DNA from: Candidatus Rifleibacteriota bacterium
GTDB lineage: Bacteria; Riflebacteria; Ozemobacteria; Ozemobacterales; Ozemobacteraceae
DNA length: 55,300 nucleotides
Assembly (NCBI GenBank): GCA_029565415.1
Contig: JAKQOH010000101.1
Coordinates: forward strand, 1-55,300
Direction: 5' to 3'
Under the pieces are notes generated by a model. It was not told the DNA's origin. It saw only the letters and a list, made by a program, of their open reading frames with translations, and searched no databases. Positions 1 to 55,300 of this stretch are shown here, one piece after another; the stretch's first letter is position 1, and each line of letters opens with the position of its first letter. The position numbers and the translations under genes are program-made.

Positions 1-1
1 C

Positions 2-544
2 GCCGACCTGCTCGATCTGCGCCGCAAGAACTGCTACGAGTTCTGCTGGATCACCGACTTCCCGATGTTCGAGCGCGACCCCGAGACCAACGAGATCATC
101 TTCAGTCACAACCCCTTCTCGATGCCCCAGGGCGGCCTCGAGGCGCTGATGACGAAAGACCCGCTGACGATCAACGCGTATCAATACGATATCGTATGTA
201 ATGGCGTCGAGCTGTCGAGCGGCGCGATCCGGAACCACCGGCCCGACATCATGTACAAGGCCTTCGAGATCGCCGGCTACACGAAGGAGCAGGTCGACGC
301 CAAGTTCGGCGGCATGATCCGCGCCTTCACCTACGGCGCCCCGCCCCACGGCGGCATCGCGCCCGGCATCGACCGCATCGTCATGCTGCTCGCCAACGAG
401 CCGAATATCCGCGAGGTCATCAGCTTCCCGATGAACCAGAACGCGCTGGACCTGCTGATGGGCGCCCCGTGCGAAGCCACCGAGAAGCAGCTCCGAGAGC
501 TCCATCTCACGATCAACTATCCCGAGAAATCCGACAAGGCCTGA
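2..544 (+). CDS. aspS: Aspartate--tRNA ligase, C-terminal part (5' end outside window)
   Basis: This is the C-terminal ~180 residues of a class II aspartyl-tRNA synthetase, which charges tRNA-Asp in the cytoplasm. The frame is open from base 2, so the gene enters from the left edge. Family hallmarks are visible: WITDFPMFE near the start, [11 protein letters not shown], the [10 protein letters not shown] stretch, and class II motif 3 as [14 protein letters not shown] followed by [11 protein letters not shown]. The [11 protein letters not shown] form resembles the version I know from alphaproteobacterial AspRS rather than the more usual HHPFT form. The gene ends in TGA and is followed closely by a strong terminator. 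A short AT-rich island lies around bases 178-200. Confidence 0.95.
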
Positions 545-570
545 CGGCAAAAGCGTCTTCGAACCTCCGA

Positions 571-600
571 AAACCGGAATCCTTCAGGATTCCGGTTTTT
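571..600 (+). terminator. Rho-independent terminator of aspS
   Basis: A perfect 12-bp stem (AAACCGGAATCC / GGATTCCGGTTT) with a TTCA loop ends in a T run. It lies 26 bases after the aspS stop. Confidence 0.9.
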
Positions 601-627
601 CACGTACCGCCGTCTTCGCATCGGGCA

Positions 628-636
628 TGGTATACT
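628..636 (+). promoter_or_regulatory. Extended -10 promoter element
   Basis: TGG-TATACT forms an extended -10 (TGn plus a near-consensus hexamer) about 38 bases before the start of the secreted protein at 674. No convincing -35 is present. The same GCATGGTATA context recurs at 8576-8584. Confidence 0.55.
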
Positions 637-673
637 GGGTTCACAGACATGATCTGACAGGAGGAGAACCTTC

Positions 674-1300
674 ATGACCAACCGCTGGTGGAAATCCGTA
701 CAGATCGCCGTTCTTGGCGCCATGATCCTGCTTCCGCAGGCGACATTGTCGGCAAAGCCGGGCCACGGCAAGCACAAAAAGGCCGAGAAGCAGGCGAAGC
801 ACGAGATGAAGCAGGAACAAAAGGCCGCCTACGAGTTCGACCGGTACAAAAACATGAATGTGTATTACAACCGGACGACCGCGACCTATTACTGGGTCGA
901 TTCCGGTATGTGGCACTCGGGCCGATCGCTTCCGGGTCATCTGACGGTCGGCGGCGAGTGCGAGCGCATCCGGATCGGCGCCCCGACGCCGTATGAGTAT
1001 CATCGGGTCAACTACGAGCGGCTGCCCTACACCTACGGTAAGAAGAATTTCGGAAAGCGCCGCGGACCGCCGGATCATGCTCCCGCCTGGGGCCACCGCC
1101 GCAAATTCGGATATGTATATTATCCCGACCGGGACATCTATTACGATCCCTATCAAAAACAGTATGCCTGGGTCGATGCCGGCAAGATGAAGATCGGCTA
1201 CGAGCTTCCCGACTGGATCAAAGTCGATCCCTACGGCGGCGTCCACGTCGAGCTCGAACGGGCCGTCAAGCTCGAGGATTTCAAGAAGATCTTCCGCTGA
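674..1300 (+). CDS. Small secreted protein with two copies of a Tyr/Trp-rich repeat
   Basis: A 208-residue protein with an N-terminal signal peptide (hydrophobic core VQIAVLGAMILL, cleavage probably after LSA) and a Lys-rich linker (about residues 28-55). Two divergent copies of a Tyr-rich module follow, each with the pattern YYxxxxxxYYWVDSGxW…LP; the second reads YVYYPDRDIYYDP…YAWVDAGKM…YELPDW. I do not recognise a named family. The ATG is preceded by AGGAGGAG at a good distance, which fixes the start. It probably acts in the periplasm or at the cell surface. It is monocistronic, between the aspS terminator and a palindromic repeat. Confidence 0.8.
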   Translation: MTNRWWKSVQIAVLGAMILLPQATLSAKPGHGKHKKAEKQAKHEMKQEQKAAYEFDRYKNMNVYYNRTTATYYWVDSGMWHSGRSLPGHLTVGGECERIRIGAPTPYEYHRVNYERLPYTYGKKNFGKRRGPPDHAPAWGHRRKFGYVYYPDRDIYYDPYQKQYAWVDAGKMKIGYELPDWIKVDPYGGVHVELERAVKLEDFKKIFR

Positions 1301-1350
1301 TCCTCTCCCGCCAGGGAAACGGTCACCCAAGCCCCGGTAAAACGCTCCCT

Positions 1351-1373
1351 AGATGGCACAGATCGCGCAGATG
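1351..1373. repeat. CAGATG-type intergenic repeat, short copy
   Basis: AGATGGCACAGATCGCGCAG plus ATG matches the reverse complement of the stretch near 45188-45212 with about four mismatches in 23 bases. Words of this type recur between genes in many environmental genomes. Confidence 0.5.
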
Positions 1374-1420
1374 CCGGCTCAGAGCTCCTGTGTTCGGATG
1401 TCTGGCATGTGAAAAGCTCA

Positions 1421-1487
1421 ACGCACCACTGAGGCACAGAGGCACAGAGAAAAAGCTTCTCTGAACCTCTGTGCCTTTTTGGTGCGT
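1421..1487. repeat. Palindromic intergenic repeat (CACAGAGG type)
   Basis: A long imperfect hairpin: 20-base arms at 1432-1451 and 1457-1476 match at 18 of 20 positions, and an outer 8-bp arm pair ACGCACCA (1421-1428) / TGGTGCGT (1480-1487) closes it around a small internal loop. It lies between the convergent 674 gene and the RND gene. It could act as a bidirectional terminator, but its size and sequence suggest a REP-like dispersed element. The rest of 1301-1512 shows no gene. Confidence 0.7.
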
Positions 1488-1512
1488 ATTTGTAACTGGT
1501 TCACCTGCGGGT

Positions 1513-4500
1513 TCAGGGTTCGGGGTCGGGTTCGGCTGAACCGCGCCATTCGACGAGGCCGAGGTCTCGGACGAAGATGGCATACAGGGTCGGCACGAGC
1601 AGAAGCGTGACCAGCGTCGCCATGGCGAGACCGCCGATCTGGGCGTAGCACAGGGGCTCCCAGAGGGGGCCTCCGTGCCGAGCGAGAGGCAGCAGGGCGA
1701 TGAGGGTCGCGGCGACCGTGATCATGACGGGCCGCAGCCGCATGATACCGGCATCGAGCAGCGCGTCCTCGAGCGAGGCCCCGCGTTCCCGTTCCTCTTC
1801 GATGAAGTCGAACAGCACGATGATGTGACTGACGATGACCCCGATCAGGCTTGCCACGCCGAGAAAGGCCATGAACCCGAATGGCGCATCCTCGAGATAC
1901 AGCACCAGAATGGCGCCGAGCATGCCGAACGGGATCGCCCCGAATACGATGAACGGCTTCACGGCATGGGAGAACTGGAACACGAGCGCCAGATAGATCA
2001 TGCAGACCGAAACACCGAGCACCACGATCAGCTCGCGGAAGCCCTTGTCCTGCTTCTCCTGCTCACCCGCGACTTCCAGCCGGTATCCCAGCGGGAGCGA
2101 GGCGGTGAACGAGGCCAGTCCGGGACGCAGCCAGGAAACGACCTGGGACGGCAGGAAGCCCTCCGCCGGAAAGCACGAGACGGTGACGCACCGGAACTGG
2201 TTCCGGCGCAGAATTTTTTCGGGTTTCAGCCGGTATTCGAGATCGGCGACCTGGCCGATCGGCTGACGCCGGTTCGAGACGAGCGAAAAGACGTAGAGGT
2301 TTTCCAGATCCGAGAGGTGAGAACGGTTTTCCATGCTGGAGCGGGCAATGACGGGAATCTCCCTGTCCCCTTCGCGATACTTCGTCAGCGGGAATCCGTT
2401 GAGGGCAAACGCGGCCGCAGAGGTGACGTCGAGATGGGTGATACCCGAAAGGTTTGCCCGATCGTCGAGGGTGCGAAGCGAAAGCGTCAGATTGGGCGTT
2501 CCCCAGGTGTCGCGCACGCGATCCGAAAACGGGCAGGCCTTCATCAGGGCTTCGAGCCGTGCCGCCTGACGCCGCAGTTCTGTGAGATCCTGGCCGAACA
2601 GCCGCACCGCAACCGGCACCCCGACAGGCTCCCCGGTCTCCAGCTGGCGGACGTCGAACCGCGCGCCCGGCACCCGCGTCGAGAGCGTCTCCTGCAAGCG
2701 CGGCACCAGATGCCGGGTTGCGTGCTTGTCGGCCACCTCAACGAGAATCTGGGCGTAGTTGAGCTGCTGCAGCTCGGGGGAAACGGAGAACCAGAATCGC
2801 GGTCCGCCGCCGCCCACGAAGGTTGTCAGGTTCGCAAGCACCTCCCCCGACGGGCCGGCCATCCCGGGATGCGCTGCGCCCCACGCAGCCGCCGTTTCGC
2901 GGATCACCCCCTCGGCTCTCGCGGCGATCTCATCCGTCGCCGACAGCGGCGCATCGTCGGGCAGCCAGACATCGACATAGCTCAGATACGAGAGATCTTT
3001 CGGGAAAAACTGCCGCGGCAGCTTCGAAAACGCGAGAATGCCGGGAATCAGCAGACAGAGCGCAACGCACAGCACCGTCTTCCGCCACGCGATCGCGCCT
3101 TCCATCAACCGGCCGTAGGCGGCATACAGCGGTGTTTTCCGCAGCTCCGCGACGGAGAGTTCGGGAACCGGCCGCAGCAGGGAGCGGCCGAGCAGGGGAA
3201 CAAATGTCAACGATACAATATTCGCTGCTATTAGTGAACAGGTGATGACCACCGGCAGGCTATACAGGAAGCGGCCGACGTTCCCCGTCAGCATCAGGAA
3301 CGGCAGATAGGCCACGATATTGGTGAGAGTGGCGAAAAACAGTGCTTTGTTGAGCCGCGACGGTCCGAGCCAGCACGCCTGGGCGGCGGGCACCCCATTT
3401 CCCAGGAGGCGTTTGATCGAGTCGCCCGCGACGACCGGCACGTCGACCAGCAGCCCGAGGGCGATGATGAGCGAGGCGATCGAAACCTGCTGCAGGTCGA
3501 TCTTCAGCAGGTGCATCATGCCGAACGTCATCGCCAGCGTGAGAGGGATCGAGGCGGCGAGCAGCAGAGCGGTTCGCCCATCCCAGAAGCCGATCCAGGA
3601 GATGAGAACCACCAGGATGACGGCTTCGATCAGGCTTTTCAGGAAGAGATGGATGTTTTCGCGCACCTGCACAGGCTGATCCGAGGTGCGCTCGAGGATC
3701 AGCTCGTCCGGAAGCTGGTTTCGGACCGCTTCGAGCACCCCGTCGACCGCCGCCCCGAACCGGCCGATTTTTTCGCCGGGCCGCATCTGCACGGCGATCG
3801 TGACGGCCGGCAGCCGCTTCCAGACACCCCGGGCGTCGGGCTTCGAGAGATAGTTCAAAAATCGCGGCGGATCCAGGTATCCGCGGAACTGGTCGAACAG
3901 GTCGCGCAGGTAGAGCGGGGCTCCGGAACTGCCGACCGATAGGAGAACGTCGCCAAGCTCGCCGGGAGTCTGAAAGGCGCCGGTTCCCTCGACCATCAGG
4001 TTCCGGTCGGCGACATTCAGCATGCCGCCGGCCTGGAGACGGTTACGTGCTTCGAGAATCGGCGGAAGATCGGCGGGCTCGAGGCCGTGGGCGGCAAGGC
4101 GTTCCTGCTTGAAGATCAGGTAAATCGCCTCCTGGAGGAGGCCGACGCGGCTCACTTTCGACACCTGCGGCAGCGTTTTGAGCGATTTCTCGATCAGCTC
4201 GCTCATTCTATCGAGCTGTCTATAGGAAAACTTCGGTCCCGCGACGGCGGCCAGGGCATCCCGGGTCGCGGCGGGATTCCGCACGATGAATGGCTTCCAA
4301 GCCTCGAGAGAAAGCTCGGGCCACTGCAAATCATTCTTCAGAAAGGTTCCGATCAGCCGCTCGAGCTCCCCGTCCGGCAACGGGCTGGCGAAGTCGGCCC
4401 CGACCATGCCCGCCGTCTCGAACGTCCGGATTCCGGTCGCGAGAGCGTTCTCCTCGAGAAACCGCTCGAACAGACGGATCGGCCGGTCCAGAAAATCCCG

Positions 4501-5106
4501 GACGGGAAAATGCGGCAGACAGACGACGGCCGTGACCCGCTCCGTGGATGAAGCCCCGGCGCGGCAGGCCAGGATCTCGTCCTTCAGGAACCGGGCGCGC
4601 ACCTCGATCTCCTTCTCGTCGACGAGCGGGCTCGCGACGGTCAGCATCAGGGCCGAGGTGTCGCCGAAATCCTTGATGAAGGTGATCGGCCCGGCCCCGG
4701 CCGGCAGCGAGAGGGAGTTCAGCTTCAGGGCGATGTCGTCGAACTCCTTGCCCGTCTCGGCAAGCCGCTTGTCGAGCGTCACGAACACGATCGAGACGTT
4801 CGTGCGGGAGGTCGATTCGATGGTTTCGACCCAGGCGTTTTCGGCGACCTTCGTCTCGATGCGCTTGGTCACCAGCTGCTCGATATTCTCGGCCGACGCA
4901 CCCGGCCAGGCGGTGATCGCGACGGCGAGATGCACGGGAATCTCGGGATCCTTCCGCTGAGGCATCCCGACGTAGCCGTAGACGCCCCAGAGCAGGACGG
5001 CGAGCAGCAGAACCCACGCAACCTGGCGGGACCGGACGAAGAAGCGGGGAAGCGCCGTCCGGAAGCCGGTTTCTTCCTGCGGGGTGGCGTTCAGATGCGA
5101 TGACAT
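1513..5106 (-). CDS. RND-family inner-membrane efflux transporter
   Basis: A 1197-residue RND (AcrB-like) permease, the proton-driven inner-membrane part of a tripartite pump. The N-terminal TM1 is VAWVLLLAVLLWGVYGYVGM, followed by a porter domain with the typical PGAS…IEQLVTKRIE pattern and a second half beginning near residue 655. It is about 150 residues longer than AcrB; the extra length seems to sit mainly around residues 190-310 of the first porter loop. In TM4 the usual double Asp appears as LLVDVPVVAGD, so only the first Asp is kept. In TM10 the AcrB lysine position is replaced (GVIVSHIIVLFDF). It is the last gene of the tetR-tolC-MFP-RND operon, nine bases after the MFP stop. The substrate cannot be told from sequence. 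The stop lies in the arm of a small hairpin (1510-1542). An AT-rich island sits at 3201-3240. Confidence 0.93.
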   Translation of the reverse strand: MSSHLNATPQEETGFRTALPRFFVRSRQVAWVLLLAVLLWGVYGYVGMPQRKDPEIPVHLAVAITAWPGASAENIEQLVTKRIETKVAENAWVETIESTSRTNVSIVFVTLDKRLAETGKEFDDIALKLNSLSLPAGAGPITFIKDFGDTSALMLTVASPLVDEKEIEVRARFLKDEILACRAGASSTERVTAVVCLPHFPVRDFLDRPIRLFERFLEENALATGIRTFETAGMVGADFASPLPDGELERLIGTFLKNDLQWPELSLEAWKPFIVRNPAATRDALAAVAGPKFSYRQLDRMSELIEKSLKTLPQVSKVSRVGLLQEAIYLIFKQERLAAHGLEPADLPPILEARNRLQAGGMLNVADRNLMVEGTGAFQTPGELGDVLLSVGSSGAPLYLRDLFDQFRGYLDPPRFLNYLSKPDARGVWKRLPAVTIAVQMRPGEKIGRFGAAVDGVLEAVRNQLPDELILERTSDQPVQVRENIHLFLKSLIEAVILVVLISWIGFWDGRTALLLAASIPLTLAMTFGMMHLLKIDLQQVSIASLIIALGLLVDVPVVAGDSIKRLLGNGVPAAQACWLGPSRLNKALFFATLTNIVAYLPFLMLTGNVGRFLYSLPVVITCSLIAANIVSLTFVPLLGRSLLRPVPELSVAELRKTPLYAAYGRLMEGAIAWRKTVLCVALCLLIPGILAFSKLPRQFFPKDLSYLSYVDVWLPDDAPLSATDEIAARAEGVIRETAAAWGAAHPGMAGPSGEVLANLTTFVGGGGPRFWFSVSPELQQLNYAQILVEVADKHATRHLVPRLQETLSTRVPGARFDVRQLETGEPVGVPVAVRLFGQDLTELRRQAARLEALMKACPFSDRVRDTWGTPNLTLSLRTLDDRANLSGITHLDVTSAAAFALNGFPLTKYREGDREIPVIARSSMENRSHLSDLENLYVFSLVSNRRQPIGQVADLEYRLKPEKILRRNQFRCVTVSCFPAEGFLPSQVVSWLRPGLASFTASLPLGYRLEVAGEQEKQDKGFRELIVVLGVSVCMIYLALVFQFSHAVKPFIVFGAIPFGMLGAILVLYLEDAPFGFMAFLGVASLIGVIVSHIIVLFDFIEEERERGASLEDALLDAGIMRLRPVMITVAATLIALLPLARHGGPLWEPLCYAQIGGLAMATLVTLLLVPTLYAIFVRDLGLVEWRGSAEPDPEP

Positions 5107-5115
5107 GGCGCGGCC

Positions 5116-6345
5116 TCAGCGCAACTCTTCGATCACATGCACCGGATCGCCGTCTTCGAGGAACGCCGCCCCCGAAATGACGATCCGGTCGCCCGGAATG
5201 ACGCCGGATTCGACGACGATCCGGTTGCTGACTGGCCGGCCGAGTTTCACCTCTCTGCGATGGGCGATACTCGTTCCATCCGAGGCGGTGACCAGGAAGA
5301 CGGCGAACGAGGTTTCTCCGGCCGGGCCGGGAACGATCGATTCGAGCGGAATCAGCCCCTTGCCGGTCGGTTCGTCCCGCTTCAGCTCGACCTGGACGAT
5401 CATTCCCGGCTTGAGAAGAGCATCGGGATTGGGAATCGTCACCTCGACGTCGAACAAACGCGTTTTCGGGTCGGCAGCCAGGGCAAGCTTCGTCACCGTG
5501 CCCCGGATGCGGAAATCCGGCCGGAAATCGAGCACGCCTTCGATCTCGGTTCCCACGGCCGCCTTGTCCAGCAGCCGGTCGGGAATCGAGAAGCGCAGTT
5601 TCACCGGATCCATCTGGGCGACGACAAACCCGACGGCTCCGGGGCCAACGAGGCTGCCGGACTCGATGTTCCGGGACAGGATAAAGCCGTCGAGCGGTGA
5701 GCGCACCGCGGTGTCAGAGGTGACGGACTCAACTTCCCGGACGACGGCCTCAGCCGCCTGGATCTTGGCCTGAACCGCATTCACGGAGGCCTGGGCGGCG
5801 GCATGAGCCTCATCGGCGTTTTGGCTGCGGGTTTTCGCCGTGTCGAACTCGAAGCGGGTGACGCTGTCGGCCGCGAACAGGCGTTCGGCCCGTCGATACT
5901 CGTCCCGTGCCTGTCGGGCCGTATTGGCTGCCGCGGCGACCTGGGCCTGCGCCCCAGCCAGCGCCGAACGCGCCTCGAGCACCCCGGCCCGGGCCTGAGA
6001 ACTGCGCGAGCGGTATTCCCGATCCTCGACCCGGGCGAGAACCGCCCCCGAAGCTATCCGGTCACCGGCCTGCACGAACCGCGGCACGCCCGAAGGCTCG
6101 GTGTCCTGCGCGATCTCCCGCACGTATCCGCCGGTCCGGAACGCCACCGGCACGACGGTGCCCGGCTCGATGGTCCCGGCGTATCTGAGCGAAACCGCCC
6201 GGCGGTGATCCGAAACGGTTCCGACGGTGACCGGCAGAGGCCGCTTCCGGGGCGGCTGGGGCTCGTCCCGACAACCGGCAAGGCCGGCGAGAGAAGCCGC
6301 GAAGACGAGAAGCAGGAATCGCGACGTGGACGGGTTCATCATCAT
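5116..6345 (-). CDS. RND efflux periplasmic adaptor (membrane fusion) lipoprotein
   Basis: A 409-residue HlyD/AcrA-type membrane fusion protein linking the RND pump to the TolC channel. It has a lipoprotein signal with lipobox LAGC near residue 24, a barrel-sandwich/biotinyl-like half (TVVPVAFRTGGYVREI), a long Ala/Gln-rich hairpin coiled coil (about residues 105-195), the second lipoyl half (SPLDGFILSRNIESGSLV) and a beta-barrel ending in the GMIVQVELKR region. The ATG overlaps the tolC stop (ATGA), indicating translational coupling. Family assignment is secure; specificity is not. Confidence 0.93.
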   Translation of the reverse strand: MMMNPSTSRFLLLVFAASLAGLAGCRDEPQPPRKRPLPVTVGTVSDHRRAVSLRYAGTIEPGTVVPVAFRTGGYVREIAQDTEPSGVPRFVQAGDRIASGAVLARVEDREYRSRSSQARAGVLEARSALAGAQAQVAAAANTARQARDEYRRAERLFAADSVTRFEFDTAKTRSQNADEAHAAAQASVNAVQAKIQAAEAVVREVESVTSDTAVRSPLDGFILSRNIESGSLVGPGAVGFVVAQMDPVKLRFSIPDRLLDKAAVGTEIEGVLDFRPDFRIRGTVTKLALAADPKTRLFDVEVTIPNPDALLKPGMIVQVELKRDEPTGKGLIPLESIVPGPAGETSFAVFLVTASDGTSIAHRREVKLGRPVSNRIVVESGVIPGDRIVISGAAFLEDGDPVHVIEELR

Positions 6346-7706
6346 TCTCCAACGGCCTTTTCCAGCTCGGCCTCGGCGATCCAGACGTCGAGACAGGCCT
6401 GGTGACGCTGGAACCGGGCCTCGGCGAGCTCGGCCTCGGCTTCGAGCAGATCCTTCGGCAGGATCGCTTTCTCGGCGAGGCGATTACGAAACACGCGGGC
6501 CTGCTCCCCTGCCCACTCCTCTTTTTTACGGGCAGCCTCGAGTTGGGCCTGGGCATCGCGCAGGCGCCGATCGGCCGCGCGAATCGTCTCCCGCACGGCC
6601 CGGTCGGCATCCTCCAGCGCAATCTCCGCCTGAAGACAGGCCATCTGCTTCTCTTTCAGCTCGCGGCGCCGCTTTCCCCAATCGAAGGGATTCCACGAAA
6701 CGAGCAGCCCGGCCGCCGATACCTGCTTCGGCAGATACTCGGCCGTCCGATGCCCCTGAAGCCGGTCGGCGGTCAACGCCACGCCGGGCCGGAACTCTCC
6801 CTTTGCCAGCTCCCGATCGAGCTCGGCCAGCCGTTTGCGGAGGGTTCCTTCGCGAAGAATCGGATGGCCGGCCACGGATGCATGGACCTTCTCCGCCCCG
6901 AAAGCTGGCCCCTCCTGCGGTTCGGGAAGAGGCTCCAACGCCAGGGAACCGCTCGCATCGAGGCCGCAGAGACGTCCCAGAGTCTCCAGAAGGGAAGCGC
7001 GCTTCAGCCGGAGGGCCTCGTCACGCGCACGCACCTGGCCGAGCCGGGCCTTCACATCGAGAAGATCGGCGTTCTGGGCATACCCCTCGATCACCAGTCG
7101 CTCGATGGTCGAAACGTAGGTTTCGAACAGCCGAACGGCGCTTTCGTTCGCGATCCTGGCGTTTTCGAGAGCCAGAACCGAACAGTACAATTTTTTCGCT
7201 TCGCACACCACGTCCAGCGTGGCCTGCATCGTCCGGACCTCGATGATGTCGCGGGACGTTTCTCTCATGCGGATCCCGGTGCGGATGTCCCGCTGCCCCG
7301 TCAGAGGGTATGTCAGGGTAATCAGCGAGTAGAGCGAGTTGCGACGCGACTCGGAAAACGTGACGGCATTCGGCGGAAACGCCCCCAACTTGGGAAGCTC
7401 GCCCAGCATGCCGCGCTCGACGAAAATCTCGGGCGCCTCGAACGAACGGGTGCCGAGCAGATACGTGCCGATCTGGGGCTGGGTCTTCGTTCGGGCGGCG
7501 GCCACCTGCTCTCCCGCCCGAGACACCTGGAGCCGGGCCTGTCGGAGAACGGAGGCATTCTCCTTCACCAATCCGACGACCTCGTCCAGCGAGAGGGGCG
7601 CCGTGGCCTGGCCGAAGGCGGGAACGGCGGCCATCAACAGAGCGACAAGGCCTGTCGAAAGGCGATGACAAATACTATTTGATATACATTTATTTATATA
7701 TATCAT
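6342..7706 (-). CDS. TolC-family outer-membrane efflux channel
   Basis: A 454-residue TolC/OEP protein: signal peptide (LSTGLVALLMAAVPAFGQA) and then two tandem Ala/Glu-rich helical repeats with short beta segments (SLYSLITLTYPLTG in the first half; LVSWNPFDWGKRRRE in the second). It should trimerise in the outer membrane and dock with the adaptor encoded next. The ATG overlaps the tetR stop in ATGA and it ends in ATGA with the adaptor, so all three are probably translated in a coupled manner. The first 14 codons are extraordinarily AT-rich (7668-7714) compared with the rest, giving a run of Ile/Asn/Tyr codons before the signal peptide. A later in-frame start would also preserve the signal peptide, so the exact start is uncertain. 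Confidence 0.9.
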   Translation of the reverse strand: MIYINKCISNSICHRLSTGLVALLMAAVPAFGQATAPLSLDEVVGLVKENASVLRQARLQVSRAGEQVAAARTKTQPQIGTYLLGTRSFEAPEIFVERGMLGELPKLGAFPPNAVTFSESRRNSLYSLITLTYPLTGQRDIRTGIRMRETSRDIIEVRTMQATLDVVCEAKKLYCSVLALENARIANESAVRLFETYVSTIERLVIEGYAQNADLLDVKARLGQVRARDEALRLKRASLLETLGRLCGLDASGSLALEPLPEPQEGPAFGAEKVHASVAGHPILREGTLRKRLAELDRELAKGEFRPGVALTADRLQGHRTAEYLPKQVSAAGLLVSWNPFDWGKRRRELKEKQMACLQAEIALEDADRAVRETIRAADRRLRDAQAQLEAARKKEEWAGEQARVFRNRLAEKAILPKDLLEAEAELAEARFQRHQACLDVWIAEAELEKAVGE

Positions 7707-7714
7707 ACTGATTT
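7668..7714. other. AT-rich island at tetR/tolC junction
   Basis: A 47-base stretch with only about 7 G/C (about 15%) in otherwise GC-rich DNA. It spans the 5' end of tolC and the last codons of tetR. This is one of the strongest of a recurring set of short AT islands. Confidence 0.8.
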
Positions 7715-8500
7715 CCGTTTGCCCGCTCGCCCGTCACGGCGCTTCTCTGGCCGCGATGAAACCTCCGGGGGCAGCAGGAGAATGCCCCCAAGAATCCGGA
7801 TCATCCCCTCGCTCCCCGGATCCGACCCATAGGATGTGGGAAGTGGGCCGGCGGCGCCCGGATGGCGCTGCTTCGCCGGACCCGACCCATAGGATGTGGG
7901 AAGTGGGCCGGCGGCGCCCGGATGGCGTCGTTCGGCCGGCCCTGTCGAAACGCCGACCAGGGCGGTTTCCATCGCCCGGAACAGGACGGCATAGACCGCC
8001 CAGGCGAGGTCCTCGGGATCCGCTTCCCGCAATTCGCCGGCAGCGATTCCGCGCCGGATGATCCCCTCCAGGGTCGTGAGGAACCGCCGGATGACGGCAT
8101 CGACCCGGACACGGATCCCGACTTCGTCGGAATGGGCAAAGGCAAGACTGAACAACAGCCGCGTGAGAACGGGATTCTGCCGGGAAGCGCGCAGTCCCTG
8201 CCGGCAGAGCTCGAGAAGCTGGTCCCTCGACGAGAGACCGGCGGGCAGATCATGCTGGAGAATCCGGTCGTATCCGACGAGCGCCTGTTCCACCAGGGCT
8301 TCGAACAAGGCCTGCTTGTTCCTGAAGTAGTAGTAGAGCATGGGTTGCGTGACCCCGGCGGCGGCCACGATCGAACTGACGGTGGTTCCCTCGTAGCCGT
8401 GTCTGGAAAACAGCTCCAGAGCGACCTCCAGAAGTCGTTCCCGCATTGGAGCCTCTCCAGGAGCTGGTTCGGTTCCCGATGAGACCATATCCACCCCCAT
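7703..8500 (-). CDS. TetR/AcrR-family repressor of the efflux operon
   Basis: A 265-residue TetR-family regulator. The N-terminal helix-turn-helix is clear: ERLLEVALELFSRHGYEGTT, then VSSIVAAAGVTQPMLYYYFRNKQALFEALV. The ligand-binding domain follows to about residue 180. It then carries two tandem 20-residue units (core RHPGAAGPLPTSYGS) encoded by the 60-bp repeat at 7817-7936, inserted before the predicted last helix (GMIRILGGILLL), and ends in a basic tail. It heads the operon and very likely represses it, because two dyads lie over its own promoter. Two starts are possible, 8500 or 8488; the second has the better GGGGGTGG Shine-Dalgarno. Confidence 0.9.
   Translation of the reverse strand: MGVDMVSSGTEPAPGEAPMRERLLEVALELFSRHGYEGTTVSSIVAAAGVTQPMLYYYFRNKQALFEALVEQALVGYDRILQHDLPAGLSSRDQLLELCRQGLRASRQNPVLTRLLFSLAFAHSDEVGIRVRVDAVIRRFLTTLEGIIRRGIAAGELREADPEDLAWAVYAVLFRAMETALVGVSTGPAERRHPGAAGPLPTSYGSGPAKQRHPGAAGPLPTSYGSDPGSEGMIRILGGILLLPPEVSSRPEKRRDGRAGKRKSV
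7817..7936. repeat. Two tandem 60-bp in-frame repeat units within tetR
   Basis: Units at 7817-7876 and 7877-7936 are nearly identical for the first ~52 bases; only the last eight diverge much. The unit length is a multiple of three. Five of the six reading frames are free of stops; only one forward frame meets TAG. Related copies lie at about 39407-39470 and 41263-41325 inside other genes. Short arms such as GCGCC-CGGAT-GGCGC can pair. Confidence 0.9.
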
Positions 8501-8503
8501 ACT

Positions 8504-8515
8504 TACTAAATAGTA
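8504..8515. promoter_or_regulatory. Putative TetR operator, dyad 1
   Basis: TACTA-AA-TAGTA, a perfect 5-bp dyad just upstream of the tetR start codon and downstream of the predicted transcription start. Confidence 0.55.
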
Positions 8516-8518
8516 GCT

Positions 8519-8534
8519 TACTTATCGGTAAGTA
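8519..8534. promoter_or_regulatory. Putative TetR operator, dyad 2
   Basis: TACTTATC/GGTAAGTA is a 16-base palindrome with a single mismatched pair. It overlaps the -10 hexamer and the expected start site of the tetR promoter, an ideal position for autorepression. Confidence 0.7.
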
Positions 8535-8559
8535 TACGTTTCCCCTCTCCGGCTGTCAA
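8531..8559 (-). promoter_or_regulatory. Consensus sigma-70 promoter of the efflux operon
   Basis: On the minus strand TTGACA (8559-8554), a 17-base spacer and TATACT (8536-8531). The predicted start is near 8524, inside the dyad at 8519-8534. Confidence 0.85.
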
Positions 8560-8577
8560 TCCCCGTGCGGCGGGGCA

Positions 8578-8586
8578 TGGTATAGT
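8578..8586 (+). promoter_or_regulatory. Extended -10 promoter for the phosphatase gene
   Basis: TGG-TATAGT in the context GGGCATGGTATA, the same context as the element at 628-636. It lies 37 bases before the ATG at 8624 and overlaps the GTG at 8585, arguing against that GTG as a start. Confidence 0.55.
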
Positions 8587-8623
8587 GGAGGAGATCCCCC
8601 CAGAATCCGGAGAGGAACGGCGT

Positions 8624-11473
8624 ATGACCCGGTGGCAGCTTCTGATGAGATGGGCCGCAACCTGCCTCGTGTTTTTCGCCCTTCCTCTCCTGCTCGTCGT
8701 CTACGGGCTGGGTATCCGGTGGGAAACGCTGGAAAAGGACTCGATCGAGGAGTCGTACCGCCTGCTCGACGAGGTTCTGCTGACGTTCCGGAAACGGGAA
8801 AGCACGCCCGACCTGCTGAACGCCCTCCTGTTCCGGCTTCACGAGATCGCCGACACGGCAACCGACCGGACAGCCGTCCTGCGGCGCGGCATCGCCTCGC
8901 TGAAACGGCGGTTTCCCGGCACGCTGCGGTTCACGGTGACGGACGGCAAAGGCGAGATCATCGGGGAGCTGACGGATGGAACACCGCCCCGGGGGCTCGT
9001 CCGTCGCTTGTATGAAGCCGTCTCGACAACCCCGCCCCGTGAAAAGGGGCTCAATGAGCAGGAGACGATGCGTAAGCGGATGTCGGACATGTGGTCGATG
9101 TTCCAGAATTTCATCGGCCGCGAAGCCCAGCTCTCCCGGATGGATCTGTATCAGCAAGATCTGTTCGAGGTCTCGTATCTCGAGGAGGGGCGGTGGTTCG
9201 GCTACGCCACGACGGAGCGGGGCGGCTTCTTCGTCCATGCGAACCACACCCCCGACTGGCCACTGCTCGCCATCAGGGATCTCCAGTCACGCTTCATGAA
9301 GAGCCGTGCAGCCCGACTTGGCATCGAGGTGGGCCTGTACGACCTGAACTCGACGGCATCCGCGTCACCCGCCCTTGCCCTGGCTCTCGGGGAGTATCAG
9401 CAGTCCACCCGGGAACACCACCTGATCGGCGAGCGGCTGTTCACGATCATGCCTTTCACGGCGACCTCCCGCCTCTGGGCCTCACGCCCGCGCAGCGTGG
9501 CGATCGATTACGGCAACGCGCGGCTGGGCCTCGTCACGCTCGTCACCCTGATCTTCACGGTCGGCGTCCTGATCAGCTACTTCGTGATGGTCCGCGGCCT
9601 GCGGTTTTCGTTTCCCATCCGCTGGCGCCTGGTGGTTCTCTTCGGCTTCGCGAGCGGCATCCCCCTGGCTGTAGTCGTGTTCGCCGGCTGGGATTACCTC
9701 AACCAGAAGTACAAGACCCGCATCCGGCAGACCCACGACGAGACGGAACGGGCTCTGCGTGCCTTCGACGCCCGGTTTCCGCAAATGCGCGGCATGATGG
9801 AGATCACGTCCGCACGGCTGGCGGAACGGTGCAACAGCGATCGGGGTTTCGAACGCGTGCGAAAGGTCATGCACGTCTTCAGCCGGCAATATTTCACGAA
9901 CAATATGGTCCTTTATGATTCATCCGGCGACATCGTGATTGATCTGAACGCGGGCGGTTCCGGCGAACAGTCGCTGAAGGCCCGCAAAATGATGGGACTC
10001 GTCGGCGCCCAGGTCATCGCGAACCTGAACAAGGAAAAATATTCGGGTAAACTCGACGCCGCCTCCATCATCATCGAAACGGTTTCCCAGGGCGAGAATC
10101 TCCCCGCGCATCTCACCCGCGAAATCGGACGAGTGCTCAACCTTTCGATGGCCGGAAACGAGACCTGGATGCTGATGCTCCCGATCCGCTCCTCCTCCGG
10201 CAGAGTCACCCACGTCCTGCTCGCCTACTGGCGGAAATTCGATCTCGAACTCGTATATCTCTCGAAATATCTCATTCCCTCCCAGCGTGCCCTGCCCGGC
10301 TTCCGGCTGTACGGCTGGAACGCGCGCGGCAAGAACACGCCGCTGGATTTCCCCCTGGCAGGAAAACTGGAGCCCCTGCTTGCGAATCTGAAGCTCCGCC
10401 AGGCGACCACCATCTCCGAGGTGACGCGACATGACGCAACCTGGCTCGCGACCGGCATCAAGCCCAGAGAACTCGCGAACCACCTGCTCGTGGGGCTCAT
10501 GCCGAAAGCCCCGATCGACGAGGAGATGCGGCTCCTGGAGCGCCGGCTCCAACTGTTCACCGGCATGATCCTCGTGATGAGCGTATTCCTCGGCATCAAC
10601 CTGTCGCAACGGTTCCTCACCCCCATCGGCGCGCTGGCGACGGGCGTCGATGCCATCCGGCAGCGCCGCTTCGAACACCGCGTCCCGGATGCCGGCCAGG
10701 ATGAACTGGGCGATCTTGCCCGCACCTTCAACGGCGTCATGGAAGGCCTCGCCGACCTCGAGGTCGCCCGCATCGTGCAGGAAAGCCTGTTCCCCTCGAA
10801 CGAGGTGAAGGCCGGCGAATACGCCATCTACGGCGAGTCTCACACCATGACGGCCCTCGGCGGCGATTATTTCGATCTCCAGCAGCTCGCCGACGGCCGG
10901 GTGCTCGTCCTCGTCGGCGACGTGTCGGGCCACGGTGTCCCCGCCGCCCTGGTCATGGCCATGGCAAAAGCTCTGGTCGAGCGCGAGAGCGAGCAGACAA
11001 CCGCCCCAGAAATTATCCTCGAGGTTATCCATCGAGTTTTCTACCGCACCCTGAAACGGAAACGCATGATGACCTGTTTTCTCGGCATCCTCGACCCCGC
11101 GGCCCACCGTCTGCAGTATGCCAACGCCGGCCACAACTACCCGGTCAAGTTCCGGACCGGCGAGCAGCCGCTGTTCCTCGAACTGAACGGCATGCCTCTC
11201 GGCAGCATGAAGAAGAACGTGATCAAACCGGCCGAGACCGACCTGGTGCCGGGCGACCGCATCGTTTTCTACACCGACGGCATCGTCGAGGCGAAAATCG
11301 GCGGCGAGGAAGTCGGATACCAGCGCATGAGCGAGGAGGTCGCGCGCCTCCTGTGCGACGACGCCCGGCAGAGCTGCGAACGCATCTTCGCCTGGCATCG
11401 CAGCCTGACCGGAACCACCGACCAGCAGGACGACATCACCCTGCTCGTCCTGACGCGAGCCACGACCACATGA
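8624..11473 (+). CDS. SpoIIE/RsbU-type membrane serine phosphatase with HAMP
   Basis: A 949-residue membrane-bound PP2C-like phosphatase of the SpoIIE class, expected to dephosphorylate an anti-sigma antagonist in partner switching. TM1 is near residues 10-28, an extracytoplasmic region follows, further TM segments are near 300-322 and 335-359, a large second sensory region follows, then a TM near 640 and a HAMP linker (about 665-712). The phosphatase domain (about 725-949) has ALGGDYFD (near 745), GDVSGHG (near 764) and the closing DQQDDITLLVL (near 936), so the metal Asp residues are present. I chose ATG 8624 because GGAGAGG precedes it and the upstream GTG lies in the -10. The stop overlaps the hrpB start (ATGA). 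A possible substrate type, a STAS protein, is encoded at 14984-15334. Confidence 0.92.
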   Translation: MTRWQLLMRWAATCLVFFALPLLLVVYGLGIRWETLEKDSIEESYRLLDEVLLTFRKRESTPDLLNALLFRLHEIADTATDRTAVLRRGIASLKRRFPGTLRFTVTDGKGEIIGELTDGTPPRGLVRRLYEAVSTTPPREKGLNEQETMRKRMSDMWSMFQNFIGREAQLSRMDLYQQDLFEVSYLEEGRWFGYATTERGGFFVHANHTPDWPLLAIRDLQSRFMKSRAARLGIEVGLYDLNSTASASPALALALGEYQQSTREHHLIGERLFTIMPFTATSRLWASRPRSVAIDYGNARLGLVTLVTLIFTVGVLISYFVMVRGLRFSFPIRWRLVVLFGFASGIPLAVVVFAGWDYLNQKYKTRIRQTHDETERALRAFDARFPQMRGMMEITSARLAERCNSDRGFERVRKVMHVFSRQYFTNNMVLYDSSGDIVIDLNAGGSGEQSLKARKMMGLVGAQVIANLNKEKYSGKLDAASIIIETVSQGENLPAHLTREIGRVLNLSMAGNETWMLMLPIRSSSGRVTHVLLAYWRKFDLELVYLSKYLIPSQRALPGFRLYGWNARGKNTPLDFPLAGKLEPLLANLKLRQATTISEVTRHDATWLATGIKPRELANHLLVGLMPKAPIDEEMRLLERRLQLFTGMILVMSVFLGINLSQRFLTPIGALATGVDAIRQRRFEHRVPDAGQDELGDLARTFNGVMEGLADLEVARIVQESLFPSNEVKAGEYAIYGESHTMTALGGDYFDLQQLADGRVLVLVGDVSGHGVPAALVMAMAKALVERESEQTTAPEIILEVIHRVFYRTLKRKRMMTCFLGILDPAAHRLQYANAGHNYPVKFRTGEQPLFLELNGMPLGSMKKNVIKPAETDLVPGDRIVFYTDGIVEAKIGGEEVGYQRMSEEVARLLCDDARQSCERIFAWHRSLTGTTDQQDDITLLVLTRATTT

Positions 11474-14046
11474 CCGCCCGGCCGCTTCCGACACTCCCGA
11501 TTTCCGAAACCGTTCCCGCGATCCTCCAGGTCCTCGCGAACGAACGCAATCTCGTTCTTACGGCCGCCCCGGGCGCCGGCAAGACGACGATCGTCCCTCT
11601 CGCCCTGCTCAACGAACCCTGGCTCGCGGGGAAGCGGCTGCTCATGCTCCAGCCCCGGCGCGTCGCCGCCCTTTCATCCGCCCGGCGGCTGGCCGCCCTT
11701 CACGGCACGCGGCTCGGTGAGACGGTCGGGTACCAGGTGCGGTTCGACCGGCGCATCGGCCCGGCGACGCGGCTGGAAGTGCTGACCGAAGGGCTTCTCA
11801 CCCGCAGGCTTCAGGACGACCCGTTCCTGGAGGGCGTGGGGCTCGTGATCTTCGACGAGTTCCATGAGCGAAGCCTCCAGGCCGATCTGGGCCTGGCAAT
11901 GACACGCGAGATCCAGCAGACCGTGCGGCCGGATCTGCGCATCCTCGTCATGTCAGCAACCCTGGACCCCGGCCCCCTCCAGCGGTTTCTCGCCCCCTGC
12001 CCATCGCTGGAGGGCAAGGGCTTTCTCCACCCCGTCACCCGCATCTGGTCCGCGAAAGCTCCCGGACCGGATCTCTGTCGCGCGGCAGCCGACACGGCCG
12101 TCCGGGAACTTTCCAGCGATCCGCTCGGCGGGGATCTGCTCGTCTTCCTGCCGGGTGCCGGGGAAATCACACGCATGCAGGATCTGCTCGCGGAGTCCCC
12201 CTCCACCCGCGGCGTCGACCTGGTCCCCCTCCACGGCAGCCTCCCGCTCGACCGCCAGGACGAGGCTCTCCGGCCATCGGGAAAACGTCGAATTATTATA
12301 TCTACAAATATTGCCGAGACTTCTCTGACGATCGAAGGGGTGACCTCCGTCATCGACGGCGGCTGGTGCCGGTTGCTGCGCCTCGACCCCGCGACCGGCC
12401 TCGAGAAGCTGCAGCTCGAACGCATCAGCAAGGCCAGCGCAGAGCAGCGCGCCGGCCGCGCCGGCCGCCTCGGGCCGGGGCGCGTGGTCCGGCTCTGGGC
12501 CGAATCCGACCATCTCACGCTTCCCGACGCCACACCGCCCGAGATCCTCCGCACCGACCTGGCCGCGGTGGTTCTGACGCTCGCGGCCTGGGGAAAAACC
12601 GATCCGGCCGCCTTCTGCTGGTTCGAGCCCCCGCCCGGCCCGGCGCTCGCCGCAGCCCGAGAGCTGCTCCGCATTCTGGGGGCGATCGATCCGGCGGGAC
12701 ATCTCACGCCGCTCGGCCGGCGGATGGCGGCGATTCCGGCCGCGCCCCGCCTCTCCCGCATGCTGCTCTTCGCCGCGGATCACGGTCTCGCGCGGGAAGG
12801 TGCGGATCTGGCCGCCCTGCTCGGCGAACGGGATATCGCCATCCGCGGTCAGGACCGGGAAGCCTCCATCGTCAGCCGCAGCGATCCGCTGCTGCGCCTC
12901 GACATGCTCGAAGAGGCGCGCGCAACCGGCTTCCGAGGCGGAAACGGCCGGATCGATCAGCGGGCCGCCGCCGCGGCGGACCGGGTCGCCTCCCAGCTTG
13001 CCGGCCTGGCCGGGGCATCGTCGCGGAGCCGCGCCGAGGCCCCACCTCGAGGCGCCGAACGGGACCGCCTTCTCCTGCAGATCATCCTGGCAGGCTACCC
13101 TGATCGCGTCGCCCGCAAGCGCCCCGACAGCCCGACGCAGTTCCGCATGGCGGGCGGTCGCGGCCTCGTCCTGGGTCCGACCTGCTCGGTCCGCGATGCC
13201 GAGCTGATCACCGTGCCCTCAGCCGACGCCGCCGGCGGGCGCGGGATCGGCAACGAAGCCCTGATCCGGTGGGCATCGGCCGTCGAACCCGCATGGCTGG
13301 CGGCCCTCTTCCCCCACGCCATGAGCGATGAACGGGAAGTCTTCTTCGATGCGGCCCGGGAGGCCGTGGTTGCCCGCCGACGCCGGCGGTATCTCGATCT
13401 CCCCCTCGACGAGTCCGTCTGCCCGCTCGCCCCCGAAGAACAGGAAGCCGCCGCCCGCCTGCTCGCCGCGGAGGCCGCAAAAGATCCGCGCCGGGCATTC
13501 GCCTGGGATGACGCCTTCGACCAGCTCCTGCACCGGCTCACCCTTCTGCGGCATCACCTGCCGGAACAGCAGCTTCCGCAGATCGACGCCGCCTGGTGGA
13601 TCGCGCACCTCCCCGAAATCGCCTTCGGGGCACGCAGTTTCGCCGATCTGCGTCGTCTGAACCTCGAACGTGAGCTCCTCGGCAGGCTCACCCATGCCCA
13701 GCGCCAGGCCGTCGAAATCCTCGCACCCGAGCGGCTCGCAGTGCCATCGGGAAGCCGCATCCGTCTCGAGTATCAGGCCGACGGCCCGCCCGTTCTCGCC
13801 GTCAAGCTCCAGGAGCTGTTCGGCCTCACCGAGTCGCCCCGGGTCGCCGGAGGCCGTCTGCCCGTGCTGGTCCATCTGCTCTCGCCGGCCGGCCGGCCGC
13901 TCCAGATCACCCAGGATCTGCGCAGCTTCTGGCTGAACACCTATCCCGCGCTGCGACGGGAAATGCGCGGCCAGTATCCGCGTCACCCCTGGCCCGAAGA
14001 CCCGTTCACGGCCGTTCCGACGCGCCGGGTCACCCCGCGCCGCTGA
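11470..14046 (+). CDS. hrpB: ATP-dependent RNA helicase HrpB
   Basis: An 858-residue DEAH-type helicase of the HrpB branch. Motif I is GAGKTT (near residue 38), motif II DEFHERS, motif III SAT, motif V ISTNIAETSLTI and motif VI QRAGRAGR. The HA2 region follows and the HrpB C-terminal domain closes with the characteristic QYPRHPWPEDP and a short TRR tail. HrpB is widespread in bacteria but its exact RNA target is not settled. The ATG overlaps the phosphatase stop. A 22-base AT island (12291-12312, two G/C) encodes the IIISTNI part of motif V. Confidence 0.95.
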   Translation: MTARPLPTLPISETVPAILQVLANERNLVLTAAPGAGKTTIVPLALLNEPWLAGKRLLMLQPRRVAALSSARRLAALHGTRLGETVGYQVRFDRRIGPATRLEVLTEGLLTRRLQDDPFLEGVGLVIFDEFHERSLQADLGLAMTREIQQTVRPDLRILVMSATLDPGPLQRFLAPCPSLEGKGFLHPVTRIWSAKAPGPDLCRAAADTAVRELSSDPLGGDLLVFLPGAGEITRMQDLLAESPSTRGVDLVPLHGSLPLDRQDEALRPSGKRRIIISTNIAETSLTIEGVTSVIDGGWCRLLRLDPATGLEKLQLERISKASAEQRAGRAGRLGPGRVVRLWAESDHLTLPDATPPEILRTDLAAVVLTLAAWGKTDPAAFCWFEPPPGPALAAARELLRILGAIDPAGHLTPLGRRMAAIPAAPRLSRMLLFAADHGLAREGADLAALLGERDIAIRGQDREASIVSRSDPLLRLDMLEEARATGFRGGNGRIDQRAAAAADRVASQLAGLAGASSRSRAEAPPRGAERDRLLLQIILAGYPDRVARKRPDSPTQFRMAGGRGLVLGPTCSVRDAELITVPSADAAGGRGIGNEALIRWASAVEPAWLAALFPHAMSDEREVFFDAAREAVVARRRRRYLDLPLDESVCPLAPEEQEAAARLLAAEAAKDPRRAFAWDDAFDQLLHRLTLLRHHLPEQQLPQIDAAWWIAHLPEIAFGARSFADLRRLNLERELLGRLTHAQRQAVEILAPERLAVPSGSRIRLEYQADGPPVLAVKLQELFGLTESPRVAGGRLPVLVHLLSPAGRPLQITQDLRSFWLNTYPALRREMRGQYPRHPWPEDPFTAVPTRRVTPRR
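12291..12312. other. AT-rich island in hrpB
   Basis: 22 bases with only two G/C in a gene that otherwise uses G/C-ending codons. The codons read ATT ATT ATA TCT ACA AAT ATT. Confidence 0.75.
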
Positions 14047-14061
14047 TCGCCGGAAATGCAA

Positions 14062-14092
14062 CACCGCCGCAGCCAGAAAAGCCGCGGCGGTG
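14062..14092. terminator. Hairpin between convergent hrpB and flagellin genes
   Basis: A 9-bp perfect stem CACCGCCGC / GCGGCGGTG with a 13-base loop, between the two stop codons. There is no strong T run on the plus side; TTGCATTT follows it on the minus side. Confidence 0.5.
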
Positions 14093-14112
14093 CCGGAATC
14101 TTCGGAATCGGT

Positions 14113-14895
14113 TCAGGACAGCAGCGAAAGCACCCTTGAGCGGGAGGTCTCGTCGAGCTTGAAGACGCTCGTGGCAACCTGCTGCTGAAGCTGCTGGGAG
14201 GTCAGCGCGATGACCTGCTGCGCCAGATCGGCATCGGCGATGCGGGACTGGGCCGCAACGGTGTCGATCAACTGCTGCTGGAGACCGGACACTTCTCCTG
14301 CGATGCCGTTGCTCACGGCTCCAAGCCGCGCGCGTTCGGACACGACGCCCTCCCCGGCCCGGCTCGCGAGCGTCAGGGCATTGCCCGCCCCCTCGGCCGT
14401 CATCACATCGATGCCCGAGGTGCCGAGCGCGGCCGCGCCGAATGCCGGAATCGCCAGCGTATTCCCGTTCTGGAGCTGCATCTTCAGGCTTCCATCGAGA
14501 AGCGGCTTCGTGTTGAAGGTCGTCATGTTCACGGTCTGGTCGATCCCTGCGTTGAGCTGGGCGATCTCGGCCTGGATGGCCTGGCGGTCTTCGGCGGTGA
14601 GCGTGCCGTTCGCCGCCTGCACCGACAGCTCGCGGATGCGTTGCGTCATCTCGGAAATGCCGGCCATGCCGCCTTCCGCCGTCTGAAGCAGGGAGATCTC
14701 ATCCTGCCGGTTGGCGATGCCGCGGGCCAGGCCGCGCGTCTGGGACTCGAGCGCCATCGACACGGCAAGAGCGGCCGGATCGTCGGCAGCCGAAAGGATC
14801 TGCTTGCCGGAAGCGATCCGCTGGATGGTTTTGTCCTGGGCGCGATGAAGTTCGTTCAGCCGGTTGGCTGTCGACAGCGACGTTTTCTCGACCAT
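14113..14895 (-). CDS. Flagellin-like protein (short, D0/D1 only)
   Basis: A 260-residue flagellin-family protein, the structural subunit of the flagellar filament. The N-terminal D0/D1 helices are well conserved: RIASGKQILSAADDPAALAV, then the EISLLQTAEGG stretch and RIRELSVQAANGT. The C-terminal helix is SQQLQQQVATSVFKLDE followed by SRSRVLSLLS. The middle is very short, so there is no D2/D3 outer domain. ATG 14895 has GAGGTGAG just upstream. No other flagellar gene is in the window, so I cannot say whether this is the main filament protein or a paralogue. Confidence 0.88.
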   Translation of the reverse strand: MVEKTSLSTANRLNELHRAQDKTIQRIASGKQILSAADDPAALAVSMALESQTRGLARGIANRQDEISLLQTAEGGMAGISEMTQRIRELSVQAANGTLTAEDRQAIQAEIAQLNAGIDQTVNMTTFNTKPLLDGSLKMQLQNGNTLAIPAFGAAALGTSGIDVMTAEGAGNALTLASRAGEGVVSERARLGAVSNGIAGEVSGLQQQLIDTVAAQSRIADADLAQQVIALTSQQLQQQVATSVFKLDETSRSRVLSLLS

Positions 14896-14953
14896 TGCCT
14901 CACCTCATATCACACGGTTTCTGTACACCAAACGCCGATCGTTCTCTCTTCCA

Positions 14954-14982
14954 AATATAGGCGGGAAATCCTGTTTTGTCGA
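14954..14982 (-). promoter_or_regulatory. Candidate promoter of the flagellin gene
   Basis: On the minus strand TCGACA (14982-14977), a 17-base spacer and TATATT (14959-14954). It lies about 60 bases before the flagellin ATG. It resembles a sigma-70 site; I saw no clean sigma-28 site. Confidence 0.5.
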
Positions 14983-14983
14983 A

Positions 14984-15334
14984 TCACCCCTGGAAGGAGG
15001 CAACGGCGGCATCTTCGGTGGGAAACGCGCTTCCCATTTTGAGAAGGCCGACCATCTTGAAGACGTTCATCGTGAGGTCGTTGAGTCCCGTGAACGCCAG
15101 CCGGCCTTTCTTTTCGTCGATGATGATTTCGGCAATCTCGATCAGATGCGCGATGCCCTGGGAATTGATGACGGGCGAGCCCGTGAAATTCAGGACGAAG
15201 TTGCGGAACCCCTTGGGAAAGGTTTCCTCGACGGCTTTCTGCAAGGCGCCGCCGCCGCTCTCATCGAGATAGCCGGAGGTGCGGAGCAGGTACACCCCGC
15301 CCCGGGCTTCACCGGAACATGAAAAAGCGCTCAT
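14984..15334 (-). CDS. STAS-domain anti-sigma factor antagonist
   Basis: A 116-residue single-domain STAS protein of the SpoIIAA/RsbV type, which works by binding an anti-sigma kinase when unphosphorylated. The core FRNFVLNFTGSPVINSQGIA holds the phosphorylation-loop serine in the usual D/N-S-x-G position; a helical C-terminal half follows. I place the start at ATG 15334 (MSAFSCSG) because a promoter (TTGACA-17-TATGAT) lies directly upstream and its -35 covers the farthest upstream in-frame start. The nearby SpoIIE phosphatase (8624) is the kind of enzyme that activates such proteins. Confidence 0.85.
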   Translation of the reverse strand: MSAFSCSGEARGGVYLLRTSGYLDESGGGALQKAVEETFPKGFRNFVLNFTGSPVINSQGIAHLIEIAEIIIDEKKGRLAFTGLNDLTMNVFKMVGLLKMGSAFPTEDAAVASFQG

Positions 15335-15341
15335 GGGGGCC

Positions 15342-15370
15342 ATCATACGTGGCCTGCCGACCGGTGTCAA
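15342..15370 (-). promoter_or_regulatory. Consensus promoter giving a nearly leaderless STAS mRNA
   Basis: On the minus strand TTGACA (15370-15365), 17 bases and TATGAT (15347-15342). Only seven bases separate the -10 from the ATG at 15334, so the transcript should begin at or next to the start codon. Confidence 0.75.
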
Positions 15371-15395
15371 GGACGGAGACAGGGGAAGAACGGCC

Positions 15396-17768
15396 TCAGT
15401 AGGCCATGATCAACTGTGCCTCGATCGTCTCCCCGTCGGCCTCGACGGGCCTGATCTGGCCCTGGAACACCGCTCCACGGGCCGGCGCTTTCGGAAGGGC
15501 CGTGCCGATCTCGATGCGATACGCTTCGGGAGGATTCGTCTCGGTCACGAGCAGGAACCGCTTTCCGTCGGCTGCCACCTCAGCCACTCTGCCCGTGACG
15601 TTTTTCGGGGTACGGTCGAATTTCGGCGGAACCGGCTTTTCGACGCTTTTCACGGGCTTCTTCGCCGGTTCGGCCGACGGAGCGAGAACGAGGAACCAGA
15701 TCAGGGCCGTCATCACCGTGCCTACGGAAAAGGCGATGAGCGCGAACTGGGTGAGGCCGGAGTCGGCTTTCTCCTCGGGTTTCGGCGCCTGCTGGCGACG
15801 CATCTTCTGGATGTTCGAGAGGGCGTAGGAGGGCTGCGCCGTCCGGCTTTTCGCCTTTTCCGCCTCGATCCGCGACCGCACCGCCTGTTTCAGGGAATCG
15901 AACCCGGTGTGGGACGTGCGCTGCTCGGCAACCAGGGTTTCGGCTGCTTCCCGGCAGAAGGCGAGCAGGAGTTCCTGCTTGGTGCCCTGGACATTCTCGA
16001 CGACTTCGTAAACACGCATCCAGAGAGCTTCTTCGATATTTCCGCGGAAGATAGCTATATATTGCCTGATATTTTCAGGATCCTGTTCGCGCTGGAGCGA
16101 GGAGAGCAACATATCCCGGACCGACGGGAAATCGAACTGCGCGGCGCAGGAAATCGCGTGGCCGCGCTGCTTCGGCTGGATCGAGCTGAACATCTTCTCG
16201 ACGAGCGAAAGCGCCTGTTTCTTGTCGAAGAGGGAGAAGATGCGGAGGGCGACGGACCGGACCTCGTCGGCGGGATGCTGGATCAGCTTCGGCAGATACG
16301 GGGAAAGGGTGTCCAGGTCGATATTGCCGAGCGCCTCGACAGTCGCTGCGACCAGGCCGGTATCGCTGTTTCCCAGGTAGGAGGTGATCAGGCCGGCATC
16401 CGTCCGATCGCCGACGCGGCCGATTGCCTGAATTGCAAGCAGGCGCTCTTCCGGTGCGCAGGCACGGAGAAACTCCCGCAGCTTCGGCCGGATTTTCCGG
16501 AACCGTTCGGTGTCGAGGCCGGCGAGGAGGCGGGTGCGCTGGTCGGGTGTCAGGGCGGTCAGATCGAGATCGGCACCGGAAGCCGGCCGGGCATCGATCG
16601 CGGCGAGTCGGGCCTCGACCGCCCCGCGCACGGCAGCATCGGCCTCTCCGGGCAGCCAGGCCTTCAGGATGGCTCGCGCCTCGTCGAATCCCAGGCGGAC
16701 GAAGTCGCACAACCGCATCGCCGCCTGTTTCCGGATGTCCCCACCTTCGGATGCGAGGGCCGCGCGACACCCCTCGATCAGCTGCCGGGCCTTGCGCCGC
16801 TGGTAGACATCCTCGAGCTCGAGCGTCAGTTGTTCGGGCGTTTTCGTGACGAGACCGGCCCGGTGCAGCGAATCGATCACGCCGGTGAGAATCTCGCCGA
16901 CCAGGCGCCGTTTTTCCCCCCGGCAGTTCTCCCGGACCTCGATCAGCCGCAACGGCTCTTCGGGGGCCGGATTCGCCCGGAACAGAAACCCGGCCTTCTC
17001 GAGCAGGGCCGGAGCGTCTTCGATCGCCAAAAACCGCAGCATGAAGGGCTCGATCTCGGAAAACGGGAAGAAAAACGCATGGAACAGGGCCGCATTGCGG
17101 TCGTTCGGATCCTCCGAGAACAGGGCGGCCTCGAAGTGGCGGATCGCTTCCTGGGGATCCCAGCGGTAGAGGAGGCGGATCGCGCGTGACCGGATGCCGT
17201 GGATGGGGTTCACGAGCAGCGGCACGATCAGTTCCTTGAGGCTGTCGGGGCTGAGCTTCTCGAGCGCCTCGACGGCGCTCGTCAGCACGCGCGGATCGGC
17301 GTGCCGGCACATCGTCTCGATCTGGCTCACGTCTTCGGCCGAGCCGAACTTTTTGAAAAACTGGAGAACCGAGGGCAGCAGCTCGGGCGAGAAATCCCAC
17401 CATTTCGCTTCGCGCAAGGCCATCGCGGCCAGCGGGGCCTCTCCCCGCCTCACGCTTTCGATGACGATCGCCAGGCTCAGGTCATCCCGGGCGGGATCGG
17501 CAAGCAATGCCTCGAGCTCCTTGAGGACACTGTCGCCGAACGGCGCGGCCAGCCGGCCGGCATCGCCGCTCCGGTCGATCCGGATGAGGAGTTTCTGCAT
17601 CTGAAACCGCGTGCCCGGATCGGCCTCGGCGGCCAGGCGCCGTTTGAATGCCGTGAGGGTGTCGGGCGTCCAGTCGAGATCCTCGATGCGGGACAGCACC
17701 GAGAACCGGATCGTCGGATCGGGTGACGACAGATCCTCCAGCAGCGCCGCAACGGGATCGATCGCCAA
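15396..17768 (-). CDS. HEAT-repeat membrane protein
   Basis: A 790-residue protein whose first ~650 residues are helical HEAT-like repeats (pattern: PDEVRSVALRIFSLFD, DRTDAGLITSYLGN, TGLVAATVEALGNID), probably a protein-interaction solenoid. A single TM segment (about residues 690-712, FALIAFSVGTVMTALIWFLV) is followed by a small C-terminal domain of about 70 residues (VTGRVAEVAADGKRFLLVTE…). Function unknown; HEAT-TM architecture suggests a scaffold. It starts at TTG directly after the stop of the upstream TPR gene (TGATTG), with AAGGAG correctly spaced, so the two are co-translated. An AT-rich island lies at 16051-16077. Confidence 0.8.
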   Translation of the reverse strand: MAIDPVAALLEDLSSPDPTIRFSVLSRIEDLDWTPDTLTAFKRRLAAEADPGTRFQMQKLLIRIDRSGDAGRLAAPFGDSVLKELEALLADPARDDLSLAIVIESVRRGEAPLAAMALREAKWWDFSPELLPSVLQFFKKFGSAEDVSQIETMCRHADPRVLTSAVEALEKLSPDSLKELIVPLLVNPIHGIRSRAIRLLYRWDPQEAIRHFEAALFSEDPNDRNAALFHAFFFPFSEIEPFMLRFLAIEDAPALLEKAGFLFRANPAPEEPLRLIEVRENCRGEKRRLVGEILTGVIDSLHRAGLVTKTPEQLTLELEDVYQRRKARQLIEGCRAALASEGGDIRKQAAMRLCDFVRLGFDEARAILKAWLPGEADAAVRGAVEARLAAIDARPASGADLDLTALTPDQRTRLLAGLDTERFRKIRPKLREFLRACAPEERLLAIQAIGRVGDRTDAGLITSYLGNSDTGLVAATVEALGNIDLDTLSPYLPKLIQHPADEVRSVALRIFSLFDKKQALSLVEKMFSSIQPKQRGHAISCAAQFDFPSVRDMLLSSLQREQDPENIRQYIAIFRGNIEEALWMRVYEVVENVQGTKQELLLAFCREAAETLVAEQRTSHTGFDSLKQAVRSRIEAEKAKSRTAQPSYALSNIQKMRRQQAPKPEEKADSGLTQFALIAFSVGTVMTALIWFLVLAPSAEPAKKPVKSVEKPVPPKFDRTPKNVTGRVAEVAADGKRFLLVTETNPPEAYRIEIGTALPKAPARGAVFQGQIRPVEADGETIEAQLIMAY

Positions 17769-18869
17769 TCAGCGCTCCTTCAGGCGACGGTATTCGTCGG
17801 CGACGAGCACGTAGGCGGGCTTCATTTCGGAAGCGAGCCGCAGCATCTCGCGGGCGGTCGCCCGATCCCCGCGCGAAGCCATCAACATGCCTATATTTCG
17901 CAAGATATATCTCTGCACGGGCAGTTTGCGGTTGCGATAGAACGCCTTCTGGAGAGCCTGTTCGGCCGTCTTCCGGTCGCCAAGCGCCCATGCGGCGAGG
18001 CCGCGCAGGTTCTCCGCGGCGACGAGCAGTTCGACCGGAAGGCCGTCGACGTTCTCGCTCTCGACCGCGAACCGGTGCAGCAGCGCCTCGGCTCCCTGAT
18101 GATCGCCCTTGAGGAAGGCTTCGGTCGCCAGCACATAGAGGCCGAGCAGTTGGTCGAACTTCTTTTTCCGCAGATCGATGCCTTTTCGCTCCAGCTCTTC
18201 CCGCAGCTTCGGGTCGCTCTTCAGAAGGGCCTGGAGCTTGTCGTGCATCTCGACATCCGTCTGGGCCTGGAACGGGGTGATCATCCCATCACGGTACAGC
18301 ACCGGCCCCCGCTCGAACCCCTCCGGCCGCAGCCGGTCGTCGTAGGTCAGCCACATATCCGAGGCCAGCGGGTAAAACCCCTCCTGCGGAAACAACGCGA
18401 AGGCCATGTCCGTGAACGACTCGTGCACGTCCGGCCGCTGTTTTATCACATCAGCTATTTTTGAAGCTTCCTGGGAAAACAGCCGCCCCGCCTGCTCGAT
18501 CAGAGCCGTTTTCGGCATGCGCACCCGGAGTTTGCACCCGATCGATCCGTTCGGCAGCGGTCCCGTCGGGGTGACGGCGAACCGGAACAGCCGCGACGTC
18601 CCGGAAGCGAGACGGCCGAGCGTGATGGTGGGGCTCGAGACAATCCAGCCGGCAGGCGTCATCAGGGTGACGGAAATCTCCTCGAGGACTCCCAGCCGCG
18701 ACGTCAGCGTCGCGAGCACCTCGAACGGCTCGCCAATCCGGGGCGGACCGGCGAGTTCGGCATCGAATCCGTACCAGGGCGGCAGGGCGGGGGTCGCGGC
18801 CCCGGCAGGCGCCGGCAAGGGCAGCCCAAGCAGAGCAACGGCTAACAGGAGTCGCAGGAAATGTCGCAT
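17769..18869 (-). CDS. Exported TPR-like protein
   Basis: A 366-residue protein with a clear signal peptide (LRLLLAVALLGLPLPAPAGA). An N-terminal beta-sandwich-like part (residues 25-120, with PRIGEPFEVLATL and GRLASGTSRLFRF) looks like an adhesion/Ig-like fold, and the C-terminal part (from about 225) is TPR-like helical (YVLATEAFLKGDHQGAEALL; AAWALGDRKTAEQALQKAF). Probably periplasmic. RBS GGAAGGAGC precedes the ATG. It is upstream of, and abutting, the HEAT-TM gene, so the pair may work across the membrane. Two AT-rich patches lie at 17891-17915 and 18446-18471. Confidence 0.75.
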   Translation of the reverse strand: MRHFLRLLLAVALLGLPLPAPAGAATPALPPWYGFDAELAGPPRIGEPFEVLATLTSRLGVLEEISVTLMTPAGWIVSSPTITLGRLASGTSRLFRFAVTPTGPLPNGSIGCKLRVRMPKTALIEQAGRLFSQEASKIADVIKQRPDVHESFTDMAFALFPQEGFYPLASDMWLTYDDRLRPEGFERGPVLYRDGMITPFQAQTDVEMHDKLQALLKSDPKLREELERKGIDLRKKKFDQLLGLYVLATEAFLKGDHQGAEALLHRFAVESENVDGLPVELLVAAENLRGLAAWALGDRKTAEQALQKAFYRNRKLPVQRYILRNIGMLMASRGDRATAREMLRLASEMKPAYVLVADEYRRLKER

Positions 18870-18893
18870 GGGAAGCTCCTTCCGGTATCGGTC

Positions 18894-19538
18894 TCAGTTG
18901 ATCTTCGTATGCCGCGTGGAGCGGGCCCGGCGTCCCGACGGGGATTCGCCCGTGCCGCCTTCATCCGAGGGTTCCTCGGGCCCCTCGTCCCCGTCGTCGT
19001 CCTCTCCGCCGCCTGGAGGGCCCGATTCGGGCTCGGAGGCGGGCGTTTCCAGGATTTCGGGGGCGGCTTCGGGGGCCTTTCCCCCATAGACGAGCTGCAT
19101 CAGCGAGGGATAACAATCGTCGATGATATAGGCCACCACCATCAGGCACTGCATGCACTGGTTTTTCGTGAGCGCGCCGTCCTCGAGGATATGCGTGCAG
19201 GCGGCCGACAGGCTGCGGCCGTCCTTCGCCAGTTCGAAGCGGATGTCGAAATACTCGTCCATCAGCCGCAACACGGCCAGCATCACGTCGAGCCTGCGCA
19301 ATTCGACGTTGCGGATGAAGCCCGGAACACGCACGACCAGATGCCGGTTGTGGGCATAGATGATCATGCGCATCGTCAGGTTCTTGCCCTGCAGATACAG
19401 CTCGAGACACGCTTCGTTCACATACTGGAACCGATATCCTTCATCGGTCAAAAAAGCGGCGACCGTCTTGATCGTGCCGACTTCCCAGGCGGTCACCTGG
19501 GGCGCGGTCTGGGGCATCTCGGGCTGTTCGGGCTTCAT
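18894..19538 (-). CDS. YbjN-domain protein with acidic tail
   Basis: A 214-residue protein. Residues ~18-155 match the YbjN / type III secretion chaperone-like fold (DEGYRFQYVNEACLELYLQG; RLDVMLAVLRLMDEYFDIRF; EDGALTKNQCMQCL). The last ~55 residues are low-complexity, acidic and Gly/Pro-rich, then end in a basic stretch (GRRARSTRHTKIN). Such proteins are thought to be cytoplasmic regulators or chaperones. GAGGTGAAGG sits just before the ATG. It lies 24 bases upstream of the TPR exoprotein and is probably in the same transcription unit. Confidence 0.75.
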   Translation of the reverse strand: MKPEQPEMPQTAPQVTAWEVGTIKTVAAFLTDEGYRFQYVNEACLELYLQGKNLTMRMIIYAHNRHLVVRVPGFIRNVELRRLDVMLAVLRLMDEYFDIRFELAKDGRSLSAACTHILEDGALTKNQCMQCLMVVAYIIDDCYPSLMQLVYGGKAPEAAPEILETPASEPESGPPGGGEDDDGDEGPEEPSDEGGTGESPSGRRARSTRHTKIN

Positions 19539-19621
19539 CCTTCACCTCGTTATCGATAATTCTCTCTCTGTTCCATCTTCGTTCCGCCGAAGGCAACCGG
19601 CACGCGGTCCCGAATCGCCGC

Positions 19622-20131
19622 TCAGGGGACGGGGGGAAAGGCCAGTCCCTGATCGGCGTGGCCGGACACTTTCCGGATACCCCATGTGCCGACACGGTTC
19701 CAGAACAGCTCGACCGTCTCCGGCGTGCCGACGTGGGTCTGACCGCCGGCATCCTTCCAGGAGCAGGACAGGGTCCCCACGAACAGGGCCTCCGACTCGC
19801 CGTAGGAAATGACTCCCCGATCGACGACGAGCACGTCCCGCTCGCTCGAACCTTGCAGGAACGCCTCGAGGCGGCTCGTGAACTCGCCATACCCGCCGGT
19901 CGTCGGCGCCACCTGACTATAGTAGGTCATATTCGTATCGACGAACGCCTTGGCGCCGGCGAAATCTCCGCGGTTCACCGCGGCGAGAAAACCGTCGACC
20001 TGGGCGGTGATCTCGGGATACAGCGGGTCGGCATCGCCGTCGCCGCCGGTTCCCCCGCCCCCGCCGCAGCCGGTCAGGAGAGCGAACGAGAGCAGGAAGA
20101 CCGCCAGCGTCAGCCACGCTCTTCCCGTCAT
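19622..20131 (-). CDS. Lipoprotein with a small NTF2/SnoaL-like domain
   Basis: About 169 residues from the ATG at 20131 (MTGRAWL). The signal peptide has lipobox LLTGC followed by a Gly-rich tether, so it should be lipid-anchored. The rest (QVDGFLAAVNRGDFAGAKAF … VELFWNRVGTWGIRKVSG) has the look of a SnoaL/NTF2-like domain, used for binding rather than for an identifiable reaction. The start with GGAGGGG just upstream was preferred over a longer in-frame extension that would bury the signal peptide. Confidence 0.7.
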   Translation of the reverse strand: MTGRAWLTLAVFLLSFALLTGCGGGGGTGGDGDADPLYPEITAQVDGFLAAVNRGDFAGAKAFVDTNMTYYSQVAPTTGGYGEFTSRLEAFLQGSSERDVLVVDRGVISYGESEALFVGTLSCSWKDAGGQTHVGTPETVELFWNRVGTWGIRKVSGHADQGLAFPPVP

Positions 20132-20163
20132 CGCCATGCCCCTCCGTTCATCGGAATACGGCA

Positions 20164-20185
20164 CCGGAGCGGCCAACCGCTCCGG
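20164..20185. terminator. Hairpin downstream of the aldolase gene
   Basis: A perfect 9-bp stem CCGGAGCGG / CCGCTCCGG with a CCAA loop, 20 bases after the aldolase stop on the minus strand. There is no clear T run, so this is a probable rather than certain terminator. Confidence 0.6.
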
Positions 20186-20205
20186 CGCCGTCGTAGGAAG
20201 CCCGA

Positions 20206-21150
20206 TCAGGCCTTGCCGGCGCAGCCCATCAGCCGCATCTTGCGGCGAACCACTTCCCGGATCGAGTCGCGGGCCGGGCCCATATACTTGCGCGGATCGA
20301 ACTCGCCCGGGTTCTCGGCGAACACCTTGCGGATGGCACCGGTCATGGCGATGCGCAGATCGGTGTCAACGTTGATCTTGCAGACGTTGCTCTTCATCGC
20401 GGCGCGGGAGATCATCTCCTCGGGAACGCCCTTCGAATCCTGGAGCTTGCCGCCGTACTTGTTGCAGACCGCGACGAGATCCTCGGGAACCGAGCTCGCG
20501 CCGTGGAGAACCAGCGGATACTTCGGCAGCACCTGCTCGATCTCGGCAAGCCGCTCGAAGTCGAGCTTCGCATCGCCCTTGAACTTGTAGGCGCCGTGGC
20601 TGGTGCCGATCGCGACCGCGAGCGAGTCGCAGCCGGTGCGGGCGACGAACTCCTTCGCCTCGCGGGGGTTCGTGTAGATCGCATCCTTGGCGGACACCGA
20701 CACGGCATCCTCGACCCCGGCCAGACGGCCCAGCTCGGCCTCGACGGTGATGCCCCGGGCATGCGCATACTCGACGACTTCCTTGGTCAGCTTGATGTTA
20801 TCCTCGAAGCTGTGCTTCGAGCCGTCGATCATGACCGACGTGAAACCGCCGTCGATGCACTTCTTGCAGATCTCGAAATCCTCGCCGTGATCGAGGTGCA
20901 GGGCGACCGGAATATCGGTTCCGGAGCTTTTGGCCATCTCGATCGAGGCCTGGATGAGGTGAACGAGATACTCGTGGCGCGCGTATTTGCGGGCACCGGC
21001 CGAGACCTGGATGATCAGCGGCGACTTCTCGGCAATCGCGGCCTCGAAGATCCCCTGGATGATTTCCATGTTGTTGACGTTGAAAGCGCCGACAGCGTAA
21101 CCGCCCTCGAGAGCACGGGCAAAGAGTTCCTTGGTAGTGACCAGCGGCAT
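20206..21150 (-). CDS. fba: Class II fructose-bisphosphate aldolase
   Basis: A 314-residue zinc-dependent aldolase that splits fructose-1,6-bisphosphate into DHAP and glyceraldehyde-3-phosphate in glycolysis, or the reverse in gluconeogenesis. The order of motifs is typical: GAFNVNNMEIIQ at the N terminus, the zinc-binding HLDHGED, MIDGSKHSFEDN, GTSHGAYKF and LHGASSVP (zinc His and phosphate-binding residues), then KINVDTDLRIAMTGAIR. Length is normal. A GAGGAGGC ribosome site precedes the ATG. It has its own promoter (21223-21251) and a 5' UTR hairpin. Confidence 0.95.
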   Translation of the reverse strand: MPLVTTKELFARALEGGYAVGAFNVNNMEIIQGIFEAAIAEKSPLIIQVSAGARKYARHEYLVHLIQASIEMAKSSGTDIPVALHLDHGEDFEICKKCIDGGFTSVMIDGSKHSFEDNIKLTKEVVEYAHARGITVEAELGRLAGVEDAVSVSAKDAIYTNPREAKEFVARTGCDSLAVAIGTSHGAYKFKGDAKLDFERLAEIEQVLPKYPLVLHGASSVPEDLVAVCNKYGGKLQDSKGVPEEMISRAAMKSNVCKINVDTDLRIAMTGAIRKVFAENPGEFDPRKYMGPARDSIREVVRRKMRLMGCAGKA

Positions 21151-21185
21151 CGTGAAAAGCCTCCTCGTCGGTTGGAAATGGGCAC

Positions 21186-21201
21186 TGGCAGCGCACTGCC
21201 A
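21186..21201. promoter_or_regulatory. 5' UTR hairpin of the aldolase mRNA
   Basis: TGGCAG-CGCA-CTGCCA, a perfect 6-bp stem with a 4-base loop between the fba promoter and start codon. It may be an operator or an RNA structure; its role is not known. Confidence 0.5.
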
Positions 21202-21222
21202 CAGCCTTCCCGCATGGAGTCC

Positions 21223-21251
21223 ACTCTAACAAAGGGCCGGGGAAATGTCAA
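21223..21251 (-). promoter_or_regulatory. Promoter of the aldolase gene
   Basis: On the minus strand TTGACA (21251-21246), a 17-base spacer and TAGAGT (21228-21223). Confidence 0.7.
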
Positions 21252-21327
21252 AGACACCGGCAGCAGGGAGGTGGGTGTGGGAAAAACATCCCATATCAGG
21301 TATCATGATGCGTGAAGTGAGAGAAGC

Positions 21328-22884
21328 ATGAAGATGGAAGTGACGCCCGCCGCCCGGCGCCCGCCACGGATCGTTCCCGCCGTGTGCGTGTTGCTTCTCT
21401 TTTCATGTACGGCGTTTGCCGCCGCCCCGCCCCCCCAGGCCGTTCGCCAGTGGCTCGAAAAGGCGCGCTACTTCTACCAGGGAGGCAATCTGAACGCCGC
21501 CCGCGCCCAGCTCGAACAGGCCCGGGCAATCGCCCCGGATCATCCCGATGTCCTCGAGCTGCTCGAGCGGCTCGATGCCGCCCGGGCGAAGCGGGTCGAA
21601 GAGTCGCTGCGGGCGGCCCGGTTCTACCAGGAAGCCAACAACCTTCCCGAGGCCGACAAGGCCTATCGGGCGGTTCTCGCGATCGATCCGGCGAACAAGA
21701 CGGCCCGCCAGGCGCTCGATGCCCTCCAGAAAGTTCGCGATGCCGTCGAGAAGTATCGGGAAACGGGAATCCAGGTCGCCCCGTCGACCGGCCGCGCCTT
21801 CGACGTCGAAGCATACTCTGCCGTATCGAATCTCCTCCGGGCCCAGGCCGCCTTCAACCGCGGAGATCTCGAAACGGCCGACAAGCTCGTCGGGGCGATC
21901 GTCGAGCGCGACCCGTCACATGGCCAGGCCCTCGAGCTCCAGTCCCGCATCCGCCAGCTGCGCCACATCAACGGTCTCTTCACCTCCCTCGACCGCGAGC
22001 TCGGGGACGGCGACTATTTCGCGGCGGTCACGGCTCTCGACGGCCTCCTGAAAGAGTTTCCCGACCGCCAGGATTTGCAGGTCAAGCGGGGAATCGCGCT
22101 CCAGAAGCTCGGCCGCCACGATGCGGCGATTCGCGATCTCGAACCCTTCCTCGCCACGACCACCTGGCTCATCCAGATCCTGCCCGTCCTCTCCGACGCC
22201 TATGATGCGGCCGGAAACCCCCTCCGCGCCTGCGCCCTCGCCGCCGGCACCGACCTCACCGGCCCCGCGCGGCCCTGGCACCGGCGCCTGGTCCTTGCGT
22301 GGAAAGCCTACCCCGTTTCCGGCAGCCTGTTTCTACTCGGCGGGCTTCTGGCCTTTGCAGCACTCGGCTGGTTCCTGTACCAGCTCGATCGTCTGTTCGA
22401 ACGGTTCCCGCCCCAGGCGGCGTTCCGCCTCTGCCGGTGCTTCCTTCTCGCCTTCTTCAGAGACATCGACGACCGCCACATCGAAGACTGGAAACTGCTC
22501 GCATCCCGGTTCAGACACCCCTGGATCTCGTATGTCCATGGCCTGCTGGTGTTCCGCCAGGGCGATCTTCCGGCCGCCCAGGAGCCGCTCCAGAAAGCCC
22601 TCGAATACCCCAGCCTGGCACCCCGCGCCCTGTATTTTCTCGGCATTCTCCGCCGGAAACTCGGCCAGTCGATTGCCGCCCATGATCTGGAACAAAGCCT
22701 GCTCGCCGCGTTCCGCGGGTATGCCGCGCCCCTGATCCCGCCCTTTCTTGCGGAACTCGAACGCGAACTCATCGACAGGCACGCTCCCACGGAAACGCCG
22801 CACCACGGCAGTCTCGAAGATCTTTCCCATCTGGCCGCCCGCGAACTGTTCGCCGGCCGACCGGTCTCCGGCTCTGCCGGCTGA
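21328..22884 (+). CDS. TPR-repeat membrane protein
   Basis: A 518-residue protein with an N-terminal signal (PAVCVLLLFSCTAFAA) and several TPR units in the first ~300 residues (ARYFYQGGNLNAARAQLEQA; AARFYQEANNLPEADKAYRA; LLRAQAAFNRGDLETADKLV). A TM segment follows near residue 332-352 (GSLFLLGGLLAFAALGWFLY), then another TPR-like stretch (VHGLLVFRQGDLPAAQEPLQ). It probably scaffolds other envelope proteins. It starts a run of same-strand genes that ends in three pseudopilins, the next gene beginning 13 bases after its stop. Confidence 0.8.
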   Translation: MKMEVTPAARRPPRIVPAVCVLLLFSCTAFAAAPPPQAVRQWLEKARYFYQGGNLNAARAQLEQARAIAPDHPDVLELLERLDAARAKRVEESLRAARFYQEANNLPEADKAYRAVLAIDPANKTARQALDALQKVRDAVEKYRETGIQVAPSTGRAFDVEAYSAVSNLLRAQAAFNRGDLETADKLVGAIVERDPSHGQALELQSRIRQLRHINGLFTSLDRELGDGDYFAAVTALDGLLKEFPDRQDLQVKRGIALQKLGRHDAAIRDLEPFLATTTWLIQILPVLSDAYDAAGNPLRACALAAGTDLTGPARPWHRRLVLAWKAYPVSGSLFLLGGLLAFAALGWFLYQLDRLFERFPPQAAFRLCRCFLLAFFRDIDDRHIEDWKLLASRFRHPWISYVHGLLVFRQGDLPAAQEPLQKALEYPSLAPRALYFLGILRRKLGQSIAAHDLEQSLLAAFRGYAAPLIPPFLAELERELIDRHAPTETPHHGSLEDLSHLAARELFAGRPVSGSAG

Positions 22885-22897
22885 TGGAGGTTCACTC

Positions 22898-25123
22898 ATG
22901 ACACGCATTCCTTCCGCACGGACGCTCCTCGCCCTCTGTTTTATATACATATTAATATCTATTCCGGCACAAGCGCAGCTGGAGAATCTGCTCATGTCAC
23001 CGGGCTTCGTCACGATCACCTCGGATTGCGGCAACTCGCCGGTCGACACCTTTGAAGATGTCGATGCCATCAAGAACATCCGGATCGAGACGCCCGACGC
23101 ATGGGATGCCATGTTCGTCAGCTGGCCGCTTCTGATGAATATGCTGTCGAATCATTTCGATCACGCCACCCTGGGGAAGCTCCAGACGATGCTGGCAACC
23201 CCCAAGGTCCTCCTGGGCGGGGCCGACGGTGCGGCGGATGTTGATCAGTTCTACCGGAAATATGGGTTTCTGGTGCGGGGCCCCTGCCCGGGCTGCGACA
23301 AGGAAGGACACAATCATTCCGGCGGCAAGTGGCATTACAACAACGGCCCGATCGGCTGGGGCGCGGGTGCGAGTGTGCTCGACGAGCCCCCGCACGACGC
23401 TCCCGACTCGATCGAGTATATCGCCGGACTCGAGGGCGGCTGGAAGTATGTCCTCCCGCCCACCTGGCCGGGCCCCCATTTCACCTGCGATTGTCACAAA
23501 CGCGGATGCCCGGGAAGCGTCTGTGAGGAACACGAAGTCCCCGATCCCAAGCCCGACGATCCGGGGCATATGAAGACCGATGTCGACCACAAGCGGGCTT
23601 CCGCCAACGTCTGTTACGACAACGGGCCGGTCAAATCCTCGCTGGAAACCGATCACACCGGCAACAAGAAAGAGCCGGAGGGCACCGTGACCTTCAAGAT
23701 CACCTGGAAAGACCGCACGCCGCCCCAAATCACCGGCGCCACCGGAAACGAGATCGGCCACTTCCCCTATCTCGGGCGCAAGCCGGGACCGCCGTCCACC
23801 GCCCGTCGCGCCACGACCGGCGACTTTTTCAAGCCCTCGGATCTGACCGCCAAGGACAACGATGAAGGGATTCTGACCTCCCGCTTCGCGATCGGCCGCA
23901 TCAACGGCCCCGTCGACGCGACTTCGGCCTGGAACCCCGTCGAAACCTGGGACTGGATCGGCAGCGAAGCCAAGTCGCTGAGCGGCATGCATCTGGGCAA
24001 GCATGTGTTTCTGCCCAACGACTGCCTCGGCGAAATGAAATACTCGGTCTTCGTCTGGGACAAAAACAACGTCCTCAACCCCGGCTGTCCCAACATCGTC
24101 GAAGACTCGCCCGAAACCACCTACGGCATGAATATGGGCGATCTGGGCCGCGACCCCAAGACGGCCAAGCCGTTTCCCTACATGTACGACGAGAACTCCC
24201 CGCCCGATCCGGCAGCCCGGTTTGCCGACGGCGAGGGCAAGATCTGGATCGACGACAATGATCTGCCCAACCTGATGATCCGCCTGGCTTCGAAGCGCGA
24301 CGAGGGCAAGCCCCAAAGTGCCGTGGTGCTTCCCCCGCCGATCACGACCCTGACCACGTTCGATCCGGGATACACGGCCTTCATCGACAATGCCTGCAAA
24401 ACCTACGACGAACTCGCGGCCACCGAGAACGGCGAAGGCGCCTTCGTCAAGATCGTCAAGATCGACCTCGGGAACTGCCCCACGGCCGAACAGGGCTGGG
24501 ACTGGAAGTTCCACGCCGGCCCCATGCCTCCCGGCCTCACCGACCCGTTCCCGGTGAAGTTCTGGTACCAGAACTTCCGGCTCGAGGATTACAGCGCCTC
24601 GGATAACGACACCGATGCCGAGCCGATCGACAACGATGAGGCGAGCTTCGGCAAGCGCAACGGGTTCGGCTCGTCGGCGACCGTGTTCTGCATGATCCCC
24701 GTGGTCGAGGATGTGCAGTATGATCTCTCGCTCTGGGCCGAAGACAACGTGAAATGGCTCAATGACGAGGATGACCTGCTCCATCTGCCCGTCACCCGCA
24801 TTCCGGCGCCGTATACCGGCATCGCCCGGGCCCGCCTCTCGTATGGAATCGAGAACGTGTATCCGCCCGTCACCGGCAATGTCGATCTTCCGCCTAACGC
24901 GTTTTCCACCCAGCCTCTGCCGGTGATTTTCCGCGAGCCCACCCCGCCCCTTCCGCCGGGCGGCGGCGCCACGCTCGGCGCGCTCCAGTCGGGAAAATAC
25001 CCCTGGGTCGAGGCGACGGCGACGGATTATGCGGGCCTGACCCGCACACTCAGGGTATACTTCACCGTGACCGATGAAAAAACCAGCATCCGAACGCTCG
25101 AACAGAAACACCAGCGCAACTGA
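22898..25123 (+). CDS. Large secreted protein of unknown function
   Basis: A 741-residue exported protein. Signal peptide: a hydrophobic core (LLALCFIYILISI) with cleavage probably after AQA. I do not recognise the family. Visible features: a His/Cys-rich segment near residue 133 (CDKEGHNHSGGKWHY), a Cys cluster near 197-213 (CDCHKRGCPGSVCEEH), and a later stretch that begins DRTPPQITGATGN in the manner of bacterial Ig-like domains, followed by Asp/Pro-rich beta-type sequence. ATG 22898 has GGAGG in front. Its place between a TPR membrane protein and pseudopilins suggests that it is a surface or exported component of that system. Its 3' end overlaps the next gene by 50 bases. Confidence 0.75.
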   Translation: MTRIPSARTLLALCFIYILISIPAQAQLENLLMSPGFVTITSDCGNSPVDTFEDVDAIKNIRIETPDAWDAMFVSWPLLMNMLSNHFDHATLGKLQTMLATPKVLLGGADGAADVDQFYRKYGFLVRGPCPGCDKEGHNHSGGKWHYNNGPIGWGAGASVLDEPPHDAPDSIEYIAGLEGGWKYVLPPTWPGPHFTCDCHKRGCPGSVCEEHEVPDPKPDDPGHMKTDVDHKRASANVCYDNGPVKSSLETDHTGNKKEPEGTVTFKITWKDRTPPQITGATGNEIGHFPYLGRKPGPPSTARRATTGDFFKPSDLTAKDNDEGILTSRFAIGRINGPVDATSAWNPVETWDWIGSEAKSLSGMHLGKHVFLPNDCLGEMKYSVFVWDKNNVLNPGCPNIVEDSPETTYGMNMGDLGRDPKTAKPFPYMYDENSPPDPAARFADGEGKIWIDDNDLPNLMIRLASKRDEGKPQSAVVLPPPITTLTTFDPGYTAFIDNACKTYDELAATENGEGAFVKIVKIDLGNCPTAEQGWDWKFHAGPMPPGLTDPFPVKFWYQNFRLEDYSASDNDTDAEPIDNDEASFGKRNGFGSSATVFCMIPVVEDVQYDLSLWAEDNVKWLNDEDDLLHLPVTRIPAPYTGIARARLSYGIENVYPPVTGNVDLPPNAFSTQPLPVIFREPTPPLPPGGGATLGALQSGKYPWVEATATDYAGLTRTLRVYFTVTDEKTSIRTLEQKHQRN
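22938..22964. other. AT-rich island in a signal-peptide region
   Basis: 27 bases with four G/C, codons TTT ATA TAC ATA TTA ATA TCT ATT, inside the signal peptide of the 22898 gene. Confidence 0.75.
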
Positions 25124-25661
25124 GGCCAGAACCGACCGGGCCGGCATCTCGCTGGTCGAGCTGCTGGTCGCGTTTTTCCTGATCGCGCTGGTCGTTCTGC
25201 CGATCATGCGCGCCCTGCCCCAGTCGTTCGGCATCGCCGGCCGTCAGGCAGACCAGGAGATCGCCCTCAAGATCGGTGAATCGGCCGTCAACACGCTGCT
25301 CGCCGTGCCGTTCGACACCATCGCCGGCTCCGCCGGCAGCCGCACGATCCCGTTCGAGATACGCACCGGCACCGAAGTGATCGCGGCGAACCTCGCCCTC
25401 AACGGCCCCCTGGGAACGGGCACCGTGCGGATCGGCCGCACCGAATTCCAGCTCCGGATCGCCCTCCGGCCCGAGTATTCCGGCCCGCCGCAGAGCCCGA
25501 CAGCCATGGTTTTCAGTTACATCGACCCGCTCGGGCCGGTGGAACGGATCGCCACGTATGCCTGCCCCGACCTCTTCATGCGCATCCAGGTGGATGTCGA
25601 GTACGGCCAGAAGGGCGTTCCCGTCTCGCTCGCGACATTCCGGGCGGATCTGAGGCAATGA
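25074..25661 (+). CDS. Type IV pilin-like pseudopilin 1
   Basis: A 195-residue pseudopilin. After a 24-residue leader rich in Arg/Thr comes the prepilin peptidase site and N-methylation helix G|ISLVELLVAFFLIALVVLP with Glu at position +5. The rest is a beta-rich globular head. Such proteins build the pilus-like fibre of type II secretion or type IV pili. It overlaps the preceding gene by 50 bases, without a clear Shine-Dalgarno, which points to translational coupling. It overlaps the next gene by four bases (ATGA). Confidence 0.85.
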   Translation: MKKPASERSNRNTSATEARTDRAGISLVELLVAFFLIALVVLPIMRALPQSFGIAGRQADQEIALKIGESAVNTLLAVPFDTIAGSAGSRTIPFEIRTGTEVIAANLALNGPLGTGTVRIGRTEFQLRIALRPEYSGPPQSPTAMVFSYIDPLGPVERIATYACPDLFMRIQVDVEYGQKGVPVSLATFRADLRQ

Positions 25662-26176
25662 CGATGCGGCCCAACCTCCATCGCCGCCGGCGCGGCTTCG
25701 CCCTCTTCAGCGTTCTGCTCGCCAGCGTCGTCATCTTCATCCTGGCCGCGACCCTGTATTTCAACACCCGCTCCCAGACGGCCACGCATGCGCGGCTCAC
25801 CGAGCAGACGAAAGCCCTCATGGCCGCGCGGGCCGCGATGCAGCTCGCGCAGTACAAGTTCCGCATGCTGCCGACCGAGTTCTATGCCTTCGACCGGGTC
25901 ATCAAGACCGGCACGCCCGACCAGATCGCGAGCTTCACGACGGGCTGGATGGGCGACTTCGATCCCACCCGCCCCAACACGGCAGCGGCAAAACTATCCC
26001 AGTCGCTCGGCGCGACGGACGGCGGGAGCTACCAGCTCGGCATCGCGACCTTTTCCCTCATCACCCGCACGGGGAAGGGATATACGAAGGATTTTCTCCA
26101 GATCACGAGTTGGGGAAGCTTCAACGGCGTCCGCCGGAGCCTCGATGCGCTCATCGAAGTCGAGGTGACCCATTGA
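25658..26176 (+). CDS. PilX/GspK-like minor pseudopilin lacking Glu+5
   Basis: A 172-residue protein with a basic leader and G|FALFSVLLASVVIFILAATLYF, a class III pilin-like N-terminal helix. The usual Glu at +5 is absent (F-A-L-F-S), as in GspK and PilX type tip subunits. The helical part continues through ARLTEQTKALMAARAAMQLA. Coupled by ATGA to the gene before and by TTGA to the one after. Confidence 0.8.
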   Translation: MTMRPNLHRRRRGFALFSVLLASVVIFILAATLYFNTRSQTATHARLTEQTKALMAARAAMQLAQYKFRMLPTEFYAFDRVIKTGTPDQIASFTTGWMGDFDPTRPNTAAAKLSQSLGATDGGSYQLGIATFSLITRTGKGYTKDFLQITSWGSFNGVRRSLDALIEVEVTH

Positions 26177-26862
26177 ACCCGAACCGCCGCGGCTTCACCT
26201 ACATCGAAGCGATGATCGTGCTGCTTCTCGTCGGCCTCCTTTCCAGCGGGCTGTTCTATATCTATCGCAATTCCATGAACGCCTATCAGGCTGCCGCCTG
26301 GCGCCAGGAGCGGACCCGCCAGACCGAAACCTTCTGGAATATCCTCCGCAAAGCCGTCGAGGAGGCCACCAACACGCTCGCCCGCCAGGAGAACGGCGCG
26401 GAATGGGCCGTCCAGGTCACCCCCCGCCCCCTGCTCTGGAAGCCGGCGCAGAGCCCCGCGAACACCGTCGTGATGTCGTGGCAGACGGATCACCTGAGCC
26501 CGACGGGCGATCTCGAGTACCGGCTCGCCTACCAGGTGAAACTCCTCGAACGGAGCCTGTGCATGAGCGCCTCGGTCGTCTCCGGCTCGGCGCCGCCAGG
26601 GTTTCAGGCGATGACGGACCGGGTGATGATCGACGACGTCGCCTCGTTCGATGCGAAGTCGGTCCTGATCCGGATCCGCCAGGGAAACGAGTATCGCGAG
26701 TATTTCGACGACGGAAGCGGCTCCCCGACCGACCCGGTTGCGGGAAGCATGCTCGAGCTGTTCGTCGTGCTCGCGCCGCCGCCGGGTGCCTCGTTTCCGG
26801 CCGGCCGGCTTCCGCTGAACGGCAAGTTCAAACTCGCCGTCGCCACCCAACCCATGCCCTGA
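26173..26862 (+). CDS. Type IV pilin-like pseudopilin 3 (PilW/GspJ-like)
   Basis: A 229-residue pseudopilin: short leader NPNRRG|FTYIEAMIVLLLVGLLS with Glu+5, then a long helix and beta head. I chose the TTG at 26173, which overlaps the previous stop as TTGA and has GAGGTGAC in front; a start further upstream would add a leader not typical of the family. It is the last of the pseudopilin trio; no assembly ATPase, secretin or prepilin peptidase is in the window. Confidence 0.8.
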   Translation: MNPNRRGFTYIEAMIVLLLVGLLSSGLFYIYRNSMNAYQAAAWRQERTRQTETFWNILRKAVEEATNTLARQENGAEWAVQVTPRPLLWKPAQSPANTVVMSWQTDHLSPTGDLEYRLAYQVKLLERSLCMSASVVSGSAPPGFQAMTDRVMIDDVASFDAKSVLIRIRQGNEYREYFDDGSGSPTDPVAGSMLELFVVLAPPPGASFPAGRLPLNGKFKLAVATQPMP

Positions 26863-26883
26863 CCCGGACGCAGGAGGGGCCAT

Positions 26884-26912
26884 TTGTGGGGATCGGGTTT
26901 TTCATGTACAAT
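26884..26912 (+). promoter_or_regulatory. Candidate promoter of the cyclase gene
   Basis: TTGTGG, a 17-base spacer and TACAAT, about 40 bases before the ATG at 26954. Confidence 0.6.
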
Positions 26913-26953
26913 CGCCGGGAAACATTCTCCGACTGACTTCGAAGGTGTCCGGC

Positions 26954-28612
26954 ATGTCGCGCCCCGCACTCACGCTTCTGCTCCTGACGCTTCCGGTTTC
27001 CGCACGGGCGGCCGGCAACGTCGAGTTCGTGCTGCCCGCGACGCCCCTTCCCTGGACCCTGCTCACGTTCGTGACGGCGGCGCTGTTCCTGGCGGCGGGG
27101 GCTCTCGTTCTCGTGCTGCGGTTCGTCTTCGGCGACCGGCGCGTCCGGCTCCGGGACGAGTCGCGGCAGCAGCTCGAAAAGGCGTATGCCGACCGGCTGC
27201 GCGATGAGTATCAGAAGAAGAACGAGGAGCTGAAAACCCGCCTCCAGCAGGTGCGACGCCAGGCCTCGATGCTGTTCGCCAAGGTGAAGAACCTCACCAC
27301 GACCCTGGATCCGTCGAAAGTGTTCGACGCCATCACCGAGATGCTCGTCCAGGAAGTCGGCGTGGCACGATACATCCTGTTCCTCCACGACCGCGGCAGG
27401 AACGAGCTGTATCCGTTCCGCTGGGCCGGCTACAAGGACGAGATCCGGGAGCTGCTCACCCTGCCCGCCGACCGGCAGGAGCACTTCGTCACCTGGGCAT
27501 TCGGCCGCCGCCAACTGGTCTACCGCACGGCGGCGCTCGACGATCCGGAAACGCGCGGCCTCGTCGACCGTAATCCGCTTCCCGACACGATCATCGCGCT
27601 GCCGATCAACGTCCCCGGCGAATCATTCGGGGTCGTACATATCGAATCGTTCGAGGACGGCCGCCAGGAGGTCGATGAAGCGGACCTGCGGTTCATGTCG
27701 TCGCTCGGCTCGTTCATGGGCATGGCGCTCGCGAACGCGAACGTGTTTCTCCAGACCCGCGCCGAACTCACCTCGACGAAGCAGCTCAGCGAGCGCGAAA
27801 TCGCCGAGAAGAGGAAGCTGAAGGAGATGTTCTCGAAATACACCTCGTCGGAGCTGGTCGACACCCTGCTCGCGAACCCCGGCTCGCTGCACCTGGGGGG
27901 CATCGAGAAGAACGCGACGATCCTGTTCTCGGACATCGCCGGCTTCACCGCCTTCAGCGCCGGCCTGACGCCGGCCCAGGTCGTCGCCTCGATGAACGAG
28001 TATCTCTCGGCGATGACGGATGTCGTGCTCGAACACAACGGCGAGATCGACAAGTTCATCGGAGACGCGGTCATGGCGCGGTTCGGGGTGCTCGGCGACC
28101 TCCCTTCGTCGGGACTGGCCGCCATCCATGCGGCGCAGGGCATGCTCGACCGGCTGCGGCTGCTCCAGGCCCGGTGGGCCCAGCAGGGCCGCGAGTGTTT
28201 CAAAATCCGCATCGGGATCGCGACAGGGCCGGTGCTGGCCGGCAACATCGGCTCGGAACGTCGCCAGGAGTTCACGGTCATGGGCTCGACCGTCAACCTG
28301 GCATCACGGCTCGAGGCGCTGAACAAGGAGTTCAAGACCACGGTCCTCGTCGACGAGAACACCTTCGCCCAGGTCGCGAAAGAGGTCCGGGCGATCCCAC
28401 ACGAGAACGTCCAGATCCGCGGCCTGGAAGGCAGGCTGCGCGTGTACGAGATCCAGGGCCTGATCCAGGCGGGGAAACCGGCCATCCCGGGCACCGTGAG
28501 CATGCGCGACCGCCTCGCCCCGACCCCCGCCGAACCCGCTTCCGCACCGCAGGAAGCACCGCCCGAGACTGGAGGAACCGATGAACCGTCCCGACCGGCT
28601 GATCCTGTTTGA
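26954..28612 (+). CDS. Membrane GAF-domain class III adenylate/guanylate cyclase
   Basis: A 552-residue predicted cyclic-nucleotide synthase. It has a signal/TM segment, a second TM (near residues 30-55), a short coiled coil, a GAF sensor domain (about 115-265) and a class III cyclase domain (about 316-500). Both metal Asp residues are present (LFSDIAGFT and FIGDAVMARFG), as is the Lys in EIDKFIGD, and the Asn/Arg transition-state pair (VNLASRLE). The residue before TVN, often Asp, is Ser (VMGSTVN), so base specificity cannot be told. A Pro/Ala-rich tail closes it. GAAGGTG lies just before the ATG. The 3' end overlaps the HAD gene by 32 bases. Confidence 0.88.
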   Translation: MSRPALTLLLLTLPVSARAAGNVEFVLPATPLPWTLLTFVTAALFLAAGALVLVLRFVFGDRRVRLRDESRQQLEKAYADRLRDEYQKKNEELKTRLQQVRRQASMLFAKVKNLTTTLDPSKVFDAITEMLVQEVGVARYILFLHDRGRNELYPFRWAGYKDEIRELLTLPADRQEHFVTWAFGRRQLVYRTAALDDPETRGLVDRNPLPDTIIALPINVPGESFGVVHIESFEDGRQEVDEADLRFMSSLGSFMGMALANANVFLQTRAELTSTKQLSEREIAEKRKLKEMFSKYTSSELVDTLLANPGSLHLGGIEKNATILFSDIAGFTAFSAGLTPAQVVASMNEYLSAMTDVVLEHNGEIDKFIGDAVMARFGVLGDLPSSGLAAIHAAQGMLDRLRLLQARWAQQGRECFKIRIGIATGPVLAGNIGSERRQEFTVMGSTVNLASRLEALNKEFKTTVLVDENTFAQVAKEVRAIPHENVQIRGLEGRLRVYEIQGLIQAGKPAIPGTVSMRDRLAPTPAEPASAPQEAPPETGGTDEPSRPADPV

Positions 28613-29273
28613 TATCGACGGAACGCTGCTTTCGGCCGACCGCAGCGGGTATCACGCCATCGAGCGTTCGATGGTCGAGGTGTTCGGCGCCGAGCGCGGC
28701 CTCGAAGGAATCCGGCTCGACGGCAACACGGATCTCAACGCGATCCGGCAGGTGTGCGAGCGGGATGGCCGCCCCTTCCCCGCCCCCGACGCGCTCTCGA
28801 AGTTCAAGGATCATTACGCCGCGATCCTGCGCCGGGAAATCGCGAACAGGGGCCACCTGAAGCCCGGCGTCGAAGTGCTTCTGCGGGCCCTCGCCGATTC
28901 GGGCCGCGCCTGTCTGGGGCTGGTGACGGGCAACATCCGGGAAGGCGCCCGCATCAAGCTGGAGCGGTTCGGCATCGACGGGTATTTTCCCTTCGGGGCC
29001 TTCGGCTGCGAACACGCGGCCCGGGCGGATCTGGTCGGCCTGGCGATGCGCCGGGCCGCCGAACGGACCGGCAGTGCCTTCCGGCCCGGCCACGTCACGG
29101 TGGTCGGCGACACGATCCACGACGTGGCTTCGTGCAGGCCCTGGGGTGTCCGGAGCCTGGCCGTCGCGACGGGATCGGCTTCCCGGCAGGAGCTGGAAAC
29201 CGCCGGAGCGACGTGGGCCCTCGAGAATCTGGCCGATCTGAAAACCGTGCTGGAACTGCTTCTCGACGCATGA
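28581..29273 (+). CDS. HAD-superfamily phosphatase (phosphoglycolate phosphatase-like)
   Basis: A 230-residue HAD hydrolase. Motif I LFDIDGTLL with nucleophile Asp and acid/base Asp, a helical cap domain (residues ~20-90), motif II VTGN, a Lys/Arg in motif III (ARIKLERFG) and motif IV VVGDTIHDVA. It should cleave a phosphate monoester in the cytoplasm; the substrate is not predictable. GGAGG precedes the ATG, which lies inside the end of the cyclase gene. The stop overlaps the following methyltransferase start (ATGA). Confidence 0.9.
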   Translation: MNRPDRLILFDIDGTLLSADRSGYHAIERSMVEVFGAERGLEGIRLDGNTDLNAIRQVCERDGRPFPAPDALSKFKDHYAAILRREIANRGHLKPGVEVLLRALADSGRACLGLVTGNIREGARIKLERFGIDGYFPFGAFGCEHAARADLVGLAMRRAAERTGSAFRPGHVTVVGDTIHDVASCRPWGVRSLAVATGSASRQELETAGATWALENLADLKTVLELLLDA

Positions 29274-29863
29274 GCCCCGACCGGGAGACGATCGCCTTCT
29301 ACGACGGCAACGCCGCGACGTATGCCGACGCATCCTGGAGTCAGGATCTGACGTTCCTGCTGGATCCCTTCTGCGCGCGACTGAAGCCGGGCTGCCGCGT
29401 GCTCGACCTCGGTTCGGGAGCGGGCCGCGACACCGAAGCGTTGTCTCGGCGCGGCTTCGCCTGCATCGCCCTCGACGCCTCGGCCGGGCTGCTCGGAGCT
29501 CACCGCGCCCGGGGAGGCCGGCTCCTGGTGCAGGGCGCATTCGAGCATCTCCCGTTCCGGCCCCGCAGCTTCGGGGGTGTCTGGGCGTGCGCCTCTCTCC
29601 TCCATGCGCCGGCCGCCCGGCTGACAGGTATATTGAATGATATATCTCTTTTATTATCCAGCGAAGGTATCCTTGCCGTCTCCCTGAAAGCGGGATCGGG
29701 CGAGAGCCGGGACGCCGAAGGCCGCCGCTGGACCTTTTTCGACACCGCCGGGGCGCGCCGGGCGCTCGAAACCGCCGGGTTCCGACTTCTCGAGGAGCTC
29801 CACAACGCCGACGCCGCGGGCCGCCCCGTGGAATGGATCAGCTTCCTCGCGACACCCGGCTGA
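29270..29863 (+). CDS. Class I SAM-dependent methyltransferase
   Basis: A 197-residue Rossmann-fold methyltransferase. Motif I is VLDLGSGAGRDT, the acidic residue after strand 2 appears in CIALDASAGLL, and motif IV-like HLPFRPRSFGGVWA is followed by a gate helix. The substrate is unknown. It begins in ATGA overlap with the HAD gene. The codons for about residues 119-131 (GILNDISLLLSS) flip to AT-ending choices (29624-29660), one of the clearest AT islands. Confidence 0.85.
   Translation: MSPDRETIAFYDGNAATYADASWSQDLTFLLDPFCARLKPGCRVLDLGSGAGRDTEALSRRGFACIALDASAGLLGAHRARGGRLLVQGAFEHLPFRPRSFGGVWACASLLHAPAARLTGILNDISLLLSSEGILAVSLKAGSGESRDAEGRRWTFFDTAGARRALETAGFRLLEELHNADAAGRPVEWISFLATPG
29624..29660. 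other. AT-rich island in the methyltransferase gene
   Basis: 37 bases with about 9 G/C. Codons include ATA, AAT, GAT, TCT, CTT, TTA, TTA in a gene that otherwise uses G/C-ending codons. Confidence 0.8.
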
Positions 29864-29895
29864 CACCCGCCTCATCCTCGGGATCGCCATCCCGG

Positions 29896-29925
29896 TCGAC
29901 AGGAATGCCGGAAATCGGGTAAAGT
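29896..29925 (+). promoter_or_regulatory. Candidate promoter of the coiled-coil/radical SAM locus
   Basis: TCGACA, an 18-base spacer and TAAAGT, about 40 bases before the GTG at 29967. The 103-base gap 29864-29966 holds nothing else evident. Confidence 0.5.
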
Positions 29926-29966
29926 GCGTCCAGGCGAAAGACATCAGCCGGAGGATCGAAGAGAGC

Positions 29967-31256
29967 GTGGAACACTATTCGTCGACGGATATCGTCCGGG
30001 CCGCGCGGGAACTGTCGCAGGCCACCCATGCCGAAATGGCGGAGCTTTGCCGCCTGCGCGAGGAACAGGCGACATGCCTGAACGAGACGACGCGCCAGCG
30101 GGACGAGGAGGGGCTCCGACTCACGATGGATCTCCTTCCCGGGCTGACCCGGGAGGCGCTGGAGCGGGCCGTCCGGCTGACCGGCTGCGTCGGCCTCACC
30201 CAGAACGACCTGATCGCCGCGCGAGAGGAGGATCGGCAGGCGCGCACCGCCGAACTGGCCGACCTCGAGGCCGATCCCCGGCTTGGCCGGGCCGATCACC
30301 TCATCGGGGATCTCACGATCCAGCGGGAAGGGATCGAACGGCAGGCAGCCCCGTTCCGGGAAGTCGCAGCCCGGGCGAAGCATCCCCGGCTGAACAGGCT
30401 GATCGAGCTGGGATACGATACGACATCATATAATATACCGTTCTGGCACCTGGAGTTCTACGACGACTGGAAGGAAGGCGACGAGATCCTCGAACGGTTC
30501 GCCGACTGCGAGAGATTCACCCAGGTGCGTGAGCGGGTGCTCCAGGCGTGGCGGAAGATCGAGGAGGCTGATGCCGCGATCGCCGGGCTCGACCGGCAGA
30601 TCGGGGAATACACGGAGCTCAAGAACCAGGCGGCCGGTCTGCGCGAGTATCTCGACCGCCTCGACGAGGCTCACCTCGAACGCGCCCACGAGTATCTCCG
30701 CCTCTATCTGCTCGAAGGCGAGATGACCCGGATCGGCCCGTCTCTCGAAGCCGAGCCCGCCCTCTCGGCTTCATTCAAGAGGCTGCGCGGGCTTGCCGCA
30801 AAGGTCACGTATCTGGAACAGCTCGATGAGCAGCTCGGCATCGAGATCGCCCAGCTCGAACACCTGCGCGGGAAGGCGGATCACGATGCCGACAAGTGGC
30901 AGCGGCCGAAGCGCGCCTCCGAAACCCTCGAACAGACCGATTACGACCGCCGGTATGTTGCCCCCCGCGAGAAGATGCTCCGGCGGCGCGAACGGTATGC
31001 CCGCATGGGCGGGGCCCTGCGCTCCTACGGCGATTACGGCCGCGTGAGCTACGCGGGCAACATCCTCTGGTGGGACGTATTCACCGACGGCCGGTTCGAC
31101 GGGGATTTCATCCCGGAAGTGCGCGAGTTCCGGCTCGACCATCCCGAGTATCACGGCCCCCACGGCCTCGACGGCGATGGGGATGCGGCGGCGGCGGAAG
31201 CCTCCCTGCTCCACGGCGGCGGCGGTGCGGCCGGCGGGTATCTCGACGCCTCCTGA
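29967..31256 (+). CDS. Unknown coiled-coil protein heading the radical SAM locus
   Basis: A 429-residue soluble protein, mostly helical, with Glu/Arg/Leu heptad-like stretches (residues ~1-60, 185-330). The C-terminal ~100 residues change character: DRRYVAPREKMLRRRERYAR, then a Trp/Tyr/Gly-rich part (SYAGNILWWDVFTDGRFDG) and a final Gly/Ala/His-rich tail (LLHGGGGAAGGYLDAS). No signal peptide. I do not recognise the family. It starts at GTG and is four bases upstream of the glycosyltransferase gene, so it is part of the same unit. The tail resembles a flexible or modifiable end, but there is no direct evidence for that. Confidence 0.7.
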   Translation: MEHYSSTDIVRAARELSQATHAEMAELCRLREEQATCLNETTRQRDEEGLRLTMDLLPGLTREALERAVRLTGCVGLTQNDLIAAREEDRQARTAELADLEADPRLGRADHLIGDLTIQREGIERQAAPFREVAARAKHPRLNRLIELGYDTTSYNIPFWHLEFYDDWKEGDEILERFADCERFTQVRERVLQAWRKIEEADAAIAGLDRQIGEYTELKNQAAGLREYLDRLDEAHLERAHEYLRLYLLEGEMTRIGPSLEAEPALSASFKRLRGLAAKVTYLEQLDEQLGIEIAQLEHLRGKADHDADKWQRPKRASETLEQTDYDRRYVAPREKMLRRRERYARMGGALRSYGDYGRVSYAGNILWWDVFTDGRFDGDFIPEVREFRLDHPEYHGPHGLDGDGDAAAAEASLLHGGGGAAGGYLDAS

Positions 31257-31260
31257 CCCG

Positions 31261-32904
31261 ATGGGACAGACACTGCGCATCGTCAACTACGCCGTCAACG
31301 GCGCCGGGGTCGGACATCTCACCCGGCTGACCGCGATCTCCCGCTGGCTGCGGCGGTATGCGCGTGCCCTCGAAATAAAGCTTGAGATATGGTTTCTGAC
31401 CTCGTCCGAGGCGGATGCCCTCCTGTTTCATGAGCGGTTTGCCTCGTTCAAGCTCCCGTCGAAGACGCTGGTCGGCGAAACCGAGATCGACAAGACCGCC
31501 TACCTGGCCCTCGCCAAGCAGTGGGTCTGGCACTCGCTCGGCCTGCTGCGCCCCGACCTGTTCGTCGTCGACTCGTTCCCGCGCGGCAGTTTCGGGGAGC
31601 TGCTGCCGGCCCTCGATCTGTGCCGGAAGCGCGCCTTCGTCTTCAGGCCGATGAAAGCCTCGTTCGCGGGGCGCCCCGAGTTCCAGGCGATGCTGCCGCT
31701 GTACGACCGCATCCTCGTGCCCGAGACGGATGCCCCCGTCCCGGTTCCCGAGACGGTCCGGAACCGCCTCAGCCACGTCGGCCCCATCCTGTCGCGCGAG
31801 CCGGTCGAACTGCTTCCACGGGAAGCGGCCCGCCGGGATCTCGGTATATCTAATGATTGTATTGCTATCTATATTTCCGCCGGCGGCGGAGGGGATCCGA
31901 CCGCCGTCAACCGGCTCGAGGAGACGATCGCCGCCCTCGCGGACGATCCCTCGCTGCATCTCGTCGTCGGCGCCGGGCCGCTATACCGGGGCCGGCAGAT
32001 TTCCGGCGAGCGGATCACCTGGCTGTCCGGCCTGGGCGCGGCCGAACGGATGGCCGGCCTCGACCTGGCCGTCTGCGCGGCCGGGTACAACACGTTCGGG
32101 GAGCTGATGCAGGCCGGGATTCCGGCCATCTTCCAGCCGCAGGAGAAGATCGCCGACGAGCAGGAGGCGCGGGCGCAGCGGGCCGTCGATGCGGGAGCCG
32201 CACGGTTCCTGCCGCCCGGAGCCGTATCGGAACATCTGCCGAAGCTGATCGATGCCTGGCGGGATCCGGCCGCCCGCAAACGGGCTTCGGAAGCCGCCCG
32301 GGGACTGATCCCGCAAAACGGGGCCCGGCGCGCCGCCGCCGAACTGCTCCGGCTGCTCGTCGCCGATGCGCGCGTCGACGAGGCCGAGGCCCTCGTCGGG
32401 GACGAGCTGATCCGGGCCGCAACCGAACGGAACCTGCCCGAAGCCCTCTTCATCGACACCGCTCAGGCCCTCATTCCTCCACGATCCCAGGATGCCTCCG
32501 GCCCCGTCGCCGACCCGGCTGAAGCCGGCGCGGCAGCCGTCCGGCTGGTCTCGGAGATCGCCGCGCGGGACGTTCCGGTCGAAACGGCCCTTCGAGCCAT
32601 CCTCTTCCTGGCCCGCCGCCTCGGCACGGCAACCATCGAATGCCGGACGGATGCGGCACGCCGGCTGCTCGATGCAGCCGAGCCGTTCCATGACTGGCCG
32701 GGTATCCTGGCGCTGCTCCGGACGTTCGGCAACGAGCGCACCGACACCGCCGGCTTCATCTCAGAGCTGTGCCGGTACCTCGAACTCCTCCACCGCCACG
32801 GCGAGGATCCCTATCGGGGTATCGCCCGGCTTGCCGCCGCGTCCGCCGCCGCCGACGGCTCGAACACCGGCCTGCTCGAGGCGGCCATGCGGAGGTTCGC
32901 ATGA
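31261..32904 (+). CDS. GT-B (MurG-like) glycosyltransferase with helical C-terminal extension
   Basis: A 547-residue protein. Residues ~1-350 look like a GT-B fold: NYAVNGAGVGHLTRLTAIS at the N terminus with the nucleotide-sugar GHLTR turn, and the donor-binding region AAGYNTFGELMQAGIPAIFQ as in MurG-like enzymes. Residues ~360-547 form an extra Ala/Arg-rich helical domain with no recognisable motif. It probably transfers a sugar in the cytoplasm; donor and acceptor are unknown. ATG 31261 follows the previous stop by four bases; the stop overlaps the first radical SAM start (ATGA). The stretch for GISNDCIAIYI (31845-31876) is an AT island. Confidence 0.85.
   Translation: MGQTLRIVNYAVNGAGVGHLTRLTAISRWLRRYARALEIKLEIWFLTSSEADALLFHERFASFKLPSKTLVGETEIDKTAYLALAKQWVWHSLGLLRPDLFVVDSFPRGSFGELLPALDLCRKRAFVFRPMKASFAGRPEFQAMLPLYDRILVPETDAPVPVPETVRNRLSHVGPILSREPVELLPREAARRDLGISNDCIAIYISAGGGGDPTAVNRLEETIAALADDPSLHLVVGAGPLYRGRQISGERITWLSGLGAAERMAGLDLAVCAAGYNTFGELMQAGIPAIFQPQEKIADEQEARAQRAVDAGAARFLPPGAVSEHLPKLIDAWRDPAARKRASEAARGLIPQNGARRAAAELLRLLVADARVDEAEALVGDELIRAATERNLPEALFIDTAQALIPPRSQDASGPVADPAEAGAAAVRLVSEIAARDVPVETALRAILFLARRLGTATIECRTDAARRLLDAAEPFHDWPGILALLRTFGNERTDTAGFISELCRYLELLHRHGEDPYRGIARLAAASAAADGSNTGLLEAAMRRFA
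31845..31876. other. AT-rich island in the glycosyltransferase gene
   Basis: 32 bases with six G/C: codons ATA TCT AAT GAT TGT ATT GCT ATC TAT ATT, flanked directly by GC-rich codons. Confidence 0.8.
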
Positions 32905-33902
32905 ATCCCGGGCCGGAAACCCTGCATCTCGACATCACCAACGGCTGCAACACCTCCTGCGTGACCTGCTGGGACCACTCGCCCCTCCTGACCACGCCGC
33001 GCGATCCCGCCTGGAAAAGCCGTCAGGCCGATCCCGAAGGCCTGGTGCGAATCGTGTCGGAGGCCGCCGCCCTCGGCTGCCTGCGCAACGTGATCGTGTC
33101 GGGCATGGGGGATCCGCTCACCCACCCGCGGGCGTTGTATCTGCTGTCCGAGCTGAAAGCCCTGCATCTGCGGGTGACACTCATCTCGAACATGCTCGCC
33201 CCGTCGGCGGCAGAACTCCCCCCGTCCTTTGCTGACACGATCCTCGTCGGCATCCACGCCGCCGACGCCGACGGGTATCGGGCCTTCCATCCCTCGGGCC
33301 CGGAAAACGGCTGGGAAACCCTCATGAACCGGCTTTCCGCCCGACGACGGGACGGCTGCCACGACCGCCATGTGCAGGTGATCTGCGCCCTGAACGCTCC
33401 GCAGCTCGTGCCGATGATCGAACTGGCCGACACCTTCCGGGCCGAACGCGTCAATTTCAAACTGGCAAGCCTGGCCCGGGAAACCGAGGCGGTCCGGATC
33501 ACCGACGAGCAGCGCCGCCGCCTCCTCGCCGAGTGGATCCCCGCTGCGGCCGAACGCGCCGATCGCCTCTGCGTGCGACACAATCTGGCAACCCTCCGCG
33601 CCCAGGTCGAAGCGGGCGGGGCCGCAACGGCGCCGATCGCCTCGGTCGGCTGTCACATGGGCGATCGGTATGCCCGCATCGCCGTTGACGGCACCGTCTA
33701 CTACTGCTGCAACACCGAAACGGCCATCGGCCGTCTCTCCGACGGGCAGGGGTTTTCGGAGCTGTGGCGCGGTCAGGACTGGAACGGCATGCGCGCCCGG
33801 CTCGCCCGGGGCGAGTATTTTCCCGGCTGCGCCCGGTGCGGCAAGTTCGAACAGAACGCGAAGATCGCGGTGAAGCTGCGCGCCGCCGGAGCAAGCCGGT
33901 GA
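32901..33902 (+). CDS. Radical SAM protein 1 with SPASM-like C-terminus
   Basis: A 333-residue radical SAM enzyme. The cluster-binding motif is C16-NTS-C20-VT-C23, followed by a (beta/alpha) core with SGMGDPLTHPR in the place of the GGEP motif. The C-terminal part has a Cys-x17-Cys pair (GCHMGD…TVYYCCN) and a late CARC, as in SPASM/twitch auxiliary-cluster domains. Such enzymes modify peptides or small molecules through a 5'-deoxyadenosyl radical. It overlaps both neighbours (ATGA before, GTGA after). Confidence 0.9.
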   Translation: MNPGPETLHLDITNGCNTSCVTCWDHSPLLTTPRDPAWKSRQADPEGLVRIVSEAAALGCLRNVIVSGMGDPLTHPRALYLLSELKALHLRVTLISNMLAPSAAELPPSFADTILVGIHAADADGYRAFHPSGPENGWETLMNRLSARRRDGCHDRHVQVICALNAPQLVPMIELADTFRAERVNFKLASLARETEAVRITDEQRRRLLAEWIPAAAERADRLCVRHNLATLRAQVEAGGAATAPIASVGCHMGDRYARIAVDGTVYYCCNTETAIGRLSDGQGFSELWRGQDWNGMRARLARGEYFPGCARCGKFEQNAKIAVKLRAAGASR

Positions 33903-34756
33903 GACACCCGACGATCGAGTGGCAGGTCATCGGCTCGTGCAATTATTCCTGTAGCTATTGTATTCAGAGCCCCGCTCACCGGAAGGGGATGCCCGACGCG
34001 GCCGCGATCGATGCATTCCTCGGCTTTTTCGGCCGTCTGCCGGAAGCCTTCGAGATCAAGATGAGCGGCGGAGAGCCGTTCACCCACCCCGCCTTCCTCG
34101 ATGGAATCGTCGACCGGCTGATGTCGGAAACGCCCCACCGCGTCTCGGTGCTGACCAACCTGTCGGCGCCGCGCGAACGGCTCGAGCGGTTCGTCCGGCT
34201 GACCCGGGGAAGGCTGAACGTCGTTTCGGCTTCGCTCCATCTCGAGAGCGTCACGGCGGAGCAATTTATAGAGCATGCATTATATTTCAAGCACATTCTT
34301 TCTCCCGACGTCCGGTTCGTCATCAATTCGGTGCTCGTTCCCGGGCGCCTCGAGCGGATCGCGCAGGCGGCGGATCGGGTGCGGGCAGCCGGCCTGAGGT
34401 TCTTTCCCCAGTTGATGAAGACGAAAACGGGCCTGGCGAGGTATACGGATGCCGAGCGACCGCTGCTGGAACGCCTTCTCGGTGACGCCCCCGGCCCGCG
34501 ACGCGCGAATCTCGCCCCGAGTTATCGCGGCAGGCGGTGTCATGCCGGCGTCGCGTATTTCGTCGTGTCCCAGAACGGCGACGTCTGGAGCTGTCGCACG
34601 GCGAAACGGCACGGCGAGGGGAAGCTCGGCAACGTCCTGGCGGGCAACGTCCGGCCGGCCGGCCAGCCCCGGATCTGCCCGTGGGATATCTGCCCCTGCA
34701 CGGTGCCGGCAAATCGCGGCATGATCGAGGGGATCGGGGAGGACAACGCGGAATGA
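33899..34756 (+). CDS. Radical SAM protein 2
   Basis: A 285-residue radical SAM protein starting at GTG in GTGA overlap with the previous stop. Cluster motif C14-NYS-C18-SY-C21, then KMSGGEPFTHP with the classical GGEP. The C-terminus carries Cys-x17-Cys and then Cys-x4-Cys-x-Cys, closing with CTVPANRGM. These spacings are the same in radical SAM protein 3, so the two are close paralogues. Two AT islands (33940-33966 covering the cluster motif, and 34262-34302) lie in it. Confidence 0.9.
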   Translation: MRHPTIEWQVIGSCNYSCSYCIQSPAHRKGMPDAAAIDAFLGFFGRLPEAFEIKMSGGEPFTHPAFLDGIVDRLMSETPHRVSVLTNLSAPRERLERFVRLTRGRLNVVSASLHLESVTAEQFIEHALYFKHILSPDVRFVINSVLVPGRLERIAQAADRVRAAGLRFFPQLMKTKTGLARYTDAERPLLERLLGDAPGPRRANLAPSYRGRRCHAGVAYFVVSQNGDVWSCRTAKRHGEGKLGNVLAGNVRPAGQPRICPWDICPCTVPANRGMIEGIGEDNAE

Positions 34757-35652
34757 ACCCGACCCCCCGGCCGGCGGAAGGGGTCGTGAGCTGGAACGTC
34801 ACGACGGCCTGCAACCTTCGCTGCTCCTACTGCACCCAGCGCCACAAGGCGGATCGGGGACGACCTCCGCGATCCGCCGCGGGATTTCTCGCGGGGTTCG
34901 CGCGGCTGGACGGCCGCTGGGAGATCAAGATGTCGGGCGGAGAGCCGTTCCTGCACCCGGATCTGGACGCGATCGCCGGCGGCATTGCCCGGCTCGGCCA
35001 CCGGGTCTCGATCGTGACGAACTTCACCGCCCCCCGCAGCCGGCTCGAGACGTTCGTCGCCGCCGCGTCAGGCCGCATCGGCATCGTGTCCTGCTCCCTC
35101 CATCTCGAACACGTGCGGGGCGAGGTGGAGCTCGCAGAGTTCATCGCCCGGGCCCTCTGGCTCTCCGGACGGCTGGCCGTTTCGGCCGATCCGGCCCTGC
35201 CGAAGCCGCATCTGTGCGTCACCTCGGTCGCAACCCGCGCCGCCCTGCCCCGTCTTCCGGCACTGGCCGGGCGGTTTGCCGACGCCGGGCTGACGTTCAA
35301 GATCCAGCCCGAGAAACAGAACCGCGACGTCATCCCCTACTCGGACGCCGAGCAAGAGCTCCTGCTGGCCCTGGGCGGCCACAACCTGACCGGGAAGATC
35401 GAGCACTCGTATCGGGGGCTTCCCTGCTGGGCCGGGGCGCGCTCGTTCATCCTCGACGATCTCGGGGGGGCCTGGCGATGCTACCCGGCCCGCCGGTTCC
35501 GCACCGAGTCGCTCGGCGACTTCACGGGGGAGCGGTTTGTCCTCGCCGACGAGCCCCGGCCCTGCCTTTACGCCCACTGCAACTGCACCGTTCCCATCGC
35601 GCGCGGTATGATGCCGCAGGGTTCCCGACACCACCAGGAGACGGAAGAATGA
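34753..35652 (+). CDS. Radical SAM protein 3, paralogue of protein 2
   Basis: A 299-residue radical SAM protein, ATGA-coupled to the gene before and after. Cluster motif C20-NLR-C24-SY-C27, then KMSGGEPFLHP. The C-terminal Cys-x17-Cys and Cys-x4-Cys-x-Cys followed by CTVPIARGM match protein 2, and the middle shares TNFTAPRSRLE against TNLSAPRERLE. The pair probably arose by tandem duplication and may act on related positions of one substrate. Confidence 0.9.
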   Translation: MNPTPRPAEGVVSWNVTTACNLRCSYCTQRHKADRGRPPRSAAGFLAGFARLDGRWEIKMSGGEPFLHPDLDAIAGGIARLGHRVSIVTNFTAPRSRLETFVAAASGRIGIVSCSLHLEHVRGEVELAEFIARALWLSGRLAVSADPALPKPHLCVTSVATRAALPRLPALAGRFADAGLTFKIQPEKQNRDVIPYSDAEQELLLALGGHNLTGKIEHSYRGLPCWAGARSFILDDLGGAWRCYPARRFRTESLGDFTGERFVLADEPRPCLYAHCNCTVPIARGMMPQGSRHHQETEE

Positions 35653-36557
35653 GATACAAGACGTTCCGCGCCCTCGTCATCATCGGCCTGATCGGCGCTG
35701 CCGCCGGCGGATTCCATATCTGGCAGCTCCGGAAGGAGCGGGCCGATCTCGAGCGGGAAATCCGAACCTTTCACGAACACCGCGATGAGGAACAACGGCA
35801 GATCGCCCTCATGGATCAGCAGCAGATGGCGGCCGCCACCGCCGATCCGGTCCCGGCACCCGATGCGCCCCCCCTTCCTGCCGGAGCCATCGTCCTGCGG
35901 CCGATGGATCTCGAGATTCTCGCCGCCGCAGCCGCGAACATTTCGGGCGACAAGGTGAAGGATGCGATCCGGGGCCGATCCTGGAAGGTCAATCTGTTCC
36001 GCGATGCCGGCCAGTCGAAGGTGAACCGCCTGAAGATCGATCTCGACCGCGACGACAAGTGGGACGAGAAGTGGTCCTGGGACCCCGAAGGCCTCCAGCG
36101 CCAGATCGCTCCGGCAGACGACGAACGATACACGGTTCAGACCTGGTACGACGTGAACCTGAACGCCTGGGTCGCGGAAAAGCCGTCGGTCGGAACGGCC
36201 CCCGTGGTCGCCGAAACGGCCCCCGGCATCCCTGCATCCCAAGCCGGTCTGCCGGATGGCGCCGTCGCGCTGCGACCGATGGACACGGAAATACTCGCCG
36301 CCGCCGCTGCGAATATTTCGGGCGACAAGGTGAAAGATGCGATCCGGGGCCGATCCTGGAAGGTCAACCTGTTCCGCGATGCCGGTCAGCCGAAGGTGAA
36401 CCGATTGAAGATCGATCTCGACCGCGACGACAAATGGGATGAGAAGTGGAGCTGGAAAGAGGGCCGCATCACGCGCGAAGTCGCCTCGAACGATGATGAG
36501 AGCTACGATCGCCGGTTCCTTCTCGACACCGCGGCCAACGCCTGGCTGCCGAACTGA
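35649..36557 (+). CDS. Membrane-anchored protein with two near-identical Asp-rich repeats
   Basis: A 302-residue protein with one N-terminal TM (ALVIIGLIGAAAGGFHIWQL) and a short coiled coil. Two 62-residue repeats (about residues 83-144 and 208-269) share 60 of 62 residues. Each has SGDKVKDAIRGRSWKVNLFR and an Asp-rich loop DLDRDDKWDEKW that looks like an EF-hand/dockerin-type calcium loop. It probably faces the periplasm. It is ATGA-coupled to radical SAM protein 3 and is the last gene of the unit, so it may be a target or partner of those enzymes; this is inference. Confidence 0.8.
   Translation: MRYKTFRALVIIGLIGAAAGGFHIWQLRKERADLEREIRTFHEHRDEEQRQIALMDQQQMAAATADPVPAPDAPPLPAGAIVLRPMDLEILAAAAANISGDKVKDAIRGRSWKVNLFRDAGQSKVNRLKIDLDRDDKWDEKWSWDPEGLQRQIAPADDERYTVQTWYDVNLNAWVAEKPSVGTAPVVAETAPGIPASQAGLPDGAVALRPMDTEILAAAAANISGDKVKDAIRGRSWKVNLFRDAGQPKVNRLKIDLDRDDKWDEKWSWKEGRITREVASNDDESYDRRFLLDTAANAWLPN
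35895..36080 (+). repeat. 186-bp direct repeat, copy 1
   Basis: Matches 36270-36455 at about 166 of 186 positions, with only two amino acid differences. The offset is 375 bases, a multiple of three. Confidence 0.9.
36270..36455 (+). repeat. 186-bp direct repeat, copy 2
   Basis: Second copy of the coding repeat that begins at 35895. Most differences are silent third-position changes, as expected for a recent or homogenised duplication. Confidence 0.9.
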
Positions 36558-36573
36558 CCTTTCTGGCCCCGTT

Positions 36574-37593
36574 TCAGGGGAAGGCGCGGCAGAGCATCGA
36601 TTCGAACAGCGTGCCGGTCTTGCGGGCCTTGAGCAGGGCGATCGGTGACCAGTTGAAGGCATCCTGGCGCGGCTTGAACAGGGAAGCCATCAGGGGCCTG
36701 TTCATCCGGTTGAGATCGAGCGGCGGGGCTTCGGGCGCCCATTCCAACGTCACGGGAGCCTTCACGGCCCAGTATTCGCGGCCGCCGACGGGGCTTCCAT
36801 ACCTCGCGGGCACCAGGCCATTGTCGGCGAAAGCGACCAGCAGAGGCTCGAGCGCGGCAACCGTGCTCGGCAGCGTGTCATGCATCAGCACGACCCCGCC
36901 CCGGCCGCCGCTTCCCAGGTGCAACTGGCGTTTCACGTTTTCGCAGGTCCGGATCACACTGCGATTGCGCCAGTCGTAGGGATCGACCGACCAGAGCATG
37001 ACATCCATTCCCTCCTGCCGGACGGCCTGAAGCACGCTCTGATTGAGGCCTCCGTAGGGGGGCCGGAAAACACGCGGCCGGACACCGGCGACCTGGTGCA
37101 CGAGCGCATTCAGAGAGCGAATCTCCTCGAGAGCCTTTTCGACGCCGGCAGGGGCGAGGTTCGCATGATGAGCGGTATGATTTCCGATCACATGCCCTTC
37201 GTCCCGCATCCGGCGCACGATTTCGGGGTATTTGCGCACGTTGGTGCCGACGACGAAGAAGATGGCCTTCAGATCGTGCTTCCGCAGCGTCTCGAGAATG
37301 GCGGGTGTCGTATGCGGATTGGGACCGTCATCGAACGTCAGCAGAAACTGGCGGTTGCGTCCCATGGTCGAGACGATGAACTGGCGGTTGTAGAAGACAC
37401 TCCCCCCCTCGGTCGGCACGGCGGGAACGGCCTGGTCGGCGAGATCCCGGTTGGCGGCAGCGGCAGGGGCGAGTTCGGCACGCGGCGTCAGATTCGTTCC
37501 GGCGGGAACGGCTTCGAGAGCCGCCGTTCCGAAGGCCAGAAGGGCGAGACAGAGCGGAAGAAAACGCGCAGCGGAAAACATATGCGTACTCAT
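36574..37593 (-). CDS. Secreted polysaccharide deacetylase (NodB homology)
   Basis: About 339 residues from ATG 37593; the next ATG at 37581 gives an even better signal peptide (FSAARFLPLCLALLAFG). The NodB domain (about residues 80-270) has all catalytic motifs: TFDDGPNPH (motif 1), GNHTAHH with the metal His pair (motif 2), RPPYGGLN (motif 3), DPYDW (motif 4) and LMHDTLP (motif 5). It should remove N-acetyl groups from an extracytoplasmic glycan such as peptidoglycan or an exopolysaccharide. It is convergent with the gene before, with 16 bases between stops. A TTGCCG-17-TACCAT pair near 37632-37677 on the minus strand may be its promoter. Confidence 0.9.
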   Translation of the reverse strand: MSTHMFSAARFLPLCLALLAFGTAALEAVPAGTNLTPRAELAPAAAANRDLADQAVPAVPTEGGSVFYNRQFIVSTMGRNRQFLLTFDDGPNPHTTPAILETLRKHDLKAIFFVVGTNVRKYPEIVRRMRDEGHVIGNHTAHHANLAPAGVEKALEEIRSLNALVHQVAGVRPRVFRPPYGGLNQSVLQAVRQEGMDVMLWSVDPYDWRNRSVIRTCENVKRQLHLGSGGRGGVVLMHDTLPSTVAALEPLLVAFADNGLVPARYGSPVGGREYWAVKAPVTLEWAPEAPPLDLNRMNRPLMASLFKPRQDAFNWSPIALLKARKTGTLFESMLCRAFP

Positions 37594-37643
37594 GGCAGTC
37601 AAGATATCGGCATCCGGAATCTCATTTCTGAGAGGCAGACGTA

Positions 37644-37652
37644 TGGTATGCT
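37644..37652 (+). promoter_or_regulatory. Extended -10 promoter for the ankyrin-to-NtrC operon
   Basis: TGG-TATGCT, a third instance of the TGG-TATxxT element seen at 628 and 8578, about 50 bases before the ankyrin gene. The -35 is poor. Confidence 0.45.
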
Positions 37653-37703
37653 GACGGAGCAGATACGGCAACCATCGTTTCGGCATGATATGAGGCATCG
37701 CAG

Positions 37704-38738
37704 GTGATGAAGAACCGATTCACACGCATCCCGGCGCTCGCGGCACTCGTGGCGCTCGTTCTGATCGGCCCGTTTGCGGGGCTGAGCCGCGCCGGGGACA
37801 TTCACGAGGCAGCCAAGGCCGCGGATCTCGAGCGTATCGCCGAGATTCTCGACCGGACCCCCCGGGAAGTGAACTCGGTGACCATCTCCGGCATGACGCC
37901 GGACGGGTACCGGATGAGCCCCCTCCACTGGGCCGCCCGGATGGGCCATCTCGACGTCGCACAACTGCTGCTCGAGCGCGGAGCCGACCCGCAGGCCCGC
38001 ACCTCGCGCGGGATGACCCCGCTGCACATGGCCGCGCTGCGCGGGAACGCCTCGATGACCGGCTTCCTGTTGGAACACGGCTCGAAAGCCACGGCCACCG
38101 ACAGCTTCGATGCCACCCCGCTCCATCTCGCCGCCGTTCACGGCTCGGCTCCGACGATCGCCGTGCTGCTGCGACACGGCGCCGATCCCGATGCGCCGGG
38201 AAGCCATGGCGCCACGCCCCTGATCGAGGCCGTCCGCCAGGGTCATGCCGGAGCCGTGTTCCTGCTCGCTTCCGCGGGGGCAGACCTGACCCGGGCCGAC
38301 GATGCCGGGGAAACGGCCCTGCATGCCGCCGTCCAGTGCCGCCAGCCGGTGATGCTCCGGTTTCTGCTCTCGGCCGGTGTTCCCGTCTCCGCCGCCACCC
38401 GCACGGGACGGACCGCGCTTCACCTGGCGGCCCAGGATCCCTGGCCGGAAGGGGCGGAGCTGCTTCTCGCCGCCGGCGCGCCGCCCGATCCGACGGATCC
38501 CGAGGGGAACACGCCGCTGCTGCTCGCCGGCAGAAAAATATACTGGGAACTATCCCTGTCCCGAACCCGCTCACGCGACTGGATCGACACGTTCGACCGG
38601 ATGCTGACGCTTTTCGTCCGGCACGGCGCCGACACGGAACGCGCGGCCCGCGACGGGACGACGATCGGCACCCTCGCCGCCTTCATCGTCGGCACGCCCC
38701 GGTTCGAACGCCTGATCCGTGATGCGAAACGGCGCTGA
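37704..38738 (+). CDS. Exported ankyrin-repeat protein
   Basis: A 344-residue protein with a signal peptide (ALAALVALVLIGPFAGLSRA) and about seven ankyrin units (SPLHWAARMGHLDVAQLLLERGAD, written here only in part: MTPLHMAALRGNASMTGFLL, ATPLHLAAVHGSAPTIAVLL, ETALHAAVQCRQPVMLRFLL). Ankyrin solenoids bind proteins; the export signal puts it in the periplasm or outside. GTG 37704 or ATG 37707 may be the start. It is the first gene of a five-gene run with short gaps (15 bases to the next). Confidence 0.85.
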   Translation: MMKNRFTRIPALAALVALVLIGPFAGLSRAGDIHEAAKAADLERIAEILDRTPREVNSVTISGMTPDGYRMSPLHWAARMGHLDVAQLLLERGADPQARTSRGMTPLHMAALRGNASMTGFLLEHGSKATATDSFDATPLHLAAVHGSAPTIAVLLRHGADPDAPGSHGATPLIEAVRQGHAGAVFLLASAGADLTRADDAGETALHAAVQCRQPVMLRFLLSAGVPVSAATRTGRTALHLAAQDPWPEGAELLLAAGAPPDPTDPEGNTPLLLAGRKIYWELSLSRTRSRDWIDTFDRMLTLFVRHGADTERAARDGTTIGTLAAFIVGTPRFERLIRDAKRR

Positions 38739-38753
38739 GCGAGGAGTCGCCAC

Positions 38754-40586
38754 GTGAACACGCCCCGCCGGCCGCTCGTTCCGGCCCCGATGCCGTTCGT
38801 GGGCCTTGCCCTCGCCGTCTCTGCGCTGCTGTTTCTGCTCTGGGACGTCGCCGCGCCGGTGGGCACCTGGAATATATTCATCCCTATTCCTTTTGAAGCG
38901 ACGGGCACGGCTGACCGACTCGACCCCGCTCTCGCTCCCGCCAACCTTCTCGCGGAGTATCGGGCGACCGTCGTGGCCGCCATCAACATCCCCGGGAACC
39001 CCTCGTCGCCGGTCTGGAATGTCATGATCGCCTCCGAACCCCATCCCGGGCTTCTCCTGACCCTCACGGCCCCCTGCACGTCAGCCGTCGCGGACGCCGC
39101 CCGCAGGATGCCGGCCCGCGCCGTGAACGAGATCGACCGCCGACGCGGGGATCTGTTCAGCCGTCTCGGCCTTCAACTGGCCTCTGAGGCCGAACGCATG
39201 GAGGAGCGGCTGGCATCGGCAGCAGACGGGGCGGGCGGATTTCCCGACGGAGACCAGCTCCGGAACCTCGAGCGCCGCGCCGGAGCCCTCGAGCGTGAGC
39301 GCCAGGAGCTGCTGAGCCAAATCCTTCTGATCGAGAAACGGCTTTCCCCGGGAAAACGGCCGGCCGTCTCGCGTTCTTCCAGAAAAAAGGCGAGAGGGGT
39401 CAAGACCACAACCGAACCAGGCGGGAAGTGGGCCGGCGGCGCCCGGATGGCGCTGTCCAGCCGAACCTCTCTTCGAGCCCGTCTCCGGAAAACGCCGGCT
39501 CGCCGGCGCCCCCCCGCAGCTTCCGCGAAACTCTCCAGGAACCGGCTTCAGCAGGAACTCACCCGCCTCAGGAGCGCCCTCGAGACGGCCGACCGGAATC
39601 TGCTCGAACTCGCCCAGGAGCGCCAGGGGCTCGCTCTCCGGCACGAACGGAAATCCGGTGCCGATGCGGAACTCACGCGGATCGATGACGAGAATCGCCG
39701 CCTGGCCGTGCTGTTCGAAGCCGGGTATGCCAAACCCGACCCGGCCAGGGCCGTGACCTCGGCCCCTCCGCTTCACCTCCGCGTCTGGAGCGCCGCCCGC
39801 CCCGTCGCTCTCCTGCTCGGCTTTCCTGTCGCCTGGCTGATTCTGGGGCGGCGCCGGACCGGAACACCAGGCAGGGCCTATGCAGACACGGGGATCTCCC
39901 TGCTCGGCACCCTTCCCGCCCTCCTCCCGGAAACCCTGGAAGAGATGCTTCATCCCGCCTGCTTCGCCGCCGCCGCGCCCCGGGAAGCCCTCGCGATAAG
40001 AAACATATGTCTATATATCAAACAAAATACCGAGGAGGCCGGCCGGAAAACCCTGGCGATCGTCGGAACCCACCCCGGGTGCGGCACTTCCGCCGCGGCC
40101 GCCCTTCTCACGGCGGCCCTGACCAACGAACTCCACCACATCCTTCTCCTCGATCTTCACTGGGCCCGACCGGCCCAGCACCGCCTCTGGTGGATCCCCT
40201 GGAACCCCGGAGCCGTGTCCTGGCTGGCTTCCACCACGGTTCCGGCATCGATCCGCACCGGCAACCAGGGCGAAGCCCCGCGGGCGGTCGTGATTCCCGC
40301 CGGCCCGCGCCCCCCCGATCCCGAAACGGCGCTCGCCTCCGCGCCCTGGCCAAAATGGCTTTCGGGTTTTCCCGGCCGACCGGCAGAACTGCTGATCGCC
40401 GACACCGGCAACCTCGACGAGGCCCCCGAAACGCTTCCGCAGCGGCTCCAGGCCTTTGACGCCGTCGTGCTCGTGACCTGCCCCGACTCCGAAGACCGGG
40501 TCAAGCGTGCTCTGAACCTCCTGGAACCCACGCAGAAGCCCCTCCTCGGGATTCTGCTCACCGAGATCAGGGAACAGACGGCATGA
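38754..40586 (+). CDS. Polysaccharide co-polymerase / BY-kinase-like protein with defective P-loop
   Basis: A 610-residue protein with the layout of a Wzc-like protein: TM1 (near residues 17-38), extracytoplasmic domain, two coiled-coil arms, TM2 (near 345-365) and a C-terminal cytoplasmic ATPase-like domain. The P-loop reads GTHPGCGTSAAAA, with Thr where the catalytic Lys of BY-kinases (PGEGKS) should be, although the A' motif LLLDLHWARP is kept; no C-terminal Tyr cluster is present. It is probably a non-catalytic chain-length or assembly factor. Starts at GTG with GAGGAG in front. Between the coiled-coil arms it contains a copy of the dispersed repeat (KWAGGARMAL) flanked by a basic stretch. 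AT islands: 38870-38897 and 39995-40030. Confidence 0.75.
   Translation: MNTPRRPLVPAPMPFVGLALAVSALLFLLWDVAAPVGTWNIFIPIPFEATGTADRLDPALAPANLLAEYRATVVAAINIPGNPSSPVWNVMIASEPHPGLLLTLTAPCTSAVADAARRMPARAVNEIDRRRGDLFSRLGLQLASEAERMEERLASAADGAGGFPDGDQLRNLERRAGALERERQELLSQILLIEKRLSPGKRPAVSRSSRKKARGVKTTTEPGGKWAGGARMALSSRTSLRARLRKTPARRRPPAASAKLSRNRLQQELTRLRSALETADRNLLELAQERQGLALRHERKSGADAELTRIDDENRRLAVLFEAGYAKPDPARAVTSAPPLHLRVWSAARPVALLLGFPVAWLILGRRRTGTPGRAYADTGISLLGTLPALLPETLEEMLHPACFAAAAPREALAIRNICLYIKQNTEEAGRKTLAIVGTHPGCGTSAAAALLTAALTNELHHILLLDLHWARPAQHRLWWIPWNPGAVSWLASTTVPASIRTGNQGEAPRAVVIPAGPRPPDPETALASAPWPKWLSGFPGRPAELLIADTGNLDEAPETLPQRLQAFDAVVLVTCPDSEDRVKRALNLLEPTQKPLLGILLTEIREQTA
39407..39470. repeat. 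In-frame dispersed repeat, copy in the co-polymerase gene
   Basis: Bases 39423-39455 match 33 bases of the tetR 60-bp unit exactly (GGGAAGTGGGCC to GATGGCGCTG). The flanks (CCGAACCAGGC before, TCCAGCCGAA after) look like diverged or shortened parts of the same unit. Here it is translated as KWAGGARMAL, on the opposite strand relative to its use in tetR. Confidence 0.85.
39995..40030. other. AT-rich island in the co-polymerase gene
   Basis: 36 bases with eight G/C: codons ATA AGA AAC ATA TGT CTA TAT ATC AAA CAA AAT, just before the ATPase-like domain. Confidence 0.8.
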
Positions 40587-41563
40587 ACCCGTTCCGCCGA
40601 TGGGCCCTCGTTCTGCTCCTGGCCGCCACCCTCCTCCTGCCGGCGGCCCCCGCCGCCTGTGACACGCTCCAGATCCTGATGCCGTCTCGCCTGAACCACC
40701 CGTCATGGGTCCTGGACGCGCTCCGGCAACGGTTCGCCACCCTCCTCGACCACGAGGTCACCCTCCACCTCCTTCCGACAACCACCGATCTGGGGCCGGT
40801 GGACGTCGCATCCGTCACCCTCCTGATGATCGAGGAAGGCACCCATCTCGCCTCCGTCCCCGCGAGCATGCGCCCGACCCCGATCTATTTCGACGTGTTC
40901 TGGATGCTCGGCACCCGCCTCGACCTGCTCGCGCCCGTCGCCTCCGCTCCCCCCACGACACTGGCCGAGTTTCAGACATGCCTGGAGCGGCTTCACCGGC
41001 TCCACCCCGAGCGGTTTCCCTGGTTCGAATCCCTCGAGGCGCCGCTGACCCTGTTCCGGCTGCGCCAGACCATGCGGAACGGCTCCGCCGACCCGGCTGC
41101 GGCCCTGCTGCAGAAAGCCCTCGACCGGAAATGGCTGAACCCCTTCTCCCTCGAATCCGATGAAACGCTGGCTTGCGAGGTGCTCGAAGCCGGCGATGCC
41201 GTATTCTCCTCGATCTGGATCCCCGCAAGCCTCGTCTCGGCCCCCCCCGCTTCGCAGCCCATTCCCGCTCCGCACGAGTCGGGAAATGAGCCGGCGGCGC
41301 CCGGATGGCGCAGTCCAGCCGGATTCATCCGGTTTTCCCCCTTCCCGGGAGAAATCGGCCCCGCTCCGGTGCCCCGCATCCGCCTGCGCCTCTGGGCCGA
41401 CCACGATGACCGCCGCTGGTCAGCGGCCCGGATGCCCCCCTTCCACCCCACCCTGGATCTGCAAGACGCGGTGTTCCTCCCCTGCGACATCCCGTCTGAA
41501 CGGCTCTGGGTCAAGCGCGACAGCTCGCGCTTCTTCAACCGCCTGATCGAAGGCGACCTCTGA
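40583..41563 (+). CDS. Periplasmic solute-binding-like protein
   Basis: A 326-residue exported protein with signal peptide WALVLLLAATLLLPAAPAA. The order of features fits a shortened family 1 solute-binding protein: an early strand (LQILMPSRLNHPSWVLDALR), a middle hinge (PIYFDVFWMLGTRLDLLAPV with TTLAEFQ) and a late GDAVFSSIWIPASL. No ABC permease or ATPase is near; instead a sensor kinase gene follows 11 bases later, so it may be a sensory binding protein. ATGA overlap with the gene before. It holds another copy of the dispersed repeat (NEPAAPGWRS) in a third reading register. Confidence 0.65.
   Translation: MNPFRRWALVLLLAATLLLPAAPAACDTLQILMPSRLNHPSWVLDALRQRFATLLDHEVTLHLLPTTTDLGPVDVASVTLLMIEEGTHLASVPASMRPTPIYFDVFWMLGTRLDLLAPVASAPPTTLAEFQTCLERLHRLHPERFPWFESLEAPLTLFRLRQTMRNGSADPAAALLQKALDRKWLNPFSLESDETLACEVLEAGDAVFSSIWIPASLVSAPPASQPIPAPHESGNEPAAPGWRSPAGFIRFSPFPGEIGPAPVPRIRLRLWADHDDRRWSAARMPPFHPTLDLQDAVFLPCDIPSERLWVKRDSSRFFNRLIEGDL
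41263..41325. repeat. In-frame dispersed repeat, copy in the solute-binding-like gene
   Basis: Bases 41281-41322 match the copy near 39423 with few changes (CGGGAAATGAGCCGGCGGCG…), including the 3' flank TCCAGCCG. The register is shifted by one base relative to the 39423 copy, giving NEPAAPGWRSPAG. Confidence 0.8.
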
Positions 41564-41574
41564 CGGAAACGACC

Positions 41575-43701
41575 ATGTATCGCTCCCTCCGCGTCAAGAT
41601 CCTCTCGGTGCTCTTCCTTGTGATCGCCGCGCTCGGCTTCGTTTTCAACGAGAGCGCGACCCGTCTCATCGTCGAAAAGACCGAAGAGATCTTCCAGGAA
41701 CGCGTCGACACGCTTCTCAGCTCGATCCGATCCTACTGGGAAGCCGAAAAGAACCAGGTCCTCCGCTCCGCGACCCTGTTCTCCGAGTCGGACAAGCTGG
41801 TGAACTACTCGGTCTACGGCCTGACCAACCTGCTCCAGAAAGAGATGCGCCGGCTTCTCGCGAACTCCGGCTACCACGAGCTCAGACTCCAGCTCAAAAC
41901 CGGCCTGATCCTCTCGACCCGCGCGCTTCCCGTGTTCGGCCCCCCGATCGTCATCACGAATCCGCGCATGACGCTTTCCCGGCTCGATATCTCGGTCATC
42001 GGGGATCGGTTGATCCTCGGCGCGACGGTGCCGATCTTCAAGACCGAGGAGTTCATCGGCTACCTCACCCTGCAGCGCGAACTCGACGACAACCGCATGC
42101 GGCGCATGTCCCGCAACCTCATCGCCGACGTCACGATCGCCGTGAGGGAAACGGTGCTCGCCTCCTCCCTGGGCGGCCAGGCCCGCCAGGATTTCGCCGC
42201 CGCCATCGGCCGCCAGCCGGACCGCCCCGAGCGCATCTTCACGCTGCGCCTCGCCGGGGTCTCCCACTCGATCGGCCAGATCGAGCTGGGCGAAACGATC
42301 GACAAACAGTCGTTCCGCATCTACTGCGCCACCTCCCAGGAGCGGATGCTGGCGATGGTGTCCAGCGCCCGTGGCCAGACGTTCGGCATCACGATTTTCG
42401 CGCTCGCGATCGCCCTGTTCATCTCGTTCCTCTTCTCGGAAAAAGTCCTGCTCGGCCGCATCCGCCAGGTGCGCGACGGCGCCCAGCGCCTCTCCCAGGG
42501 CGATCTCTCCTACCGGCTCCCCGAACGCGGCCGCGACGAGCTGGGCGATCTGGCCGGCTCGTTCAACGAGATGGGCGCCGCCCTGCTCAGCAACCGCGAG
42601 CATATCCAGCAGACGATCGACCGGCTCGAGACACTGAAAACCTACATTCAGAACATTCTCTCCAGTCTCAGCACCTCGGTCATCACCTTCGACCGCAGCG
42701 GCCGGGTGGAAACGGCCAACGGGGCCGCGCAACGGGAGCTGGCAGGCGTCTTCCCCCCCGAACCCGGTCTGCCGTTCAACCGCTTCCTGCGCGTCGTCCG
42801 GCGCGAATCCCGCCGGCCGCTCCTCCGGGCCCTCCGGCGGCTGCTCGAACACGGCGAGGAAGGCGCCCCCGTCGACATCCAGTTCGATCTCGGTGACGGC
42901 CGGGGCGTAAAGATCATGGAAACCCGGTTCACCTACCTGCGCGACGCCGATCTGAAGCCCTACGGCATGGTCATGACGCTTGACGACATCACCCAGCGCC
43001 GGATCATCGAGCAGCAGCTCTACCACGCCGACAAGCTCAGCTCGATCGGCCAACTCGCCGCCAGCGTCGCCCACGAGATCAAGAACCCCCTCGCCTCGAT
43101 CAAGACGCTCGGCCAGCTCCTTCAGGAGGAAACCGAAACGAGCGACACCCGGCGCGAGTACATAGACGTGATCGTCTCCGAGGTGAACCGCCTCAACGGC
43201 GTCGTCGAGCAGCTGCTCACCTACGCCCGCCCCGAGCGCTCCAGCGTCCGGCGCATCCGGCTCGCCGATCTCATCGGCCCGGTTCTCGCCCTCGTCGACC
43301 ACGAGGCCGATCGCCACCGCGTCGCACTCGCCGCCGAATATCCGCCCGAGATGGAGATCTTCGTTGACGCGGAAAAGATCAAACAGGTATTGTTGAATCT
43401 GATATTCAACGGGATCCAGGCAATGCCGGACGGCGGCAGGGTCACGATCACGGCCCGCGAGGATGCGACCAGCCCCTGGTCGGTCATCGAGGTGTCCGAC
43501 ACCGGAACCGGCATGCCTCCCGACGTTGCGGCACGCGTGTTCGACCCGTTCTTCACGACCAAACAGCGGGGAACGGGCCTCGGCCTGGCCATCGTCAAGA
43601 AGATCGTTGATCTTCACGGCGGCCGGATCGAGGTCGAAAGCCGACCGTCGGCCGGGACGACGTTCTCGATCTATCTGCCGCGGGAAAGGAAGGAAACCTG
43701 A
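41575..43701 (+). CDS. NtrB-type membrane sensor histidine kinase
   Basis: A 708-residue sensor kinase: TM1 near residues 8-25, an extracytoplasmic sensor region (~30-265), TM2 near 265-290, HAMP (~295-350), a PAS-type domain (~360-470), HisKA with the phospho-acceptor in SVAHEIKNPLASI (His near 501), and HATPase_c with the N box NLIFNGIQAM, DTGTGM and GTGLGLAI. It should phosphorylate the NtrC-type regulator encoded three bases downstream. The preceding binding protein gene may supply the signal. An AT island (43384-43410) covers part of the N box. Confidence 0.93.
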   Translation: MYRSLRVKILSVLFLVIAALGFVFNESATRLIVEKTEEIFQERVDTLLSSIRSYWEAEKNQVLRSATLFSESDKLVNYSVYGLTNLLQKEMRRLLANSGYHELRLQLKTGLILSTRALPVFGPPIVITNPRMTLSRLDISVIGDRLILGATVPIFKTEEFIGYLTLQRELDDNRMRRMSRNLIADVTIAVRETVLASSLGGQARQDFAAAIGRQPDRPERIFTLRLAGVSHSIGQIELGETIDKQSFRIYCATSQERMLAMVSSARGQTFGITIFALAIALFISFLFSEKVLLGRIRQVRDGAQRLSQGDLSYRLPERGRDELGDLAGSFNEMGAALLSNREHIQQTIDRLETLKTYIQNILSSLSTSVITFDRSGRVETANGAAQRELAGVFPPEPGLPFNRFLRVVRRESRRPLLRALRRLLEHGEEGAPVDIQFDLGDGRGVKIMETRFTYLRDADLKPYGMVMTLDDITQRRIIEQQLYHADKLSSIGQLAASVAHEIKNPLASIKTLGQLLQEETETSDTRREYIDVIVSEVNRLNGVVEQLLTYARPERSSVRRIRLADLIGPVLALVDHEADRHRVALAAEYPPEMEIFVDAEKIKQVLLNLIFNGIQAMPDGGRVTITAREDATSPWSVIEVSDTGTGMPPDVAARVFDPFFTTKQRGTGLGLAIVKKIVDLHGGRIEVESRPSAGTTFSIYLPRERKET

Positions 43702-43704
43702 GCG

Positions 43705-45099
43705 ATGGCATTCCAGTCAAACAGCATCCTGATCGTCGATGACGAGAAATCGATCCTCTTCAGCCTCAAGGCCGCCCTGACCAAGGAGGGTTACACCGTC
43801 CGGACGTCGGAAAGCCCGCAGGATGCCGTGAAACTCGTCGAACCCGGCGCCTTCCAGGTGATCATCTCGGATTTCAACATGCCCGGCATGAACGGCGTCG
43901 ACCTGCTCCGACGGGTGAAGCAGGTCGATCCGGAGGTCGTCTTCATCCTGATGACCGCGTTCGGCAGCGAGAAGCTGGCGATCGAGGCGATGAAGGAAGG
44001 GGCATACGACTACTTTTCCAAGCCCTTCGACATCGAGGAGATGCGCGTCATCGTCGCGAAGGCCTGCGAGCGGTTCACGCTGGCCTGGCAGAAAAAAAAT
44101 CTCGAGGAGCGATTCCTCACCGAGCCCGAATCCGACCGGATCATCGGCGTCTCGGCCCAGACGAAGCTGGTCAAGGAGCGGATCGAGCAGGTCGCGAAAA
44201 GCGACATCACCGTCCTGATCCAGGGGGAAAGCGGCACCGGCAAGGAACTGGTCGCCGAGGCGATCCAGCGCCAGAGCCTCCGCGCCAGCGGCCCGTTCGT
44301 CAAGCTCAACTGCGCCGCCCTTCCCGAGAACCTGATCGAGAGCGAGCTGTTCGGGTACGAGAAGGGGGCCTTCACCGGCGCCGCGGGCCGCAAGCGCGGC
44401 AAGTTCGAGGTCGCCAGCGGCGGCACGATCTTCCTCGACGAGATCGGCGACATGTCGCTCAACACGCAGGCGAAAGTGTTGCGCGTGATCCAGGAGCGCG
44501 AGATCGAGCGACTGGGCGGCAACGACCGGATCAAGGTCGACGTGCGCCTCATCGCCGCCACCCACCGGGATCTCAAGGCCATGATCGCCCAGGGCCAGTT
44601 CCGCGAGGATCTCTTCTACCGTCTCAGCGTCGTCAACGTCGCCCTCAGCCCCCTCCGGGAGCGGCCCGAGGATATCCCGCTGATGGTCGAGCACTTCGTC
44701 AAGATCGCCGCCGAAAAGCTGGGCCGACCCCTCGCGGGCGTCACCCCGCGCGCCATGACGGCCCTGAAGAACTTCAAATGGCCCGGAAACGTCCGCCAGC
44801 TCGCCAACATCATCGAGGGCGCGGCCGTCTTCGCGAAGGGCAGCCAGATCGATCTCGACAACCTCCCCGAGGAGGTGAAGCTCGGCTTTGTCCCGGAATC
44901 GACCACCTCGAACCTCGATTGGATAGCTTCTGAAATAGAAAAAGGTCGGACTCTCGACGAGATCGTTGCCAACATCGAAAAGGAGATGATCTCCCGGGTG
45001 TTGCGCGCCACCGAAGGCAATCAGTCCCAGGCCGCCCAGCGCCTCGGCATCAAGCGCGGAACCCTGCAGTACAAGATGAAGAACTACGGCCTCTCCTGA
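43705..45099 (+). CDS. NtrC-family sigma-54-dependent response regulator
   Basis: A 464-residue activator with three domains: receiver (1-120) with phospho-Asp in IISDFNMPGMNG (near residue 56), AAA+ domain (~145-375) with Walker A GESGTGKE, the GAFTGA sigma-54 contact loop, Walker B GGTIFLDEIGD and LFYRLSVV, and a Fis-type HTH at the end (NQSQAAQRLGIKRGTLQYKM). It should activate sigma-54 promoters upon phosphorylation by the adjacent kinase. An AT island (44918-44945) lies in the linker before the HTH. Confidence 0.95.
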   Translation: MAFQSNSILIVDDEKSILFSLKAALTKEGYTVRTSESPQDAVKLVEPGAFQVIISDFNMPGMNGVDLLRRVKQVDPEVVFILMTAFGSEKLAIEAMKEGAYDYFSKPFDIEEMRVIVAKACERFTLAWQKKNLEERFLTEPESDRIIGVSAQTKLVKERIEQVAKSDITVLIQGESGTGKELVAEAIQRQSLRASGPFVKLNCAALPENLIESELFGYEKGAFTGAAGRKRGKFEVASGGTIFLDEIGDMSLNTQAKVLRVIQEREIERLGGNDRIKVDVRLIAATHRDLKAMIAQGQFREDLFYRLSVVNVALSPLRERPEDIPLMVEHFVKIAAEKLGRPLAGVTPRAMTALKNFKWPGNVRQLANIIEGAAVFAKGSQIDLDNLPEEVKLGFVPESTTSNLDWIASEIEKGRTLDEIVANIEKEMISRVLRATEGNQSQAAQRLGIKRGTLQYKMKNYGLS

Positions 45100-45159
45100 G
45101 CCCGGCCCCGAACGCCGGAGCCCGAATGTTCCCCAGGCATCGAAGGCCCGCTAATGCGT

Positions 45160-45228
45160 TCGGCGCGTTCTGAAGGACATCCGTGTCCATCTGTGTCATC
45201 TGCGCCATCTGCGGATCGTCCCCGGACC
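45160..45228. repeat. CATCTGTG-type intergenic repeat
   Basis: The stretch contains the iterated words CCATCTGTGTCATCTGCGCC and CATCTGCGG, and begins with an inverted pair GGACA-TCCG-TGTCC (about 45176-45189). It resembles the short element at 1351-1373 in reverse. The remainder of 45100-45241 holds no gene. Confidence 0.55.
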
Positions 45229-45241
45229 GTCCCGCCGTTGT

Positions 45242-47941
45242 TTATTTTTTGTAATATATCACCCAGAGTTTGTATCCGGGAACGTCGGCCGGCCGGGTGA
45301 CGCGCACTTCGATGTCACCGCCAGTCGTGGTGGCTCCGTCATACTCGACCACGTCGACGGCAAAGCCCGGCATCGGAAGCGCAAGGGCATCGATCGGCGC
45401 TTCCCCGTAGGTGAGGTGCTTCACGCCGTCCACGCCCGACACCCCGTTCCGGAGGGCGATATCCCGGAACCGGTGGGCTTCGGCCGAGAAGCCGGGCAGC
45501 GACGACGACAGCCCCAGATCGTCGCAGTACAGGGCCAGGGCGAACTCGTTGAACAGCGTCTCGATGTTCGCGGTTGCCGGAACGGCATTGTTGCGCAGAT
45601 ACGCATTGATGTCGGTGAACCCGCTCACCCCGTTGTTCCGCTCGAGCTTCTGGATCGCGGCATACCCGCCGCACCGCTCGTACAGATACTGGATGAACAG
45701 ATACGAAACGCCGTAGCTCCCGAGCCCGGCCTCTTCGGGCCAATGGTTCAGGGAAACGGTCTGCGGGCCGCCCAGATAGGCCGCCACCTGACTGACCGGC
45801 GTGGGCATCTTCTGCGGGAAACCGAAGCCCACCACCTGCTGCGCCCAGACCGACAGACCCTCGTTGAGCCAGGTCACCCCCTGGACACCCTTCTGGTTGT
45901 CATACATCATGTGCTGCAGCTCGTGCGCCAGGACGCCCCGGAAATCCGATGGATTGTTCTTGAACGCCTGGTCCCACAGGTAGATGATCTCGGTGCCCGC
46001 CGAGTGCTCGGCCGCCGCATTCTTGTCGCGGGGATTATAATACCCTAACGTATATAAGCCAGATGAATTGTTCCGGTTGATCTGCGAGGTCAGGAACAAC
46101 ACGATGCGCGGCTGACCGTCGACGTTCCCCTCGGGATACGGCTGATGCAACGGCAGGCCGTCCCAACAGGCGGTGGCGAGCGTCGAACGAACCTGGTCGA
46201 ACCAGCCCGCGATGATCTCGGCATCCGAAGCCACCAGGACCGAGTCCGAGGCATCCAGATATACCAGACAGTGGGTCCCGGTTGCCGCCAGGGTGCCGGT
46301 CGCCAGCACGTCGTTGGCCGGAAGCATCGGATCCGCACTGTTCAGATCGAGCATCCAGAACGTCGTCGAGGCCGGCGCCGAATCGAAAACGCTCGCCCTG
46401 ACGCCTCGCCGCGATGCACGCCGTCCATCGTCGGCGATCCGGGACCGGATCATCGGGCCGATATCGGCGAAACCTCTTCCCGAGATGATCGGCGCCGGTC
46501 GCTGGCTGATCCTTCGGGATGCCGGCAGTTGCGGAATATCGCCCGTCTGACCGCCCATGATCCCCGTGAAGATCCATGGATAACTGCCGTCGAGGGGCGT
46601 GTTCTGGTCCCCTGCCGTCACGGAGACGAACGCAAGACGCTCGCCGGGCTCGAGCGAAGCCAGATGCAGGATACCATCATTCGCAACCGGCGAGTTGAAG
46701 TAGTCATACACCCCATACACGGAAAGGGTCGTCAGCGTGGTGTCATACGAGGTCCAAGTGATGGGTGATGTCTGATACCCATTGATCTCCACCCGAATCG
46801 GAACACTCTGCCCGGCGGGCACGACGTCCACCGATGGGGCTTTGAACGTGATCTTGGTTTTCGAGATCGAAAGGATCTCGTTTCCCTGCACCGTCTTGGC
46901 ATCGCCGATCCGGACCTTCGTCACCCCGCTGTCCGGCACGAAGTTTGTTCCATACAGGGTCAGCGTCTTGCCGGGAATGCACCGTCGCGGGCTCAGATGC
47001 ACCAGGGTCGGCTGAATGGTGATGGTGACACTGGAAATGCCGTCGAACTGGTATTCGGGGCTGTTGATCGAAACCTCGAGCAGTCCGGTTTCCGCCTTCG
47101 CGGGAAGCTGGATCCGCAGATCTCTCCCGGCTGTCGTATAGCCGAGCACCGTGCAGTCCAGGCCGTTGAGACGGACACGGTTCGAGGCACCGACGGGATG
47201 GAAATTCCGTCCATACAAGGTCACGATGCCGTTGGGCACCGAACTTGTCGGGATGACTTCCCGTGCAACCGGTTTCGCCGTGAACACGACGGCCCGGGTT
47301 TCGTGCGATGGCTCGCCCCCGATGATGATCTTCACCTCGCCCGTCTCGACCTCGTCAGGGAGGCGGATCTCGACGACACCGTTGTTTCCCGAGTTCCAGT
47401 CGATGATTTCGGCGGCCTTGCCGGCAACCGTCACCCGTCCGCGCGCGGCTCCGATGCCGCGGCCGATGACGGAAATCCGTTCCCCGTCGGTCCCGAAGGC
47501 CGGCGAAAGCGACACGACCTCGAAATCCCGGGAAGCCGTGGCCGTCGCTTCCGATAAGGTGAAATTCACGTTTTCGGTGATGATTCCGGGGCGAATCCGC
47601 ACCCCTTCACGATATCCCGGCTGGAATCCTGGGGCACGCGCCACCACGCGGTAATCCCCGGCAGCGAGGTTGAGCATCAGGTAACTGCCGTCGCTGGCAG
47701 CGATTGCCTGGTGCTCTCCCGCTTCGACGATGGCAGCAGCCACGGGAGCCGGTCCCGAGGCAAGAACGGCCCCCTTCAGACCACCGGCTTCAAGATCCGC
47801 GAGGAACTGTCCGCCGCTTCCCGAGTCGTCTCCCGTCGAGTTCACCCCACCGCACCCCGTCACACAGATCAGTGCACAAGCGAGGATCACGAGGAGGACG
47901 CGGTGCTCGGAAAATATTTTTCGGGGCACGCTCGAAAACAT
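45242..47941 (-). CDS. M30-like metallopeptidase lipoprotein with IPT/TIG domains
   Basis: About 899 residues from ATG 47941, which follows AAGGGAGT. A lipoprotein signal with lipobox VTGC is followed by a carboxypeptidase-regulatory-like beta domain (LKGAVLASGPAPVAAAIVEA), then three or so IPT/TIG domains (FEVVSLSPAFGTDGERISVI; PTLVHLSPRRCIPGKTLTLY). The C-terminal third is a peptidase with HELQHMMYD (HExxH) and a downstream WLNEGLSVWA Glu, the layout of M30/hyicolysin-type zinc proteases. It should be anchored to the envelope facing out. Divergent from the large Ig-like gene. An AT island lies at 46033-46070. Confidence 0.85.
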   Translation of the reverse strand: MFSSVPRKIFSEHRVLLVILACALICVTGCGGVNSTGDDSGSGGQFLADLEAGGLKGAVLASGPAPVAAAIVEAGEHQAIAASDGSYLMLNLAAGDYRVVARAPGFQPGYREGVRIRPGIITENVNFTLSEATATASRDFEVVSLSPAFGTDGERISVIGRGIGAARGRVTVAGKAAEIIDWNSGNNGVVEIRLPDEVETGEVKIIIGGEPSHETRAVVFTAKPVAREVIPTSSVPNGIVTLYGRNFHPVGASNRVRLNGLDCTVLGYTTAGRDLRIQLPAKAETGLLEVSINSPEYQFDGISSVTITIQPTLVHLSPRRCIPGKTLTLYGTNFVPDSGVTKVRIGDAKTVQGNEILSISKTKITFKAPSVDVVPAGQSVPIRVEINGYQTSPITWTSYDTTLTTLSVYGVYDYFNSPVANDGILHLASLEPGERLAFVSVTAGDQNTPLDGSYPWIFTGIMGGQTGDIPQLPASRRISQRPAPIISGRGFADIGPMIRSRIADDGRRASRRGVRASVFDSAPASTTFWMLDLNSADPMLPANDVLATGTLAATGTHCLVYLDASDSVLVASDAEIIAGWFDQVRSTLATACWDGLPLHQPYPEGNVDGQPRIVLFLTSQINRNNSSGLYTLGYYNPRDKNAAAEHSAGTEIIYLWDQAFKNNPSDFRGVLAHELQHMMYDNQKGVQGVTWLNEGLSVWAQQVVGFGFPQKMPTPVSQVAAYLGGPQTVSLNHWPEEAGLGSYGVSYLFIQYLYERCGGYAAIQKLERNNGVSGFTDINAYLRNNAVPATANIETLFNEFALALYCDDLGLSSSLPGFSAEAHRFRDIALRNGVSGVDGVKHLTYGEAPIDALALPMPGFAVDVVEYDGATTTGGDIEVRVTRPADVPGYKLWVIYYKK

Positions 47942-47989
47942 TGCGACTCCCTTGCAGAGCGGCTGCGAGTGGTGTAGAAATTCGAAAGA

Positions 47990-48018
47990 ATTCTGACAGA
48001 TCCTCCACCCCCTGTCAA
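47990..48018 (-). promoter_or_regulatory. Promoter of the M30-like gene
   Basis: On the minus strand TTGACA (48018-48013), a 17-base spacer and CAGAAT (47995-47990), about 50 bases before the ATG. A hairpin GGCAC-TTC-GTGCC at 48025-48037 lies in the same divergent region. Confidence 0.65.
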
Positions 48019-48101
48019 GTTTGGGGCACTTCGTGCCGAAATCTCTAGGGAGAAATTCTGTGTTCACGGTGCCACGTTCCAGAACGACAGGAGATACCTT
48101 T

Positions 48102-51100
48102 ATGAGGCAGACAAACAGATCCACCCATCCCGCTCATTCTCTGAAAGGGAGCCGTGCGGCAGTCGCTCTTCTGCTGCTCGTGCTTGCCGGTGTCGGCACG
48201 CTGTTCGCCGACGTCGACGGGGTCACTCTGACCGTTGATACCGACCCCGCGTACGCTTCGGGGATGATCTTCAACGGTGGAGCCAAGATCACCCTGAAGG
48301 CCGCCTGGACGAAGGGCGACACGCCGCCGTTCGGGGCGACCTTCAACACCGGAGGGAGCGCGATCGGCACCGTCAACACCTCCGACAAGCAGGCCCAGTT
48401 CATCACCACCGGCGCGTCCCTGGGCGCCGGCGACAAGGATTTCTCCGTCTCCGTCATCGAAACATCCGTTCCGAATGCCGTCTCGAAGCAGGCGAACGGC
48501 AACCGCACGGTCTCGATCAACACGGAAGCCCCGGCCATCACCGTGACGCTTGAAAACGGCTCGACCTTCTCGAACCAGGCGCCGAACAATGTCGTGAACT
48601 TCACCGTGCGCAGCTCGAACAAGGATATCGCCGGAACCCCCGATGTGACCGTTTCCCCCAGCGCCGGCACGGCTCTGGCACCGGACGGCACCCCGACGGC
48701 CCGCGAAGCCAAATACAAGCTCACCCTGAGCTCGGCCACGACCGGTCAGTATACGATCCGCGCCGTCTGCAAGGACACGACCCAGCCGGCCGAATCCGCC
48801 AACACCGGCTCCGGTCAGAACGCATTCAACGTCATCAACGAGGGCCCCTCGGCGGCCGCCATCTCGAAAGTGCTTCCCCAGAGCCCGACCCACCTCTCCT
48901 CCGTGACGCTCGAAGGCACCCTCTCGAGCACCATGAAGACCGTCGCCATCTACGAGGGCGGCGCGAAAGTCGCCGATGCGACCGTGAATACGACCGCTCT
49001 CACCTGGTCGGCCACGCTCACCGGCCTCACCGAGGGCGCCCACAAGTATGTCGCCCGCGGGAAAGATGCGCTCGGCAACGAGTCGGCCGGCTCCAGCGAG
49101 TTCGAGGTGATCATCGACCAGACCAAACCGGCCGCGCCCGTGCTGAACCAGCCCAAATCCCCCACGTCCAACCCCGTCATCACGATCACCGGCACCGGTG
49201 CCATCGACGGCGGCACGATCAAATCGACGCCCATCACCGTCATGCTGTATGACATGACGGGCCAGATCGCCAGCACCACCGCAAATGCCGACGGCACCTT
49301 CACCTTCGCCAACGTCACCCTCGCCAACGAGGGCGATAACATCCTCTATGCCCGGTGCGAAGACAACGCCAAGGGCTCGCCCGGGAACCTCTCCGACACC
49401 TCCGCCTCGATCCGCGTCGTCCTCGACACGAACTCGACCGGCGGGACCCAGGTCAGCTCCGTCGTCATCGCCCAGGGAACCGCCCTCGCCAGCACGAGCG
49501 TGCCGTTCCCGGCCACCACCTACCTCGGAACCGGCGACTACTCGGTGCAGGTGCTCTTCGCCGAGAACATGGATCGCACGGTCATCCCGAACATCGCCGT
49601 GAAACCCCAGAATGGCGGCGAGACGATCTCGAACTCGGGAAGCTGGGTCGCCTCGAACACGTTCGTCGGCAAGATCTCGATTCCGTCGGGCCAGGGCGCC
49701 ACCTGGGACGGCCAGGCCGGCCTGCGCATTTTCGGCGCGAAGGACGCCGCCGGGAATCTCCAGGACGAATACAACCAGGCCGGCGCGTTCAACATCGACA
49801 CCACCGCCCCGACCACCACGATGGATTCGATGGAGACATTGTATATCTCCAGCAATACGACCTCCATCACCCTCAAGGGTGTATCGAACGACGCCGGCTC
49901 GCTCGTCGGCTACGTCGAGATCGCCACGGCGCCCTTCGACGGCGTGCCCCCCACGAGCGGTCTGCGGGTTCCGATCTTCAACGGCCCCACCGTGAACTGG
50001 TCCCACAACTGGGATGTTTCGACCCTCGCCGCCGGCAAATACAAGCTCTGGGCCTATGCCGCCGACCAGGCGAAGCCCAACCCCAACGTCGAGGCGAAGG
50101 TGAATTATCGCACCCTCATCGTCAGCAAGGGTGCCCCGACCGTCGTGCGCATCAGCCTCGACGATGAAATCGCCGATCTGCCCACCACGAGCATCGTCTC
50201 GGTCGCCAGCGACGTGACCAAGATCACCGCCGTGGCGCAGGATGGCGGCACCGCCGGCCTGAATCTCGCCGTTCCCCCGACCCTGCTCACCCTGGTGCAT
50301 GATGCCACCGGCAAGAACATCACCGGCAACTTCAGCAACAACGGGGCCGACACGATCACCTTCACCTTCCCGAAGCTGACCGACAACGGCACCTACACGA
50401 TCTCGTTCCAGCCGATCGACAAGGCCGGCAACCAGGCCGTCGCCGTCGCAACCCGCTCCTTCGCCCTCGACACGGCCGGACCCGACAACGTGAACTTCAT
50501 GCCCGGCAACGGCATCGCCGTGAACGACACCTATCCCTCGATCCACGTCGACCAGGTGTGGGCCTCGATCGACGATCCGAAGGCCGACTACGGCAAATCC
50601 ACCATCGAAGTCGCCTACAACGGCATCAACGTCGGGAACCAGCTCTCCAACGCCTCGACGACCGCCGTCATCTGGGACCTCTACGGCTCCGTCGCCTCGG
50701 CCCCGAAGGATCAGAGCGGAGACGGGCGCTACGACGTCACCGTGGTTCCGCGCGACATCAGCGGCAACACCGGCGCTTCCCGCCGCTCGTATTTCTACCT
50801 CGACACCCAGGCACCTGCCGTGACGGCCCTCTCGAACGCCTCGGGATCCTGGGTCGGCATCGAACACAAGACCCTCACCCTGACCATGTCCGACGCTCCG
50901 GCCGATCTGGTCAAGCATCACGGCGCGAAGACCGCCCAGGACTCCACCTGGCAGAGCGGCTCCGGGACCGGCCCGAACGCCGCCGCCTCGACCTACACCG
51001 CGACCCTCGACGCCACCGTGGCGAAGGGCGTCGCCCAGAGCAACAGCCTCCTCGCGATCACCCGCCCGGCAGCACCGGCGGCCGCCGAAGGCGTGGCGAC

Positions 51101-53480
51101 CCTCACGATGCATGCCGAGCTGGCCGACATGGTGACCAACCTCAGCCCGAACATCCGGACGATCGACTTCAATTATTTCTTCGACTATAAGCGGCCGTCG
51201 TTCACCTTCACGAAGCCGCTCGCAGGCAAGAAATACTGCAAGACCTCGCTCACCGTCGAGGCTTCGACCGCCGATCGCGGCACCGCCCCCAACCTCCAGA
51301 TCATCAAGGCGGAAGTCACCGACGCGGCCGGCAACTGGGTCTCCATGACCAATGCCCCCGCCCTGCCCTCCAATCCATCCACCGGCACCATCGTCCTCGA
51401 CATCTCCTCCTGGACCGACGGCACCAGATCCGTGAAGGGCCACTGCACGGACCGGGGCAACAACCTGTCGAGCAAGAGTGAATCGGCTGAATCCGGCTCC
51501 GATGAGGAGGTGCAGATCGTCGTCGACCGCACCCCGCCCGCCGTGCCGACGCTCATCCTGCCCCTCAACGGCAGCGCCACCCGTCTGCGCAGCCAGCGGT
51601 TCAAGTGGAGCCAGTCGACGGATGCCGACCGGTATCTGATCCAGATCGCGGATGACTCGGCCTTCAACAACATCCTCAACCACACCTCGAACACCTACGG
51701 CCTCTCGGGCCAGGTCACGATGACGAACGAAGCCACCTTCACCGCCCCGAAGGACGGCACCTACTACTGGCGCGTCGCCGCGATCGAGACGTGCGCCGAC
51801 GGTTGGAATATCAGTGCCTATTCAACGACCTTCCATGTCCTCGTCGACTCGGTCAAGCCGAAAGTCCTCTCGGTCAGCCCCACCCCCTCGACCGGCAACA
51901 AGATCACGACCGGCATGGTGACCTTCACCCTCCGGTTCAACGAGAAGATGGATACCACCATCACCCCCACCGTCACCCTGACCTCGGCCGGCGGCCAGGC
52001 AATGCAGGTCGAGCAGATCAGCTTCACCGAAGACACCTGGACCGGCACGACCGTCATCCCGAAGGACAACAGCGCAACCTACGACGGGAACGCCACCATC
52101 GCGATCGCCGGCGGCAAGGACCTCGCCGGCAACGAGATGGAAGCCGACTCTACGAACATGGTCGTGATCAACACCGGCCCGGCCTTCGAGATCAAGATCT
52201 TCTCGAACCCCGCGCACGAGTATGAAATCATGATCGTCTCCCGCTCCACCGAACCCCTCCAGAGCGCGCCCGCCTGCTCCGTCACCCAGGGCGGATCGGC
52301 CGCTCCGGTCACGATGAACTTCCTCAAGGAAAAATACTACGCGGGCTCCTATCGCATCGATCCCGAGCAGGCCGGCAAGGCGTATATCGATCTGACCGGA
52401 ACCGACCTGCACGGCATGATCGGCAAGGGCTCGGTCCAGTTCACCGTCGCCAACCTCACCCCGGATTCGCGCATCAGCCTCAAGACCGCCGACGGTCTCG
52501 CCAGCCTCGATGTGGCGACCGGCACCGTCGCGAAGGCGGCCGGCCTCTACATGCTGTCCCGCAACGACCTCGACAACGGCGGCACCAGGTCCCCGCTCGC
52601 GAAGATCCTGCCCTCGCTGCTGAAAAACGCGGTGGCCAACACCTCCTCGCCGGAGCTCGTCGAAGTGCTGCCCCTCGAAGAGGTCGGACCCTCCTCGCTC
52701 CGCCTGAACCGCCGCATCTGGTATACGGCCTCGGTCAAAAACCTCAAGCTGAACGTGCCGGCCGACAAGGTCCACCTGTATCGCCAGGTGAACGGCAAAT
52801 GGATCTTCGTGGGCGGCGCCCTCAAGGGGGAACAGATCGTCGCGCAGCTGGGCGGCCTCGGAAAACTGGCTCTCATGGCTGATCTCAAGCCCCCGACGCT
52901 CAGCAACGTCAGCCCCTCCGACCGCACGAAGCTCGAGGATCCGCAGCCCCTGCTGGAAGGCACGCTCAATGACAGCGGCGCCGGTATCGACGCGGCCAGT
53001 TTCAAGCTCCTGATCGACGGCGTCGAACAGAGCGGCGCGGCTCTCGAAGCCGACGGCTCCTTCGCCTACCAGCTTGGCAGGCCGCTTCCCAAGGGTGATC
53101 ACCTGATCGAGGTGACCGCTTCCGACAAGGCCGGCAACGCGATCCGCCAGTCCGTCACCGTCACGGCCCCCGGCCCGTTCGGCATCTCGCAGCTGATCGC
53201 GTATCCGAACCCCGTCCGCGGCAACGCGGTCTGGATCACCTACAACCTCGAACAGCGGCCCGACGAGCTGCTCCTGACGATCTACGACGTCTCCGGCCAG
53301 CGCGTCGACAAGTTCGACCTGCTCGATGCCAACGGCGGCCAGAGCTCCGGCAAGATCCGGTGGGATCTCACGAATCGCGATGGAGACCGGGTCAGCAACG
53401 GGGTTTACATCTACAAGCTCGAAGCGACCAAGAACGGCAAGACCATCAAGTCCCGCGGCAAGCTCGCGGTGCTCCGCTGA
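48102..53480 (+). CDS. Giant secreted Ig-like surface protein with FlgD-like C-terminal domain
   Basis: A 1792-residue protein. Signal peptide AAVALLLLVLAGVGTLFA, then a chain of bacterial Ig-like/cadherin-type domains marked by repeated starts such as DQTKPAAPVL, DTTAPTTT, DTAGPDNVNF, DTQAPAVTAL, DRTPPAVPTL and DSVKPKVLSVSP, including an FN3-like RFKWSQSTDADRYLIQIAD. The last ~90 residues (LIAYPNPVRGNAVWITYNL … DGDRVSNGVYIYKLEA) are a FlgD-like Ig module that often caps long exoproteins and resembles type IX sorting domains. A start at ATG 48102 is set by ACAGGAG. Probably an adhesin or sheath component. Confidence 0.88.
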   Translation: MRQTNRSTHPAHSLKGSRAAVALLLLVLAGVGTLFADVDGVTLTVDTDPAYASGMIFNGGAKITLKAAWTKGDTPPFGATFNTGGSAIGTVNTSDKQAQFITTGASLGAGDKDFSVSVIETSVPNAVSKQANGNRTVSINTEAPAITVTLENGSTFSNQAPNNVVNFTVRSSNKDIAGTPDVTVSPSAGTALAPDGTPTAREAKYKLTLSSATTGQYTIRAVCKDTTQPAESANTGSGQNAFNVINEGPSAAAISKVLPQSPTHLSSVTLEGTLSSTMKTVAIYEGGAKVADATVNTTALTWSATLTGLTEGAHKYVARGKDALGNESAGSSEFEVIIDQTKPAAPVLNQPKSPTSNPVITITGTGAIDGGTIKSTPITVMLYDMTGQIASTTANADGTFTFANVTLANEGDNILYARCEDNAKGSPGNLSDTSASIRVVLDTNSTGGTQVSSVVIAQGTALASTSVPFPATTYLGTGDYSVQVLFAENMDRTVIPNIAVKPQNGGETISNSGSWVASNTFVGKISIPSGQGATWDGQAGLRIFGAKDAAGNLQDEYNQAGAFNIDTTAPTTTMDSMETLYISSNTTSITLKGVSNDAGSLVGYVEIATAPFDGVPPTSGLRVPIFNGPTVNWSHNWDVSTLAAGKYKLWAYAADQAKPNPNVEAKVNYRTLIVSKGAPTVVRISLDDEIADLPTTSIVSVASDVTKITAVAQDGGTAGLNLAVPPTLLTLVHDATGKNITGNFSNNGADTITFTFPKLTDNGTYTISFQPIDKAGNQAVAVATRSFALDTAGPDNVNFMPGNGIAVNDTYPSIHVDQVWASIDDPKADYGKSTIEVAYNGINVGNQLSNASTTAVIWDLYGSVASAPKDQSGDGRYDVTVVPRDISGNTGASRRSYFYLDTQAPAVTALSNASGSWVGIEHKTLTLTMSDAPADLVKHHGAKTAQDSTWQSGSGTGPNAAASTYTATLDATVAKGVAQSNSLLAITRPAAPAAAEGVATLTMHAELADMVTNLSPNIRTIDFNYFFDYKRPSFTFTKPLAGKKYCKTSLTVEASTADRGTAPNLQIIKAEVTDAAGNWVSMTNAPALPSNPSTGTIVLDISSWTDGTRSVKGHCTDRGNNLSSKSESAESGSDEEVQIVVDRTPPAVPTLILPLNGSATRLRSQRFKWSQSTDADRYLIQIADDSAFNNILNHTSNTYGLSGQVTMTNEATFTAPKDGTYYWRVAAIETCADGWNISAYSTTFHVLVDSVKPKVLSVSPTPSTGNKITTGMVTFTLRFNEKMDTTITPTVTLTSAGGQAMQVEQISFTEDTWTGTTVIPKDNSATYDGNATIAIAGGKDLAGNEMEADSTNMVVINTGPAFEIKIFSNPAHEYEIMIVSRSTEPLQSAPACSVTQGGSAAPVTMNFLKEKYYAGSYRIDPEQAGKAYIDLTGTDLHGMIGKGSVQFTVANLTPDSRISLKTADGLASLDVATGTVAKAAGLYMLSRNDLDNGGTRSPLAKILPSLLKNAVANTSSPELVEVLPLEEVGPSSLRLNRRIWYTASVKNLKLNVPADKVHLYRQVNGKWIFVGGALKGEQIVAQLGGLGKLALMADLKPPTLSNVSPSDRTKLEDPQPLLEGTLNDSGAGIDAASFKLLIDGVEQSGAALEADGSFAYQLGRPLPKGDHLIEVTASDKAGNAIRQSVTVTAPGPFGISQLIAYPNPVRGNAVWITYNLEQRPDELLLTIYDVSGQRVDKFDLLDANGGQSSGKIRWDLTNRDGDRVSNGVYIYKLEATKNGKTIKSRGKLAVLR

Positions 53481-53496
53481 AAGAAGGAGACCAACT

Positions 53497-54138
53497 ATGG
53501 ACAAGCGCATCCTGCTCGCCCTGGCGTTGTCCGTCCCGGCGCTGTTCGGCCTGACCGGCTGCAGCGGCGGCGTGGCGGGTGAAGGCAGCAACACTTACTC
53601 GGATACGGCCGGAACGCCGATCGTGCGGTCCGACACCTTCAACGACAAGGGCTGGTCGATGATCTCGGCCGGCCAGTATGAAAGCGCCATCTCGGCCTTC
53701 AACCAGGTGCTCGCCGACAGCCCCACCGAGGACGAGGAAGCCGAAGCCAACAACGGCCTCGGCTGGGCCCGCGCCAACCTCGGAACGCTGGCCGACGGCA
53801 TTCCCTGGTTCGAAAAGGCCACAGCCCTCTCGAGCGACGCCAAGGTCGGCCTCGGGGCAGCCTACATCCAGAAGGGCTCGAAAGCCGACCTGGAAAAGGC
53901 CGTCGACATTCTCTACAAACAGCTTGGCGGGGAAAATCCCCACTTCCATTACGTGCCGCGCCGGCCGACCGGCGTCAGCGATGCCGAGGTGCACGCCCTG
54001 CTGGCCTACGCCCTCGCCGCCATCGGCCGCAATGATGACGCGATGGACCAGATGGAATACGCCAAGGAGCTCAATCCTTCCTACGAAAATACGACGATCG
54101 ATCAACTGGGTAAAATGGTCGACTTCCTGCTCCGATAG
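53497..54138 (+). CDS. TPR lipoprotein
   Basis: A 213-residue lipoprotein with lipobox LTGC (near residue 22) and two or three TPR units (NDKGWSMISAGQYESAISAF; NNGLGWARANLGTLADGIPW; ALLAYALAAIGRNDDAMDQM). It lies 16 bases after the giant protein, with GAAGGAG before the ATG, so the two are probably co-expressed; a role in export or assembly of the neighbours is plausible but not shown. Confidence 0.85.
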   Translation: MDKRILLALALSVPALFGLTGCSGGVAGEGSNTYSDTAGTPIVRSDTFNDKGWSMISAGQYESAISAFNQVLADSPTEDEEAEANNGLGWARANLGTLADGIPWFEKATALSSDAKVGLGAAYIQKGSKADLEKAVDILYKQLGGENPHFHYVPRRPTGVSDAEVHALLAYALAAIGRNDDAMDQMEYAKELNPSYENTTIDQLGKMVDFLLR

Positions 54139-54172
54139 ATAGAGAAACACGGATCAGGAAAAGGGGGCACTC

Positions 54173-55300
54173 ATGAGCCATGTTCGCCCGACAACCGTCG
54201 CGCGGCCGGCAGACACCGGTCGTGGACCGCAATCGTTCGCCTCAGGGAATCGGGTCCTGCTTCTGGCTCTGGTGCTCTTCCTGCTCGGCACCGTCACCGG
54301 CTGCATCAACTCCTCGAGCCCGATGATGGGGAACGTGAGCGGCAAGGTGTTCGATTCGAACGGCCATGTGCTTCCCGGCGCCCGCGTCGAGATCTACGGC
54401 AGCAACAACGCCGTGACGACGGACGAGCTCGGCAGGTATGCCATCACGGGCGTCGAGCCCGGCCAGAAGCGCATCGTCGCCACCTACCAGGGCCGCTCGG
54501 TCGTGATCATCGTCGAGATCGTCCGGGGCGAGACCCTGGAGAACGCCGACCTGACCTTCGCCGTCGTCGACGGCCTGCCGCCGGTCATCACGGATGTCGC
54601 GGTCGGCAGCCTCACCGAGAACCTCGCGGTGATCAGCTGGGCCACGAACGAGCCCGCCGACTCGCTCGTCGACTTCGCGACCGGCCCGATCGGCGTGGGA
54701 ACCTACACCTACCTCGCCTCCGATACCGCGATGCTTCTCACCCACGCAATCGAGCTTGGCGACCTGCGCCCCGGCGTGACCTACCACTTCCGCGTCCGGT
54801 CGCGTGATTACGCCGGCAACGAGGGCGTTTCCTCGGAATACCAGTTCATGACCCCCTCGGGCGCGGCCCCGGCCACTCCCGGCTCGTTCCGGATCGCCCC
54901 GTCCGTCGAGATGGAGCGGCTCGTGCTGACCTGGGCCGCCGGCTCCGAGACCGACCTCGCCGGATACAACCTGTATCGCGCCGAGAGCAGGTCCGGCCCC
55001 TTCACCCGGGTGAACGCGAACCCGATCACTTCGACCGCGGCCACCGTCAGCTACCAGGACGAGGGGCTGAAGATCGGCGTGAAATACTATTACTACGTGA
55101 AAGCCGTCGACACCGCGCACAACGAGAGCGGCCCGTCCGAAACCCTGTCGATGCTCACCACCGGCACGCTTTCCGAGAACCGCACTTGGCTGCTCACCGA
55201 AAGCCCCTACCTCCTCACCGGCGACATCCGCGTGCGGGGCGGCTCACAACTGACGATCGAGCCGGGCGTCGAGGTGAAGTTCGCCCAGACCGACGCACTG
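54173..55300 (+). CDS. FN3-domain lipoprotein, 5' part (runs off the window)
   Basis: A frame of 376 codons open to the last base. It begins with ATG 54173 (RBS AAGGGGG), a signal ending in lipobox VTGC (near residue 46), a carboxypeptidase-regulatory-like beta domain (VSGKVFDSNGHVLPGARVEI), then two FN3 domains (VITDVAVGSLTENLAVISWA; a second starting near RIAPSVEMERLVLTWA) and the beginning of a parallel beta-helix style region (LTIEPGVEVKFAQ). It is an envelope-anchored surface protein in line with its two upstream neighbours. Confidence 0.85.
   Translation, partial: MSHVRPTTVARPADTGRGPQSFASGNRVLLLALVLFLLGTVTGCINSSSPMMGNVSGKVFDSNGHVLPGARVEIYGSNNAVTTDELGRYAITGVEPGQKRIVATYQGRSVVIIVEIVRGETLENADLTFAVVDGLPPVITDVAVGSLTENLAVISWATNEPADSLVDFATGPIGVGTYTYLASDTAMLLTHAIELGDLRPGVTYHFRVRSRDYAGNEGVSSEYQFMTPSGAAPATPGSFRIAPSVEMERLVLTWAAGSETDLAGYNLYRAESRSGPFTRVNANPITSTAATVSYQDEGLKIGVKYYYYVKAVDTAHNESGPSETLSMLTTGTLSENRTWLLTESPYLLTGDIRVRGGSQLTIEPGVEVKFAQTDAL

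Follow-up and report, generated by a model that had tools for sequence, protein, structure and literature searches.

The 60-bp unit that recurs in the window (the whole 55,300-nucleotide stretch of DNA analyzed here) is a member of a dispersed DNA family of Ozemobacteria, which belongs to one phylum as far as searched. We are highly confident that this family consists of short, non-autonomous, mobile DNA elements. Its copies are dispersed, were inserted at exact length into sites that are uninterrupted in relatives, carry covarying hairpins, are read through in all six ways and share a target preference. From this we infer that they move via a single-stranded, folded intermediate, by means of an enzyme acting in trans. 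The original prediction of a mobile or copied DNA element tolerated in proteins is thus supported, both by orthologues that are without the segment and by the many copies in related genomes, and its likening of the unit to Rickettsia palindromic elements (RPEs) is fair as to behavior. The covarying two-hairpin structure, the intergenic copies, an 81-bp sister form and the preference for a target motif go beyond it.

Copies of the unit in the window

A scan for the core sequence located it on the forward strand at positions 7838, 7898 and 39423 (exact) and 41281 (two mismatches), with a chance expectation of 0.02. The first two copies are in tandem and give the tetR array a period of 60 bp, so that the number and arrangement of copies originally described were confirmed. 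Unit bounds in the window were taken as columns 4–63 of the copy alignment (Table 1). All copies were found inside open genes and in frame with their hosts, and the claim that they are read in three ways also held: antisense in tetR, and sense in the remaining two genes, with a different frame in each. No convincing fifth copy was found in the window using the covariance model with filters off (next best E = 0.046).

Table 1. Copies of the 60-bp unit in the window and the genes that host them.
Feature	Position	Strand	Remarks
60-bp unit 1, tetR tandem array	7822..7881	+	Read antisense; array absent from 10/10 aligned orthologues
60-bp unit 2, tetR tandem array	7882..7941	+	Read antisense; array absent from 10/10 aligned orthologues
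60-bp unit in gene of 610-aa protein	39407..39466	+	Sense, one frame; sole orthologue found is without exactly 20 aa
60-bp unit in gene of 326-aa protein	41265..41324	+	Sense, another frame; 11/11 aligned orthologues are without exactly 20 aa
Host gene, TetR-family regulator (Pfam TetR_N)	7703..8500	-	Start codon uncertain
Host gene, 610-aa protein	38754..40586	+	No Pfam match; "co-polymerase" is the label of the original prediction
Host gene, 326-aa protein	40583..41563	+	No Pfam match; "solute-binding-like" is the label of the original prediction

The sequence of the 610-aa protein includes a putative P-loop-like stretch (GxxxGxGTS). Its gene is adjacent to that of the 326-aa protein (38754–41563) with a 4-bp overlap, each of the two having one unit. 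A direct repeat of 258 nt, with 80% identity between its two parts and 375 bp between their starting points, is also present in the window (35874–36131 and 36249–36506).

Whole-unit insertions relative to orthologues

The insertions in the window amount to exactly 120, 60 and 60 bp in three unrelated genes, none of which is broken. The TetR regulator was aligned with the ten best of its 74 matches other than the window's own, and all ten are without exactly 40 residues. For the 326-aa protein, all 11 aligned relatives are without exactly 20 residues (one fragment, P0090, was left out of the alignment). For the 610-aa protein, the protein search gave a single other relative; it is without the same length and has an additional one-residue gap 15 columns away. 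This is the opposite of orthologues sharing the segment in one frame. At the DNA level, about 44 kb of the window (4351–48562) are collinear with contig C176 of genome G001 (an assembly from Candidatus Ozemobacteraceae). Distances between fixed anchors show that G001 lacks 120 bp in the TetR gene and 60 bp in that of the 326-aa protein; in the gene of the 610-aa protein, the linker is too diverged for a base count. All these empty sites are seen in divergent relatives only.

Several hosts outside the window were compared in the same way, dnaX of G017 and hemC of G001 being the clearest cases. The dnaX gene of G017 contains two identical 60-bp units at a site that is uninterrupted in G018 and G016, and all 20 aligned relatives of its product (of 24 relatives with loci) are without the units, the net difference being 40 aa in 15 of them, 39 in 3 and 41 in 2. 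Two units are likewise present in HemC of G001 and absent from all 15 aligned relatives (again of 24 with loci), with a net difference of 41 aa in the five that were measured. A NadB-like flavoprotein carries one 60-bp and one 81-bp unit, neither of which occurs in its five aligned relatives.

In the structure model of TetR, the insert falls within a low-confidence stretch (residues 166–210, pLDDT <50) between two helices; the prediction for the 326-aa protein was poor (mean pLDDT 39). HemC of G001 aligns to PDB 1ypn up to 255 and again, weakly, from 301, a P-type ATPase host shows two 10-residue gaps at the insert when aligned to a solved relative, and in a MiaB-like enzyme the insert is located between its two domains. 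Host proteins receive 20, 27, 40 or more extra residues, apparently in loops or linkers.

Distribution and abundance of the family

A covariance model of the 60-bp form (R1) gave at least 103 matches in G017, at least 35 in G018, at least 12 in G006 and at least 10 in G001 (E up to 0.01). Elsewhere among the 39 genomes of the phylum, one weak match was obtained in each of G024 and G025 and none in the remaining 33. A second model (R2), representing the 81-bp form, gave at least 119 matches in G017, where each of the 119 candidates scored was a match, and 5 in G018 (E up to 1e-4), 3 of which overlap R1 matches; at the same threshold it had no match in the other genomes searched. No more than 133 candidates were scored per genome, which makes the counts lower bounds. 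The family is thus not limited to the copies first noticed: many further ones were found in related genomes, both within genes and outside them, and every one of the six read-throughs is represented. Three loci lie in the 55 kb of the window, as against 8 in the 4.3-Mb assembly of G001.

The abundance of the 81-bp form was estimated from a blind sample of G017 (400 kb), consisting of 20 segments of 20 kb placed regardless of matches on long contigs known from earlier matches. It contained 39 R2 matches, of which 36 in 29 clusters were kept after removal of two overlapping opposite-strand matches and one 34-nt match; the only two R1 matches in the sample both overlapped R2 matches. This corresponds to approximately 90 copies per Mb in the sample and, by extrapolation, approximately 640 per 7.1 Mb. 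Several copies were observed at contig ends (G017:C29:22, G017:C168:42, G018:C204:22, G018:C41:10573 and G017:C61:5), indicating that arrays probably break assemblies and that the true numbers are higher.

Beyond the phylum genomes, a scan for the core pattern in GTDB species contigs returned a single record, in Ozemobacteraceae, and no viral contig contained the pattern. The tetR array had no match in the plasmid and phage collections.

Some variants were seen within the family. G006 has a subfamily (GACACCAGCGCCACGGATGCG...) of five nearly identical copies (L112, L113, L114, L115 and L116), one of them inside a P-type ATPase gene, which probably represents a recent burst. In G017, two copies (L169:784 and L170:3056) have a shorter form of about 56 bp, with hairpin 1 followed by a single long hairpin; this length is not divisible by three, and neither copy lies wholly within a called gene. 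A variant of the 81-bp form with a spacing of 84 bp, also divisible by three, occurs at G017 L163:4612–4776.

Conserved secondary structure

The 60-bp unit starts with CCGACC, continues with hairpin 1, a linker (GAAGTGGGC) and hairpin 2, and ends with GGAC. Hairpin 1 is a stem of 5 bp that follows CCGA. In hairpin 2, the inner stem is nearly invariant and the outer stem varies between genomes with compensation, one pair appearing as C-G, G-C and U-A. Across 25 copies (21 distinct), 93.7% of cells were paired in the covariation analysis (A1) and six pairs had changed on both sides. The covariation score was 0.302, as opposed to at most 0.083 when partners were slid by 1–3 columns. The 81-bp form keeps the first hairpin, and its second is replaced by a stem bearing two hairpins. 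Here 94.0% of cells were paired (A6) and the score was 0.117 against at most 0.057 for slid partners; five pairs had changed on both sides, a number equalled by one slid control. Since the structures were named after inspection of the sequences, these comparisons are biased in their favor, and since copies within a genome are closely related, independent changes are fewer than the cell counts imply.

An RNAalifold consensus recovered hairpin 1 and, in hairpin 2, the inner stem together with four outer pairs. It paired the first CCCG with the TGGG before hairpin 2 and not as the closing pair of hairpin 2; both pairings of CCCG are possible in a tandem. Folds of single sequences were not unusually stable for their composition. 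The window had no match in Rfam 15 at gathering score, and a scan of four loci gave one chance-level match (E = 1) that lies off the unit. The unit has CCGACC at one end and GGAC or GGGG at the other, which do not form an inverted repeat, and units occur singly or head-to-tail.

Placement and reading frames

Clusters, frames, flanks and lengths were counted on 95 of 96 matches, a weaker second match at L121 (22–81) being left out. Around the R1 matches in the four genomes and the window, 39 of 89 clusters were inside called genes, 40 between genes and 10 partly overlapping. The blind sample of G017 gave 12 clusters inside, 13 outside and 4 partly overlapping called genes. As 90% of this sample was called coding, genes are avoided, yet far from spared; the gene caller was home-made and overcalls in GC-rich DNA, and some called ORFs look spurious. 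The 39 copies or clusters located in called genes cover all six read-throughs (10, 8, 6, 6, 5 and 4), and the 12 in the blind sample cover five of them. A Pfam scan covering 25 host ORFs of the frame set placed domains around the insert or on both sides of it in 10 and identified no domain in 5.

It had been emphasized that five of the six frames of the tetR unit are open. This is true and, taken alone, unremarkable: single-base shuffles of the 60-mer had a mean of 4.3 open frames and reached five or more in 45% of cases. More generally, 60-mers have 5–6 of 6 frames open where 4.3–4.75 are expected from composition, no more than composition predicts, and stop-free frames were therefore rejected as a sign of selection on this form. 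The 81-mer has all six frames open compared with 3.3 expected, and 2% of single-base shuffles reached six. Unit length, measured as the length of the model match minus six, was a multiple of three for 32 of 34 copies inside genes and for 27 of 34 between genes. The difference is small and in the expected direction; intergenic units are almost as uniform in length as those inside genes, and selection for frame is accordingly not proven.

Target site

Omitting 120 bp from the dnaX gene of G017 restores a length match to G018 and G016, codon for codon. In the orientation of the element, the site reads GGCGAC^CCGTCGG. The flanks of 60-bp copies (48 left and 44 right) showed GGAY before and CCNTCC after the unit. 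This set was drawn from the first 60 of the 95 copies, with lengths of 64–67; repeated flanks were dropped, and flanks resembling a neighboring unit were removed by a crude string filter, by which at least one single copy, L156, was wrongly lost. Nearly the same preference was found for 81-bp copies (30 left and 26 right flanks), and the preferred site is approximately GGNY^CCNTCC. Because the junction within the element's own tandems is GGAC^CCGACC, targets resemble the junction.

No target duplication of several bp was observed, and at most CC is present on both sides; an empty site at base level is available at dnaX only. Part of the right-hand CC may be the element's own, which makes a 2-bp duplication possible. 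An ATTC repeat at the unit at 41265 was considered as a target duplication and rejected, as its parts are 62 and not 60 bp apart and misfit the net insertion.

Proposed mode of insertion and candidate enzyme

We propose that a single unit or a head-to-tail pair inserts at the preferred site without a long target duplication, with CC as a possible 2-bp duplication or crossover core. Insertions in genes would survive if the frame is kept, as it will be with lengths (60 and 81) that are multiples of three and a GC-rich sequence poor in stops. Survival inside genes would require nothing else than these two properties. The combination of subterminal hairpins, a junction-like target, the absence of a long duplication and tandems of whole units suggests a folded single-strand intermediate, as in IS200/IS605.

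Members of the IS200/IS605 family show a target preference, produce no long target duplication and have target-like sequence at the element's own end. Like these or RAYT-mobilized elements, the Ozemobacteria unit has subterminal hairpins and a target preference and lacks a long target-site duplication; for IS200/IS605, two subterminal secondary structures are described at the ends (excerpts of PMC6006769). Unlike IS200/IS605, the unit contains no internal transposase. We tentatively name an HUH Y1 transposase (IS200/IS605 or RAYT type) acting in trans as the likeliest enzyme, a putative link for which the genomic connection is weak. G017 and G018 have one RAYT-like Y1 gene each (61% identical). 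No good copy of the unit was found near either: the nearest is about 7 kb away in G017, and in G018 the contig ends 0.6 kb past the gene. Y1 genes similar to these are present in genomes without copies, and in the copy-bearing G001 and G006 no Y1 gene was found in assemblies that are fragmented and incomplete. A dedicated RAYT was rejected on account of the missing close copies at the Y1 genes and the similar genes in copy-free genomes. A MITE of a DDE transposon was also rejected, there being neither terminal inverted repeats nor a target-site duplication of several bp.

Comparison with known elements

The kind of behavior described here is already established by RPEs and intragenic REPs; the Ozemobacteria family fits that behavior, and not their tags, size or order. 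No earlier description of the family was found in excerpts of the open-access literature. RPEs are short repeats, 105–146 bp long and with terminal inverted repeats, which in Rickettsia are found intergenically as well as in frame within conserved genes for unrelated proteins, and one enzyme carrying an RPE is reported to be active (excerpts of PMC2229807 and PMC10969869). In the same manner, the Ozemobacteria unit is in frame in unrelated protein genes, absent from orthologues and also intergenic. It differs from RPEs in its length of 60 or 81 bp, the absence of a terminal inverted repeat, the head-to-tail arrangement, its two or more unlike hairpins and its occurrence in a distant phylum. 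Rickettsia provides the best-known case of selfish DNA in conserved proteins, commonly explained by genome decay in bacteria that live inside cells. The same behavior now appears in a distant phylum, where one uncultured genome has at least 100 copies (several hundred if extrapolated), dnaX and hemC are among the hosts and all six read-throughs are in use. An old question, tolerated inserts or a source of new protein sequence, can thereby be put to the test in a second lineage that is independent of the first.

Mitochondrial double-hairpin elements are compact, two-hairpin mobile units with many copies. The Ozemobacteria family, likened to them by description only, is also two-hairpin and multicopy; those elements are organellar, and we know of none with a fixed 60- or 81-bp unit in all coding frames.

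We also considered, as a doubtful reading, that the family is an independently evolved class of single-strand hairpin elements, whose length is held at multiples of three (60 and 81) and which is partly adapted to life in proteins. Such a class would use a junction-like site, insert whole units in any of the six frames, form linkers of 20–27 residues in conserved proteins outside Rickettsiales and owe its movement to an enzyme that belongs to none of the known REP/RAYT pairs.

Alternative explanations

The best-surviving alternative, which is rather unlikely and overlaps the mobile-element reading in being mobile too, is that a RAYT has spread a conventional REP family of the GTAG or CGTC type, or a REPIN, which by chance also lands in genes. 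REPs are described as hairpin repeats with up to thousands of copies, mostly intergenic with some in ORFs, including intragenic ones in DNA-repair genes such as uvrA of O. terrae; CGTC REPs are presented as having no dedicated transposase, and TGTC and CCTC as variants of CGTC (excerpts of PMC3733652). The high copy number, the hairpins, the copies inside ORFs and the RAYT-like Y1 genes of G017 and G018 all agree with such a family, as do the TGTC and CCTC inside G017 units. These two motifs are internal, though, and confined to two G017 forms, and whereas REPs have terminal GTAG or CGTC, none of the four unit sequences contains GTAG and only one contains CGTC, again internally. A REP is a single palindrome of 20–40 bp, mostly found in inverted dimers; the unit is a larger composite of unlike hairpins, 60 or 81 bp long, in direct tandems. 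GTAG REPs flank their RAYT gene, but no good copy adjoins the Y1 genes here, and G001 and G006 have copies without a Y1 match, albeit in incomplete assemblies. Finally, the 12 of 29 blind-sample clusters in genes (by our own gene caller) differ from the mostly intergenic placement given for REPs in the excerpts of PMC3733652.

It is improbable that the unit is a transcribed structured RNA (a terminator, a regulatory element or an RNA that binds protein) with some of its copies happening to fall in ORFs. Such an RNA would account for the covarying hairpins and perhaps for a GGA in a hairpin loop of the unit, which we take to be reminiscent of CsrA sites, but the unit has no Rfam match, both orientations occur within genes, the stability of the fold is ordinary for its composition and the host genes are unrelated. 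We give equally little weight to a sequence that is not mobile and was multiplied through slippage, recombination or gene conversion. Slippage could produce tandem pairs, such as the identical units of dnaX, but it cannot place a first unit in unrelated genes, nor does it fit a target motif common to single insertions.

An assembly or binning artefact is very improbable. The related assemblies are fragmented and have several copies at contig ends, as an artefact might; the family is nevertheless found in four separate genomes and the window, in different genes, with frame and unit length preserved in the inserts. A short protein repeat or domain common to the three proteins, to which the in-frame position of every window copy might point, can be dismissed: it is rejected by the frames (three in the window, six overall) and by the aligned orthologues without the segment, and is at odds also with the 40 of 89 clusters and 13 of 29 blind-sample clusters outside called genes and with pairs that covary in the DNA.
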